A DNA stretch of 64,000 nt, taken from contig NW_024881520.1 in the NCBI RefSeq assembly GCF_019059575.1, forward strand, positions 1,659,501-1,723,500, in the 5' to 3' direction. This stretch comes from Amphibalanus amphitrite. Lineage: Eukaryota; Arthropoda; Thecostraca; Balanomorpha; Balanidae. Below are positions 1 to 64,000 of this stretch, one piece after another. Numbering within the stretch: the first letter of the stretch is position 1; each line of letters starts with the position of its first letter. The position numbers were made by a program, and so were the translations under genes. The notes beneath the pieces were generated by a model. That model was not told where the DNA came from, ran no database searches, and saw only the letters and a program-made list of their open reading frames with translations.

Positions 1-3000
1 GTGCTTTCCTGAATGAGTCGTGATCTCTTCTGCCCTGGCACACATCATTGTACATTTGTACGCCACTATACGCAAGCTGGCGCCTACCAGTCTCTGTTCG
101 AATGGCTGGTAGTCTCAGCCGATTGTTCTGTCGTGTCTGGTGGTCGTGTCCGTGTTGGCGGTCTGCGTCCGTGATAATATCGTGTAATGCCTGGGGAAGC
201 TCTGATGCCAGCACTTTGCTGACCATCTGGACGCGGTGGTATTGAGCAAGTTGAGATGCTGTTAGCCATTTGAGGTCTTTGAGCACTCCAGAAATATGTT
301 CAAACTTTTTCTTTCCGCTGACCACTCTCGCTCCAAAATGTATGATTTTCTGTATGCGATGGAGTTCTGTTTTTGTGCACGTGCTATAGATGGACAAACA
401 GTATCTAACGGCAGACATAACCAGAGCGCTGACCAGTGGCTTGAGCGAGGTTTTTGGAAGGCTATGCTTTGCATGCGTCAGCGCAACCAGAATGCCACTG
501 CATTTTCCTACCACGTGGTCTACATGATCTACGTATGTCAGGTGCCTATCCATATAGAGTCCTAAATTCTTAACTACGCGGGATTCCTCGATGGCTGTGC
601 CGCAGAAGTTTACCGATATCTTCGGCTGGTTTTTCAGCATCGCCCTCGTTCCGAAAAGTATCATTTGCGTTTTCGCGGCATTGACCTTCAGCCGGTTTTC
701 ATTGAGCCAATTTGCGAGTTGATCGAGAGCGCGTTCGAGAGTTGTGATCATCGCGTTAAGATGTTTCTTTGGTCCGGTTATAAGAAGTTGGGTATCGTCT
801 GCGAACTGAATAACTTCTACATCATCAACGTAAAGCCCAATATCATTCACATAGATGGCGTATAGAATACAACTAAGAGAACCGCCCTGGTATACAGATA
901 CACCGCTGTCATTGGGTAAAGTGTCGGACATGATCGGCTCTCCCTCACCCGCACTGACTTTGACCTGTTGAGAGTGGCCGGCCAAGTAGCTCGCGAACCA
1001 AGTCACATCGATGCCATACAGTGCTAGCTTCGTGAGTAATCGCTGGTGGTCTACGCTGTCAAAACATTTAGACAGGTCGAGCAACACTAAAATGCTAACA
1101 CTGCCTCCGTCCATCGCTCGATAAATGCGCTCAGTCACTACAGCTAAAGCGGTCTCTGTAGAGTGCGACGCCCTGTAGCCATGCTGATGGTGTGTGAACA
1201 GACCGTTGTCTCTGAAGTATTGAGCCAGCTGTTGCTGCACGACGCGCTCAATCACTTTCATTGGAGCTGGCAGTACAGACACAGGGCGATACTGAGACGG
1301 CTGCGACGGTTTGGGTGTTTTGGGTAATGGTGTGATGACTGCATGTTTCCATGCCGTTGGTATTTCGCCACTAGACAGACTAGAGTTGATAATATTGAGC
1401 AAGACAGGCCCGATACCATAAAAGAATTTCTGCATCATTTGCACACTTATACCCTGAAGACCCGTGGCTGTCGATGGTTTCATGCTGTGCACGACAGTCA
1501 TCAGCGTATCAATGTCCACAGTATCCACCTTAAACTGACAGGTATGGACCCGTGGCAGTCTCACCGGCTGGGTGCGAGACGGTACTGGCACGCTATTGGC
1601 AGTCTCTCGCCCCATCTGAGAGAAGAATGCATTTAGTGTGTTTGGTGTGACGTGCGGTACATCACAAGCTCCCTTTTTGTCGCCTATAATCGGCTTCAAC
1701 ACACGCCACATTTTTGCAGGACCTGCTTTCTTGCACTCATTCTCTAGATAGGAGGCCTCGTCTGACCTGATTGCGGCTCGGCACTGGCGGTTGAGAGCCT
1801 TGTACCGCTCGCGTCCGGCGGCCGATGTATCTGCGAGCGCACGGCGCCGGCTGGTCATCAGGTCACGGGTAGCCGCGGTCACAGGTAGCGCCCCCTGTGG
1901 TCTCACCCGCACTCGCCGTATCGGTGCTACCGTGTCCAAGGCTCGGGTAAACACGGCCACAAATGACTCCCACGCCGCCTCAGTGCTGCCACTCAGCCAC
2001 ACCCCGTTCCAGTCAATGCGCGACAAGTAGACATTGAACTCGGTTGAGTCAACGCTGCCCAGGCAACGCTTTCGGATAGAGACACTTCTGTGAGCGCGGC
2101 TCTTGCAGTTTTGTCGTATCATTATCCTAGTGTAGTCGTGCGGGCCTCCTAAATGGCACCGAGTAACACCGGATCTCACAACGTTTCCGCTCTGGCCAGT
2201 TGCGATAACGTCAATCAATGAGGCAGCTGGTCGGTATGTTGGCCTTTTCAAATTGACAGGCACTAGGCCGTTCAAGCGCAACACTTCCATTAGTCTGACG
2301 CCCGGTGATTTGTTCTTCAGTAGACACGCGTTAAAGTCACCTGACAGTATCACATGCTTGCGTGGGTGAGCTGTCATCATGTAGTTTAACTGGGCGTTCA
2401 GGTCATCTAGGTCTGCAGTTACTTGATGTACCGTGTTGGTGGGGTGTCTGTAAGCTGATGCGAACAGGATCTGCCGACCATTTCCCGACTGTATCTGCGC
2501 CCAGATTATCTCCAAATTCGACTGTTCTTGATTTTCTGTCACTGGTGTGGGCAATACCACAACCTTGAGTGTTTCTTGCGCCAAAATTGCTACACCGCCG
2601 TGGCCTGCCGCTAACTTGCTCTGTTTAGGGCGGTCGGCGCGGTAGAGCTGATAGCCCGGGACATTCAGCAGTCGGCTCGGGGTGTTGGTGGAAAGCCAAG
2701 TTTCACATAGCCCGAGTATGTGAAAACCGTATACATCTTTGATCACCGCACGCAGATCCGGTAGTTTGGGCTTTAACGATTGGATGTTGAGCTGTCCGAT
2801 TATCAGCGCCCGCCGGTCCGTGTCGCCGTGTCTCGCCCAGTTAACACCGCCGCGGCGGCCCCGGTAGCGGGTCCGGGTTCGGCGTCCTCCGGTATCGCCT
2901 GAGGCTAGCGCCGGTCGGGTGAGAGGGCAGTCAGGGACCTGTCCAGGGTCGGCACCTGTCGGACCTCGCCCTGGTGTGCTCCCTGTCCGCGGTCCTCTAC

Positions 3001-3139
3001 CCGCCTCCCCGCCTCTGCAGTCCGCGGCGTCGGGCCGGCGGCGGCGCGCTCTCGGCTGGCCGGTAGCTGGTGTGGCAGCAGCTATCAGTGTCGCCATGGC
3101 GTAGGCAAACAGCAGTGAACGGAGGAGCTCGTGACGCAT
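1..3139 (-). CDS. LINE-A endonuclease-reverse transcriptase ORF, runs off left edge
   Basis: Target-primed reverse transcription protein of a non-LTR retrotransposon. From the ATG at 3137-3139 the frame stays open for 1046 codons to base 1, so the C-terminal end lies outside the window. Residues 1-110 form an extension that starts with a hydrophobic, signal-peptide-like stretch (MRHELLRSLLFAYAMATLIA) and continues rich in Arg, Gly and Pro. An apurinic-like endonuclease follows (about 112-345) with QLNIQSL, LCETWL, SAYRHP, SGDFNA and SLIDVI; its last motif reads GPHDY where SDH is usual. The RT has motif A LLDLSKCFDSVDH near residue 687 and catalytic FADD at 779-782 (bases 794-805). Motif B is odd, reading VYQGGSLSCILY rather than the common QGSVLGPLLF. 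It is colinear with LINE-B at 34061-36877. No ORF1 is seen upstream. The uninterrupted frame suggests a young copy. The family looks Jockey/CR1-like, but I cannot fix the clade. Confidence 0.93.
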   Translation of the reverse strand, partial: MRHELLRSLLFAYAMATLIAAATPATGQPRARRRRPDAADCRGGEAGRGPRTGSTPGRGPTGADPGQVPDCPLTRPALASGDTGGRRTRTRYRGRRGGVNWARHGDTDRRALIIGQLNIQSLKPKLPDLRAVIKDVYGFHILGLCETWLSTNTPSRLLNVPGYQLYRADRPKQSKLAAGHGGVAILAQETLKVVVLPTPVTENQEQSNLEIIWAQIQSGNGRQILFASAYRHPTNTVHQVTADLDDLNAQLNYMMTAHPRKHVILSGDFNACLLKNKSPGVRLMEVLRLNGLVPVNLKRPTYRPAASLIDVIATGQSGNVVRSGVTRCHLGGPHDYTRIMIRQNCKSRAHRSVSIRKRCLGSVDSTEFNVYLSRIDWNGVWLSGSTEAAWESFVAVFTRALDTVAPIRRVRVRPQGALPVTAATRDLMTSRRRALADTSAAGRERYKALNRQCRAAIRSDEASYLENECKKAGPAKMWRVLKPIIGDKKGACDVPHVTPNTLNAFFSQMGRETANSVPVPSRTQPVRLPRVHTCQFKVDTVDIDTLMTVVHSMKPSTATGLQGISVQMMQKFFYGIGPVLLNIINSSLSSGEIPTAWKHAVITPLPKTPKPSQPSQYRPVSVLPAPMKVIERVVQQQLAQYFRDNGLFTHHQHGYRASHSTETALAVVTERIYRAMDGGSVSILVLLDLSKCFDSVDHQRLLTKLALYGIDVTWFASYLAGHSQQVKVSAGEGEPIMSDTLPNDSGVSVYQGGSLSCILYAIYVNDIGLYVDDVEVIQFADDTQLLITGPKKHLNAMITTLERALDQLANWLNENRLKVNAAKTQMILFGTRAMLKNQPKISVNFCGTAIEESRVVKNLGLYMDRHLTYVDHVDHVVGKCSGILVALTHAKHSLPKTSLKPLVSALVMSAVRYCLSIYSTCTKTELHRIQKIIHFGARVVSGKKKFEHISGVLKDLKWLTASQLAQYHRVQMVSKVLASELPQALHDIITDADRQHGHDHQTRQNNRLRLPAIRTETGRRQLAYSGVQMYNDVCQGRRDHDSFRKA
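1..3139 (-). mobile_element. LINE-A, non-LTR retrotransposon, 3' part outside window
   Basis: The body of the element is defined by its single EN-RT frame. The exact 5' boundary is not visible: sequence 3140-3330 upstream of the ATG may be 5' untranslated region, but I find no target-site duplication because the 3' end is missing. If NDUFV2 is continuous across this region, the element sits in antisense orientation in an NDUFV2 intron or just upstream of the gene. Confidence 0.85.
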
Positions 3140-5189
3140 TGTGATTGTGAGGAGTTCCCACAGCTACTGGTCAGTTCGAGTCTTGTCACTGGTCGGTGAC
3201 CCAGCCAACTTTGTGAGTATCGGGTTCTGTTCACAAACAGCTATAAACCCTGTAAAATTTGCTTAAATTTGGTGAATGAGAATGCGCATAGCCTTTCCCT
3301 CGCAACCCGCCGAATATATCAGAATGGATAAGCGGACCAATCTCCTGAGGCTGCCGTTTTGTCTTCATGACGTGGCTGCGTTCTATCTTCATTGGAGCCC
3401 GGTGAGGCATCTGTTAAACCGTTATCCTTGGCCCGCCTCCATGTAAAGAGGGTATATTTCATGCAGCTTGAGAGCGCCCGCTTTGCGCCTGGCCTGTATC
3501 CCTTTTGGGATTCTGCGCTCTTCTCTTATCACGCCAATTTTATTTATATCCCGGAGCTCTATTGTTCCATGTTTTAGGTCATGAGGCCATGTAATATATT
3601 TCCGTGTCTCTATTTTCTCCTAAGCTATTGTGCCACCCGGGTCCCGGGGCTTGTGTTATATCGTTTTTGTTCTCCCAGGATGCCAGCAGCATATTGCAGC
3701 TCTGTGCTTTCATTACGACGCAATTGCGGTGGTGCGGTGCTATTATTTCCCCAGCTTCTGTTGGCGTCTGCCATTGGGGAGAGCGGAGAAGTGGGAAAGA
3801 CGCGGGGTGGAGATTCTTGGAAGGGGGGGGGGGTCTGTGGGGAGGCGGATGGGAAGAGAGTGTCCGCTGTGGGCTCACCGTCGCCACTTTCCATCGCTCT
3901 CACCCGGAGTCCAACACGGGAAGGCCTCAACTGTCTACGATTAACGCCACTAGAACACAGTTCCACCGTTACCTTGCTGTCCCTTGCAACGACAAAACTA
4001 CGGGTGAATTGTGTAGTTGAATTAACCTTACAAAAGTAGCATTGAGCTAACTACCTGCCAGTTATAATACTCGTATATCCCAGTGGGTATGACAGTTGTG
4101 TTGCGCTGTGGCTCGCCCTATGAGATCACTCGCCATTCAACACTCCTGGTAAGGACGATTAAGATTACCCTCCCACCCGATAGCACTGCCTGTGAATCAG
4201 GAGCTCTACCATCGGCACCCGTAAAACCCATATACCTGACCTACCCGACTAGCTCCGTCCTGCGGCCGCTGGGTTCAATAGTGTTGTTACTGGAGCCGAG
4301 TGACAGTCGCCCAGTGATTTGTTTTGAGCGAGCGGCACGGCACGACCCGTTCCGTTCGTGACAGTGCTCTTTTAATGACAGTGCGGCGACGAAAACACGC
4401 CGAAACACGGTAGTTAAATCCAGCACCGGTGATTCCAATCGAGCAGAGTGCTTACTGAGTTTACATTGGTTTCCAATTGTAAGAAAAGGCCGCAATAAGT
4501 AAAATTAAATGCTTTCGTTTCTTCTCGATGAAGGCTATATTCAGTATTCACGATTCTGAATGTTTGCTAGAGGATGTGAAGTTTGGGTGTTTTAGGCTCT
4601 ACCTTCACTCACATATCGCATTCACATTCACCCACATTCACAAAACATTCAATCGACGGTGACAAGCTACCTTAGCTGGTGTGGTCGCCAATCTGAGCTG
4701 TGCAGGCTTGTAGGTCAACAGTTTCTCGAGCCATACGTCCTGGATTATACCGCTCTGAATGGTCCGCATTTCACGCGCTGACACACCACGTAACACTGAA
4801 ATATTCACAAACTCGCTCAGAAACAAGCTCGTTGGCAGCGCAATCCGAGAAATGCGCTGCACTTAGCCGAAATGGTTCGTTCCCAGAGATGGCACGATTT
4901 GACGAATCCAATCTCGGCGCTGGCTGGTACTCGAGGTGGCTTTAGCAGCTTCCTGGACGGGCTGCGGCAGCTCGACTGGCTGTGACAGCTCGATGAGCTC
5001 TTCCGACTCGAGCCGGCGAATCGAGCCAGTCAGTGTGCGGAATGTCAGTCCCACCGGTCACAAGGGCTTTATTCAGACATCACAGATACCCTGAGCCATC
5101 TGTCTCTGACGAAAGCTACCTGTCCATACTTCCATCTCGTCCAGAGCTACCTATCAATCCCACCAGATTACTGACTAAAGCCACTCATC

Positions 5190-5360
5190 CATCCCCTCGC
5201 CTAGATCTGTCTGTCCACCTGAGACCCGTCTGTCCGCACAACCCTCTGTCTGTCTGCCCGTCCATCCGTCTGTCCGTCTGCCCGTCTATCCCTCTACCCG
5301 TCTACCAGTCTGTCCGGCCATCCGTCTGCCGATTTTCGTCTATTCGTCAGTCCGTCAGCC
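5190..5360. repeat. Degenerate CTGTCCGTC-type tandem repeat
   Basis: The stretch is built of variants of CTGTC, CCGTC and CCATC words repeated with drift, giving a pyrimidine-rich top strand. It has no coding signal; the open frame across it is a by-product of low complexity. Confidence 0.6.
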
Positions 5361-8068
5361 GTGTGTTATTGTTTGCGTGCCGGCTGCCTCTCCAGGGAAG
5401 GAGAGAGGGATAAATAAGGGAGTCCGGCACCGACTCTCCGCCCCTGAACGTGGCCGGGAGATTGCCTGTCTGCGAACCGAGCCGGGGTGTCAGTGGCACG
5501 AACCGTTCAGAGGCGGCGCTGGTCGGTAGCCGCAAGATCCGTTTTTGCCGTCTTTTCCTGGAATGAGACGATGTTCTTACAATTGGCTTTACCAGTGTGT
5601 CTAGGAGGCATGATTTTACGTCATTTTGAACAAAGCGTCGACCCCATCAGAGGAAATCATTTTATTTAGTTATTTTTATTACAATTCACATCCTTCTTGG
5701 AAAGAATATCGTAATGTAGTTTCGCCACGGTAAACGTAAGCGTCTCGTAACCATTTCACCGACAGTGACCCACCAGGCTATCTACCGGCTCCCCGCGGCT
5801 CCAGCCGGCCGTTCGCCGTAATGTCGGCAGACCATTCCCGTTTTCTGATAGAGCGTTGCTAGTGCCCCGGGCAGACTGAGCCGGCGGCGCTGATACATCA
5901 GTGGCGCTCCGCCGACTGCGGCGGCTGTGACGCACAGTGCGCCATTGGGGATCGCTGATATCACAGTCGGATCTGGAATGGGCTACCATTAGCGGGGACG
6001 GTGTCAAAGGTCTCCATGGTGGTCCGCGATGTCATGACATTTGGGGTCCCTTGGCAGTCACTAGCACAGATGCAGTTATAGAAGCTGCAGTTCGGCACGA
6101 CGATATTATCTGCGGGCTCGATATCGGGTAAAATGGACTGTTTTAAACACTGCACGATCTCCTGAGTTCTGTCCCGCCCACCTATCCAGACTTCAGCGGT
6201 GCTTCATACACCAATGCCTAGCTACGGATCCTCAGTGCGGGAGGGACGAGCCCTGGAGAACCCCTGACCCCCCTCTCCCCGAGCTGAGCTCCTCGAGTAC
6301 CCCTGACCTCCGGTGGCCTCCCCGGAGGCAGAGCCTAAGGGCCTCTCGGGCGGACGAGTTGTGGGATTGGATAGCGCCTCGATGACCACTGGAGGGAGCG
6401 ATATGGTGACCGGCTGTCTCTCCAGAGTCCCGCCGCCGGCACTCCGGGCCTCCGGGCGTGGTCCGGACGCGGGCACTCCGGACCTCCGGCTGTGGTCCCG
6501 CCGACGCTTCTCAGCAGAGCGGCCAATGTGGGCTGATAATTGGAACGACCTCTCGCTTTTTTCATAACCTTTATGTTAAGTGTTTTTATCTCTGTTGAAC
6601 TTTGGCTTCATTAGTTTTGGTTGGTTTCCCTAATCCATTTGAAAGTACTTGCTGTTACCTATTTCCTCGGCTGTTGAATTTGATAGTTGACCTTATCATT
6701 ATATTATAAATTTATTTGCCTGCTGGCTGCTTCTCTCAACTCTCCCAGAGAAAATACTGGTGTAAATCATAAATGCGAATTGGGAATCCATCACAGGGAC
6801 TCATCACCACTGTCTTTCGTACAGACATCGATCAGCTGGTGATCGGTCATCCGACCAGTCCACAGGTATTACTGGCTGACAGCTAATATTGAGCGTGCTC
6901 AAACCGTGCTGCTCTGTAAAGTTTGACCGGCCAATGACGTCATACGGTGTGGTCTACGCTGAAAATAGCCGGCAGTATCCGGCGGCGTCACTCGCTCACC
7001 GGCAGCCGGAGGCTATCCGTTACTCTCGTGTCAAAATGTCTCCTTCGTCCCCACCAGGGACCGCGCCAGACTCACCGGTGATTATCAGTATTTCACCCAC
7101 GCCGACTTCCGTGTTTTTCTTTTTCCTGGACCGGCGAACACATTTGCCGAGTTAAGCGGCCGTGGTTGGAAGCTCTAAAAACAAATCACGTCGCTGAAAT
7201 AACGCTGTCGGAAGTGTAGGAAATGGCATCCTCCCAGGGTTTTTGCCGGCTTGTCTGACCTCAGATCCGCTTTGGACGAGTCCGAGAGTGGGGTGGGAGA
7301 GGGCCGACGTCAGCTTAAATCCGACGGACAGCCGAGATTTGTAAAACGGATGTTTGTTGCTGATTCACCCAAAAGCATTACGACCACCTGTTAGTTAACA
7401 CGCATTATACTTGCTAGTATGTAAGCATTAATTGCTTTTCTTTTCTAGATATGTCCAATGTCCATTGCATCTAGTTAGTATGAATGCAGTACATTTACAT
7501 TCAATACCTGGCAGTTCAATTCATATTGTGAAGTTCAGAGCTCAGATTGCTGGTGTCATCCTGTGCCGGACAGTTAGCATTAGTGTTAGTCCCACCGAGA
7601 CGCACAGTATCACATGCACCACCCTTTCAGATTTTCCCATCCCGTACCATCCCTCCCAGTGTGCACTTTCCCATCTCCCTTCCGTCCTTTCCCGTCCAGT
7701 GTCCATCCCAATGCACATCACCCGTTCACTAATGTCCGGGCAGTCCGGGCTCCCCGCTCCGTTTGCCCATGAGTCGGCGTAGCGCCCCCGCAGATCGCCG
7801 GGAGGGCCGGACCTGGACCCGGCCGGTCGCCAATTGATTGAGTGGGAGGAGAGCGGCCGGCGCCGGAAATTGCATGGGCCGAGTAAGCCGACGGGTATAT
7901 CGTGGCGTCGGCTCTGACCGGTGGTAGGGCATTGCGGCGGCAGGGCTGGCGGGATAGATATCTGGGCGAACCACCCGCGGCGTCCGGCGACTCCCTGCGA
8001 CTTTGTGTGACTGATGAAGGCGCGGCCCGTGGACATTGGGTCAATGTATCGCACCTCGTCACTATCTT

Positions 8069-8127
8069 CATCGTCGTCCTCTTTGTCGCCATCGTCATCA
8101 TCATTATCATCATTATCATTTGTCACT
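8069..8127. repeat. ATC/GAT trinucleotide microsatellite
   Basis: Repeated ATC and ATT triplets on the + strand. Read on the minus strand they give an Asp-rich run at the start of a long frame (7542-8168), which is therefore not evidence of a gene. Confidence 0.7.
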
Positions 8128-9966
8128 CTTTCTTTTATTGTCTCCACTAACTTTCGTCTCGCCCTCACTTTTCTTGTGCTCGTTTGCCGTCGTTATTTTT
8201 CTGGCTTTGATCTCCTTTCCAAAGAATCCCAGCTTTCTTGTGGTTTCTCTGATAGGTGGGGGCTCATTAACAATGCATTACGTAGCAGTCAGTATTTACT
8301 AGTTATTAGCGTTTATGCAGCGTTTTCTTTTCTTCCATTTGGGCTTACATAGCTGCAGCTTCTGGGTTATTTTGTTTTGTTTTGACTCTCGAAGTTTACC
8401 CTCCTTTCCATTTCAGTTTAAAATGTTTTATCCCTGCCTACCAGAGTAGAATCACCTTGATAACAGTTCACCAGGCTCGCCCAGTAGGTCAGTGATGTCA
8501 TCCAATGCTTGTATTCCTGTGCCAGGCGGCAATAGTTACTGGTGGAGCGTTTGCCCGGGACTGACGTTCCAATTGAAACTGCCCTGTGCTGGGAGAAGGG
8601 GAGGGGTGACTGCCCCTGACTGAAACCCAACCGAACGAAGGCCCTGGACTGAAGTCCAACTGAGCGATTGTCCCAGACTGAAACCCCCGCTGAGCGATTG
8701 CCTCGGAACTGTGTTCCCAACTGCGCGACCGCCCCCCGGCTGCACCCGGACGGAGCGATTCGCCCGGCCTGACGGGTCGGTTTATGGCCCGGCGTTCTGT
8801 GAATTCCACGAGCTCGCCCTATCTGACGCGGCCGGCAGTTGCCGAGATGCCGTCACAGTCGGTGGAAATGGTCAACTTGGACCTATCACCAGCGCGGTGC
8901 AGCCTGGGGAGAATTGTCCGGACTGGACGCACGTGGCCGCTATACCTTCCGGGTGTCATGGGCGACTGGACTGGTTCCGGCATCGCTTTTGGATGTTTTG
9001 AAATCCAACAGCTTTTGATGACCATCAAACAGATTTACATGCAATATGGCTAAGATGCATTTTCTCTTTTTATTTCTATTCATATTTGTCAAACCGGGAT
9101 TGTTGAGTTGCTCGAATTCTGAGCAGTGAGCTTTCAGTCAACGTTCCTTGTTTTTTTTTTTGTTAAAAATTAACGTTAACTGTTAATACGCAATCAGTGC
9201 CGCCATCCTTTCTGCCATGATTGCCGTTAACTGTCTTTATGTCTAAACTTTTCTGGGAACAGCTAAATCCTCAGATTGTGGGAAAAACTGTGTTGTCCAT
9301 GCTACAATGCAATGATGGAATTATATGACATGACATGACATAAATGACAAAGAAATGACAATGACGCATGTGATGTGACGCAATTAAAAACAGTTACCGA
9401 CTTCTAATTAAAAGGCTCACACTTTTCGTGCCGTTCATGTTTTCAACTGACGGTGTTTCCTAATCTTCCACTTTAAGTGGCGAGGACCTGTTGTTGCACC
9501 CCCACGCGCCGTGTTCGTGGCCGGATGGGCCGGCCGGGACCGTCCTGAGGTCGATACGGCGCCGCCGCCTGTCTAGGGACTCGCTCCTGAGCTGGTACCG
9601 GAACTCTGGGACTGGAGACGGTGGAACGAGGGGTAGACTTTGGATTGGCTACTGAGGTGGTATCATTGGGACTGGCTTTAGAGATGGCTAGAATGATGCA
9701 GGAATATGGGACTGAAATTATGTGCCACGGACAGAAATAATGCCGTGAGACCAAGACTGAAATGGTACGGTCAGATTGGTACAGAGCACTGCTGCTCAGT
9801 GACTGAGGTCTAATATCTTCAGGGCCTTTGCAGATGTTCGGATATTGATATTGGAATGGTGTGTGAAACAAATATTGATGCGTTCCTATTATCCTAATGG
9901 CTCGTATGCTGTGTGAGATTTCAGTTTTTCGCTACCAAATTCCTTCGCGACTTTTTGCGTATTTTA

Positions 9967-11148
9967 ACCCGCGCGGGGCTGGGGGGGGGGTAAATTTTAC
10001 CCCCCCTCGCGAATTTTTGCGATATCTCAAAAACGGCGGCGCGCAGCGCCGCCAAACTTTCAGTACCTTTTCTTACATCAATTTGACACGTTCCCTGAAA
10101 ATTTGAGCGAAATCCGTCGGAAAATTTTTGAGAAATTGACGTTTTAGTGACGTCATGTTCGCCATTTTCGCCTCAAAAACGGCAAAAGTTCAAACGCCGC
10201 TAACATCTTCATTTTTAAAGCAATCAAGACGTAACAAAAAGGTTATACGTAATTTTACTTTGTCTTGCAAATGGCTATCTCGGTTTTTTGAAAATTTTGG
10301 ATTTTGGCCTAAATTTTTTCAAAAAACTGACTTTTTTGGGAAAATCATTATAAAATCCAAAATTTTGAGTCCATCGAAAAAACCGGAATATATGTCAGAG
10401 AAGTGGTCTATGTGCACCTACATACCAAATTTTAGAAGAATCGGTTCAAAAATGTGGGAGTTATTCAAAATTTTATGACGTCACGACACACAAATTTTTT
10501 GAAAAATGACTTTTTTGGAAGTTCTAGACCTCGTACGGAAACAAAAATAGCACCATTCGATTCGCCGTGAAAAACTGCATCAGATAGACACCGTTTTAGG
10601 CCTTAACAACCAACTTCAAAATTTGACCTCACTTGACCTGACCTTGACCTGACCTCGACCTGAAATTCATCCAGAGGTGGTCCATATTACTTATTGAGTG
10701 TGCCTATTGAATTCTATGAGTAAAATGACCCATAAAACATGTGTCGCACATGCCCTTTTCTATATTTTGTTTTTTGGTGACCTGACCTGACCTGACCTGA
10801 CCTTGACCTTGACCTCTGAATGATATTGTATGCAACGAATATTGTATTGGTAGCCTAAGAACACGTTTTGGGCGATCAGTCTCAGTCCATGACTCCATTC
10901 TTCGGCAACTACGGTGCAAGGCCGATACTGTAGAAACTTGCAATTTGTACCCTTGACCTGACCTTGACCTTGACCTCAAACTTTAAATTAAGTACATGTT
11001 TTTAGTAGTTCGTGATGAGAGCTTTCGATTGGCGTTTGAATTTTCCAAATCGGACCATTAGTTCGGGAGATAACAGGGGGGGGGGGGGTAAAATTTACCC
11101 CCCCCCCCAGCCCCGCGCGTTCGGCTGGAGACCCCAGCCCCGCGCGGG
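9967..11148. mobile_element. Non-autonomous piggyBac-like TTAA element, copy 1
   Basis: A TTAA lies on both sides (9963-9966 and 11149-11152). The ends are inverted: the left begins CCCGCGCGGGGCTGGGG and the right ends CCCCAGCCCCGCGCGGG. The CCC...GGG ends with TTAA duplications are the hallmark of piggyBac-type transposition; Kolobok also uses TTAA, but its ends differ. Just inside each end is a G-run/C-run hairpin around TAAATTTTA or TAAAATTTA. The right terminus is doubled: the last 15 bp are repeated after a 12-bp spacer. The body (1182 bp) holds no transposase, only AGGTCA half-site arrays. Its left third matches copy 2 at 32803 (AACGGCGGCGCGCAGCG, then a shared TTTCAGTACCTT). Confidence 0.85.
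10623..10978. repeat. TGACCT (AGGTCA) half-site arrays in TTAA element copy 1
   Basis: Three clusters at 10623-10662, 10778-10816 and 10951-10978 consist of TGACCT words spaced by 0-2 bases, many as TGACCTTGA, the reverse complement of TCAAGGTCA. AGGTCA is the half-site of nuclear receptors, and TCAAGGTCA is the extended monomer site of the FTZ-F1 and ERR classes. Binding here is inference; the repetition itself is seen. Confidence 0.8.
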
Positions 11149-11244
11149 TTAAGTATGAAGTATGAAGTTATGTTCCTGAACGAACCGAGCAGTCTTCGTT
11201 TGAATATGTTATTAACTCTGCTTAAATTGTCATGCAATAAAAAA

Positions 11245-13061
11245 TAGAGGTGGCAAAACTGGAAAATTTTGGGACCCGGACCCGGACCCAGTCTGACTGG
11301 CACATTTCTGGAACCGGTCAGACCCGGTCTAGGTCAGCGTTGGAACCGGATGGACCCGTTCCCGAAATTCATTATGAAAATTGTGTACAGTTGTAGGTAT
11401 AGCTAGAAGAAAAAGGTTTCTTTCCAATTGGGCATACTTATGTTGCAAAGTAAAAGACTCATGTCATGGTCATTTCACTTCGCTTCACAGTTTATATTTA
11501 AGAACCAGATTCAGGTCATATTTAAGAATATAAGAAGTAAGTAGACCAATGAATTTCATGCTAACCTAAGCCACTTTTACTACAGCTGCTAAAAATGATG
11601 TGAACTGGGGATCCATGGAGCAGTGCCTTCACCAGAGTCAGAACCTAACACCAACATGGCACAAGATAACCATACTGATACATACCTTTTCTTATATTCT
11701 TGGTAAAAGATATTCGTTTTTAGAATTAAATTCATTAGTCCTTACAAATATTATCAACTATCCAAGGCCCCAAACGAGAAAACATTCAAAATCAAAACAG
11801 AAACATCAAAACTGTGTGAGGTCCGCCAGAAATGTCGACACGATAGCAATGCACAATGCAAGGACAAAACAGGCGTTAAATCACTGCAAAATTGTGTTGG
11901 GGTAAAAGTACTGCAAAATCGTAATGGCAACAAACTTTTCAGTAGGTACTGCAAGATTGCGATCATGACTTAAGTGCCAATTTATTAACACATAAAACAA
12001 ACTACATTTTGTTGTTATATAGTACCTACACATAGAATAAATACCTACCAAGGGTTCTGAGACTTACCTGATTTCTTCCCGAACGTGTTTCAGAATTGTA
12101 ACCTTTATGCAGTAGATTAGCGTGTGTAAGGCATGGCATATATGACGCTCAAATGCGCCATTTTCACATCAACACGGAATCATTGGCCTTGGAGAAGGGC
12201 ATTGGTATTGACTCAGTTTTTTTTTGCCAGCTGCTGCCGTATGATGGCGCTAGTAGAGCTCTATATGTATAATACGCTCTGCTAGCGCCACCATGCGGCG
12301 CCAGTTGGCTAAAAATCTTATCAATACTACGGTTTCTGGAGAATGCCTTGGATTCATTTTTAGCTTTATCATTTATGGATTTATGCGAGGGCATGTTGGT
12401 TTTATGTGTTGTCTTCTGGCCGTGATAGAAATCATTTCAAAGCTGTTTGAGCTATGAAATGCATTTGAATATCAAACATGAACTCTGATTTCCGGTGGGC
12501 ATAGTGACTTTGGTATGTCAATGTCTTTGAAAAGGCAGGTGAGAATGCTACTGGGTCAGCCTTGCTTCAATTGGATTTGTGTCCATTTATAAATGGATTT
12601 CAGTCATACCTACTTACCTACATATGTTATTGATATTTGATTTCTACAGCTCAAAATATTGCTAGGTATTGTACAGCAAACTGAATGGAAGTGATCCGTA
12701 CAAACATTTGGTGAAATGTTTTCTGGATTGCTAGCACTTAGAACTTGTTTATTCTGTTGTAGGTGAAAGATAAGAAATTGAAGCAAGACTGACCAGTATG
12801 CTATAGAATAGGTAGCCCAATCTTCAGGAATATTAAAATTCAAAAGTGGAATTGGGACTTATGATTATGAACTGGAAACTGCATCAACTATGACTATGTT
12901 TGCCAAAGCATAAAAGATATTAATATTTACCATAAAGCACAGGGAAATGAAAGGACCCGGTTGGACCCGGTCTAATATTTTGGGGGGACCCGGTCTGGAC
13001 CCATCCGGGTCCAGACCGGTTCCATAGACCGGGTCCCCGGGTCCACATTTTGCCACCTCTA
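11245..13061. mobile_element. Non-autonomous hAT element with perfect 8-bp target duplication
   Basis: The ends are inverted: left TAGAGGTGGCAAAACTGG and right ending CATTTTGCCACCTCTA, with 14 identical terminal bases. An identical 8-bp duplication ATAAAAAA flanks it at 11237-11244 and 13062-13069. Eight-base duplications with TAGRG-type ends define the hAT superfamily. Subterminal regions at both ends carry clustered GACCCGG motifs, as hAT transposase-binding repeats often do. The 1817-bp body has no frame longer than about 100 codons, so it must move with a transposase from elsewhere. It carries a smaller hairpin element at 12223-12313. Confidence 0.93.
12223..12313. mobile_element. Short hairpin MITE nested in the hAT element
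   Basis: Two inverted arms of about 37 bp (left with GATGGCGCTAGTAGAGC, right with GCTCTGCTAGCGCCACCATG) surround a centre of about 17 bp. The arms agree at most positions. No clear target duplication is visible, so it may be either a nested insertion or an internal part of the hAT element. Confidence 0.6.
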
Positions 13062-13069
13062 ATAAAAAA

Positions 13070-15942
13070 CACACACTCACTTTGGAAATTTCCTCTTTAG
13101 TGTAATTTTGTCATACGCCCACGCACTCCTCTGGCCTGCTCCGTTTCTGTTATTTTGTGCTTGTATGATGCCACGTTTCAGACCCTTCTCAGACATATGA
13201 CGGATTTACATACCCTCTTTTTCTCGCAGCTTGTTCGTTTAGCTGAAGGAAGCCCTGCTAAATTACACCGAAGTTCAAAACTTGTGAAGTGTTTTTAAAA
13301 GTTATCACGGTCTATTTTTTACTCGTTTGTCGACGGTCCGGTATCTCCTCCATTTTCCATTAATGTCGGTGAATTGGAAAAGTTTGGGAGCGGTCCAGCC
13401 GGCGCGGCGGCTCCCCGACTGTCCCACTGATGGGGCTTTGAGCGGCTCCCTCGGCCCAGAGGCGCCGGTGAGGTCGTCATTGGCGCAGTTCAACTCCTCT
13501 ACCTCGCCACCAGAGAATGTCACCACCTCAACACAGACATTTTCTGAACGCTGTTCACATCTCTCAGTGCTAGTGGAGTTCGCAACTCCCGGATTCAATT
13601 GTTTATTGATCCGTCTTTTATTTCTCAGCAACATGCTTTTGAGGAAATGACTATGGTGCATTAAGGCTGAAGTGCTTGGCATGCAAAGTGGGTGATTAAT
13701 TCCTCAATCAATCGTCATCACTTCGAACATTTGTCGAAGTGACGTGAACAAACGAGTCTGGTTGTTGGCGATGCATGCTAATGATTCAGAGGGAGCTTCT
13801 CCGACGTTATTTAAACGAACGAGCAAAATGTGCTTACAAAGTCAATTATTTGCCATACGACAATGTTTCGCTCATTGACCTATAATAAGTACTTATTATA
13901 GGTCAGTGGTTTCGCATAGTGACTGGTTCAGTCTCTCTCTTTTTGCACCTCATAGATTGCATACCAAACAACAGCCACGAAGCTCTGACTTATGAACCGA
14001 GCCGATGACCACAGTAGTCCGGGCGCCCTCCCCCCCCCCCGCCCCTTTATGAACTGGCGCCTGACCCTGGCGGTGTATCACCGACGCTGCCAGAGCGCTG
14101 CCAGCACACGTGGTAATTTTGGTTTCCATGGAGACATCAACAAGTCTATTGCTTAAACACTACCAAAGTATGATGTCAGCTCGCAGAATGCGCTGGTAGC
14201 GGCTGGCAGCGCGGCAGTGAAACACCTCCCCAGGCTCAGGACTAGCGAGACTGGTACCCCGCGGCTTTGCTCGAGTCCAGACAGCTCAGTAATAGTAGAT
14301 TCGTTTTTGATTCGTGACATTTCTGTCTTTAATTGAAATTTTATTCATGTATCCTTATCACCCCTTCGACCGATATGATAGGTCTTGCGACATGCGTGAT
14401 GACTTAGCCGGCGTCAGGCGCGGTGAACTGGGCCCTTCACTTCGCCGAACTGAATGCAACAGTCCGCCCACTGTGACCCGGCCTGAGACAGTACTAACTC
14501 GCTTAATGGTTGATAAGTTAACGCCGCCCCTGAATCCGCCCACCCGTCAACAGCTTATCTGGCGTCTCGCCCACTCCCAGCCCGTCCCAGCTTGCTTCAT
14601 ATATTCCCGTCTGTGTTTAATGTCACTTCTCCGCGTCTTGTTGCTCTCGTGCTTCAGCGGACTATTTCCGAGTGTCCGGGAATTCCTGGACTCGAGTGGG
14701 CGCCGGATGTACACCAGACGTCCTCGGGATGGTGCTTGACCGTCCACTTGTGAGCAAAGTACTGTGTCGTAAGTGGGAACTGTGTCGCTTTAACTCCGCT
14801 TTAGGAGTGGTGTTGGAAACAGGGGGACTTTGCCGGCCGCTAAGCATCAGTCGCTTGGATAGAGAAACTGATGTAAAGGTTTACTGTGGATTGTTTTAAC
14901 TGTCAAATACAATTAGAATTTGTCAACAGATGGTAAGAAAAGAAGTCCTAATGACTCCATTCCTCCACCTTTCGTAGTTCTTTTCATAAGTTATTTGAGG
15001 ACATGCATTTCAGAAATGGTATCCGGTGCCGAACTGTTACCCTTTTCGTCGCTATTTTGTCCTGGGCTATTCGCAACCTTGTCTGGTGAGTCGCTAGGCT
15101 CCGACGCTTCATAAGAACTGACGGCCCTGGGAAAGACGGCATTAATGATGCACAGACTTGAAGCCGAAAGCTTGTGTTGCTTGAAAGAAGTCACAGACCT
15201 TCGAACCATAGCCATCCTGTGCCGGCTCGAATGCAAGCACAAGCGGTAATTACCATCATACTCTTTCGTCTTTTATTTTGTTGTGGTCGGTGTGTTGATA
15301 TTCTTAAATTTCCCGTTGCTTACAGCTTCCGTTCACTAACCGTTTCCTTTATTTTCGTCACAGCGGCTGCGTCTCTTTACACAGTACTGCTATCCCCACT
15401 CAGGCAGCTAATTCTCATTGGTCACAGCAGTTGACCTAAAAAGGCCGCCGGCAAAAACTGCGTCGATACCGCTTCCCACTGGATGGGATGGGAGGGCTGT
15501 TGGCACGGGCGTATCTTCCCCATCACTCTACCCCTCCCTGGCCTCTCTCGCTCGCCCCAGGCGTCAACGCTGACCCCGGGGGCGTTCTGTCTCACCGGAT
15601 AAGGACGGTGTCGTCTGTTGATCCAGCGCACCCCGCTGGTAGCTGTTGGCACAATGTGACCGATCAGTACCTACTCGCGTGCCGCTTCACCACGTGTGGC
15701 ACGCGTGGCAGTATGGTGGCAGGCCCGGCTCGCGTGGACCGAGTGTGTGAACGTGACGCCATCTGTCACTGGTCTTACTGACATTGCGGAATTTGAAAGT
15801 CGCAGTTATTGATGAGGCTTCCTTATAGCTTATTAACTTCTTGCAATGTATTCGTTTTTGGTCGTGACCAAAGAGCGTAACTAAAGTGGAACCCAACCGG
15901 CAGCATGAACTCCTCTTGCTCCTTCTCTCATTCTCTCTCTCC

Positions 15943-15944
<2 letters not shown>
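13070..15944. other. Gene-free stretch (presumed NDUFV2 intron)
   Basis: I see no exon with protein similarity. It holds a 30-bp perfect palindrome at 13876-13905 and a C run near 14030-14041. The many short open frames lack recognisable domains. Confidence 0.55.
13876..13905. repeat. 30-bp perfect palindrome with everted AGGTCA half-sites
   Basis: The sequence starts TGACCTATAATAAGT and continues as its exact reverse complement, ending AGGTCA. The outer six bases on each side are nuclear-receptor half-sites in everted orientation with an 18-bp AT-rich spacer. It may be a fold-back remnant or a binding site. Confidence 0.7.

Positions 15945-16036
<92 letters not shown>
15945..16036. repeat. 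(CT)n microsatellite upstream of NDUFV2 exon
   Basis: About 90 bp of almost pure CT repeat on the coding strand, ending 110 bp before the acceptor at 16145. It creates long Ser-Leu and Arg-Glu frames on both strands that are not genes. Confidence 0.95.
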
Positions 16037-16040
<4 letters not shown>

Positions 16041-16145
16041 CTATCCCAGTAACCACTGCTGCTATGCCCAGATTTCCCAGTCGACTTTTTATGCATCCCA
16101 CCATTTTGCACTGCTGAACGCGCCTTTCCATTTCTCTTCTCGCAG

Positions 16146-16255
16146 GTATCAAGAACGGCGAGACCACCAAGGACGGCATGTTCACGCTCACTGAAGTCGA
16201 GTGTCTGGGCGCCTGTGTGAACGCACCAATGGTTCAGATCAACGACCACTACTAC
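16146..16255 (+). CDS. NDUFV2: NDUFV2 internal exon carrying two [2Fe-2S] ligands
   Basis: Part of the 24-kDa flavoprotein-2 subunit of NADH:ubiquinone oxidoreductase, in the N module of complex I in the mitochondrial matrix. The exon follows TTTCTCTTCTCGCAG and ends before GTGAGT. It starts in phase 1 (a G from the previous exon completes GGT, Gly) and ends in phase 0. It encodes 36 whole codons: [15 protein letters not shown], then [15 protein letters not shown], then INDHYY. ECLGAC gives the second Cys pair (C-X3-C) of cluster N1a. The first pair, in a CTTTPC-type motif, must lie in an exon upstream that I do not find in the window. The match to animal NDUFV2 is nearly residue for residue. 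The frame stays open past the donor, but that extension is intron. Confidence 0.97.
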
Positions 16256-19200
16256 GTGAGTACCGAGCCGTGCCGAGCGACCAGCCGTGGGGAGTCGGGG
16301 AGTGACCGCTCGGCCGCACACGCGTGGCTCTCCCACCGAGCGAGTGGGCGGCGCTTGGCTGTGACGCTGCCGCCAGTGACAGTTGGTTGTGATTGCCGTT
16401 TATATTTATTATTTCTTTTTTTTTGTGTGTGGCAGTTATGTTATTCGCATCATTGCCACTACTGTTGGAAATCGTGCATTGCATCGTCATTCGTCAGTCC
16501 CTCCGCAGTCCGCAGCCTTTTCCAACGGCCTGGAGTGGTAGACTGTACCGCAGTACAGCTGGGCGCTGCGGCACAGCCTACCCAGTCGGGCGGTTTTGGT
16601 TCCGAGCCTGGCCGGCAGGTGGCAGCTGAGTCGCAGAGATAACGCCCTTGCCGCGTATCGTCAGCTTTCAGTTGACTCTGACCAGCTCTCATTAGCTAAA
16701 GCAAACATGATGACGCTGTGCCTGATTAGCTCACTGTAAGAGTTGTGTGTACGGACAGGCTCGGACAGACGTGTCGGACAGGGCCACGGGTTTACAATGA
16801 ACATCCCGACGCAATACTTATTGCATAGGTGCGTTGGCGAACCAGTTGCCTACTGATTCATTTACTTCCCACAAATTCCCTGTTGTCGTGTGATTTGATC
16901 AATTCATATCTTTGTGGAATCTAAAGTTAGTTCCCTCTTCGGCTAATTTATGTAATTTTCCAACTTGCTACAACCGCAATGCTTTTATTTACCTTCCAGT
17001 CGCGCTGCTTGATTTTGGTACCACTGACTGAAAAAAAAACAAGTGGCAGCCTAATTTGTATGCTGGGAAAAAAAAACAACGAACAGTTCCTTACGCTTTG
17101 AACATCCTTTCCCCATAATTTAGAAGTCTTTACAATAAGACATCTCTGAGTTCTTTTTCATCAGATTGCCTCCAACTTTCGGATAGTTTGAGACAGCTTT
17201 TCATCATTTTTACTCTTCAGTCGACACTAATCGGCCGCCGGCCAAATCGTTATGATGGCCGGGGCGCCGACGGCGACGGTCGTCGGCCATAACTACTCTG
17301 GAGATAACCAGTTGAGCTTGGGTCAGCCGGCAGAGTCGTAGATATCTCATACTGTCCTAGTTATCGAACTGATGAGCTCTGACCGCACAAAGCTGTTGGT
17401 GCTGGCGTTAATCCTGCTGTGGCTGAAATCGGAGGCCGTTGGACTGACTTTTAGCTGCGAGTGGACCAATCAGTACTAGGCGGACCACCGACAGTCTTAG
17501 ACCGTTGGACCGACGGTGAGTGGTCGGACCATCGGTCAGCGGTCTGCCGACCGATCGCGGTCCGACTGAACCACTATTGGATTCCGATAAGCCGCCTGGA
17601 TGGCTTCATTTCCGCTTGGTGCGCCCGTGATCGGCGAGGGACGGTGGCTGCCAGCCTTCTACTCGGCAAGCGAGAACCTCTAGAGCCGGCGGCGACGGCG
17701 GGCAGGTCAGCGCACGGGCGCACAAGGGGAAAGGGGGCAGGTCGCAACGGCCATAACCAACTTGGGAACGGATAAGGTAGACTACCTCTGGCGGATGAGG
17801 GGGGAGACGGCAAAGCACCTTTGTCAAGAAGCTGGTAAGAGGGGAGAGAACGCCAGCTCTCTCCACCGGGACAGAGTGGCAGGTCGCCTTGGCCGGTGTG
17901 AGGGAGTGGGAGAGAGCACAGGCCTCCATCGGGATAGCGTGCTGGTGAATTGGCTCTGATTGACTCCTCCTATGGAGGCGGCGGAGGCGGAGGCGCGCCG
18001 TGAGGAGAGGAACGCTCTGTTGCCGCCGCAGCCTTGGAGCAGCGGGCACAGAGTGGGAGGTGACTCATTGACATCATCAGACGCGTTGACCGCGCCCAGT
18101 GAGGTCAGCCAGACTGCACGGAACATGGCCAGTCACTAGGCTGACGCTGGCATTCTCTAATGCTGATCGTCTTACATAATGCACCGGGCATTGCATGCCA
18201 TTTCGTAAGTAACCTTTGAGAAGTTGAAAAGGCCACTTCAGACATTTGACACTTGAACAAAGATTGATGATGTTTCGTATTAGCTATTTCGGTTTCCATT
18301 GAACTTGAATCCCTTTGATCCCTTTTCGGAGTATCCAGTTTCAATGGAGAACATTATCAAGGCAAGCCGTTACAAATATGTTCTCAGTAGCGAATTCATT
18401 TGGTATCCAGTCACAGAGTGACTAAATGCCAAAATTATCTGCTCACAGAGTGGTGCGTTCATGATATGACGATGCTGAGATGAAATAAGGTAATTTGTGA
18501 TGGATGATTTAAAAGATGAGCACTTGGCCACATTTCATAAACCTACACACAGTGCAACTGCAGTAACTATGATGATGACATTCCCTTGGTCCTGCCTGCT
18601 ACATACAGTCTCACACAATCACGTTGTTATCGCAGTCGCCCGTCGCTAACGTCTCTGCCAGCTCCGGGTCATCCATCTCTGCAGCGATGGCGGAGAGCCG
18701 ATATTACGGCACGCCTGAATACGGGTCATTACTGGATACTCCCTCACTTGCTGCCGTACAAAGTACCTATGCTGCGTGCGGGCGTGTATATCTCTGCCAG
18801 TTTTGGGTTGCTTGACGGTCGGTTAGGGGAGATATTCGCAACTCAACCGGGCGCACGCTCACAGGGCTGCAAATTGCTTCCAGCAGTCAAACTTAGGTGG
18901 GATACCTATGCAATGTAGCCTGTAGGTGAGCCCGAGCATTGTCCCTCAGCGTTGGATGAAGCGTCGCTTCGCTTGGTTGGAACGTTCATTTTCCTTGGAA
19001 GGAGGAAAAAAAATTCTCCTTCTCTCCCGGATCTACCCGTATCGTCCAGTACCAGTCGGGGAGGGTATCCGGTGCAGGGCTGGTGGTAGCACCGAGCTCC
19101 CAATGTGAGTACACAGCGCATCACTGCGTGATCGATACGACAGGCCAACTATCGACTGATGAATGACGCATGTACAGGCCACGTCGTCATGGCTAAAGAT

Positions 19201-22200
19201 GCCGAGTGCGGGCCTTTTACATCCATCACTGTGCCATTCGATAGATTGACGCATGTCTATCCATCCCTTCGTCTAATATGCACTGGCTAATGCACTGATG
19301 TCATGTCATGAAGGAGTGCAAATGCACCGCTGCATCAAGCGAACCGAAGAGCTATTGCGAAAAGACCTATCGTCGAATATCTTTGTAAGCTTTCTGGATC
19401 AGTAGAAACGACCTACCACAGTGTGCTGAGGATAGCCCCAGACATAATTCGTCTTCTTTACTGTCACCGCAGACATTTACACCATTCACCTCGGCTCATG
19501 GGGCGTGCTGATGCCTCCGATCATGTGCTATGCTCCTGGCCACACGAAAAGCAACGATGAGCGTGTCCATTATTTTATCGTTTGCGCTGCGGTGACGCTG
19601 CTTTCTTGTCATGTCAGCGGTATGGTGCGACATTAATGGACGGTGTCGATAGATCACTAGCCATGCGGGGGGGGGGGGGGGGTCACGCAACCACAGTGGC
19701 GTCACATGGTCTGTGCTGTCTAAAGCTCTGGTGGATTTAAAGTCGACTCACCCGGGCAACCTCCCCCCCCCCCCCCACACACACACATTAGATTGCTTCC
19801 ATGTTTTTTTTTTCAATCTAGCTGAGAATAAGTGTGTTGTGTGCTCACTCTTTATAATGTGTCTCAGCTCTGCCTTCTATTGAATGTATGCGTACTCTTC
19901 AATGCTTTATCCACGGAGCACATGCGTCCATACGCTGGGACTAGCGTATATAGGACTTGCTCCGGCGGTGACTACGCCGCTTTTACTGTTGGACACAAAT
20001 TGATCTCAGCAGTCGGCGTGCCGGAAGGCTCCAATAAACAAACAATGTACCGCTCTGACATAGGGAGGTGGTCCGATCGATTGTCCACTGAGCGGTATGC
20101 TATGTCTGAACGGATTCTCACGGTCCGGGGCACCATGAACGACTGCTGATTATTGAATGGGCGGCGAGCGACGCAGATCGTGACATATTGCTATTGGCTG
20201 CCTCTGACGTGACTGGTGTGCTGTGCTACAGGTCAGGACGGGACGCGGCTCGTAGGCTTACAAAAGTCTCTGGCGTCACTATTGTACCTTCTTTGCGGTG
20301 GGTCATTTGCGGGACAGGAAGCACAGCACCGGACATGCGGGTGACCAGCTTTTGTCTCTTTGTGTGGCTGGTATATTGTACGGCTGGCCACTGGTAGGCC
20401 AGAGCACTGACCATAATAAATTAGGACAGAACAAGACAGGTGACCAGACGGTTTTTGTTCCTGGCGTGACCTCCTCTGTTATAGCACGCCTGCGGCGCGC
20501 CTTGGTGTGAATGACTGGCTTTCGGCGTGATGCAATAAACCAAATTACATTTCGGATGGAGTGAGGTCCGTCACGAAAAGAAGTGTGGCGGGCTTTTCAG
20601 CTGATGGTACTTTCGTAATGCATAATATAGTAGCTTTCGTTCCTCGCTGTGGTCTCGAACAGTGAACTAACAATTGGGTGTGGTGGGAGTAACGACCCTG
20701 ATGGCAGCAGTGACACATAATGTGGCGTCGGTTCTGTGACACGGATGGTGATGATATCCTGACACGGATAGTACACGCACAGCGACACTGTCGTGCATTC
20801 TTCTTCCCATATCAATATGCCGTTTTCATACTGAGCTCAGAAACATGGAGCGACTTTCCGAAGTATCATGCATATCGCTGAACTAGCGCTATCGCCAGGC
20901 GGAAGGCAGCTTTTGCCAGAAAAACCAGCCTGTTCAGGCTCCACCTGCTCTGCTGGGAACCCGCCTCAGATTCTGCGCTGTATTAACGCTACATTAGCAA
21001 GTACAAAGTTGAACACTTGTGCAGCAAGTTCAGTTAGTTTTGCCGTCACCGGACGTGGAAAAATAGCAGCTGCGATACGTTCGTGAACTGGCTGTAAGCA
21101 GCTCGGCGCCAAGGTCGGCTCAGTGGCTGTCATGAAACTCTATCACTCCCTCTATGTCCCTCCGTACCTGTCCGACTGTACGGCTCCTGTCCGGGCGCGT
21201 TGTTTCTTTTTCAGGGCCGCGAGATTTCAGGTTGAGCTCTCCATTTGTACCGCTTCGGTTCAGTCATATTGCTTGGGCCTTCGAACCTGTCTGGCTTAAC
21301 CGTCAACGCCCATGTCTGGACGTCTCGCTTATCCAGTTACACAGACCCTGCCCGCGTTTTCGACCCTGTCCGGCTGGCCGCCTAGTCTGACTGAACGTCA
21401 CCGCCCTGTCTGGACGCGTCGCCGCCGTGTCTGGCCCCGACCGCTCCGGGTCCCGTCTGGGTCGGCCGTATATGCCGCCTCCGGGATTGATGGGCCAACT
21501 TGTGGTCGGCCACGCCGGCGGACAGGTCGTTACGACCACGCGTGATTGCGCTCCGGCCGACCCAGCGGTGTCCCAGAGGCTGCCGTGGACCGGCCCAGGC
21601 CGATAGTGGCCAGAGGGTGATAGTAGGTGACCAGAGGGAGATAGTGGTCAGAGGAAGATAGTGAGCGGTCAGAGGGAGCTCGTGAGTTAGCCACGGGCGA
21701 TAGTAGTCAGCGGGTGATGGTGACCGTCGGGTGATGGTGGGTAAGCGACGGGCGATAGTGAGTGACCCATAGGACGATTGTGAGCTGATGGGCGATAGTC
21801 AGCGGCCAGAAGGAGAGATAAGCGAGTCAGGCCAGGATGAAACTTAAAAGTGAGCAACTAGTAGACGATAGTGAGCGACCAGCGGGCGATGGTGGGCGAA
21901 CGTCGAGCAAGAAGACGATAGGGCGGGGCTAGAAGACGATAGAGAGGAATCAATGGAATGGACAGTTACGAGCTGCTTACAATGAGTCGTCACAGCGCTA
22001 GACACGGTTATCGCATTGGCGCATCAATAATTTGCAGTCCGCGCCCGTATATGCCCGGGTAATGTGTTGGGTTATTGCGACTCACAGTACGAAGTTCACA
22101 GAGCTGAAGTGGAACTGACAAATGCAACATCATATTTTAGGGCAGCGGTCTGCATCTAATGATAAAGTGTCCGGTTTGTTTCCAAAATGTGCTGCTGGTG

Positions 22201-24595
22201 TAATTCGTGTCACTTGGTTTGCCTGCAATAAATAATCCACTGTTTGGATCCTTGGGGTCAATTTCTACCTTGTATGGTCTTATCATAGTGTTCTCTGTGT
22301 ATTTTCATCACCAAAGATGTGGATCGTAATTTTGATATGAGCTGATCACTGCTAAAAATATCTTCAATCACAGGCTTTCAGACCGTAGTTCAGCCTTTAT
22401 GCCATATACTCTATCAAGCCAAAGTTCTCGGCGCCGTTGCACGGACGCCTTTGAAAGGTCTCTAGAGCTACGATGTATTTTGCTGTGCTGCTTTGAGCGA
22501 CATCATGTCCGTCTCTTTTGGGCTGTTTGGTAGATGGTTCACGCTGAAAATAATCGCAGCTGTAGTCCTGATTTTTACTGATCTTCGTTTTATGAGCTAA
22601 AAAACATGAGTTCATATCATCTTCAATGTCAGCCCTAGTACATAAGCTCCTACATAAGCTTATCCACTAAACGTATGCATCATGACTGTTCAGTCAATCT
22701 CATTGTTGGACTGATCAACCACTTTATTGTTACCGGCTACGCAAATCATACTTTCGTCACTCTCGCCTTGCGACGTTCAGTTTTACAAGATGTTCTGGAT
22801 TCAGCAGTGTCAGGTGTAGGCACGCTTACTGCACTGCTGTTTCCTGTCCTGAGATATTATTGAATATCGAATGCGTTTCCGTTGCTTTATGGCAAAACTT
22901 CCGTCGATTTGCTTTGCAAATGGCGGGGAAACTTGACGCTTGCTTTCACCAATTTTTCATTTTAGGGCTGGTGAAATATGGTCAGCGCCACGTTTGCATT
23001 TACAATCGACAGGAATGAGCCTGTCACCCCTGACAGGCAAATGCAGCTTTGAACAGCAATAACTGTGGTACGGCGCGCCGCATCGCTTATTCTCCGTGTT
23101 CTGAGCGATTCTGAAGAAAATTACGAAATCGACCGCACACATTTGCATACATTTGAATTCCTGCGATGAAAAACAGCCCGCTGCAGTGGTGGTATTTTGT
23201 TGACGGGCTGGGGAACGTCTGGAAAAGCTTTGGCCTTGTGGGAAATTGTCCATTGCTTTCTGTTTGATGTTCGCCAAATCGCTTTCGGGATTGCGTGACA
23301 CATGGCAGCCTGTTGTTGCCTGTTTGGTTCTGCTGGTGTGAGGTGTGCTGTCCGTTGCGTCCCGCTGGCCTTTGGTTTCGGCCTAACGGGGAGGGGGGGG
23401 GGCTGCCTGTAACCTGATGGTGTGTACCGAACACTTGAATCGCGCCGGACCTGCCGAGCACTCCATGGGTCACACCGGCGCCCGGGGCTGCCCCTCAGCC
23501 CCCGGCCCTCCGCCCTCAGCCCCGGGCGGCGCGCCGTAATAAGGAACGCGTCGATCGATGCGCGCCGCGTTGGCCGCCGCTGCGCCGCCGACGGCGTGTA
23601 AACAGCCGCGCCTGGCAAACGATGAATGGACGCACGCCGAGCGGGCAGTGTTCCTCTCCGGGGAGCAGTTGGTCTTTGGACGCGATATCTACGGCCGCCC
23701 GGCCGTAACAATTATCCGCGAATAATGAAGAGCGATATCACGCTATGCTCGGAAGTGATTTAATGGCGCATTTATTTGCTATTATTCATGTGTGCATTTT
23801 GGGGTGTTCGCATGAGTTGGTGATGTGATTAATGGCGGCGCGTGTGTCCCACGCTCTAATATCTTCTTTAGGCGCTGTTTTTTTTATCAAAGTCTAGACG
23901 CTTGCGTAAGCAGCTTGAAGTTTCGTGTAGCAAGGCTTAAAATGTGCTATTTATAACGTGTTTGTGTCTCGCCTTCTTTGTTGTGAAGTTGCTCGCAAAC
24001 TCGAAACTTTACCATTCACTAGTGCCCACGAGGTCTATATATCTATATTTTGTCACAGTTTCATATCTTTAACTACCTTGCTGTATCAATAAGCAGTTTG
24101 GGCATCGTTTCCAGCCTTACGGTACCATGCATCTAATTCAGTCCTGCTGGAGAATTCACTCCCCAATCTCGTGTCTCGCATGCCTCCCGGTACTTGGTCG
24201 GGTCTATCTGTCGCTGCGCCGACCGTCTATCTCCAGCTGTGCCGTTTAATCCGACATCCGGCGGCCATTACTTCCCTCAGACATCGGCTGTGAGAGATAC
24301 AGCTCTGAAACGCTGTCCTCGGGATAGCCCAGTGCCCTGGCAGCTGCTGGATTAGAGGGAATTCCTTTAAGAGCGCATTCACCGCTGGATGTAGTAAGGA
24401 TAATTTTGGGGCGCTTTTTTATTCTCCAACTGATACACCGGCGAGACGGAGGACTATGTCGCCATCTCTGGTGGTTGTGTATTGAGAACCGTGTCTGGTA
24501 GTGACTGCGGACCTTACTGGCCACAGTAAGAAGTGCTGTGTCGACAATGTGAGAACTACCTTGCTGTGTCCGGCAGTTTCGTGTCGCATTGGGCA
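16256..24595. other. NDUFV2 intron, first part
   Basis: Intron sequence between the exons at 16146 and 26882 (10,626 bp in all). I see no other exon. It holds G and C runs near 19665-19681 and 19763-19779, the second followed by CA repeats, and a degenerate repeat of about 25 bp at 21600-21950. A GC-rich block at 23380-23720 gives a long Arg-rich minus frame that I do not believe codes. Confidence 0.6.
21600..21950. repeat. Degenerate GTGAGCGACCAGNGGGCGATA minisatellite
   Basis: Variants of a unit of about 25 bp containing GCGATAGTGAG and CCAGAGGGAG follow one another with strong drift and changing length. It looks like an old minisatellite within the intron. Confidence 0.55.
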
Positions 24596-24889
24596 GAGTG
24601 TGAACTTGTCACACATTGTGAGAAGCACCGTTTCACACCGGACTGAGTGAGAACTAGTCGCGCATTGTGAGAAGTACCGTTTCACATCGGGCAGAGTGAG
24701 AACTTGTCACACATAGTGAGAAGTACCGTTTCACAACGACAGAGTGAGAACTTGTCGAACATTGTGAGCAGTACCGTTTCACAACGGACACAGTGAGAAC
24801 TTGTCGCACAGTGTGAGCAGTACTGTTTCACACCGGGCAGTGTGAGAACTTGTCACACATTGTGAGAAGTGCCGTGTCGTGCCGGGCGG
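24596..24889. repeat. 49-bp minisatellite, six units
   Basis: Six tandem copies of a 49-bp unit, recognised by GAGTGAGAACTTGTC, then ATTGTGAGAAG, then TACCGTTTCACA. Units differ by a few substitutions each. More degenerate copies continue for a short way on both sides. Confidence 0.85.
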
Positions 24890-26881
24890 GGTGAAAACTA
24901 CCGCGCCATGTTGGGCGTCGCTTCACGGGCTTTCCAGGAGTAACAGCTGGTGCGTTGAAAAGTTGGGCGCGCCCGGAGTTGTACGGCAGCCGGCTACTGT
25001 AGTTTGTCCCGAGATGGACGAGCTTGGGCGAACTTTGACAGCGCGCTGCCAGTCCATCCGGGTAGCCGGGAAGCCCACCTGTCTTCAGATGAATCGGGTG
25101 GGAGAGTAGCCCGAGATCGTTATACATAGGCAGTGGTAAAAGCGGATCACCAAGGGGCTACCTGCGTGCGATTAATGCGAGCGAATAGGCTCTCGAAGAA
25201 ACTCTTTCTGACTGCGGAAAGAGTTTCTTTCAGCCTTTAGGCAGCTCTCATAAGTTTGCTTTCCATTGTTTATGCTAGGATGTTTTCGCCGATTAGAACA
25301 GTTTCGAAAGGCAATGACATTTTTAAAGTCAGCAAATCAGCTTTCTATTGAGTCGCAGCAGGGGTGTCCGTTTTATTTGTCGCCTCCAGACAGCTCAGGT
25401 GATCTATTACCCTTTTTCAATGATCGGCGCCTGTGCAGGAAGTGTGATGACAAATGTGGACGTTCTGGGACAAATTATACAAGCTGCTGAAGCATTATCT
25501 TCTTCTATGGTGCCTGGCTGCTGCAATTCAAATGAGGATAAATGGTCAGTCGACGGGTCCGTTTTTGTTGTGTGAATGTTGGAAGATGGATGGGAAGGTC
25601 CGGTTATCAATCGACTGCCACTTGACTCTAAAATGGATGCCGGATAGTGGACCGGCTAATTGCTCGGATCGGACGTCTCCCGTTGGGAGGTGCAAGGGCT
25701 GTGCAGTGCGCACTCAATAGACTCGGACCCGCATTGTGGTGAATTTGCGCCGAACGTGGGTAAGAGCCATCCACCGTCACCGAGAGGCAGTGGCTCCCTG
25801 TCGGATGTAAGTCGGAGTCAGCGGTCCTCGATAGGTGCCTGTCGGAGTCAGGTCTGCGTTGGCAGACGGCACGTATTGAACTGGCGCTTCTGTCAGCGGG
25901 AGCGAGGTGTCCCTGTAAGCTGCCTGTCGAAGTCAGTGGCTCTTACCAGGTACCTGCTGGACTGTTGAATCTGATGTGGAACATTCCGATCTAGTGGGGT
26001 GTCCGAAAAACTTATTGACGGTATCCAACGTGATGTATATTTGTTCTGTAGTATCTGCTACAGCGTTTTCATCAGATTAAAGGGGGACATTTGCAAATAT
26101 ATGTCTACTTACGTTTGCTAGTCAGAGTGATGATAGTAAGGAACCCGGTCAGTGACATTTTAGCTAGCGATAAGATGCGTTTCGGAAAAATATCATGTTT
26201 TTACTCTCTTTTATTCTTTTTGCTATTGTTATCATGTTTTTTATCTTCAATTACCAATATTGCCCTGTTTTTTTTTTTGTTTTTTTTTTTGACGCTCTGT
26301 AGATACAGCCATTTCCGCGGACGGCGCGCAGATTACAGAGGGGAGGGATGGTGGCTGGGCCAGCTGGGACACTCCTGATGATATGCAGCGGGCAGGTGGC
26401 GATAGCCACCGGTGCCGAGAGCGATTGGCCAGCTGCTGGCCGGTCAAACAGGCCGTCCTGGCGCCGGACCGGCCTGCCGATCGGAGGCAATACATTGCCG
26501 ACATACACCTCGGGCCGTAGTCGCGGCGCGGGGTACCCTGACGGTGGACAATAGCCCTTCGGCGTCCTCAGTCGCTGGATAGTGGACATGACCCTTTGGC
26601 ACCCCCTGGTGACAGACATGGGTGGCAGACATGGCCTAGGCGGCAAGCATACCCTCGCACCCGCGCGGCAAACATTGGCGTGCCCTAGCGGCGTACCCAG
26701 CACGGGGGTAATCACTCTGTGATCCTATGTCGCCTTTGGCTATTGTCAGGCTCCATGGATACACAATATAATCTGACTCTTGGCCATTCGTTTCTTGTTA
26801 ATAACGGTCCAATCTGTGAGACCGACTCGGCATACCTGTTGTAAACGTTTGTCTGACCGCCGCGGCCCGTCTGTGTTTCAG
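24890..26881. other. NDUFV2 intron, second part
   Basis: No exon is seen. It contains the hairpin at 25196-25229, T runs at 26266-26292 and degenerate GC-rich repeats near 25780-25950 and 26550-26700. The intron ends with GTCTGTGTTTCAG. Confidence 0.6.
25196..25229. repeat. Hairpin with 13-bp perfect stem
   Basis: AAGAAACTCTTTC is followed by an 8-base loop (TGACTGCG) and its exact complement GAAAGAGTTTCTT. The pairing is perfect; the function is unknown. Confidence 0.75.
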
Positions 26882-26958
26882 GAGGACCTGACTGTGAAGG
26901 ACATCGAGGGCATCCTGGATGACCTGAAGGCGGGACGGGAGCCGGCTGCCGGGCCCAG
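26882..26958 (+). CDS. NDUFV2: NDUFV2 penultimate exon
   Basis: Encodes [20 protein letters not shown] then PAAGP plus the first two bases (AG) of an Arg codon. The acceptor is TGTGTTTCAG and the donor GTCAGT; it enters in phase 0 and leaves in phase 2. The segment matches the conserved EDLT-KDIE-II-DELKAG stretch near the C-terminus of animal NDUFV2, which packs the thioredoxin-like domain in complex I. Neighbouring exons are 10.6 kb upstream and 21.3 kb downstream. The open frame beyond base 26958 is intron. Confidence 0.97.
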
Positions 26959-29900
26959 GTCAGTACTCGCACCGAGAGGGACGGTGCTGCACGGGAGAGG
27001 GAATGCAGCGCAGTAGGTCTGACTGTTCTTTCGAGGCCATAGTCCGGATGGTTCGGTGTTCTGGGCTAGACGCACAAGTGTTGGTAGTCGAAGATGTTGA
27101 AAAGACTCACGTTCAGCCCAAGGCACATCAGTGCGTGCGTACGTAGATGTGCGCGCGCTGCACAACTGACTGCATTTTTTGCCACTCCGAACGCTCCAGA
27201 TCTATGCACGGGTGCTCTCCTCTTCCTGACGACGCCGACGCCGCAGCACCGCTTGGTATCGAAGCTCCGTGCCGTCTGGTTTATTATAGATATTATATCA
27301 GTAGCGGCGGAACACCTTCAATTAAGGGGGGCGCTGCCGACTTTTGGTCTCATTCTTTCCATGCAACGCCCATAGGGCTAATGTTAAAATGCCAAAATCA
27401 AGGGGGGACATGGTGCCCCGGTGCCCCCCACCCCCACCCCCTGTTCCGTCGCCTATGTATTATATCCTGCTATGCATTGGTGTCAGATATCTATATCAGC
27501 TTTTTCTGCGGTGCAACGGGGCAGTTCTCGGTTTCTCCAAAAATCGCCGCTCGGCCTTTTGACCAATGCTTTTTCATTCCATTTCACGGCTAATGGACCT
27601 CGCACTGCAAAAACGGAGAAGTCTGACCTTTCACCGGGGATGGCCCATGAAGCTTACGACGCCATAGCTGGTGAACCCGCCATAGCCGCTTACGGTCGCC
27701 CCATGAAAACAAGAGATTTGCAGCAGCCATTCGACGCAAGACGCTGCGGCTTTGAATGACAGGCCACTAAATGTAAACTAAAATGCTCGAGTTTTTTATT
27801 TACGACTGTCTGGAAAGCTAAGCTCTTTTCTGAGTGGAAATGTTCTGAAGAAAATTGCGACATTACTGTGGAAAACGTCGGCACAGTTCAGCCATTAGAC
27901 TGACTCTGTACTACGGGACTTAATTTTTGCTCCCAAACTCGGTGCTTGACCACCCCAGACCACCCTCTTTGTAACAATTCCATGCATTATTTCAAATTCT
28001 TCCAGCTATTTGACAAGTTTACAACACTTTAAGCATAAGACAATGTAGACATACTCGCTATATTGCCCCATCCGTTAGCGTTCGACAATATTGTCGAATA
28101 TTGCTCTCCTCCGTTCAAATTACACATTCCGGAGCAAGTCATTCTCCTGACAGCATCTATTTTGGCCATCAGCTGCGGCGCATTTGAAATAGTTTCCCCG
28201 CTAGTGGTGTCACATGGTGATGCCATTATGCTGCCTGGCTGGGCGATTCCGAATCACCCCACTTTATCGGTGCAATATCAAATACCCGGTATCTCGGAAG
28301 AATGGTAATGACCTCCTACTGGAAGGTCAGGGGTCGGGTCGCCGAAGGTCGGCGGGTCTGGACGGCGCCAGAGAGTCGGTCGGGTCGCTGGCTGTCGAGG
28401 CGGCGGTCGTGTACCGTGAATAGGAACCGTTGGCGGGCGGCCCCGTTAGGGTTAATGGCCTCACTGCGCCGCATAGGGCCGGGCAAGTGTCACGTTCGCG
28501 GTGCATGCTGGGACTGGCAGACAGAGGACGGTGGCTGCTGAGGTCGGAGAGAGCACAGGGACTGTCCTGGACTGCGAGCTGCTGGGTGATGGGACTAGTT
28601 CTGGTGCTGGACGGCTAGAGTGCTGGCTTCTAACAGAAAGAAAGATGATGGCATTACGTGTGCCGAGTTGGCATTACCGTCTTGTTTACGAAGTCTGCAG
28701 TTACCTTTAGCAGTGCATGCTTCCGTAGTGCATGTTTTATTCCTCTTGAGCTGGAGCTTATTGGCTGCTCTGCTCGTATGAATCCTCTCTAGTTACGTTA
28801 TATGTTTATATTCGAGTTTGAATGGTGTTCGCGCGTTTGTTATTCAAAGCCACTGCGTACTTATTTATTGAAGACCGCCAAGATCATGGGCATCGCAAGC
28901 GAAAGGTCTGACGGCGAGTAACATCTCGGATGTGCTCGCCCCTCTGTAAGTCTGCAGTTCGGGCCATGCTCTATCCAGCTAGGACAACGCTCGACCCTCT
29001 CCAGCTCAGACCATGCTCTACTCTCTGTAGTTCAGACCATGCCCTGCCCTCTCTAGATAACACCATGCTCTACCCTCTCCACCTCAGACAACGCTCGGCC
29101 CTCTCTACCGTTCCGCTGGCGGACCGTATGTTCAGCCGGCGGATCGTGACCGGCCTCTGTATGTAGATGGGTGCTCGTCGGGCGGACCGAGCGTGTCACG
29201 TGCCCGCTGCGTGTTCAGCACTGGCGGCGAGCTCACGATACCTCCCAGAGCTGCGGCCATCAGTCACCGCGGACGAGGCCCGGTTCCGGCCTCAGCGAGA
29301 CACAGAGGCAGTGGAACAAAGTGCGTCGCGGCGGTCAGAGGCAACGGGTGAAGGGATGGATTTCCATGAGGCACGAAGCAGGCTGAATCACTCTGAGACA
29401 ACGGACGGCCGGCTGTGTAACTGAGGAAACGGGTGGTAGGCTGTGTCAAACTGGGGCAAAGGACACCACGGGCATTTTTACATTTTGACTTTTGACATCA
29501 CACAGCCGGATTACCGCTGTGCGAAAAGCCACGGCCACGAACCAGCTAAGGCGAGGTTATCCTTGTTCGTCCAAGACGCTGTTTTTCTTCTCGTTTGGCC
29601 ACTTATACATATTTGGGCGCCAGCTCAGCGTTCTTATTTCTCAGTCTGGAGAGAATTTCGTTACGTCCACTTTGGTTTTGTTTTTTCTTCAAAGCCTGTA
29701 CGATGCTCGCTTTAACGATAATTATTTCGGATGTTTCAAGATTTTATCTTATTTTCCTTGAGTCAGCTCTAGTGATGAGATCTGCGATTCCGCGTCTTGC
29801 TTCTTTTTAAGTTGGATGTGCTTAAATGGTTTGTTCCGTGTTCCGTGCGATGATATTAAAACGAATACGTATTTGAACCCCTAGATGGGAAAGTTTTCCT

Positions 29901-32798
29901 ATTCTACAGCAACGAATATTTGCACCATTTTGGTCTTGGCAGTGCAGTGAGAATCTACACTGCACTGTATCGTGTAGCGCGTATTTTTAGACCGTGATTG
30001 GCGGTATCGCTCACAGTGAATAGCTACCTGCCACTTCATGGAATATGTATACACAAGCGTGCCGCACTACGTACGCTACACGAGCGACTCACGCGGACTA
30101 CGTATTCATGAATTGGCCTCGAAAATCGATTGGTGCCCCTCACGTAACCTGTTGTTACGCGAGGAACATTAAGTACATAAGGGAAAGCTGAAGCAAGCAA
30201 GTTCTTCGTGTGTTTTGGTCTAATTTCTTTGCTGATTTTTCGTTATGTTCGAGGAAAATATGCATTATGCAAGGCTGGTTGCGTTGCTTTGCTACAGGCT
30301 GCAGTTTTTTAAAGCAATGTCACTGGTCTATGAATACGCTAATAGGACTGTCAAAGAAGACACGCCAAAATTTGGTAAGCTTGTGAATGCCAACCAAACG
30401 ACTTTAAAAAAATATCAATTGCACCTCAAGTACCGCATTTACAGCGCATTCGCTGCAACGTTCACCGTCGCTCTGTGCTCTTCAACGATTTTGCCAACTT
30501 GTATTTCTTTTTACGATTTCACCGACGGACATGACATACTTGATTCTTCGCTGTGTTCATTGTCGGCACCCGTTCAGCGACTGTCTCCTTGAGCTCTCGC
30601 CTCGTCCCGGCCGACGCGGTGGCAGGTGGGTCGGTCGTCTCGTCGCCAGCGGGCTTTGTCGACGTGTTTGTGACCTCCGGGTGAGGTAATTCTCGCAGAG
30701 GCCATCGGTTCGTTTACTCGCCATCTCGGTGGCGAAAATACGGGCTGGTGCCTGTCTGCTGCTCCCCGGAGTGTGTTGCGAGACAACGCTGATGGTGATG
30801 GTTTAGAGATGTCGGGAGCCGAGCTGGCGCGGCGGCCGGCGGACGCTGCAGGGAGGTAGACTGTATATACCGCAATGCGCCCGTGCTCGGCGGGACAGCA
30901 GACGGTTAGTGTTTCACGGTGCGGCGGAGTGAAGCAAGTGTTTCACGGCTGCACGACTTTGAACGTTGCTTGGTCCCATGGAGCTGTTCCGTGTGTTACA
31001 AAGATACAAAGCAACGCAGCTGGTGATGCTAGACGAGTTATTCGAGAAGCGCAGATGGGCCGTCTTGGACGATTTGCTGGTTCCGACTCCGAGAAGTTTC
31101 ATTTGCTCAAACTGTTTTCTTTTGTAATCAGGTATGCTGCTATTATATATCATGTAGCAGACCGGCAGCCAGTTTATGTCAACTCTCATCATGGTTGTGA
31201 TGCAATTGTATTTCAGAGCCGTAGCGTTTGGCTGGATTTGATCCTGATTTATAACTGAAATTATTGTCACCACCACTCGCGGCTTCCTGGTTTGAATGTT
31301 TGATATCCTGAGCTAAATCATTCCATTTCCAGCTTGGCTTCAAATTAAACACCGTTGATAATCGAATTAGATTGCGAAATGATCTCTTCTGACATTTCCC
31401 AGATGAACCACAGTCATTTTGCGCTGTTAATCGCATATATTATGCGTCTGAAAGACGTTTAGGGAAATGAACTTGCCTTATGCCTTGGAATATTGACATA
31501 TAAATCGCGAAGGGTTGTGGAATCTTCTCAGGCGTGGTCGGGTGTAGATATCGTCGGGAGAGTTTTGGTGGCGACCTTTCGTCAACACAGTCGGCTGGAC
31601 TTTCCGAAGCTTCGACAGTTCCCAGTGCCCCCGGGAGCCGACTCACGTTGGGACATCGGTTGACGTGTGGCAATTATTCACTCGACTCGGTGCAGCAGGC
31701 GTTGTTCGTTGCGCCATTGGTCCAGTGTAGTGCGGACGAGCTCACGACATCCGGCCCGAAAACAAAATTGGGTGCCAGTCCTCGGAGAGCCTTTATCTTT
31801 GAACCTGCATGGCCTTAGGCCATCTCTGATACTACATCATGCATCAGAGTTTGCATTTCGCTTTTTTACAGATTGCTTTGGTTCTCTTGGTTACCTTACC
31901 AGAATGATTAAGTGAAGGAAATGTAAAATAATAACATCCTTTTGCCTTTGAAGTTTTAATATTGGCCAAGGATTGTGCCGACTTAGCATGTTTTAATTAA
32001 TTGATTAATCAAAAATTCTAATTAATCTTCTGCTTTCTATCCTCGTGTTTTTTTATGATGACACCAAAAACAAAAGTAACTGGGACAAAATCTTGCCCTC
32101 CCTGACGTGTCACTCTCATACACCTCCAAAGAGCTTGTTTGTGATGTCGCTGATTGAGAATGCATACTTGAGTGGATGGGTGTTATTTTTACTTAGTCTT
32201 ATCGCCCTAGCGGTGTTTGTGAAAGCCCATATCACAGAACGGTCTCCATAAAGTTTAGTGTCGCCTGCTTGGCTATCGCTCTGCCGGTGGAGACTGGACG
32301 AAGAAGGGTCGTTTGGCCGCTCACTGCCTCCTAAGGAGTGGGCCGTGTATTTCCCATCGGAGAGCTGCGTGGTTTTATCGACGGGCCGCATTTTCTCTCC
32401 GGAGTGTGACGTCAGCGGGTGGCGTGATGACGTCAGTGAGTGCCGACCGCCATCACGGCCTGTTGGGGACTCTGTCCCACTGAAACTGATACTGAGCAGA
32501 GGAGAGGCCGCCTCTCATACCGAGATTGATACGACACTGGTGAATGGCGATGTCTGCCTTTCAGCTAAGATCGAATGTAGTAGGCTTTTACCCAGCTGGC
32601 CACTGACGGAGTCATCGGCGCTAAATAAGTCTGTCGACGCCGGGGACCCTCCTATGCACAGGCTGAGCGTTGCTGATGGAATGTTACCTCCCTTCCAGTT
32701 CGACCAGGTCACCTGATACGATCACGACCGGCTAACATCCGGCGACTCGTTAGAGATGACAAACCTCCATTTACCAAGCTCACCGGCTCACTGCACCA
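26959..32798. other. NDUFV2 last intron, left part
   Basis: No further exon is recognised. It contains a degenerate repeat of about 30 bp at 28970-29115 (CTCAGACCATGCTCTACCCT), an 18-bp palindrome TTCGACAATATTGTCGAA near 28081 and a GCAGTG/CACTGC stem near 29940. Two medium-length frames (30245-30592 and 32258-32716) show no known domain. Confidence 0.55.
28970..29115. repeat. Degenerate tandem repeat of about 30 bp
   Basis: Repeats of CAGACCATGCTCTACCCTCT with substitutions and small indels, about five units. Confidence 0.6.
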
Positions 32799-33463
32799 TT
32801 AATTCTCGCCCCGTTGGGGGGGGGGGGCATTTTGCCCCCCCCCCCTGTGGTTTTTCCTGAATAACAAGAAAACGGCGGCGCGCAGCGACGCCAAATTTTC
32901 AGTACCTTCCCGGGCATTAATTTGACACCTTCACACCAAATTTCAAGTCTTAGGTCACCTTAGGTCAGGAGTTATTGAGGTCAAACTGAGGTCATGTTCG
33001 AGCAAAAATGAGCAAAAAACATGCAATCTTGAAACGCTCACCAAATCTACAGTTATCAAGCAATTTCAAAGTTCTTTAAACGGTCTGGTAGACAAAAAGC
33101 GGCGCTACAAAACTGCTATCTCGGATTTTCAAAATTTTGCGTTTATGACCCTAAAAAATTCAAAAAATTGATTTTTTTACAAAAACTAAAAAAAAATCAA
33201 AAAATTTCCGAATTTCAAAAAAACCGGAATATATGTGATAGTCCCTGTGCTCTTCTATATACATACCAAATTTCAGATCGATATCTCGTTTTTTGACCAA
33301 GTTATAGCGAAAAAACTGTTCAAAAATGATGACGTCAAATTTTTTAACTCAATTTTTAGCGATTCTAGACCACGTACAGCAAAACAAAGACCACCATTGA
33401 ACTCCCCGTGACGAGCTGCATCGATTCGATACCCATTTTATGCAAAAATATCAACTTTGAAAT

Positions 33464-33640
33464 TTGACCTAATTTGACCTGACCTTGACCTGACCTTGAC
33501 CAAAACGTGACCTAAGGTGGCCCCAAAGGCAGCCTGACCCACATAATTGCATTTGTCATGTAAAATGGACCATAAAACATGTATCACACGACACTTTCAT
33601 ATTGTGACCCCCAAGTGACCTGACCTCTGTGACCTGACCA
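33464..33640. repeat. TGACCT half-site arrays in TTAA element copy 2
   Basis: Clusters at 33464-33506 and 33614-33640 repeat TGACCT with short spacers, including two TGACCTTGA words. They occupy the same place as the arrays in copy 1, so they belong to the element family rather than to NDUFV2. Confidence 0.75.
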
Positions 33641-33782
33641 GGGCCCAATCTTACCAATGCCGTGAATAGGATTTGGCAGCACTGGCCGGACTTTACGGCA
33701 CTGATATCAAAGATATCCTTTTTATTTACATCCAGCTAATCTTGCCCAATGATTTTGATAGCGTCAATGATTATGAATGTTG

Positions 33783-36700
33783 CCTGAATGAATGAATAAG
33801 TGTATGTATGTATGTATGTATGTATGTATTGACGATCAAGAGCAATCCACAATCGGCGTGGCGATTACACTCCGAGTCCGAGCTGGTTGAAGATAACACA
33901 AGAAATAGGTACCTACACAAGAAAACGCACACACTTACGGATACGAAATACACAACGCGAACGCCGAACACGCACATACTTGGTGTAACCCGCACGAAGC
34001 CGCGTTCATAACTATGTACACACAGACTCGTTTGCCTTTCATAGTCCAAGAGTCATGAGGCTAGCTACTATGGCTACTCTGGCTAGGCTTAAGCCCCTTT
34101 TTTACAGCACGGGCAAATCTGGCTGGAGGCAACTGCGTTAGCTCGAGGGGGAGAGTATTTAGGAGCGCCGCGGCACGGTAGGCGAATCTACGTTTTCCGG
34201 TCTCTAGTCGGGGTCGCGGTAAGTGGAAAAGGTGGTCTTGGCGAGTAGACCTTGCTCGTGTTTGGGAATTTTTGGAAAATAGGGTCGCGATCTCCTCGGG
34301 TTCACCTCTCTGGATGGCCTTGTGCGCCGTGATAAGGGTATGGTATTCAGCCATTGTTTTAGGTGCCATCCAGCCGAGTTGGTCCCGGAGATGGGAGACA
34401 TGATCAAATTTACGGCGACCGAAAATGACTCTAGCGGCAAAGTTAAGAATTTTCTGAATGCGATCGAAGTTCTTTTGGCTACCATTACCAAATACGGAGA
34501 GACAGTACTGGATCCGTGACATGACGAGAGCCACCACTAGTGTCTTGGTGACACCGTCGGGGAGATAGTGGCGGACATGGGAGAGGCCAATTAGGAGACC
34601 CGTGCATCGGCGACTGAGCTCGGACACATGCGCGTCCCAGGACAGGGTGCCGTCGAAGATAACGCCCAGGTTGCCCACCTGCTTGCATGGCACTAGTTTG
34701 GTGTCGCGAAAAGAAACGGTGAAAGCAGGTATGCTTCTCAAATTTTGCCGACTGCCGAAAACCATGAGCTGAGTTTTAGCAGTGTTTACTTTAAGAGCAT
34801 TTGCACTGAACCAATGGTCGAGAGACGCCAGTGACGCTTCCAAGCGCGAGATGAGTCCCCTAAGGTCGTTTAAACGGCCACTCACCAACAATTGAGTATC
34901 ATCAGCGTACTGGAAGACTGCTGCATCCTCAGAATAAAGTGATAGATCATTGGAAAATACCGTGAAGAGTAAGGGACCGAGTGCCGAGCCTTGAAAGACG
35001 CCCATAGAGTTGGGGAGAGGTTGTGATAATACCCGGCGACCGGACTCGTCCTTCAATGACACACTCTGTGTGTGACCCTGGAGATAAGCGGCGAACCAGG
35101 ATGTCTCTATGCCGTGCATTGCCAATTTAGCGAGTAATAACTCATGGTTGATGACATCAAAACATTTGCTTAAATCAATAAGGCATAGCATAGAGACATC
35201 CCCCCTATCGGTGGCGGCCAGGATTTGGTCACTGACGGACAGAAGTGCTGTCTCAGTTGAGTGCCGGGGTCGGAAACCGTGCTGGGTATTGGCCAGAAGA
35301 TGGTTTTGGGAGAGATAGCGATAGAGCTGTTTGTGAATGACTCGCTCGACCACCTTCATAATGACAGGTACTAAGGAGATAGGTCGAAAATTAGTGGGAT
35401 CAGATGGGTTTCCAGACTTGAAGATGGGGTGAACTATAGAGTGTTTCCAATGAAAGGGGATATCGGACCTTGAGATGCAAGTGTTAATGATGTGAAGGAT
35501 AACGTCACCGATAGATGGGAAAGCAGTTTTCAGCATGCGAATGCAGACGCCATCAGACGCACAGATGGCAGAATTGCGCATATTGAAAACGGTGTGACCG
35601 AGTTCACCGAGAGAGATAGGTCTGGGCTTAAATCTACCGGTTACGACTCGCGGCAAACGGCCAGTTTGCTCAACAACTGGATTTTGGTCACGGATCTCTG
35701 TAGCGACGCGGGGACCCACAGAAACGAAAAAAGAATTTAAAACGCCAGCCGATACATCAGGTTGAACACTAGGTCCGTCTTTCTTACCAGCCACAACCGA
35801 CCTAATACTTTTCCACACCTTGTTGGGACCCCGCCCACTAATCTCTCTGTGAAGTTCGCCGCGTCGGTCTCGTCGCACTGCGGCCCGGACAGTTCGGTTT
35901 AAGTCTTTGTAAACCTCCGACTTTCTACCGAACTGCTGTAACGCGGTACGACGTTGATCCATGATTTTAAGTGTGGCGGGGGTAACTGGTGGTGCTGTAG
36001 GATTACGGATGGTAATATTCTTTATAGGTGCGTGGTCGTCAAAAATCGGCAGAAATTCGGTCAGGAAAGCATCCCACTGGTCACTTACGTTCGTGGCACT
36101 AAACACGCCCTCCCAATCGGCAAACATCAGGTCAAAGTTCAGGGCATCGACATCTATACGGTTGATCGAGCGGGATTGAACAACTGTAGGATTTTTGCGT
36201 TGTTTCGGAACGTTAATAGACACACGAAGGAGTTTGTGTGGGCTGAAGTGGCAAAAGGATGCAGAGCAATCACGCACAAGCTCTCTATTTTTAACCATAC
36301 AGACGTCTAGCAACGAGCCGGAAGTGTACGTTGGAACGGTTACAAGCTGCTCAAGAGAATAATTCGATAAAAAGTCACTGAGGTGTACACGCGCACGAAA
36401 ACTCTCCTCCTTCAACATATCACAGTTTAAATCGCCACAGATCATGAATGGAATCTTGGGAAAATCAATTAATACACGCTGTAACTGCGTCTCGAGGTCC
36501 GAAAAGTCAGCTCGCAGAGCGGCATCGGTCTGTCGGGGCGGCCGGTACACAGAGCAAACAATTAACTGGCGATTTCGTTCGAGCTTGAACAACATCCACC
36601 GAGTTTCCAGGAGACTGCCGGGGTGCGGGGATGTGCTCGGTTTGATGGTCACAGTTTTCATATCCGTTTTTGACAGTACGGCGACCCCGCCGTAGCCGCT

Positions 36701-36876
36701 GCCGTCTGGTCGGTCGACTCGGCTGAGAGAGTAGCCGGGAATCACGAGAAGTCGATTTGGAGTAGAAGGGCGCAGCCAGGTCTCGGCCAGGAGGCAGGCG
36801 TCGAAATCGTGACGGTTTAGTTCTTCGGTATGTGGAATAGTTCTAAATGTTACCAAATGCCGTGAATGCGCATTCA
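33783..36876 (-). mobile_element. LINE-B, non-LTR retrotransposon, slightly 5'-truncated
   Basis: Minus-strand element. Its 3' end, at the left, is a tail of ATTC and ACAT tetranucleotide repeats (33785-33830), and its 5' end abuts the palindrome at 36850-36889. The words GGTAACATTTA at the 5' junction and GGCAACATTCA beyond the tail may be a decayed target duplication. The coding frame is described separately. Confidence 0.8.
33803..33830. repeat. (TATG)n run, 3' tail of LINE-B
   Basis: About seven TATG tetramers lie beside GAATGAATGAAT. The position next to the 3' untranslated region of a minus-strand LINE suggests a microsatellite-type tail rather than poly(A). Confidence 0.8.
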
Positions 36877-36877
36877 C
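34061..36877 (-). CDS. LINE-B endonuclease-reverse transcriptase ORF
   Basis: 938 codons without interruption, ending at TAG (34061-34063). The first codon of the open frame is a GTG inside a palindrome at the host-element junction, so the natural start is missing; perhaps the first ten endonuclease residues are gone. The endonuclease covers residues 1-220: LLAETWL, SGYGGVAVLS, CSVYRPP, CGDLNCD, GSLLDVC, then FSPHKLL where SDH is expected. The RT has motif A LIDLSKCFDVINH (near residue 567), motif B GVFQGSALGPLLF and catalytic YADD at 657-660 (bases 34898-34909). The C-terminal connection domain contains RIQYCLSVFGNG and KILNFAARVIFGRRKFDH. It is colinear with LINE-A throughout, so both belong to one clade. 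An intact frame in a truncated copy implies recent insertion. Confidence 0.93.
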   Translation of the reverse strand: MNAHSRHLVTFRTIPHTEELNRHDFDACLLAETWLRPSTPNRLLVIPGYSLSRVDRPDGSGYGGVAVLSKTDMKTVTIKPSTSPHPGSLLETRWMLFKLERNRQLIVCSVYRPPRQTDAALRADFSDLETQLQRVLIDFPKIPFMICGDLNCDMLKEESFRARVHLSDFLSNYSLEQLVTVPTYTSGSLLDVCMVKNRELVRDCSASFCHFSPHKLLRVSINVPKQRKNPTVVQSRSINRIDVDALNFDLMFADWEGVFSATNVSDQWDAFLTEFLPIFDDHAPIKNITIRNPTAPPVTPATLKIMDQRRTALQQFGRKSEVYKDLNRTVRAAVRRDRRGELHREISGRGPNKVWKSIRSVVAGKKDGPSVQPDVSAGVLNSFFVSVGPRVATEIRDQNPVVEQTGRLPRVVTGRFKPRPISLGELGHTVFNMRNSAICASDGVCIRMLKTAFPSIGDVILHIINTCISRSDIPFHWKHSIVHPIFKSGNPSDPTNFRPISLVPVIMKVVERVIHKQLYRYLSQNHLLANTQHGFRPRHSTETALLSVSDQILAATDRGDVSMLCLIDLSKCFDVINHELLLAKLAMHGIETSWFAAYLQGHTQSVSLKDESGRRVLSQPLPNSMGVFQGSALGPLLFTVFSNDLSLYSEDAAVFQYADDTQLLVSGRLNDLRGLISRLEASLASLDHWFSANALKVNTAKTQLMVFGSRQNLRSIPAFTVSFRDTKLVPCKQVGNLGVIFDGTLSWDAHVSELSRRCTGLLIGLSHVRHYLPDGVTKTLVVALVMSRIQYCLSVFGNGSQKNFDRIQKILNFAARVIFGRRKFDHVSHLRDQLGWMAPKTMAEYHTLITAHKAIQRGEPEEIATLFSKNSQTRARSTRQDHLFHLPRPRLETGKRRFAYRAAALLNTLPLELTQLPPARFARAVKKGLKPSQSSHSS

Positions 36878-36889
36878 GGCATTTGGTAA
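36850..36889. repeat. 40-bp perfect palindrome at the LINE-B 5' junction
   Basis: TTACCAAATGCCGTGAATGC is followed by its exact reverse complement. It contains the CCGTGAAT motif of the surrounding inverted-end family, and the GTG that opens the LINE-B frame lies inside it. Confidence 0.95.
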
Positions 36890-37001
36890 GATTGGGCCCT
36901 GGTATCAGTGACCTCAAATAGCAGAATATGTGTTTGAAGAACATTTCCCCATCGATGATTTTCAATGAAATGCATTTTACTCGATTTTACAACGCGATGG
37001 T

Positions 37002-39044
37002 ATGGTAGTAGATGAGGCTGTGGACTTGTTTTACAGTTTTCTTGAAGCCGCCATTGCCGAACATGTACCGGTCGTTACCATTAAGCGAAAGTTTCCGCCG
37101 TGGTTTGACCGAGAACTTAGGACCGCCCTCAGGTCCAAAGAGACGGCTTTCAGGCGCATGAAACGTAGCGGTAGTGATGCAGCAGCTGCAGAGTTTTGTG
37201 AAAAGCGTCGCGAGTTTAAAAACATGTCTGACCTCAGGTATCGCGAGTATTTACAGAGCCTAACAAACGACTTCAAGACGAATCCCAAGCGGCTCTGGTC
37301 GTTTTTGAAGAGCGTGAAGGGTGGCAAGGCAGGCATTCATGTTCTGTTTGATGAGAATGGCGCCGAGACCATGGATGACGTGCAGAAAGCCAACATTTTG
37401 AACAGTGTGTTCGCGTCCAAGTTCACCGATTCGCGTATTGTAACCCTTCCCGATATCTGTGCCCATGACTTGCCCATGTTCTCCGGAATGAAATGCGATG
37501 TTAATACTGTGAGGACAATTCTGAGTAGCATACCCGTTCACAAGGCATGTGGTCCGGACGGAATAAGTGCACGAATCATACGCGAGTGCAGCTACGAGCT
37601 CAGTGTCCCATTGGCCAAGATTTGTGCAATGTCGTTCAGCCAGGGGACCTTCCCACAGCGTTGGAAAGAGGCAAACGTTGTCCCCATTCTCAAAAAGGGC
37701 AACGCCAAGGACCCCAAAAACTACAGGTCCGTTTCTTTGATTCCGCTGTTCGGCAAAGTTTTAGAAAGGATTGCATACATGTCGCTACTCTGTCATGTGA
37801 ACCCGGTTCTATCCCCAGTTCAGCACGGCTTTGTCTCCGGCAGGTCGTGTGCCACTAACCTGGCAACTCTCCTGAGCACCTCCTGAGATTCGATAGCTTC
37901 TGGAGATCAAACTGACTGCATCTATACTGATTTTTCTGCGGCCTTTCAGAGTGTGAACCATTCTCTACTGATTCATAAATTACAAAATTCATTTAACGTA
38001 TCTGATACTGCCCTATCTTGGTTCACCTCGTATCTTGAAAACAGACGACAGCGTGTCATAGTGAACGGGAGGTGCTCGGAGTGGTGCCGGGTTACATCGG
38101 GCACCCCGGAGGGCGGCCTGATTTCCCCCCTTCTCTTCGCCCTCCATATCAACGACCTGCCGTCCGAGATGTCCTCTCGGTGTCTCATGTTTGCGGATGA
38201 TGTCAAAATTTACCGTCGGATCACCTGCGCAGCCGATGCGGATCTCCTTCAGGCCGACCTACAGAAGCTGTGCCGGTGGTCCGAAACCTGGAAACTTTCC
38301 CTCAATCCGGCCAAGTGCAAGTCATTCAGAATGACTTTGAAAACAAAACCCATTTTAACAACGTATTTTGCCAAAAACACGGCCTTAGAGCACGTGAACT
38401 CTATTCGGGACTTAGGAGTAACTCTGGACACCAAATTAACTTTCGGCCCCCACATCCAAAGCACCGTCATGAAGGCCAATAGGGCACTCGGAGGTTTGAT
38501 TCGATCATTCCAAACGGCCACACCGAGGGGACATCTCAACACATCAGCCGTGCTCACGTCGTACTTTGCTAACGTACGATCTGTACTCGAGTTTTGCAGC
38601 GTCATATGGAGTGGCGCAGCAGCCGTCCACACCGACCGAGTAGACCGAGTGCAGCATAGGTTTTTGATGTGGCTAAATGCTCACTCTCGCAGTCGCTCAC
38701 CATCCATGTCGTATGCGACTTTGCTCAAACACTTCAAGACATGCTCGTTGGCATCTCGCAGAACCCAGCACGACATTTTGTTTGCTCGCAACGTGCTAAC
38801 CGGGAAGATACGCTCATCATTCTTGCTGAGCGCCTTTTCCCTGAGCACACCCATCCGTTCGACGCGGCAACAAGTGCTGTTGTATGTGCCCTATGTTAGA
38901 GTCAGCACTGTGAAGGGTGGATTATTTGTGCGTTTGCCGAAGGTCGTGAACAGCTCTCTGAGACAGCGATCGCAAGCTGACATCTTTCACGACTCATATG
39001 TCACGTTCCGTTCCAGTGTTATCGCATATGTGTGTGCTGCGTGA
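37002..39044 (+). pseudogene. LINE-C reverse transcriptase, broken by one in-frame stop
   Basis: Two open stretches in the same frame, 37002-37886 and 37953-39044, are parts of one RT reading. Apart from a TGA at 37884-37886 the reading is continuous for 680 codons; a further TGA interrupts it upstream of 37002. Visible motifs are HKACGPDGISARIIREC, VVPILKKG, NYRSVSLIPLFGKVLERI and HGFVSGRSC. Motif A is YTDFSAAFQSVNH, with AAFQ where KAFD is usual. Then come SGTPEGGLISPLLF and catalytic FADD (38190-38201), followed by a C-terminal domain with SVLEFCSVIWSG. The protein ends at the TGA 39042-39044. With one stop in the RT body, this copy is dead but not old. Confidence 0.9.
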
Positions 39045-39211
39045 TGAGAAGCTTCTTCGTGTAACTGTAGGCACGAGCTGTTTTGCTATTTTATCACCAC
39101 TGTATGTATTTTAAACTGTATGCTGTTAGTGTTCATTTACATGCTATATTTGTGTTTTTAATGTTTGACTTCGTCGCTAATTGGGGGACTCCCCGTAGAT
39201 GATTTTGCTGA

Positions 39212-39232
39212 ATAAATAAATAAATAAATAAA
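39212..39232. repeat. (AAAT)n tail of LINE-C
   Basis: About five AAAT units directly after TTTTGCTGAAT mark the 3' terminus of the plus-strand LINE and the return to TTAA element copy 2 sequence. Confidence 0.85.
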
Positions 39233-39470
39233 TTTCTTGAAATGCCCGTAAACGGTGAAAATTGGACCTTTGACCTGACCTGTGACGTCATCGGTTTGAC
39301 CTAGGTCAATAAAATTGGGTCACAAGGTAGTTCCCTGATAGGGCTATCCAACACCGTTTGCCGCTTGTCGCTAGGTTGCGTGGTTCTCGAGATCTTAGGG
39401 GGGGGGGGCCAAAATGGCCTCCCCCCAACGGGGCGCGTTGCTCGGCAGAGCCCAACGGGGCGCGGGTTAA

Positions 39471-41532
39471 TGGCCGGAAGTTCCCGACCGCACTGTACTG
39501 CAGAGAAATGACGTCTAAATGACCGTATCTATAAATGCCTAAATATGTAATCGATATGATAAGTCCACCCTGTCGGTAGATCATATGGTGGAGGTCTAGA
39601 GAATCCGGCTTCGGGGCTCGATACATGAGACATTCCTGACAGGGATTATTGGGGGCAGCCGCAGTCAGATGCCAGTGGATGGAACTGTTTCAGTGTCAGC
39701 AATAAATAGACAAATTTTTGTTTATAAATTTACCTTCCCTTCCTGGAGCTTCGTAGTCGTACGGTGGCCGGAGCTCAACTATCAACAAGTCCTATCCTAT
39801 GTGAGTGTGGATCTCGTCAATCCGTTTATTACAAACATTTCATTCACGTCTAAAGTTGACTGAAAAAGAGAGGTTTGTGTGACCCGCTACAACCGCTTGG
39901 CTTGTCAGGCGAGTCACACTTAGACATTCCGCTGTTCAGTGGTCACTGAATGCAAAGCTTTCTTTCGGCTGCTGTTCTCCCTAAAATGGCGTGCATGTTA
40001 GTATGCATCAATGTTTTCAGGTTTTCTTGTTTTTTTTGTTTCCCTCTGTTTTCGTTTCTTCAGGGTTTGCTCTTTTTCCTTCTGCTGTTTTCTCTTCTTA
40101 TAATGCGTCACGTGTTCCATATTCACATCCTACATTCATGCACACAGGATCACGTCTGACACATTTCGAAATCCATCCAACCCGTCTGATCTGTTTCCCG
40201 TCTGATCCCGGTTTCTCTCCACCTCTGCGCCTTGTGCGCGGCTCTCAGTTCCATTATCTGATCGCGCCTGTCCCGATGCGGCGACACGAACAGATCCCCG
40301 ACCGCCGACACGGATTCCAGACACGAGCGGGCGCCCCTCCGGAAAATCCTCGCCCTGCCGGCGGCGTGCGAGCTCCGAAGCCCTGGGGCTCAGTGACGGC
40401 GCCGGCGCTTGGGCGTCACCGCAGACGGAGATTATAGGCGATTACCGACCGGCGCCACCCCCGAGGACACGGAGACGGTCGGCCGACGATCCGAGACGCC
40501 CCTGGGAGACGGAGAGGGTCTGTGTAGTCTGTCTGAGCTTCTCGAGGGATGCCTAGATGGTCTGTAGTCTGTCTGAGACGTCCCAGGAACATGCAGATGG
40601 TCCCTGGTCGGACTGAGACACCAGTGGGAGATGGCTCGTAGTTGATCTTTGCCGTTCCACGAATACATGGACTGGCGGGACTGACGGTCTGAGACGGGCA
40701 ACGGGCAATATACCAGTAAATGTCTCGCCCCAGGGGCACATACATATACTCGTATGGCTCATTATCTGTCTGAGTTGTCTCTGCGGTCCTGGAAGGGACA
40801 ATACTCGTGACGGTCCGTGTCCGGTGTGTGCTGTCCAGCGTCCCTGTCCAGTGTCCAGCAAATGGTCCATGTATAATAGTCCTGTGATCATGGTCCTGGG
40901 TCCATGTATCTAGCAAATGTTCCGTGGTCTACCTTTGCTATCCATTGGACCGACAGGCAGACTGGTCGACCTGCACTCACACATGCCGTCTACACTACAG
41001 TCTACAGTCACCGGTCGGTCTTAGACGCCCCAGGAACACACGCGGACGATTCTGCTCGCTTTTAGCCGCCTTGTGGACTGACTATCCGAATGTGCGCTAG
41101 GCTCGTCTGCGGTGGTACGGTCCCAGAACGACTGTGACCGGCGTCCAAATCAGCCGGTCTCCAGCGACGGGCTGGGGTCTCCCTGTGGAGGGCCGCGTGC
41201 CGCGCGCTCCGGCTGGCTCTAACTGGATCGGACGGGGAGCGGGTGGAGGGAGCCAGTTGTCTTTGTTCCTTCATTGGATAACATCCTCTCTCTCTCTCTC
41301 ATCTCATATATTTAACACATTCATTCGAAACAGACAATCAGTGTCCCCTCGATTGGCGCAAAAGTGCCGGAGCACTTAACTCGGGGCGCCTCTCGAGTCC
41401 GCACAATCACACTGGGTGCCGCCCACAGCCTCGCAGCCGCTGCCCGCCACCGCGCAGACCGCTCTCAATAGATGTAAAGGCGCCGGCGCCGAGGGCAGCG
41501 CTCTGTGACGACCGGTGTCAAAGGACTGGGCG
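39471..41532. other. NDUFV2 last intron, middle part
   Basis: No exon is recognised. A degenerate repeat of about 50 bp lies at 40510-40640 (variants of GTCTGTCTGAGACGTCCCAGG). A short CT run lies at 41287-41300. LINE-D sequence begins at its stop codon, 41533. Confidence 0.5.
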
Positions 41533-42888
41533 CTAGGGATAGGTGGTAGGATGGGAAGGAGAGGCAAAACGTTTGGTGGCATGGATGAATTGGTACACCG
41601 CTCGTGCTACCTCGAATTCGTCCCTGGGTCGCACCGTATTACCGTGTAGTATGAAGTCTAGTTGTTCCTTTTGTGATAAATTGTGTATGTCAATGCCTGT
41701 TATACCATTTATTATGTTTGTCATTCTCTCTCTTTCTTGTGTGTACTTTGGACATTTTAGTAAGTAATGTCCTGTGTTCTCGTTAGTTCTGCCTTGACAG
41801 TGGTTGCAATATGGAGATTCAGTTTTTTGTATTTGAAATAAATGGGATTTTAACTCTGACATCCCAACCCTTAGACGTGTTAGAAGTGTATTTTCCATTT
41901 TCGAACCATAAATATAATACTTTGGTGGTTTTTCTATATGTAAGTGAGACTTGAGATGTTTTTTAAATGAGAATAAAGTTCTAGTCTCTCTCAAGTTCTG
42001 TGGCAGTTCATTTATTAGTTTAATTGTACTGGGAAGAAACGAGTTTTTCAGTAGACAGGTTTTGGGATATATTTCCCTTCTGTTATTAGAGTTGCGAAGA
42101 AGTCGGTTGTTATTTCTTCGATCAGGGGGCAATAGTTGTTTGATATATGTTGGAGTATCGTCGAGCGTCAGTCGTTGGAAAAATACTATCTTATGCATTT
42201 CACGTCTTTTCTTTAATGAAGTCCATCCTAGTTCTCGTCTGAGATTGTCTGTCGGAGTTCTAAATAATGTCGCAGTCACAAGTCTGGCCCCTCTGTTCTG
42301 AAGTGTTTCAAGTCGTAAAGTATCGTGTGCTGTTAGCAGTCCGTCGTAAATGATGTCCGCGTAGTCAAAATATGGCAATACATGTGTCGTATATATTTGT
42401 TGCAATAAGGTCCTGGGCAAGTAGAAAGCGATACGATAGAGTGGGCTAAGGGCAATGTTGACTTTTCTGATGATGTCGTTGATGTGCTCGTGAAACCTAA
42501 GGTCGTTCGATATTGTCAATCCTAGGTGTTTATGATTAGCAACAACTGGGATGGGCATGGCTGCAAATGTTAGTTTTGGTGGGATTTTCTGTTTGCGTTT
42601 TGTGAAATGCTGTTGGAGAGTTTTCTTTGGGTTAAATTGTATCATCCAGTTGTCACCGTACTTGTGGATTTCATTTAGATCTCTTTGAAGTGAGCTTTCA
42701 ACTGTTTCTCTATTATTAGGAGAGTGTGGGGCTATCAGACAAGCATCGTCGGCGAAGAATAGCATTTCATTTTCGGTTTTTGTTGAAAGGTTATTTAAGT
42801 ACATTAACGCTAAAAGGGGGCCCAAAACTGAACCCTGAGGGCATCCCGCTTGAAGTCGTCGGAGCGAAGATGTGGAATTGTTTATTAA
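41533..42888 (-). CDS. LINE-D reverse transcriptase fragment with C-terminal zinc knuckle
   Basis: A minus-strand frame open from about 42888 to the TAG at 41533-41535; the first in-frame start-like codon, a TTG, is at 42823-42825. Because the element is cut at its 5' end, no initiation codon is native. The upstream residues read LRRLQAGCPQGSVLGPLL, RT motif B, so endonuclease and motif A are missing. Catalytic FADD lies at 42745-42756. A thumb and connection region follows (LPYFDYADIIYDG, RGARLVTATLFRT), then LTRLRVGMSELKSHLF and a C-X2-C-X7-H-X4-C knuckle starting with CNHC at 41797-41808. That C-terminal layout suits Jockey/I/L2-like LINEs. It is unrelated in detail to LINE-A, B and C. The open frame over about 450 codons suggests a fairly young insertion. 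Confidence 0.9.
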   Translation of the reverse strand, partial: LINNSTSSLRRLQAGCPQGSVLGPLLALMYLNNLSTKTENEMLFFADDACLIAPHSPNNRETVESSLQRDLNEIHKYGDNWMIQFNPKKTLQQHFTKRKQKIPPKLTFAAMPIPVVANHKHLGLTISNDLRFHEHINDIIRKVNIALSPLYRIAFYLPRTLLQQIYTTHVLPYFDYADIIYDGLLTAHDTLRLETLQNRGARLVTATLFRTPTDNLRRELGWTSLKKRREMHKIVFFQRLTLDDTPTYIKQLLPPDRRNNNRLLRNSNNRREIYPKTCLLKNSFLPSTIKLINELPQNLRETRTLFSFKKHLKSHLHIEKPPKYYIYGSKMENTLLTRLRVGMSELKSHLFQIQKTESPYCNHCQGRTNENTGHYLLKCPKYTQERERMTNIINGITGIDIHNLSQKEQLDFILHGNTVRPRDEFEVARAVYQFIHATKRFASPSHPTTYP

Positions 42889-42900
42889 TAAATAATAATA
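41533..42900 (-). mobile_element. LINE-D, 5'-truncated non-LTR retrotransposon
   Basis: The 5' truncation point is at an AT-rich AATAATAATATATATATTATT stretch near 42890-42912, which may itself be target sequence. The 3' untranslated end beyond 41533 and any tail or target duplication could not be identified. Confidence 0.75.
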
Positions 42901-42912
42901 TATATATTATTG

Positions 42913-43728
42913 GTTATTGTTTATCCGCTGCGCAGCTGGAGCTTACCACATCACTCAGTGTGGTTTTGTCGACTCTGTCGGCCGCCCAGATGCCATTATG
43001 TTACATGTGTATTGTGCAACGTGCCATAACACTCATCGCGCCGCTACCTCGCTCCTCTGCATGTTGCATTGCTCAATAACGACTGGCCAGCAACCATTCC
43101 TGTACTAAATAGTTAGTATATTATTCCTTATCCCGGCACACTTGCAGCTACGATTAGCTTTCCGAGAATAGCGGTAATTGTCGCCCGCGGCTGTGTCTCT
43201 GCAGTCTCCCTGACCGTGGTAAGGTGCTGTGATTGATGAGCAGTAGGACTCCCGGAGAGCGTCCCCGCCCCCGGAGGCGGAGCGCACCGCCCACGTCCTC
43301 CATTATGCAGAGTGGAATGCTTTGTCGGAGCTAATGCATTGCCTCATTCATTATTAATTATGATCCAAAGTGTGGGTCTTGCTTCCATTACACCTGCAAG
43401 GATAAGAGCGTGTCGAAGTTTGAATAGGGTGTATCGTGTCGGTGTCTTGAATGAAATATGTTCTTTTTTTGCCGGATGCAGTACGGTGCACCCGTGACAA
43501 AGGAACATAATTACTGGTCTAAACCTCAAAGTTCCAAGGTGACAGTCGTGGTATGATATATTGAAAGTTTGCGATTTTTTGTCATTTTGTAATCGGCTGT
43601 CGTCCCAGAACCCCAAATTGCCATTGTCTGAGTATACACGACTGTTCTGCTCTTGAAGCGCAGGGGCGTTGGCCTCCTGTCTGCAAACCCTGCCATGACA
43701 CGCGCGCCGATGGGGTTGGAGGCCCAGT
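42913..43728. other. NDUFV2 last intron, between LINE-D and TTAA copy 3
   Basis: No exon or repeat family is recognised here. Confidence 0.5.
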
Positions 43729-43732
43729 TTAA

Positions 43733-44617
43733 CCCTCGCCGGCACAGGCCATTTTGAGTCCTTCGACGGCCCAAGGGTACGACCCCCCTCGCGTTTGGCC
43801 CCTGATCGAGCTAGAGCCGCGCGGAAAAAAACGAGCGTGTTGCCCGTCACGAGACGAAGCCGATGATACCCAATTTTAAGGTCCTAGGTCATCGGGTGAC
43901 CTTCCAGGTCAGGTCAATGACCCGAAAACCGGGAAAATCGGGACCTGTTAGAAAGTCGTAAAGTGTGGTTGCTATGTGGTTTTCCGGGGTGCTGATCACG
44001 AATATCGTGTTAGTTTTGATCAGAGATGATGTCTTTAAGCATTTAGACCAGGTCGGGTCAGGTCAGGTCAGGTCAACCGGTAGGGGTTGTGACGGGTATT
44101 CGTAATACGTGTCAACCGCCTCTGACAGCTTCGTAATATGTTACGAAGGCACCAAAACTACTTCGTAAATCTTCAAATGGTTGCTAAATTCGAATTCAGC
44201 TCCAAAAACTAGCCTAGAAACATGTAAAACTCAAAAAAGTGAACCGAGGTCACCCGAGGTCACCAAAGGTCAATGACCTGACCTGACCTTCAGGTGACCT
44301 TGACACCCACCCTAATGTATGGGAGCAACATCAAATCACATGTTTGAACGTTTGAAACCACGAAAAGCTTGCAAACGCGCTGCTAATGCGAGCCGACATA
44401 CGCCGAATCGCGATTCCGGCCAAACATGGTCTCGGAAAAGAGGTCACAGGTCAAAGGTCATTTGGGTCAGGGTCATGAAATTTTCAGGGTAGGTGTAAAA
44501 TTGATCAATGTGAGGGTACTGAAAGTTTCGTTGCGATCGGCCGCTTTTTACGCGAGTTATTCGCGAAAAACCTTAGGGGGTCGCATCAACCCCCCCCCCC
44601 CCCTGTGCCGGCGAGGG
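43733..44617. mobile_element. Non-autonomous piggyBac-like TTAA element, copy 3
   Basis: A TTAA at 43729-43732 and 44618-44621 flanks perfect 16-bp inverted ends: CCCTCGCCGGCACAGG and CCTGTGCCGGCGAGGG. A C run of about 16 bases precedes the right terminus, with AGGGGG a little before it; the left end lacks a matching run. The 885-bp body has no transposase frame. It is filled with AGGTCA half-sites on both strands and with phrases such as ACGCGAGTTATTCGCGAAAA, similar in kind to copies 1 and 2 though not clearly homologous along the body. The sharp termini suggest it is fairly young. Confidence 0.88.
43885..44476. repeat. AGGTCA half-site arrays in TTAA element copy 3
   Basis: Clusters at 43885-43921, 44048-44076 (GGGTCAGGTCAGGTCAGGTC), 44246-44304 and 44440-44476 repeat AGGTCA or its complement with spacers of zero to a few bases. 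One TGACCTTGA word is present at the end of the third cluster. The orientation is mostly opposite to that in copies 1 and 2. Confidence 0.8.
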
Positions 44618-44621
44618 TTAA

Positions 44622-47600
44622 TACTTAATACCGTCCCGCCGGCGCAGTTCCACTGACACTGGCAACCGTCGTCGTCCATCACTAAACCTGTGGCGTCAGC
44701 GGGCCGCCAACCACCGCCGTGATAGCGGCCTGCTAACCAGCACGGTAACCAATGACTGCGGGCCGCTAACCAGAACCCTGACCGATGACAGTGGCCGTTG
44801 GCAGCACCGCTAACTGCTGCTCACGGCCGACATTTATCAGCGTCCACCGCGGCCTTTTTGTGGGCGCTCTGTGAGTCGGTGGTGGTATCGGACAGATCCC
44901 AGCCGCCCGTGACGCCGCGGACGAAATGGCACGGGTGGCACACGGTATTGAGTGCATTGGGGTCGCCTGGATCGATATAACGGTACGATTGAAGAGTAGT
45001 AAAGTACTTGGGGGGGGGGGGATTCTTGTGGCCCTTCGTTTTTTTTTTGCATCCGCATCTGATAAACATCTTTCATGAACGCATTTGCATAGTTACTTGG
45101 ACCGATGATAAGTGATTTTTTTTTTGCTAGTTCGACAGATCTATATTTAGCTGCTTTTTCAATGTGATCTCGTGGCCTAAGCAGCTTGTGATTGCTTTTT
45201 GCGAGTAACAGTGACATGTTTGCTCATTCCTCAGCTGCCGGTAAGCCAGGTTCTTTTTTTCTGCCGAACCAGGGGAAGATATTGGAAAGGAACGCATTAA
45301 TGCACTGACAGAAATAGATCAGCTAGAACGGATCAGTCCCTGTCACAATACCCTATCCTTTGGCATTTGGTTAATACCCGCACCGCCTAGAAGCTCAGTG
45401 TCTCCAGCATGTCAATATTTTATGCATGGCTTCTAACCTTTCCGATCTTGTGGAGTTGCCAGTCCTGAAGTAATGGAAGTGACCGGGCAGTTGCGCGGGA
45501 AATACGACGTTTTTTTTTTCCTTCTAGAAAGCTTTGCGTTGCTGAAGTTGTGTGATGCTTAAGATGATGATCTGTACCTACATTTAAGAATCGGGAAAAG
45601 TCTAGAGCTTAATAACACGCGTCAGTCTCAGCGTAATATTTATGTTGTCTTTACTAGTTACTACCTCTCAACTGTGGCCGCCGCGTCGTGAGTTGTGCCC
45701 TTCCTCCAATTTTTCGTGTCTCTGTGTACCGGATGCTACAAGGGAAGTCAGGGGGATGGAATGATTATCAGGATATCAAGGGAAGGAGGATATCATAGGG
45801 AAGGATTTGAGGAACGCGATGAACGAGGAATTGCCCACCATACCGTTAACCCCTCTCCACATAATCGCCCCCAGTCTGGTCAGTGCGCCGGGGGTAACCG
45901 CGGCCGCCGTTAGCCCGGGTAATTAGGTGTCGGGCCCGGCGGCCGCTGATGTAATTGCACGCTCGCCGAGCAGCGCTCTCCCTGATTGGAGCTGCGGCTG
46001 GCCATGGGGCCAATCAATGAGACAGAACGCTGGGATTACCGGGATGAAAGGGTCGTCGGCTCTCCAGGCACTGATGGACGGCGGCTGTAAGAAGGGAGAT
46101 ACCAATAGGAGGTACTTTGGGGAGATATCGTACCGGAGAAGTTGTTAGGAAGGGGAAGATACCGATGGGATGTAGTTAGGAGGAGGAAGATACCAAAGTG
46201 AGGTGGCTGTGTGGGGGAGATACCGATGCAAGGTGGTCTTGTGGTGAGAGGTAAGTTGAGGCACGGTGGTAAGTTGTTTTGTAGAGAGAGATGGCGATAG
46301 GAGACGGTTCTGTGGAGGAAGCTGCCAATGGAGGACGGTTCTGTGGAGGGAGATACCGTTGAGAGGTGGTTGTGTGTGTGTGGGTGGGTCGGGGGGGGGG
46401 AGAGATACGTGTAGTACATACCGCTTGAAATCGAAAGAGGGAGGGCGATGATGGTGGAGGGTGGGGTAGAAGTGTGGATTGAGATACTGGTGTAAGACTA
46501 GAAACACCGCCACCTCTCGCCCGGCCGGGCCTGGATTCTGAGAAGGGCTGTAATTGGTGACAGCGGGCTGCCATGAGGATGTCCCATCTCAGTCACTTAC
46601 AGACACTGTCTGTCTGCTGTCTGCTGCCACAGACCGTGGCAGAGCTGACAGATACTAGACGTAGGAGGTCGCTCGGGTGTCGCTCACTGTGACATTTGAC
46701 ACGCGAACGAATGGGGTAATTGAATGTCCATGTCAGTACATCAGACCAAGATGGCTATTCGAGTCATCTTTGTTTCAATCTCTGCAAGTCCCCTATCCTT
46801 CACTTAAAACTTAAAACCATGATTTTAAATATTTTTAGTAGGTAGCTCGACAGCATATATGTATATAAGCCGGTTTTGAAAGATGATTTTGAAGTGTCCA
46901 TTCCACCTTTGCATGTTCTCGCTACTCTCGACACAGATTTGGGCCATTATTCCAACATCCAAAACCGATCCACCAGGATCACAGCGTGGCTCAGGTAGGC
47001 GGTGAGGCGGTGAACGCTGAGCTGTTTGGAAAGGCAAATCACCGGTCTATGCAAACTACAGATTGCTGTAACTGATTGTTGATGCTGCACACTACGGGTA
47101 TGCATTGGCTGTGCCGGGGTGTTTGCCGCATTGTAAGCAGGCCTGGGCTGGAAAAGCTTTACGGAAATCCTCCTCTTGCGCCTCCGTTGAGGCTTACGAT
47201 GCCGTCTCCTGTGATGCAACCTGTAACGGACTCAAGTGCTATTCGATCCGCCTGTGATGGATATACTTATTTACAGCGATCGAGCCGAGTACCTATTCAT
47301 ACAGGACGTCTGGTTCAATATCAGATAGGCCACGACTCATTCCGAGGCTCCTTGTCGCACTCCGTGTGAAATAAGATCTCCAGGCGGTAGTGCCAAATGG
47401 ACCTGGTAGTCTACTGGTTACCTGACACCACCGCTACGGCGGCGATCCCATAACGATCGTTTGTTCTCATGTCAGCGGAGCTTTCCGACCAGCGTTTGCT
47501 CTCCATTTGATCTGTCGCTCCGCCCAGACGTTCGGTGCTCGGGACATGTTCTCTAATTTCATCGGTATTGATTTGTGGCCTGGTGGCTTGGGCCCGGGAG

Positions 47601-48284
47601 AACGGACGCACTCGGCAGGGCTCCCGGCGGCTCGCAGCGGTCGGTGGTCACGGGACAAAAGACAGTTTCCGAATGGCCGAGTCTAGGGACTATTTCGAAC
47701 TGGTCAGTCTGTTCTTCACTGGATCGAAGGCTAGGACTGTGTGAGTGTGTGACCAATCTTGACTGATAAATGCGCTGTGGATGTTCCCATATCCCATTTG
47801 CTGTCAGTCGCGTTGGATTGCTATTGCTAAAAAGCTATTATTATTCACTGTACGTACAGTCTTCAGTGTTCATGTAAATGGCGTTGTTGTTGGCACTGTT
47901 CATGTCTCGTCTGGTTTATGATGACGGAATTCAATTTGCAGGTGTTGTCCGTGTCATTTCCAGTGCTATGTTCCTGTATTGACGAACTGGACCCCGATGA
48001 CCTGAACAGCAGGGTGCACTAAAACCCAAATCATTATCATCACTCGTCTGTTGCACTGCTAGCCAGGGTCACATGAACTCTATTGAACAACGCTCTGACT
48101 GCAGTGAGCCTCTGTTGATCAATTACGTGTTCCTAACAACACGAACCTATTGCATGGTGACAGTAGACTGACTAGCTAAGCGATGAGTATTACCTGCCTT
48201 CCTTTTGCGCAAAGATTCACTCTGACCGTACTGTCCTTTTGCGTGAAGGGTTTCTGGCCTGACCTCACCGTTTCTGTGTTACAG
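44622..48284. other. NDUFV2 last intron, right part
   Basis: No exon is seen before the final acceptor TTTCTGTGTTACAG. A degenerate GCGGGCCGCTAACCAGCA-type repeat of about 42 bp lies at 44690-44810, with a G run near 45010. A purine-rich degenerate minisatellite occupies 46096-46400. Open frames across these are repeat products. Confidence 0.6.
46096..46400. repeat. Degenerate purine-rich minisatellite, GGAGATACCGATGGGAGG type
   Basis: Units of about 33-40 bp with GGGAGATACCGATAGGAGG and GGTTCTGTGGAGG words recur about eight times with drift. Both strands give long but meaningless frames. Confidence 0.65.
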
Positions 48285-48378
48285 GAGCGGCAGATTCGCG
48301 TGTGAGCCGTCCGGCGGTCTCACCTCTCTCACCAAGGAGCCGTACGGACCGGGATTCGGCGTGCGATCCGACCTTTGA
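48285..48378 (+). CDS. NDUFV2: NDUFV2 terminal coding exon
   Basis: The first base completes the split Arg codon (AG|G). The exon then encodes [30 protein letters not shown] and stops at TGA 48376-48378. This matches the conserved C-terminal tail of animal NDUFV2 (GRF-CEP-GG-TSL, then GPGFGV--GL) with only small changes. The acceptor is TTTCTGTGTTACAG. With the two upstream exons it gives a continuous C-terminal reading of 92 residues with correct phases throughout, so the locus looks functional and not a retrocopy. Confidence 0.97.
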
Positions 48379-48448
48379 GGGCCGCCCGCCTCGCCGCCAG
48401 TCGCAGTGTCCGCAGAATGTGTGTAAATATTAGTCGCTGAGACGCGAA

Positions 48449-48491
48449 AATACATAATGGAACGGTGGCTTGTGTGTGTGCCTGTGTGTGA
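48449..48491 (+). terminator. NDUFV2: Possible NDUFV2 polyadenylation site
   Basis: No AATAAA is found soon after the stop. A variant hexamer AATACA lies at 48449-48454, about 70 bp after the TGA, and a GT-rich stretch (TTGTGTGTGTGCCTGTGTGTG type) follows at 48469-48490, where a downstream element would be expected. The assignment is inference. Confidence 0.35.
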
Positions 48492-51400
48492 AAGACGTGG
48501 CTGTTGCTCTAAGAACAGTGAAGGTAATAGGCTACAGTGTAAGTTCAGACCTCTGTTCACGGCAACTGACTACCTAAATGCTGACTTCTGCCGGTAACAC
48601 ACCGATGGAAAAGTAAATACTGAATCAGAGGGACGCCGACATTTGGTGAGTTTGGAATGTATGTTGCATTGCCATTAGATCATTATGAGCAATGTTGACG
48701 TTCGTATTTATTCGGTCTTTGTGACACTATTTCTTTTTTTCTTAACTTCGTGAACCGTACTTACATTTTTACTTACCTACATTGTTTAAGCAACAGACAG
48801 GAAACATTTCTGAAGCTAATGTGAAATATTGTTTGGAAACTTTGACATTATCTGCCACAAGTGACGTGTCAGACGTGTCCACCAATCTCAGTGTTCCTAA
48901 ATAATGACCCCAGCCGCCCATATTGCACCGCACGAACTCCAGAGAGATTTATTAACACTGACCCCAACTAGCGAGTGGTCGTGCTTCGCTGTGAGAGCAG
49001 AAGTGAAGTGTGGAGTCGTCAGGGATAGTAAGGTCATGTGACACCTACAACAGCCTGAGGCGCTGCTTGACGTTTTTTTTCGCGCAGCGCTCGCTCCTCA
49101 GCTGCTAGAAATAACGAAGCACCCTGCTAGAAGGCATAGACTTTTCATCGTTTGTAGAGGCGGGACTATCACTTTTTGTCTAGGCGACTAAAAATCTTAA
49201 ATTATTTTTTTTTTCATGGATATAGGTGAGCTTGTATGTTTACGGCCACAGCCCGCCGCGCCACCTCGTCTGATGACCGTTTGGCTGAAGACGGCCGGTG
49301 ATTGGTTGGAGTATAGACTGCCGGCGGCGGCGGGTCACGTGACATGACCTGGCGTGGGCCGCGCTGGGGCCACGCCGGGTGGGTGAGTGATACACTCGTG
49401 ATGCGTGGTGTGGCTGCGCCGTGTGCGCCGTGTGCGGAACATTAGTGTCAATCTATATTACTATTTGAGGAGGGCGTAGTTTCTGTCTATTACGAAGGTC
49501 GCGACATGGTGCTACGTAGCGCGGGTTACAGATCACACCGTTGCACCTACCGCGCTGAAATTTGCGCAAGTTATAGAACAAGGATGGACAACGTGCCTTT
49601 GAGCGGTCTCGGCTCGATCGGATCGATAGCGAGCGCGTGGCGCGTGCCCAAAAAGTGCAAATTCGCGTCATAGACTTTACATGTATAAATCGGCTGGCAA
49701 AAACGGGCGAAAATGGCTAAATTTGCCCGACACGGGTCCGTTCCCCGTGCAATATCTCGGTAGCCGTGCGCCCGATCGGCACGGGGAAAACAGCATCGTG
49801 TAGAGAATCGAACGGGCAATCGAATAGTGTGCGGTGCAGGGGTGGCACGCGCCACGTGCAAGTGTGAGGGCAATTTCATTTCAAAAAGTGCCATTTTAAA
49901 CGGATTTTGGAATTTATATTAATTTCAGGTGATCGTCAGACGGAATGAGTTGAAACAGCGCCTATTAGCAATAAAAATGTACCGTCTCTCATGGAAAAAT
50001 TGTGAAAAGCTAATTGATCAAAAACAATGTGGAAAAAATCGCTAAATTAAAATGGTATTTGTCCATAATGTGCCACTAAAAAGATACACGGGATTTGCTG
50101 CTTAACCTGATACGCTTGACAATTGAAAATGCTATCATTAGAAAGAGCATTCAATTCTCTCCAAGATCCAATCATCACGTTTGCATGACAAGCAACAGTA
50201 TTCTTTAAAATATAAATGTTTTAAACCTCTGCAAAACGATTTTTAGCGAAAATTATCTACGCCTTTCATTTGTCTTAAAACTACGCACCTCAATTATAAA
50301 GCACATTTGACAGATTCTGAAGTGGAAAGCATGCTTATCAGACACGGGCACCTCGATGCGGTGGATATTTTTTCCACAAACCAAAACGTTTAGCCGTCAA
50401 AAAGCAATCGACCGAAATGGATAGATAACCCAACCGACACAAGAACAACCGAACACCCGCCGATCGAAAATATCCCTTTTCGCGTTGCGGAGCACGCGGG
50501 TCACCCTAGTATTCATCCATTTTGTCCATTCGGACAAAATTTCTTCTTTTTTTAAATCGTTTATTTCCCATTTTGCTGTTACACAAGGGCTGCGAGGAAT
50601 ATCCACATTAGGGTCTACAGTGTTATATCTGTGAGCCTCTGCCGCCGTTTCATAGACTGTTGGCTATTCTGCCTCATGCCGCGTGACTTCTGGACAGCTA
50701 TTACGTACCCAACGTCCCCTAACGTCCAAAACGGCGCTGACCTCTGGAAGGTCTGCCCGTAAATCCCATCTCATCCGGGGCATAGCTCCGTCTGTACCGA
50801 CCGCCCAACCCTATGGACGGTCTCTAAATTAGCTCCCGTGGGCGAGACAGCAAACTTCAGAGCGCCGCAGCTCAACTTCCGGCTCGAGGGGAGAAGTTTG
50901 TGGACGCTGCGCCGCACGACGGATGTGTAGTGCGGTGCAGTATAACTGCCCAGAAACCGGAGCGGGTGGCGGGTGCCGGCTTCACAGCGGCTGGGATGCA
51001 GCCACGTAAGTACTGATCAGATGCTTTCGACAATAATGTGGCGCCATGCCATAGCTGTGACCATTCAATTGCACAGGATTGGAACATTTTCTGCGTAAGA
51101 CTTATCTTGTTTTTTTTTTTGCGGAGCTAACAATGAACAGGTTTAGGTATAAGTTATGGTTGATTAGTCTAGGCTGATTTGTCTTAGTGTTGCAGCTTCC
51201 TTTTTGAGTAAGGCGTGGCAATTCTAAATGCATCTCAATATTTCTGTCCGCTTTCTCAGTTGCTTTGGTTTCAATATATGCAAAATGCTCCTCTTCATCC
51301 CTCTTAGTCCAGTCCTTTATTTCTTAGTCCAGATGGGCTGCTTCTGGCGAGTGTCTAACACTACACTGCTCTGCTTTCCTCATCTAAAACTGAGATCGGA

Positions 51401-51893
51401 GGATAAACTGCAAATCCTAACTTTCTGGAGATGGTGCATTGGTGGTGAAACGTATTATGCAATATGCATTCTCCTACTGCATAACCAGCGCCAGTTCATG
51501 TAAAAATCACTCGTAATATTTTACTTCATTCCCTGGAAATATGGGCCCATTCTTTCGTTTTGAATGCACGTCTTGTTATTAGTCAAAATCTTTGACTCGG
51601 GAAGGCCAAAGCAAATTGCACCATTCACCTCAGCACCTTTAATCTTGAGCGAAAATGCATGCTTCTAAGGCAGAGATTATTTGATTGCGACTCATGCTGT
51701 GACATTCAGCGGTGTTCCAGGAAAATGCTGTGTCGTCTGCACATCTATTTAGGCACTGTCGCTATGCCGGGGAAGAGCGTGTAAATACTAAGAAGGAAGG
51801 AAGAGGCCAGCAGGCTCATCGCTCTGACTTACAGCCGACTTTTTATAGAAACCGCATTCCATAGCGCACCTGCAATGGAATAGACTGAGCCCA
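48492..51893. other. Gene-free stretch downstream of NDUFV2
   Basis: No coding exon is recognised. Roughly 49440-50620 has the look of non-coding transposon sequence: a CpG-rich segment (CTCGATCGGATCGATAGCGAG) followed by AT-rich sequence with no frames. I could not find its ends. Confidence 0.5.
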
Positions 51894-52025
51894 GTGCCCA
51901 ATCTTAACAATGCCGTGAATGATATGTCGTGAATGGCTATTCACGGCATTCGTGAGACACCGTTGCCGTGAATAGGCTCCAGTCACGGCATATCGCCTAT
52001 TCACGGCATTGGTAAGATTGGGCCC
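51894..52025. mobile_element. Short inverted-end MITE, CCGTGAATAG family
   Basis: The left end GTGCCCAATCTTAACAATGC and the right end GCATTGGTAAGATTGGGCCC are inverted copies with two mismatches. Inside, CCGTGAATRG or its complement CYATTCACGG occurs several more times, giving nested palindromes in 132 bp. The ends are those of the larger unit at 33641-36899. No coding capacity and no certain target duplication. Confidence 0.85.
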
Positions 52026-53688
52026 AGATCAATGCGTACTGCGTACTCTACTGTTCTGTTGACGTGGACTGTCTAAAAGTGTCTTACGCGGGACAAATTT
52101 ACGGGCTAGCTGCTAACTAGTCCCATCCACCTCAGCCCCTGTGTGCCTTCAATGCTGCCCTGAGCTGCCTAGCACGTCCACTCACTGATGGTCGGTGCTT
52201 GGGCTATTCGTTCGACCGACTACCCCAGGCGGTGGTTTACGTTTCCCAAGCCACCACTGTAGCCCCGCGGCGATCCATTCGATCCCCAGCCGATAGAATA
52301 AACCTACCTGAAATGGGCCCCGTCCGCTCGCCCTCCGTTCAATTCACATTGGTGGCGACAACGTTTTTAGAGCGGGGCTATCCGGCGGGCATGGAGGAAT
52401 GTTTACTTTATCGCTGTGGAGCTTCCATAATGGTTGGGTTGATTTAATAATGTATGCTCTGAACCGGCACCGAAGACGCTTGGGCTGGAAAGAAAACATG
52501 TCGAGATTTGTGCCCTGGGTCGGAGCGAGTGAGAATTGCATACGATATCAGTCTCTTCGTGAACGGAAAGAGAACTATCCAGACTCTCTGTTGTATATGT
52601 GCTCGTATGTACGCAGTGATTTTGAATTGAAATCTTGACAGCCGATAAGTTTCGAATTTGGTTCTCAGAAAGACGACTTGTTATTGTGCTAGTCATAAAC
52701 TAATTACTAACTTTTCATCGATTACTTTTTGCCTGACTCCTAACTTAATCCGTCTAATCACCAGCTGATTTTGATGACCCTGTTACAGTTTTCGTTATCG
52801 TGGGCACGAGAGTTCACATGACACCTCGTACCCCTTCAGTGGTGTACGAACTGAGCAATATGATTTTGAGATGGCTTCATTCGCCCAACTGTATTACTTC
52901 CCAGTCACGTCGGGTACAAAATGGGTAGCGACCCATGCCTGTCACATTGCCATGAGAGAACAAATGTGCCAGAACATAGTTCATGCATATTGAACATGCA
53001 GGAGGTCTCAAGCCGTTCTGGACCCTAAGTGGCAATCACTGAGTCATGGCGTCTCTGAGCCAGAGCCATTGGACGTCACAGGGGTCTAATGTATGAACCA
53101 CAATCTGACGTCCAGACAGACCGCCTCATTACACACTTCTTAGCAGACTTATTCCCTTGCAAGCTGGTGGAATTTCATAGTTGGAAAAAGTTGGCAATAG
53201 GTAAGTCTATGCAAATCTATATTTTCAAAAAAGTGTTGGGCAATCAAGTAAAGCCGTAATTTGAAAACAGCTTTACTTTCTTTCACTTGCACATCGCTCA
53301 GATTGCATTAATAAAAGTAATAAGAATGCAAACGAGATGCTTAGTGGCCACTGGCCATCTCTGCAGAGAAATGCGGCAGATTCTGCGAAGCGGGACCGGC
53401 ACGGCAGGGTATTTTGTGGCCGCGATTTTCCCGGGTTTGCAGAGCACGACCATCCGGATTCCACTAAAGTCCGTTTTGCGTGGGCACTGATCGTAGGCTT
53501 TCGGGGCATTACGAGTTACGACCAAATTATTGGACGCAATAAAGCCGTCCAAGTGAGAGCGAGCGCCACCGCGGGATGTGAAATGTAGAGACGGGTCGGA
53601 CCGGTCGGACTTCAAACTGAAGTATCATCGTTTTGGTGGAACGGATCTCAGTTGGTGTGGCAATTTTCTTAAAGAGTTGGTTATTGAG
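52026..53688. other. Gene-free stretch
   Basis: I see no domain-bearing frame and no clear repeat in this part. Confidence 0.5.
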
Positions 53689-53724
53689 TCTCTCTTTCCT
53701 CTCCTCTCTCTCTTTCTCTCTCTT

Positions 53725-53769
<45 letters not shown>

Positions 53770-53790
53770 ACTCTCTCGCCCTCACTCTCT
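53689..53790. repeat. Second (CT)n microsatellite
   Basis: The CT-repeat core at 53728-53768 is surrounded by CT-rich sequence with TTT interruptions, and pyrimidine-rich DNA continues to about 53960. Confidence 0.9.
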
Positions 53791-54001
53791 TTCCCACCTT
53801 CTTCATTTTCCTTGCTTTCTAACTCTTCGATCTCTCATTCTCTTTCTTCCTTTCCCTCGTTCCTTCATTTCCTTCTTTCTTTTTCCTGACGCACACACTC
53901 TCATACGTTCAGTTCACTCTAGTTTCCCACTTTTCCCACTCCTTCACCATCTCACCCACTCTTTCTCTTAAATCAATAATGTTGGAGACAAAGTATTAGG
54001 T

Positions 54002-54523
54002 TCAAATCATTTCGTCCCCAACGCTCGTTAGTGGGGTGACCGAAATGGGCGTAATACTCGAAGTCTGCCGCTTCGTCCCCAAACTTGAGTCGTTGACCAC
54101 CTGCAAGAATTGGCCCTCGCGAGGCTTGTGCATTACCTGAAGCATAAGCGGATACATTCGTCCAAAATTATTTGAAAACTTGCTATGGTAAACCAGGACC
54201 TTGGAGCGACACCAGGTGTGTCTACGAGGTGCCTTCCAAGATGTAAAATGGTCCAGGATCTTGTGCTGACTGGCTTCGAGATCTAAGAGATGAATTGTTT
54301 CTGGCTTCCGCTTTATTATTTTTTTTTTTGTGAGAGAAATCCTACAGGACCCTAAACATGTGCCTCGTTGCTTATCAGTTACTATAATGGTCTTAAAACT
54401 TGATGTTTCAGGAGGTATATTCACAGGAAAGCCATACATAAGTCTTACTTTGTTATGGGACGCTACATACCTACTTCCATGCGTGAAACGTGGAGCAATA
54501 TTTGCGATGTTCATCCATGACAT
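54002..54523 (-). CDS. Unrecognised 173-codon frame, possibly not a gene
   Basis: The longest frame in this region outside transposons. Residues are mixed and not repetitive (for example KVRLMYGFPVNIPPE, HKILDHFTSWKAPRRH), which is better than most chance frames here. I recognise no family, see no splice context that decides its status, and expect about one frame of this length by chance in a window this size. It could be an exon, a transposon remnant or noise. Confidence 0.15.
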   Translation of the reverse strand: MSWMNIANIAPRFTHGSRYVASHNKVRLMYGFPVNIPPETSSFKTIIVTDKQRGTCLGSCRISLTKKKIIKRKPETIHLLDLEASQHKILDHFTSWKAPRRHTWCRSKVLVYHSKFSNNFGRMYPLMLQVMHKPREGQFLQVVNDSSLGTKRQTSSITPISVTPLTSVGDEMI

Positions 54524-54545
54524 AGTTACTTGCTTTCAACCTTGA

Positions 54546-56293
54546 GCTCTCTAAGACTAGCAAATTCAGATAACCAGAGACAAACAGTGCAATAGTTGGA
54601 GATCTGGAGATCTAATAATCCCATAGTAATCAACATCCCGTCCAATTTATCAGCTCTAAGTCATCAGTTAGGCGCTACAATGCCCCACGCATTGATGCGA
54701 ATGATTGCCTTATCCCTCCGCCACCTGAGACAAGCACACAGCCCCTGGAAACGTATGGCTTTCAACAACACTATTCCAACACTGATGGCCTTTGCTGCTT
54801 TTCAACTTACAAGCAAAACAATTATAGAAATGCGATTATACATCACAATAAGCTGCTTAGTTACAAAAAACCATCAAAACAGCTTTTCTTAGAAAGCTAA
54901 CTGCTTGTCATAATGCATTTTGGCAGCCGCTAAGCAATGGTGATGGTTTCAGCTTCCTAATTTCAATGGGAAAAATAGATCATACATTGCACTCCCGTAT
55001 GTGCAAGTACATGCGTATGACATTAACAGCGGCCTCATAACTCGTTGTTACCTCGTTGACACTTATTCATTGTCAGAAGTAGTTATAACCCTTGTCGGAA
55101 CTTTGAAGTCCCTCACTTTGTGGTGAAAACGTGTCTGGATTGCAACAGAGTTGACAGTTTTCCAGATGATCCATTACGCACATTACACTCCCTCATGAAT
55201 GTGTTTATAAACTGTTTATGGATGCATGAGTTGTCTTTTACATGAGAAGTGGCGAGAGTGATGAAATAGTGGGTGTTTTTTTTTTTAGGAAAAAGTTTGA
55301 ATCTCAGCTACTCACTTTCTGCAATAATAAGTACCCTACGGTGCTGGCGCACGATTGCTCAAGGTGATGAACTCTATTTTTGCCTCAATGTCACCGCATC
55401 ACCTGAATTCTTGTTAAAGACAATTAAAATATCAATACTGTCTCGAATATTGTCGTTTTCTTGGATGAAAGCGGTTTTAACAGCATAAATTAGCATGACC
55501 TTGTAATTAATTAGAATGATCAATTATTGCCTGACCAGCATTTCCACCGGGGGTGCGCTCGACCACCGAGCCGACAGAAAAGCACCCGGCTCGAATCGTT
55601 TGAACATTCATCAAAGGACTATGGTGTTCCCCTAGGCTAGTAACACATGACCTTAGTCGCTCTCTGCAGTCCGAAGTTTGCGAATAATAATGATTGCGTC
55701 GAGCCAGGTGGACATGTTAAGCGCTCAATTATAAACTTTGTCGTTTACCATGACTTTAATAATTGAGTGGTAGTGGCGGCCTGCACGATTAGCTTTACGT
55801 AGAGTTACTTCGACTACTGACCTTTCCAATGCCACACTCGATGAATGCAAAGCTCAACCGCAAAGGAATTAATTTTTACATTATGCTTAATGAAATATTT
55901 AATAAACAGGGAAGAGAACTAGAAGCTAAAGTGGAAATGCCCTGTAACAGTTGAATTTCATAATGCAACACAACTATGTATGTAAATAGCATATAGCATG
56001 CCAATGCTATCGATGGAGAGAAAAAGCCGGGTTTGAACAACCTGCTGCTGATATTGCTGCTATTCCATTATTCCAACGATTTCGGCTTTAGTTCCAGATG
56101 CTCGCAGATTGTCCGTTGCATTGCATATTGCGCAATGCACACAACGGATGCATACCATGTCGGAGCAGAATTATGTGCTGGGGCACAAGGGTTGTATAAT
56201 CATTACCTGCATTGAAAATGTTGTTAAGCATAACAAATGTGAAGCCATGGACGATTGCACACCTTCGGACCAGAAGGCTGATTCTGGATCTAA
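54546..56293. other. AT-rich gene-free stretch
   Basis: No exon, RNA gene or clear repeat is recognised. A GGCTCGAATCG word near 55590 resembles a tRNA B box but lacks pairing arms. Confidence 0.5.
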
Positions 56294-56489
56294 GGCCAGT
56301 TTTACCAACAGAAAAATACAAAATGTAGCCGCCTGCCGGAATTTTTGTCTAAAGACCGCTTCACATACGGATCGTAAACGGTAAAGCCCTATCCACTTAC
56401 ATGTCCACCGCGTTTACGCTCTGTATGTTAAGCGGTCTTTAGGCATAAAATTCCGGCAGGCGGCTATTTTCCTGTTGGTAAAACTGGCC
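56294..56489. mobile_element. Fold-back element, arms of about 85 bp
   Basis: The left arm begins GGCCAGTTTTACCAACAG and runs through GCCGCCTGCCGGAATTTT and TAAAGACCGCTT to GTAAACG. The right arm is its inverse with a few substitutions and a small indel, ending CTGTTGGTAAAACTGGCC. The loop is about 25 bp. It would fold into a long hairpin and has no coding capacity. No sure target duplication is present. Confidence 0.88.
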
Positions 56490-57849
56490 AATGGTCATTT
56501 TAGTAGGTAGGTATACATATCAGAAGAAAACGGACAGGAACAAAAACAAGGATTGAAGTTAAATAGTTATTTTGTGTTATTAGCTAATAGCTGCGTTATA
56601 TCATACTACAAACTCAACGCGACTTAACCTTTACGTACCCATGCGAACTGGCCAGGTTTTCGTCGCCGCATCCCTCGCCCCTCTATCCCCGGAAGTCAGT
56701 GTCACTGTGCGCTCCAACCCCGTCCCCCTCCCCGTCTCCCCTTCCCTGGCGTGTTCCGTCCCATAATGGGCCGTTGGCGCCGGGCACCTGATTCAGCGGC
56801 TCTCATTTCCTTGCACCATATTGTCCGCGCTCTATTTGGTTTGTTATTTTATGATGCAGATGAGGTGGACTTGTAGACAAAAGACGTAAAATACTCCAAT
56901 AACGGAGACTTTTCACAATTAATAATGGGCATGCTCCATGGCGAGTATTCTAAGCGTTTGCCTGTAACTGAAAGATTCCACCACTGACAACAGAATGAGG
57001 TTTGGTTTCCAGAGGCTGGAGAGAGCAATCGTGGCAATGGGCACGGGGAGGCGAAGTAGTGGTTCTTGCATGTTTCACTCGCTTTTCTATACTTATTACT
57101 TATCTCCACCAGGAGCAGGGTAGTGAGTTCGCGGCCCACAGCTTCCGTACTGAGATTACGCGAGTACCTCCGAGAATCTGTTGGTGACCTCGCATCTCAC
57201 CGGCCCACGGTAGGCGATCGGGCCGGTCTAGCCTCGCGAAACCTCAAAGACACTTTTTTCCGAGAATTGGAAAACAACGCATACTAGTCGACAGAAAATT
57301 CATCAAAGATTACGATTAGTGCATTTGCATGGCTCAGGAGACATTTTTTCGTAGACAAAAGTATCGTTAAAGACAGCGTTCCGTAACACTTCATAAGGGG
57401 GATAATCACAGCCGATTTTTACGCTCTTTGAATATTTTGCGGAACGATGAAATTGCTAGGTGTTGAGCATCCATTTTGCATGGAAAGTGAAATTTAGATG
57501 TTTAGACGATTCCGCCATAGAAAGCAAGTAGACAAAATCAGCTCAAAATGTCTCATAATTAGGTTATTTTTTTATATTTTTTCTACCACTGAACCTTACG
57601 TTCACTGAATTAACCAAGCCCAGCAAAAAAAGTTTTACGAGGATGAACTGAAAATAACGCTGTATCGCATGCACTAAGACACTATCTATTAGGGGAGCCA
57701 GTGAAAATTTGCAGCCACTTGCAGCCCTGGCATCCAGACACTTTTTTCTTCTAAGGGTTGGCCGTGGCTTGGTGCACTTCAGCACAAGTGGTAAATGCCC
57801 CAAAGGGTGTTTTCGCGATAGCTCAAAACACCCAGGCAATAGAGAGCTG
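56490..57849. other. Gene-free stretch
   Basis: No domain-bearing frame is seen. Sequence from about 57300 onward resembles the non-coding style of the neighbouring AGGTCA-rich repeat and may belong to it; no end can be fixed. Confidence 0.45.
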
Positions 57850-58450
57850 CAACTTGGCATACCTGACCTTTGATGCACGCTGGATCTTGTGACACCAACC
57901 GCACTTTCAAGTCAGGTCAGGTCACTGACCTATGACGTCATAAATGAACCTCTGCACGATCCTCAGATGTCGCAACCTTGCAACGCTCTCAGTGCCAGAG
58001 TAACTTTCACAGGGAGGTGAGACTTGCAGGATTTATTGTCCTTTAGAGGTCTTACAACTTTTATATCTCAGATTTTTCCTAAATGTCACATAAAGTCAGG
58101 TTGATCACGTGACCTCACCTATAAGTCAATGGGGAAATATGAAAACTGTTATTTTGGCGCCAGGAATGATATTCAATTGTCTCAAGTACATGGAATCGTT
58201 ACTTCATACACTCCTTGCAAGATCTGATGCTGCATTTTTGCATTGTTGACCTTATGACGTCACTAGGGTCATAGGAGTTTTTCGTCAATAACTCCCGATC
58301 AAATTGAGCTAGAGAGTCGACAAGGTCACCAATGGACTGCGAAAGACTTGCCGAATCGAATGATATGCGGTATGACCTCCTTCGACCAACTTCGTGATTT
58401 GAAGACCTCTGACCTGACCTTGACTCGACACCTTACGGTCAACACCTTAC
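57850..58450. mobile_element. AGGTCA-rich repeat, probable relative of the TTAA elements
   Basis: Half-site clusters at 57859-57931 (GTCAGGTCAGGTCACTGACC), 58092-58122 and 58405-58434 (CTGACCTGACCTTGACTCG) lie in non-coding sequence of the same style as TTAA copies 1-3, including TTTGCGAAGTTATTCACCAAAAA at 58541. I could not find matching inverted ends beside TTAA, so it may be decayed or truncated. Confidence 0.5.
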
Positions 58451-59034
58451 GGTGGCCTCACATGAACAAAAAGTATACCATTCGACGCGCCTGAGCAAGG
58501 TGAACACGACGATGTCAAAATCGTGGTTCTGCGGCCATTTTTTGCGAAGTTATTCACCAAAAACCAAACCCGCTGCTTGGGTCACGTTATGAAATGGGGC
58601 GTTGCCGGGCGAGATTTATGCTGTTTCATGATATGTATAAATTGGTACGGCATAATCGTTTGGATAAAAAGTTGGTTTGGAAGCAATTTTCTACGGAGGT
58701 ACACACCATTTAAATGTCCTACCCAGCTCATATCGTCATAAATTTCGACCTACCCTCAAAAGTATTCATGCGTTATTCGAGCGGCAATTAGGCAAATTGC
58801 AAGCTCGCCACAGAGCACAAATCCTAAAAGAGATAGTCCTTATTTAAAACATATGCTCATTGCATATTCAAGAAGGTTGCTCCTAAATATTGTGGTTAAA
58901 GCTTCAAAAACATGGATGTTATGAATGCCGATAGGTTTCGCGAGGCTACACCGGCCGGATCGCCCACTGTGCGGCCCCCTGCTGAGCTCACTTCTCGGGA
59001 GTCGGGTAACGGGCTCGCATCTCCCAATTTCCAG

Positions 59035-59151
59035 TACCTCCACCACCCTCGGGGGCCCAGCGGACCCATGATGACCCGGCCCAGCGCGGTCGTAACGCGC
59101 CCGTACCGTCAGCCGTCGGAATACCCGCGACGGCCGTACTTTGAGCAGTGA
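59035..59151 (+). CDS. Candidate terminal exon of an unidentified gene
   Basis: A good acceptor (CATCTCCCAATTTCCAG) precedes an open frame to TGA 59149-59151. It would encode 38 residues: YLHHPRGPSGPMMTRPSAVV, then TRPYRQPSEYPRRPYFEQ. The frame is also open upstream to 58912. A clean AATAAA lies at 59333-59338, about 180 bp after the stop. The Pro/Arg/Tyr composition is unlike the shadow frames around it. I recognise no family, and no partner exon is seen upstream. It could be a real last exon or coincidence. Confidence 0.25.
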   Translation, partial: YLHHPRGPSGPMMTRPSAVVTRPYRQPSEYPRRPYFEQ

Positions 59152-59332
59152 CAGCTCCGGTCCCTCGCCACCGCGGTATATAATGTAAAGAAAGCCCCGA
59201 GTCATCGGCATGTATGATGCATGATGAACGGGTGCTGTGAAGTCACTAAGGTCTGGTATGGCGCTGTCGTGGTTCAATGAGATGTCATGGAAGATGATCC
59301 AGTGAAACTTGTTTCTACTGTAAAACATTCAA

Positions 59333-59338
59333 AATAAA
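59333..59338 (+). terminator. AATAAA polyadenylation signal candidate
   Basis: Consensus hexamer downstream of the candidate exon at 59035-59151. It is meaningful only if that exon is real. Confidence 0.25.
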
Positions 59339-59344
59339 ACTTAC

Positions 59345-62300
59345 CAGTCCCCGGACGCCGGACACTTTCCCATGGTATGTTCGAGTGTGAACAACGCGCA
59401 CTTTTAGGAGGAAAAAGGCATTAATTAAGAGCCGGTACTTGCTGTGATTGGCAAGGACGATTTAGCATACCGAATAGCTAGTTGGCGCTGAAAGCGCTCT
59501 ATACCTAATGCTGATCTCAAAGTAGGGTCGCAACGGGACAATACTCTAATAGCATATTTACGTTATTCGACTGACCCTTATGTTTCTGGTTTCATTTCGA
59601 GCATTTTTTTAGCATATCTGGTTATAACCATACATAACTTTGAAAACATTGTCATTAAATGCAAATCAACTCTTAAAACGACGTCGGTTGGTCGCTTCAT
59701 GGGAAATAAAGATATTCCTCAAGTTACGACCAAACTGGAGACGCAATATTTCAACGGATTTAGGGGCTATGCAGCCGAAATCTTGACGTTTCAGGCTGGC
59801 ATAACTCAGCGGAAGTTGGCCAAGCAATAAAAATGCAAAAGTCTGAATAATATTAATTATTACTCCACAGTCAATTTCGCTCATCGATAAGGATATTTCA
59901 TTGCGTATTATCCTTCTAAAGTCATGGCATCCGTGAGCATACATCTCCTTTCATTAAAAACCACAGGAAAGCAAGTGGGAGCGAATCGTGATTCGTGAGA
60001 GCCTCGTGCTGTCACTGTGTCGCTTTTGCTTACGCCATTTGTAGTGGTAAACACCAACTGAAGTGACTATTGATAGTCCGTGCTAAAAGGCATTTCAGAT
60101 AGTCACCTGCTGAACGGTTTTTCCGATGCCGAGACATTCACCTCTCCCCAGCCATTTCCCAAATCTGATCGGTGCGGCGGGCGGGCGGGCCGACCTCCCC
60201 CATCAGCTCCCTGTCGGTATGTGCCTGCGCCGCCGGCGGGCCGGGCGTGCGTCGTTCCCGACGACTGTCCGTCGACGGGCCCGCGCAGACGCCGACGGGG
60301 AGGCGGCGGCGACGGTCGGGCGACCGGTCAGCTCTCGAGCTGTTGTGATCCAGACGGCGGCGGTGGCGGAGGCGCGCCCCGAGGGTCGTCAGGGTCAAGG
60401 TTAGCTGGCGCCCCAAGGCACGTTCCGTCAGCCTTGGGACCCAGAGGACTTCGAAATCAGCTTGTACTTCGAGAGGCGTGACACAAGATTTAACACAAAG
60501 GAAACTGAAGGTTAGTGCCACCCAGAAGCTACTGAGCAAAGGGATTCCGTGAAATTTGATTTTGAACTTGCTTCAAAGTTGCGGTAAGCCTGTTGGTATC
60601 CATATGAAGACATCGTTGTTTCAATGCCTTTATCGTGTATGTTTGTTAATTCAGGTATCAACTCCCGTTAGGTATGGGAAACTTTTATTTTACCAATGTT
60701 ACAGGCAATCCCAGCCCCAACAGGACGCATTGTGGTGCACATTGTATCGTAACGAGCTTGATATACAACACAACTGAATCATTTTTTTTTGCCATTTGAA
60801 CCTTATGTGAGTGGTAGCTCATTCAAATAGTAAAATCCCAAAATCCAAGCTCCTTTGTTTACATAAAATTTACTTCCGATTTGAATGACGATGTCCGGCG
60901 GTTTTATGCTCAATTTCTCACTTATCAACCACAAACACTCATACAACAAATTTCATATGCTTGCCAACATGATCAACGCCATTACAACAAAACGCCGTGC
61001 AGGCATGCATCGTTGCAAAGGAAATGCTGTAGTGCAAATCATGGTCGAAGCTTAAAATTAAATGTAAAAGGAATGCATTTAAACAAGCTGATTTCTTATT
61101 TCTCAGACGTACTCGTATGTACATACAAATATATCACATAAAATATCATCTGACTTCGTTTAAAAATACTGTTGATCCAACAAAAGCTGAGCTAGCTCCA
61201 TTTCAAAGGTCAGCGCCCCAGACTTCGTCCAAACTTGTTCAGTGCAATGACTGGGTCGATTGGTCCCCCGTGGAGACGATAAGCTGGTCCGCAATTCTAT
61301 TAGTTGGGCCGTGGGCGGTCGGGTGTGGGTAAAACGTCATATCTAGGACCAAATATTAACCGGAACTACGCCGTTCCGATTGACTAGGGAGCAATAAGAT
61401 CATGTGCATTGTCCGACAAGAATCGAACCACTGAATTGAACCAAGAATCGACTGGCTGTCCCCTGGGCAGTGGGTAAATAGGCTATCGCTTATTGGCATT
61501 GGCTGCTCCTCGTGATTCTATTGGCTCCATTTGAGACAATGGTCTGTGAGCTGGCTGGTCCTGAGCGAAGTCTGTGACTTCATTCGTGAGTCGGTCGGTC
61601 CGTGGGTTGTCCTGGATGTTCAATAGTCTCGTGCAAATACGTTATGAGTTGGTCGGTAGTTGGCTGACCCCCGTAGAGTGAGCTATTGTTGACCTCTGAG
61701 TTCGGCGCATCGACATTCGATATCGCCACCATCTACAAATCTTCCCCCGCTGCGGCTGCTGTGGAACAATCTCTCCTGGCAGCGGCGCGCCGCGCCGCAG
61801 GCTGCCATTAAAGCCCCTGTTCTGCCGCAATCTATCATAGAGCGTCGAGCCACGGGGCGGCGCACTCGGCGCAGTGCCGGGCGCCGGCTCCGGCGCTGCG
61901 CCGGGCCATCTGTCAGGCTCGCCGGGGCCGGGGCCGGGGCCGGGGGCACAACCCCGGGCCGACACGTGGCCAGCGGATCACACAGCCGCCCAAAGACACT
62001 CCCGACGGCCGAGAAATTAATGGCAGCGAATTTCCGCCCAGCGAAGGTGCTCTCTGTGACCGTCACTGGCAGGCTAATAATGGGAGCAGTTCAACGGAGA
62101 ATTGGATGCACGCTGGGTCGTATCAACTGGTCCCAAATGTATGGAGATGGGGGATCAAAGTGAAGGCTAATATGCTCCAAACTTAATTAAACAACAATTA
62201 ATTGGAACCATCGTAGGTGTGGCTCGAAAGCATGTCCAAGATTGCTGAAGAAGATGTTATTTTACAACAAGTACATATACAGCGCACAGTAGATAAAAAC

Positions 62301-62459
62301 ATTGCATAATAAAGATAGCGAAGTTGGAAGGAAAAAAGCTTGATGCTTGAAAGACCATCGAACATAAAGGATTCATCCTTCAACCCTACATCCGACCTGT
62401 TGCGTCGACCTGTCATCAGGATTGACGAAGTGTCATTTCTAATCTTCCTCAGGTAAATG
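59345..62459. other. Gene-free stretch with two GC-rich blocks
   Basis: Blocks rich in CpG at 60160-60400 and 61740-61990 give long Arg/Pro/Gly frames on both strands without any known domain. They could be CpG-rich first exons or promoters, but nothing decides it. The remainder, about 59470-59930 in particular, looks like non-coding repeat sequence. Confidence 0.45.
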
Positions 62460-62672
62460 ATAGTAATTCGTATTCGTTTCGGGCTACACTGAGGTAAAAA
62501 ATTGTTAAAAACCATATATTTCGGCTTTATTGAGTAGCCTTGTTCACTGGTTCACTGGTTTTGTTCACTGGTTTTTAAACCAGTGAACGAGGCTACTCAA
62601 TAAAGCCGAAATATTTGGTATTTAACAATTTTTTACCTCAGTGTAGCCCGCAAACGAATACAAATTACTATC
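62460..62672. mobile_element. Fold-back element, arms of about 100 bp
   Basis: The outer ends are GATAGTAATTCGTATTCGTT and the inverse AACGAATACAAATTACTATC. The arms share GGGCTACACTGAGGTAAAAA and TTTCGGCTTTATTGAGTAGCC. The centre has duplicated TTCACTGGTT words around TTTTTAAACC, and each arm contains an AATAAA/TTTATT. CGACCTGTCAT lies outside both ends (near 62407 and 62673), perhaps an older flank repeat. No coding capacity. Confidence 0.9.
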
Positions 62673-63547
62673 GACCTGTCATGTTATGTTGATCTGTCAT
62701 GTCATGTCGCTTATCCATCAGCCCCACCCACCCATTGCATCTGTCCAATAACCCCAACTACACAGCTTATCAGGTCCGGTCGCTGCAGTTAAGCTAACGC
62801 TATGATAGCGGGCTGGAATTCCCGGATCCGGTTTGACTCACCCAATATGGCCGCCTGTGGACACAGCTGTCTGGGGAAATAAAACGTTCTAGGAGAGTCC
62901 TTACTCCTAGCTTAGAAAATATCATTTCTCCGTTGAGCACGGCATGCAGCTTAACATTACTTTGAGGCATTACATTGTCATCTGACCTTGACATAACATT
63001 CGCTGAATTTGTTTCTTTTGAACATCAAAACCGCATTATTGACCGTATTAATATCCTGAACTACGTTTATCATTACGCATGAAATTCGACTTTAATCCGA
63101 TTACGTGTGGCCCTACACCTCAATTTGTCGTACCAGCTTCAACGGGTGTCGTCCAGAGGGCGTAGTGCGGTCGCTCGGCGTCCCCAAATGCCACTCGAAA
63201 CGATCACCGATTGTCGTTCGGTTCGGGCCGGCCCCTGGGTATTGTTTTGGGCCCCGGTCGGTACACAGTAGTGTTCCGTGCTTCATTCAGGGCTAGATCA
63301 CTGTAATATGGCAGTGGGAGACGAGAAGAATGGACAAATGGATGGGTGGATGAATGATATTTGGATGTGTTGCATGGCGTTCTGCGTCTACCGGACACTG
63401 TTTTTTAATTTTTACTCTGGATGGTTTTTTTTGACATTTTGGTTGGTTTATGACATTCTCGATGACAGCGGATGGCATTGGTGACACAATACCAACGCCC
63501 TGGAGTGAAGTGAGCCCATTCCGCCCTCCTCCGAAGCTCTAAAATTA
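62673..63547. other. Gene-free stretch
   Basis: Short TGTCATG repeats near 62680-62710; otherwise nothing recognised. Confidence 0.5.
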
Positions 63548-64000
63548 AAGGGACCCTCCCACCTTCAAAAAAGTTAATGAATTGGCATGAAAGTGATGTC
63601 GCTCGGTTCAGGAAGAGCGAAAACGAATATCTACCAAATTTCATCGAAAAATATTCACCGGTTTTCAAGATATTAGACTTTTACTATTGTTTACTTTCTC
63701 GGATCTCCGCTGTTCCTAGCGACTTTATTTGAAAGTGCGGCATTTGTTGCGCGCAAAGCAGCATATACCACCGCGTGCTACCAAACGTTTTAGTAAAAGA
63801 TTTAAAAAGCGTTAGACCTCCGCTGACGTCACAAATTCTAAGGGGGCATACCAATGCATTAGCCCCTTAGAATCCGAAAACTGCAAGTTTGAAATTCCAT
63901 ATCTCCGAATTAAAGCATTTGTCGATGTTGTGAGTGCCCAAACCGGTATTTTCAGGCCATGGCCACCAATTTGGCTATCTCAACTCAAAACTAATGTTAA
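63548..64000. mobile_element. Probable start of a non-coding repeat, cut by right edge
   Basis: Beginning near GGGACCCTCCCACCTTC, the sequence changes to frame-poor text similar in style to the other non-coding elements here. It includes a hairpin with an 11-bp perfect stem (ATTCTAAGGGG at 63835-63845 and CCCCTTAGAAT at 63863-63873) and a TGACGTCA word at 63824-63831. The other end is outside the window. Confidence 0.35.

Follow-up and report, generated by a model that had tools for sequence, protein, structure and literature searches.

In the piggyBac transposon of Trichoplusia ni (T. ni), as the cited account gives it, a dimer of the transposase cysteine-rich domain (CRD) binds a palindromic repeat as duplex DNA at bp 17–33, with its axis at about bp 25, and the two ends, LE35 and RE63, are asymmetric, with an insertion and a duplication (PMC7351741). 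Structures of a CRD pair on the palindrome are cited for two elements, piggyBac and piggyBat. We analysed a stretch of 64,000 nt of Amphibalanus amphitrite DNA (contig NW_024881520.1; the whole stretch is called the window), in which an earlier note had described three TTAA-flanked elements, two of them with G-run/C-run hairpins at their ends.

As listed in Table 1, TTAA tetramers bracketed all three elements, six of six being present when checked in the sequence. The inverted CCC...GGG ends were as first described, except that the left tip of copy 2 is TTAATTCTCGCCCCGTT and not TTAACCC; beginning with TTC, it is an exception to the CCY terminal motif. The G-run, centre and C-run reported for copies 1 and 2 were there, and copy 3, for which none had been reported, also had both palindromes. 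Its short end is on the right, where the centre is TCGCATCAA and the + strand has 14 C in its C-run. The long end is on the left and its G-run has decayed; a sister end (C1:313294) keeps the full G-run. All five G5+...C5+ hairpins of the window lay at element ends, as against a mean of 0.27 and a maximum of 1 in 30 order-1 Markov sequences. The non-LTR open reading frame of Table 1 is a guest in copy 2, and no component of the TTAA element.

Table 1. Positions of the three elements and their parts in the window
Feature	Position	Strand	Remark
Copy 1, non-autonomous	9968..11148	+	1181 nt
Copy 1 left target-site TTAA	9964..9967	.	
Copy 1 short-end tip repeat	9968..9980	+	13 nt, CCCGCGCGGGGCT
Copy 1 short-end palindrome, predicted CRD-dimer site	9981..10006	+	G10-TAAATTTTA-C7
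Copy 1 internal TTAA	10603..10606	+	
Copy 1 long-end palindrome	11076..11108	-	centre TAAATTTTA on - strand
Copy 1 long-end outer part	11109..11148	-	40 nt: tip repeat, spacer, second tip-repeat copy
Copy 1 right target-site TTAA	11149..11152	.	
Copy 2, non-autonomous	32803..39466	+	6664 nt, enlarged by nested reverse-transcriptase elements
Copy 2 TTAA pair	32799-32802/39467-39470		
Copy 2 short-end palindrome	32816..32845	+	G12-CATTTTG-C11
Nested non-LTR retroelement ORF in copy 2	34061..36904	-	endonuclease and RVT_1
Second RVT_1 element in copy 2	36969..39044	+	two successive open stretches
Copy 2 long-end palindrome	39398..39426	-	centre CCATTTTGG on - strand
Copy 2 long-end outer part	39427..39466	-	40 nt, with second tip-repeat copy
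Copy 3, non-autonomous	43733..44617	-	885 nt, CCCTCG tips
Copy 3 TTAA pair	43729-43732/44618-44621		
Copy 3 long-end outer part	43733..43774	+	sister end C1:313294
Copy 3 decayed long-end palindrome	43775..43788	+	GGG-TACGA-CCCCCC, compared with C1:313294
Copy 3 short-end palindrome	44576..44603	-	
Copy 3 short-end tip repeat	44604..44617	-	14 nt

Related ends numbered thousands in the genome and fell into some twenty versions of the palindrome, two of which flank a piggyBac transposase gene. In the 807.6-Mb assembly a short-end pattern gave 17,971 forward-strand matches against 4 for its reversed control, and a long-end pattern 20,999 against 6. Both patterns demanded CCC tips and are hence no test of the CCY motif, which was seen as CCC at the copy 1 loci and as CCT at a family B short end (below). 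The forty genome copies of copy 1 that were scored, out of 2,438 first-look candidates, were full length or nearly so, with 98–100% identity. Another genome copy (C629) was interrupted by a second copy exactly at its internal TTAA, query positions 641–645 being found on both sides. This nested insertion, the six TTAA of the window and the differing flanks at the copy 1 loci and at L080/L081 all point to TTAA target-site duplication as in piggyBac.

Each element had two unlike ends. The G-run lay 13–15 nt inward of the tip on the short side and ~40 nt inward at the long end, whose outer part carries a partial duplicate of the tip. The long end exceeded the short end by 27 nt in 8 of 13 matched cases and by 26–30 nt in the others. 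Asymmetric short and long ends, an internal palindromic repeat and a long-end duplication are the traits of the T. ni type. The axis of the short-end palindrome shifted from 23 to 34.5 nt from the tip through drift of the G-run; this is more than expected under tight spacing and counts against the explanation that we favour.

The earlier note had read the paired change of the centre as a sign that the hairpin, not its letters, is under constraint. Between the two arms of one copy such pairing is in part to be expected, since an element's ends are inverted repeats of each other; between subfamilies, which is the informative comparison, the changes were compensated. At short ends (29 distinct centres, all those among the ends listed) 63 of 87 outer pairs, that is, the three pairs beside the G/C runs, were complementary, against 29.7 on permutation; at the distinct long ends listed the count was 43 of 63 against 23.6, and in both cases none of 20,000 permutations was as high. 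Against the explanation that we favour, the other 24 and 20 pairs were non-complementary, and families A and B each had one mismatched pair in the long-end palindrome (TTGTTACGA, CCAAAATGA). The centres TGGTTG, TACGACCA and TCGGTTCGA are included here; an earlier choice of strings by eye, without these three, gave the same outcome. Because the outer pairs were complementary far above permutation, it is the palindrome that is conserved rather than its letters, and the constraint acts on the palindrome, as had been proposed. In 9-nt centres the variable pairs lie ~2–4 bp from the axis, closer in than the palindrome arms of T. ni piggyBac at ~4–8 bp, which also speaks against the favoured explanation.

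This covariation fits a folded and a duplex reading alike. On the former, a hairpin or cruciform with a G/C stem and a loop of 3–4 nt would be recognised by its shape by the transposase or a host factor, and such a stem and loop would also give what is seen, namely compensation at the three inner pairs and a fourth pair that is complementary about as often as by chance (12 of 40). We consider it unlikely, since loop-free centres, palindromic right to the middle, occur (CGGATATCCG, TCGGATCCGA), since two other piggyBacs of the genome (L009 and L035) have palindromes at the same distance without G/C runs, and since the palindrome is placed, and the ends are asymmetric, as at the CRD site that is read as duplex in piggyBac (PMC7351741), the autonomous partners having such a CRD. 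A folded hairpin is unnecessary to account for the covariation, because the T. ni palindrome at the same place is bound as duplex.

The earlier note had proposed to look for full-length relatives that encode a DDE transposase of piggyBac type, and such relatives were found. Among 116 PF13843 matches in the genome, those of families A and B sit between such ends. Two copies of family A (C44 and C1173) shared 99.1% identity across 3,667 positions in an alignment that starts at the TTAA of the long end, and their short ends were recovered at both loci; the long end of family B was found in three copies with differing flanks and its short end in one. Reading 40 of the 116 loci revealed none at which an autonomous element carries the centre of copy 1 itself. 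In a PDB search the transposases of families A and B matched T. ni piggyBac (6x67/6x68) most closely, with E values of 9e-79 and 1.3e-56, respectively, both aligned through the C-terminal cysteine-rich domain to residue 593, whereas piggyBat matches were weaker (1.2e-30 and 4.8e-21). A search for Pfam zf-Tnp_2 gave no match in L078, L072, L036 or L074. The interiors beside the palindromes resembled those of autonomous ends (z 15.4 for copy 2 against the family A short end, 13.8 for copy 3 against the family A long end). Some short-versus-long comparisons scored too (copy 3 long/family B short, 7.6; copy 1 long/family B short, 4.9), probably owing to shared AGGTCA repeats.

In a tree, the hairpin-end transposases fell within one group of six rows with 100/100 support; the remaining 14 rows lay outside it, and just five of these had located ends. 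The label "hairpin ends" needed three changes against a shuffle mean of 2.9, no fewer than by chance, because L036, L071 and L074 of the same group, whose ends were not located, are unlabelled. Several other candidates were set aside. The 604-aa transposase common among L022–L032 was rejected as a partner, its located tips being CCCATTAGTGCC, without G/C palindromes; that of L022 is closer to piggyBat (1.5e-27), and when aligned with T. ni piggyBac it matches only as far as residue 492. At L028 the 604-aa transposase lies within a hairpin element. In L070 and L073 the CGGCCG hairpins are part of a shared 440-bp repeat with no adjoining TTAACCC end, and the hairpins or end pieces beside L020, L074 and L036 come from elements next to them. 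A palindrome with 6-bp arms near 25 nt was absent from L010, L015, L019 and L022, other piggyBacs of the genome, which weighs against the favoured explanation.

Runs of 6–17 G at the listed ends, and the thousands of matching ends, might suggest a G-quadruplex or i-motif with a regulatory role in replication, silencing or transposition, in which the centre would be a mere spacer. This is very improbable: it predicts no complementarity in a centre that in fact covaries, and a single short uninterrupted run does not make up a quadruplex motif of four tracts. Run lengths did drift among near-identical copies, as would be seen if the structure were functionless homopolymer drift or an assembly artefact at inverted repeats. 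Such drift is real, but the recurrence of tips, centres, spacing and end asymmetry at unrelated loci, together with the counts of 4 and 6 in the controls, rules it out as the full explanation, and we give it hardly any weight. Kolobok and Sola3 likewise make TTAA duplications, so that mobilisation by one of these superfamilies may be conceived; it is scarcely credible, as two families with such ends enclose PF13843 piggyBac transposases and the tips begin with CCC.

The observations comprise TTAA insertion, a palindrome with compensated variation between subfamilies, asymmetric spacing and two autonomous families in which such ends enclose a T. ni-like transposase with a CRD. We therefore favour, with a probability of roughly 0.8, the reading that the three window copies belong, as non-autonomous forms, to a large and diverse group within the piggyBac superfamily, and that the G-run/C-run palindrome is the binding site of a CRD dimer. 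The G-run, centre and C-run would form a duplex palindrome, the predicted docking site for two C-terminal CRDs of the family A/B type. The CRD would read the three variable pairs beside the runs, and the pairs would differ because the CRDs differ. The window copies may be mobilised by family A/B or related transposases. The transposase signal suggested by the earlier note is probable.

Rather tentatively, the genome might be seen as a natural library of about twenty piggyBac end specificities, in which a fixed G/C-run anchor accompanies three freely diversifying, compensated pairs. These would form a half-site code, with the CRDs that read it diverging in step, and would allow many sets of transposase and elements to coexist independently of one another. 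With some twenty natural versions at nearly equal spacing, of which two adjoin the transposase that belongs to them, comparison could reveal how a CRD pair reads its palindrome, and swaps could test it. The favoured reading also accounts for a conspicuous, abundant repeat of this genome.

Among the best literature matches, judged by titles and the starts of abstracts, there was no described MITE family with such ends. The CMITEs of Acropora corals are likewise piggyBac-type TTAA MITEs with interiors more conserved between families than tips, but they are set apart by their description, as ~100-bp elements with 13–14-nt tips for which the cited account describes no palindrome (PMC2872659); the window copies measure 1181, 6664 (with nested elements) and 885 nt. 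Two other piggyBacs of this genome, L009 and L035, have perfect palindromes that measure 20 and 18 nt, respectively, counting the 2-nt middle, and whose axis is 24.5 nt from one tip, but they lack G/C runs, have other tips (CCCATTAGCGC, CCCAGATCTGCC) and belong to another transposase group; the opposite end has no such palindrome in L009 and just an A/T palindrome with 7-bp arms (axis 29) in L035. The piggyBat element of Myotis also needs asymmetric ends, but in the accounts cited the palindrome is confined to its left end (PMC11707139, PMC13405395), and families A and B are less close to its transposase than to that of T. ni piggyBac. The view that no described family has this terminal structure is not supported, as in T. 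ni piggyBac a duplex-bound palindromic repeat is described at the same place (PMC7351741). Common to T. ni piggyBac and the present elements are the TTAA target, CCC tips, duplication on the long side, a palindrome near bp 25 of the short end and the CRD; differences from that account are the G-run/C-run arms and a long end mostly 27 rather than 28 nt longer (PMC7351741), as well as very many non-autonomous forms. The G-run/C-run palindrome is thus probably a variant of the known CRD palindrome, set apart by its G/C-run arms and by some twenty palindromic centres in one genome.

As listed in the table, the three TTAA-flanked elements claimed by the earlier note (copies 1, 2 and 3) were all present, with TTAA at all six flanks. 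Copy 2 was long because reverse-transcriptase elements sit within it. At the element ends, the tip was followed by a G-run and a C-run on either side of a short centre. Five G5+...C5+ hairpins were detected in the 64-kb window, each at an end of copies 1–3, as compared with a mean of 0.27 (maximum 1) in 30 order-1 Markov sequences. The hairpins previously described at the ends of copies 1 and 2 were confirmed, but a decayed palindrome at the left end of copy 3 had been overlooked. In each copy the two ends differed: the short end consisted of a 13–14-nt tip repeat and then the palindrome, and at the long end the palindrome was preceded by ~40 nt in which a spacer separates the tip repeat from a second, partial copy of it.

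Elements and other repeats in the window (window positions)
Feature	Position	Remarks
Copy 1	9968-11148	TTAA at 9964-9967 and 11149-11152
Copy 2	32803-39466	TTAA at 32799-32802 and 39467-39470
Copy 3	43733-44617	TTAA at 43729-43732 and 44618-44621
Reverse-transcriptase coding region and endonuclease domain	34061-36904	nested in copy 2
Reverse-transcriptase coding region	36969-39044	nested in copy 2
Third reverse-transcriptase coding region	41533-42906	
Dense AGGTCA/TGACCT hexamers	10624-10971, 32952-33630, 43886-44455, 57864-58415	
AGGTCA/TGACCT hexamers and 45 nt matching copies 1 and 2	57700-58650	
Tandem repeat	24545-24927	48-49 bp spacing, six overlapping register copies
Inverted repeat	62477-62653	arms 76 nt, 95% complementary, separated by 25 nt

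The genome (807,550,619 bases, 2,644 contigs) was searched with a short-end pattern (TTAACCC, 8–30 nt, G6, 5–12 nt, C6) and a long-end pattern (the same with 33–48 nt before G6). On the forward strand 17,971 short-end and 20,999 long-end matches were obtained, versus 4 and 6 for the reversed controls. On the reverse strand there were 46,879 and 55,663 matches, and none for either control; both counts seemed inflated because, in the rows listed, one end was tallied again for each extra C. Copy 1 gave 2,438 first-look candidates, and the 40 that were scored showed 98–100% identity over the full length or nearly so. One relative of copy 1 hosted another copy, inserted exactly at an internal TTAA.

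The earlier note also suggested looking for a full-length relative with a piggyBac transposase, and two autonomous families with such ends (A and B; frames taken as read, without correction) were found. A PF13843 search of the genome yielded 116 matches; 40 of these loci were read, 30 from the search output and ten as fetched regions, and none of them held an autonomous element with the copy 1 centre. The family A copies on contigs C44 and C1173 were 99.1% identical over 3,667 aligned positions from the long-end TTAA, with the long-end centre TTGTTACGA and, at both, the short-end centre TTGTATCAA or a form one base shorter. The C44 copy (3,975 bp, TTAA at both sides) had unlike tips (CCCTCGCACGACCA vs CCCTAGAACGCCTA) and a frame shifted ahead of the C-terminal cysteine-rich domain (CRD), which was retained in the C1173 copy. 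A family B element on contig C33 carried a 666-aa open frame flanked by CCAAAATGA at the long end and CCATTTTGG at the short end, and its long-end boundary was common to two further loci with different flanks. Among other transposase loci, L028 (7-3825) held a CCATTTTGG-type hairpin element interrupted by a 2.68-kb autonomous piggyBac. A separate 440-bp repeat with a GGGGGCGGCCGCCCCC palindrome lay at L070 (3766-4201) and L073 (3844-4281), with no TTAACCC end nearby. The left end of L009 and the right end of L035, autonomous piggyBacs of another group, bore perfect palindromes of 20 and 18 nt that lacked G/C runs and had their axis 24.5 nt from the tip.

For comparison of the centres, matches on contig C1 were listed; they fell into many subfamilies, with a tip and a centre particular to each. 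The set comprised 100 rows of the short-end search, 31 lettered rows of the long-end search and a long end from each of two autonomous elements. Counting decayed and oddly parsed forms, it yielded 29 distinct centres for short ends and 21 for long ends. At the three pairs adjoining the runs, 63 of 87 (short ends) and 43 of 63 (long ends) were complementary, as compared with 29.7 (sd 4.3) and 23.6 (sd 3.6) when right halves were permuted among centres, and the observed value was reached in 0 of 20,000 permutations in either set, in a test that overstates independence since the subfamilies share kinship. Covariation of the centre was borne out by this comparison between subfamilies. Complementary pairs were 60/75 and 40/57 after removal of centres below 8 nt, and 63/84 and 39/57 in a subset of strings picked by eye; the fourth pair from the runs was complementary in 12/40, near chance. 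G-C, C-G, A-T and T-A were each found at pairs 2 and 3, a range of compensated pairs that would be hard to obtain without constraint. The imperfectly paired centres TCGGATGGA, AGTTTTTG and CTATTTTTTG count against a strict pairing rule.

Asymmetry was measured as the nucleotides before the G-run, long end minus short end. The difference was 27 nt for all five centres present at both end types and for families A and B each; subfamilies matched by tip gave 26 (CCCTCGCATGTGTA and copy 3's CCCTCGCCGGCACA), 27 (CCCGCGCACCGAC), 28 (CCCTCGCCCGTATA and CCCTCGCCGGCCGA) or, as parsed, 30 (CCCGCGCCCCACT). Overall, it was 27 in 8 of 13 cases (range 26–30). The palindrome axis lay at 23 to 34.5 nt (median 28) at short ends, varying with G-run length, and at 52 to 63 nt at long ends.

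The 180 nt directly inside the palindromes mostly aligned best like end with like end (z from mononucleotide shuffles): copy 2 short with A short (15.4), copy 3 long with A long (13.8), copy 2 long with B long (8.3), copy 1 long with B long (6.2) and copy 3 short with A short (5.5). The copy 1 short interior showed weak likeness to A short (3.5) and B short (4.4). Unlike pairs scored too (copy 3 long and copy 1 long with B short, 7.6 and 4.9), probably due to AGGTCA-type repeats in common. Such hexamers, which resemble nuclear-receptor half-sites, numbered 16 for copy 1, 13 for the left part of copy 2 and 17 for copy 3, about 11–19 per kb inside the elements versus 0.72 per kb elsewhere in the window; similar repeats could be seen within the family A and B ends. 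No recognisable element ends were found in 57700-58650, which is perhaps a decayed fourth element.

The family A and B transposases matched T. ni piggyBac (E 9e-79 and 1.3e-56) through the CRD to residue 593, and piggyBat more weakly. L022, a transposase with other tips, was closest to piggyBat, and its T. ni match stopped before the CRD. In a midpoint-rooted tree of 20 transposases, three hairpin-end rows fell within one six-row group (support 100/100) with L036, L071 and L074, whose ends were looked for and not located; L074 paired with L078, and L036 grouped with L069/L071/L072. Ends were located in 5 of the remaining 14 rows. A label test detected no clustering of hairpin ends (3 changes vs a mean of 2.9 after shuffling), because L036, L071 and L074 were scored as unlabelled.

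On the favoured model, which follows the piggyBac proposal, the transposase core would cleave at the tip and a CRD dimer is predicted to grip the palindrome, with the G/C runs as a putative anchor and the three variable pairs as the likely source of specificity; unequal ends would allow a left-like end to pair with a right-like one. A folded DNA hairpin as the signal, a less likely reading, would also fit the sequence alone, but it must account for the position of the site, which is where piggyBac keeps a site read as duplex. As for specificity, the register of the site here differs from that of the T. ni palindrome. Among the best hits of literature searches, no title or abstract opening pointed to a published account of such G-run/C-run ends. 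According to two reports (PMC11707139, PMC13405395), the piggyBat CRD dimer likewise sits on a palindrome, though one unrelated in sequence; and coral CMITEs (PMC2872659) have a conserved interior and varying tips, a pattern common to the window elements.
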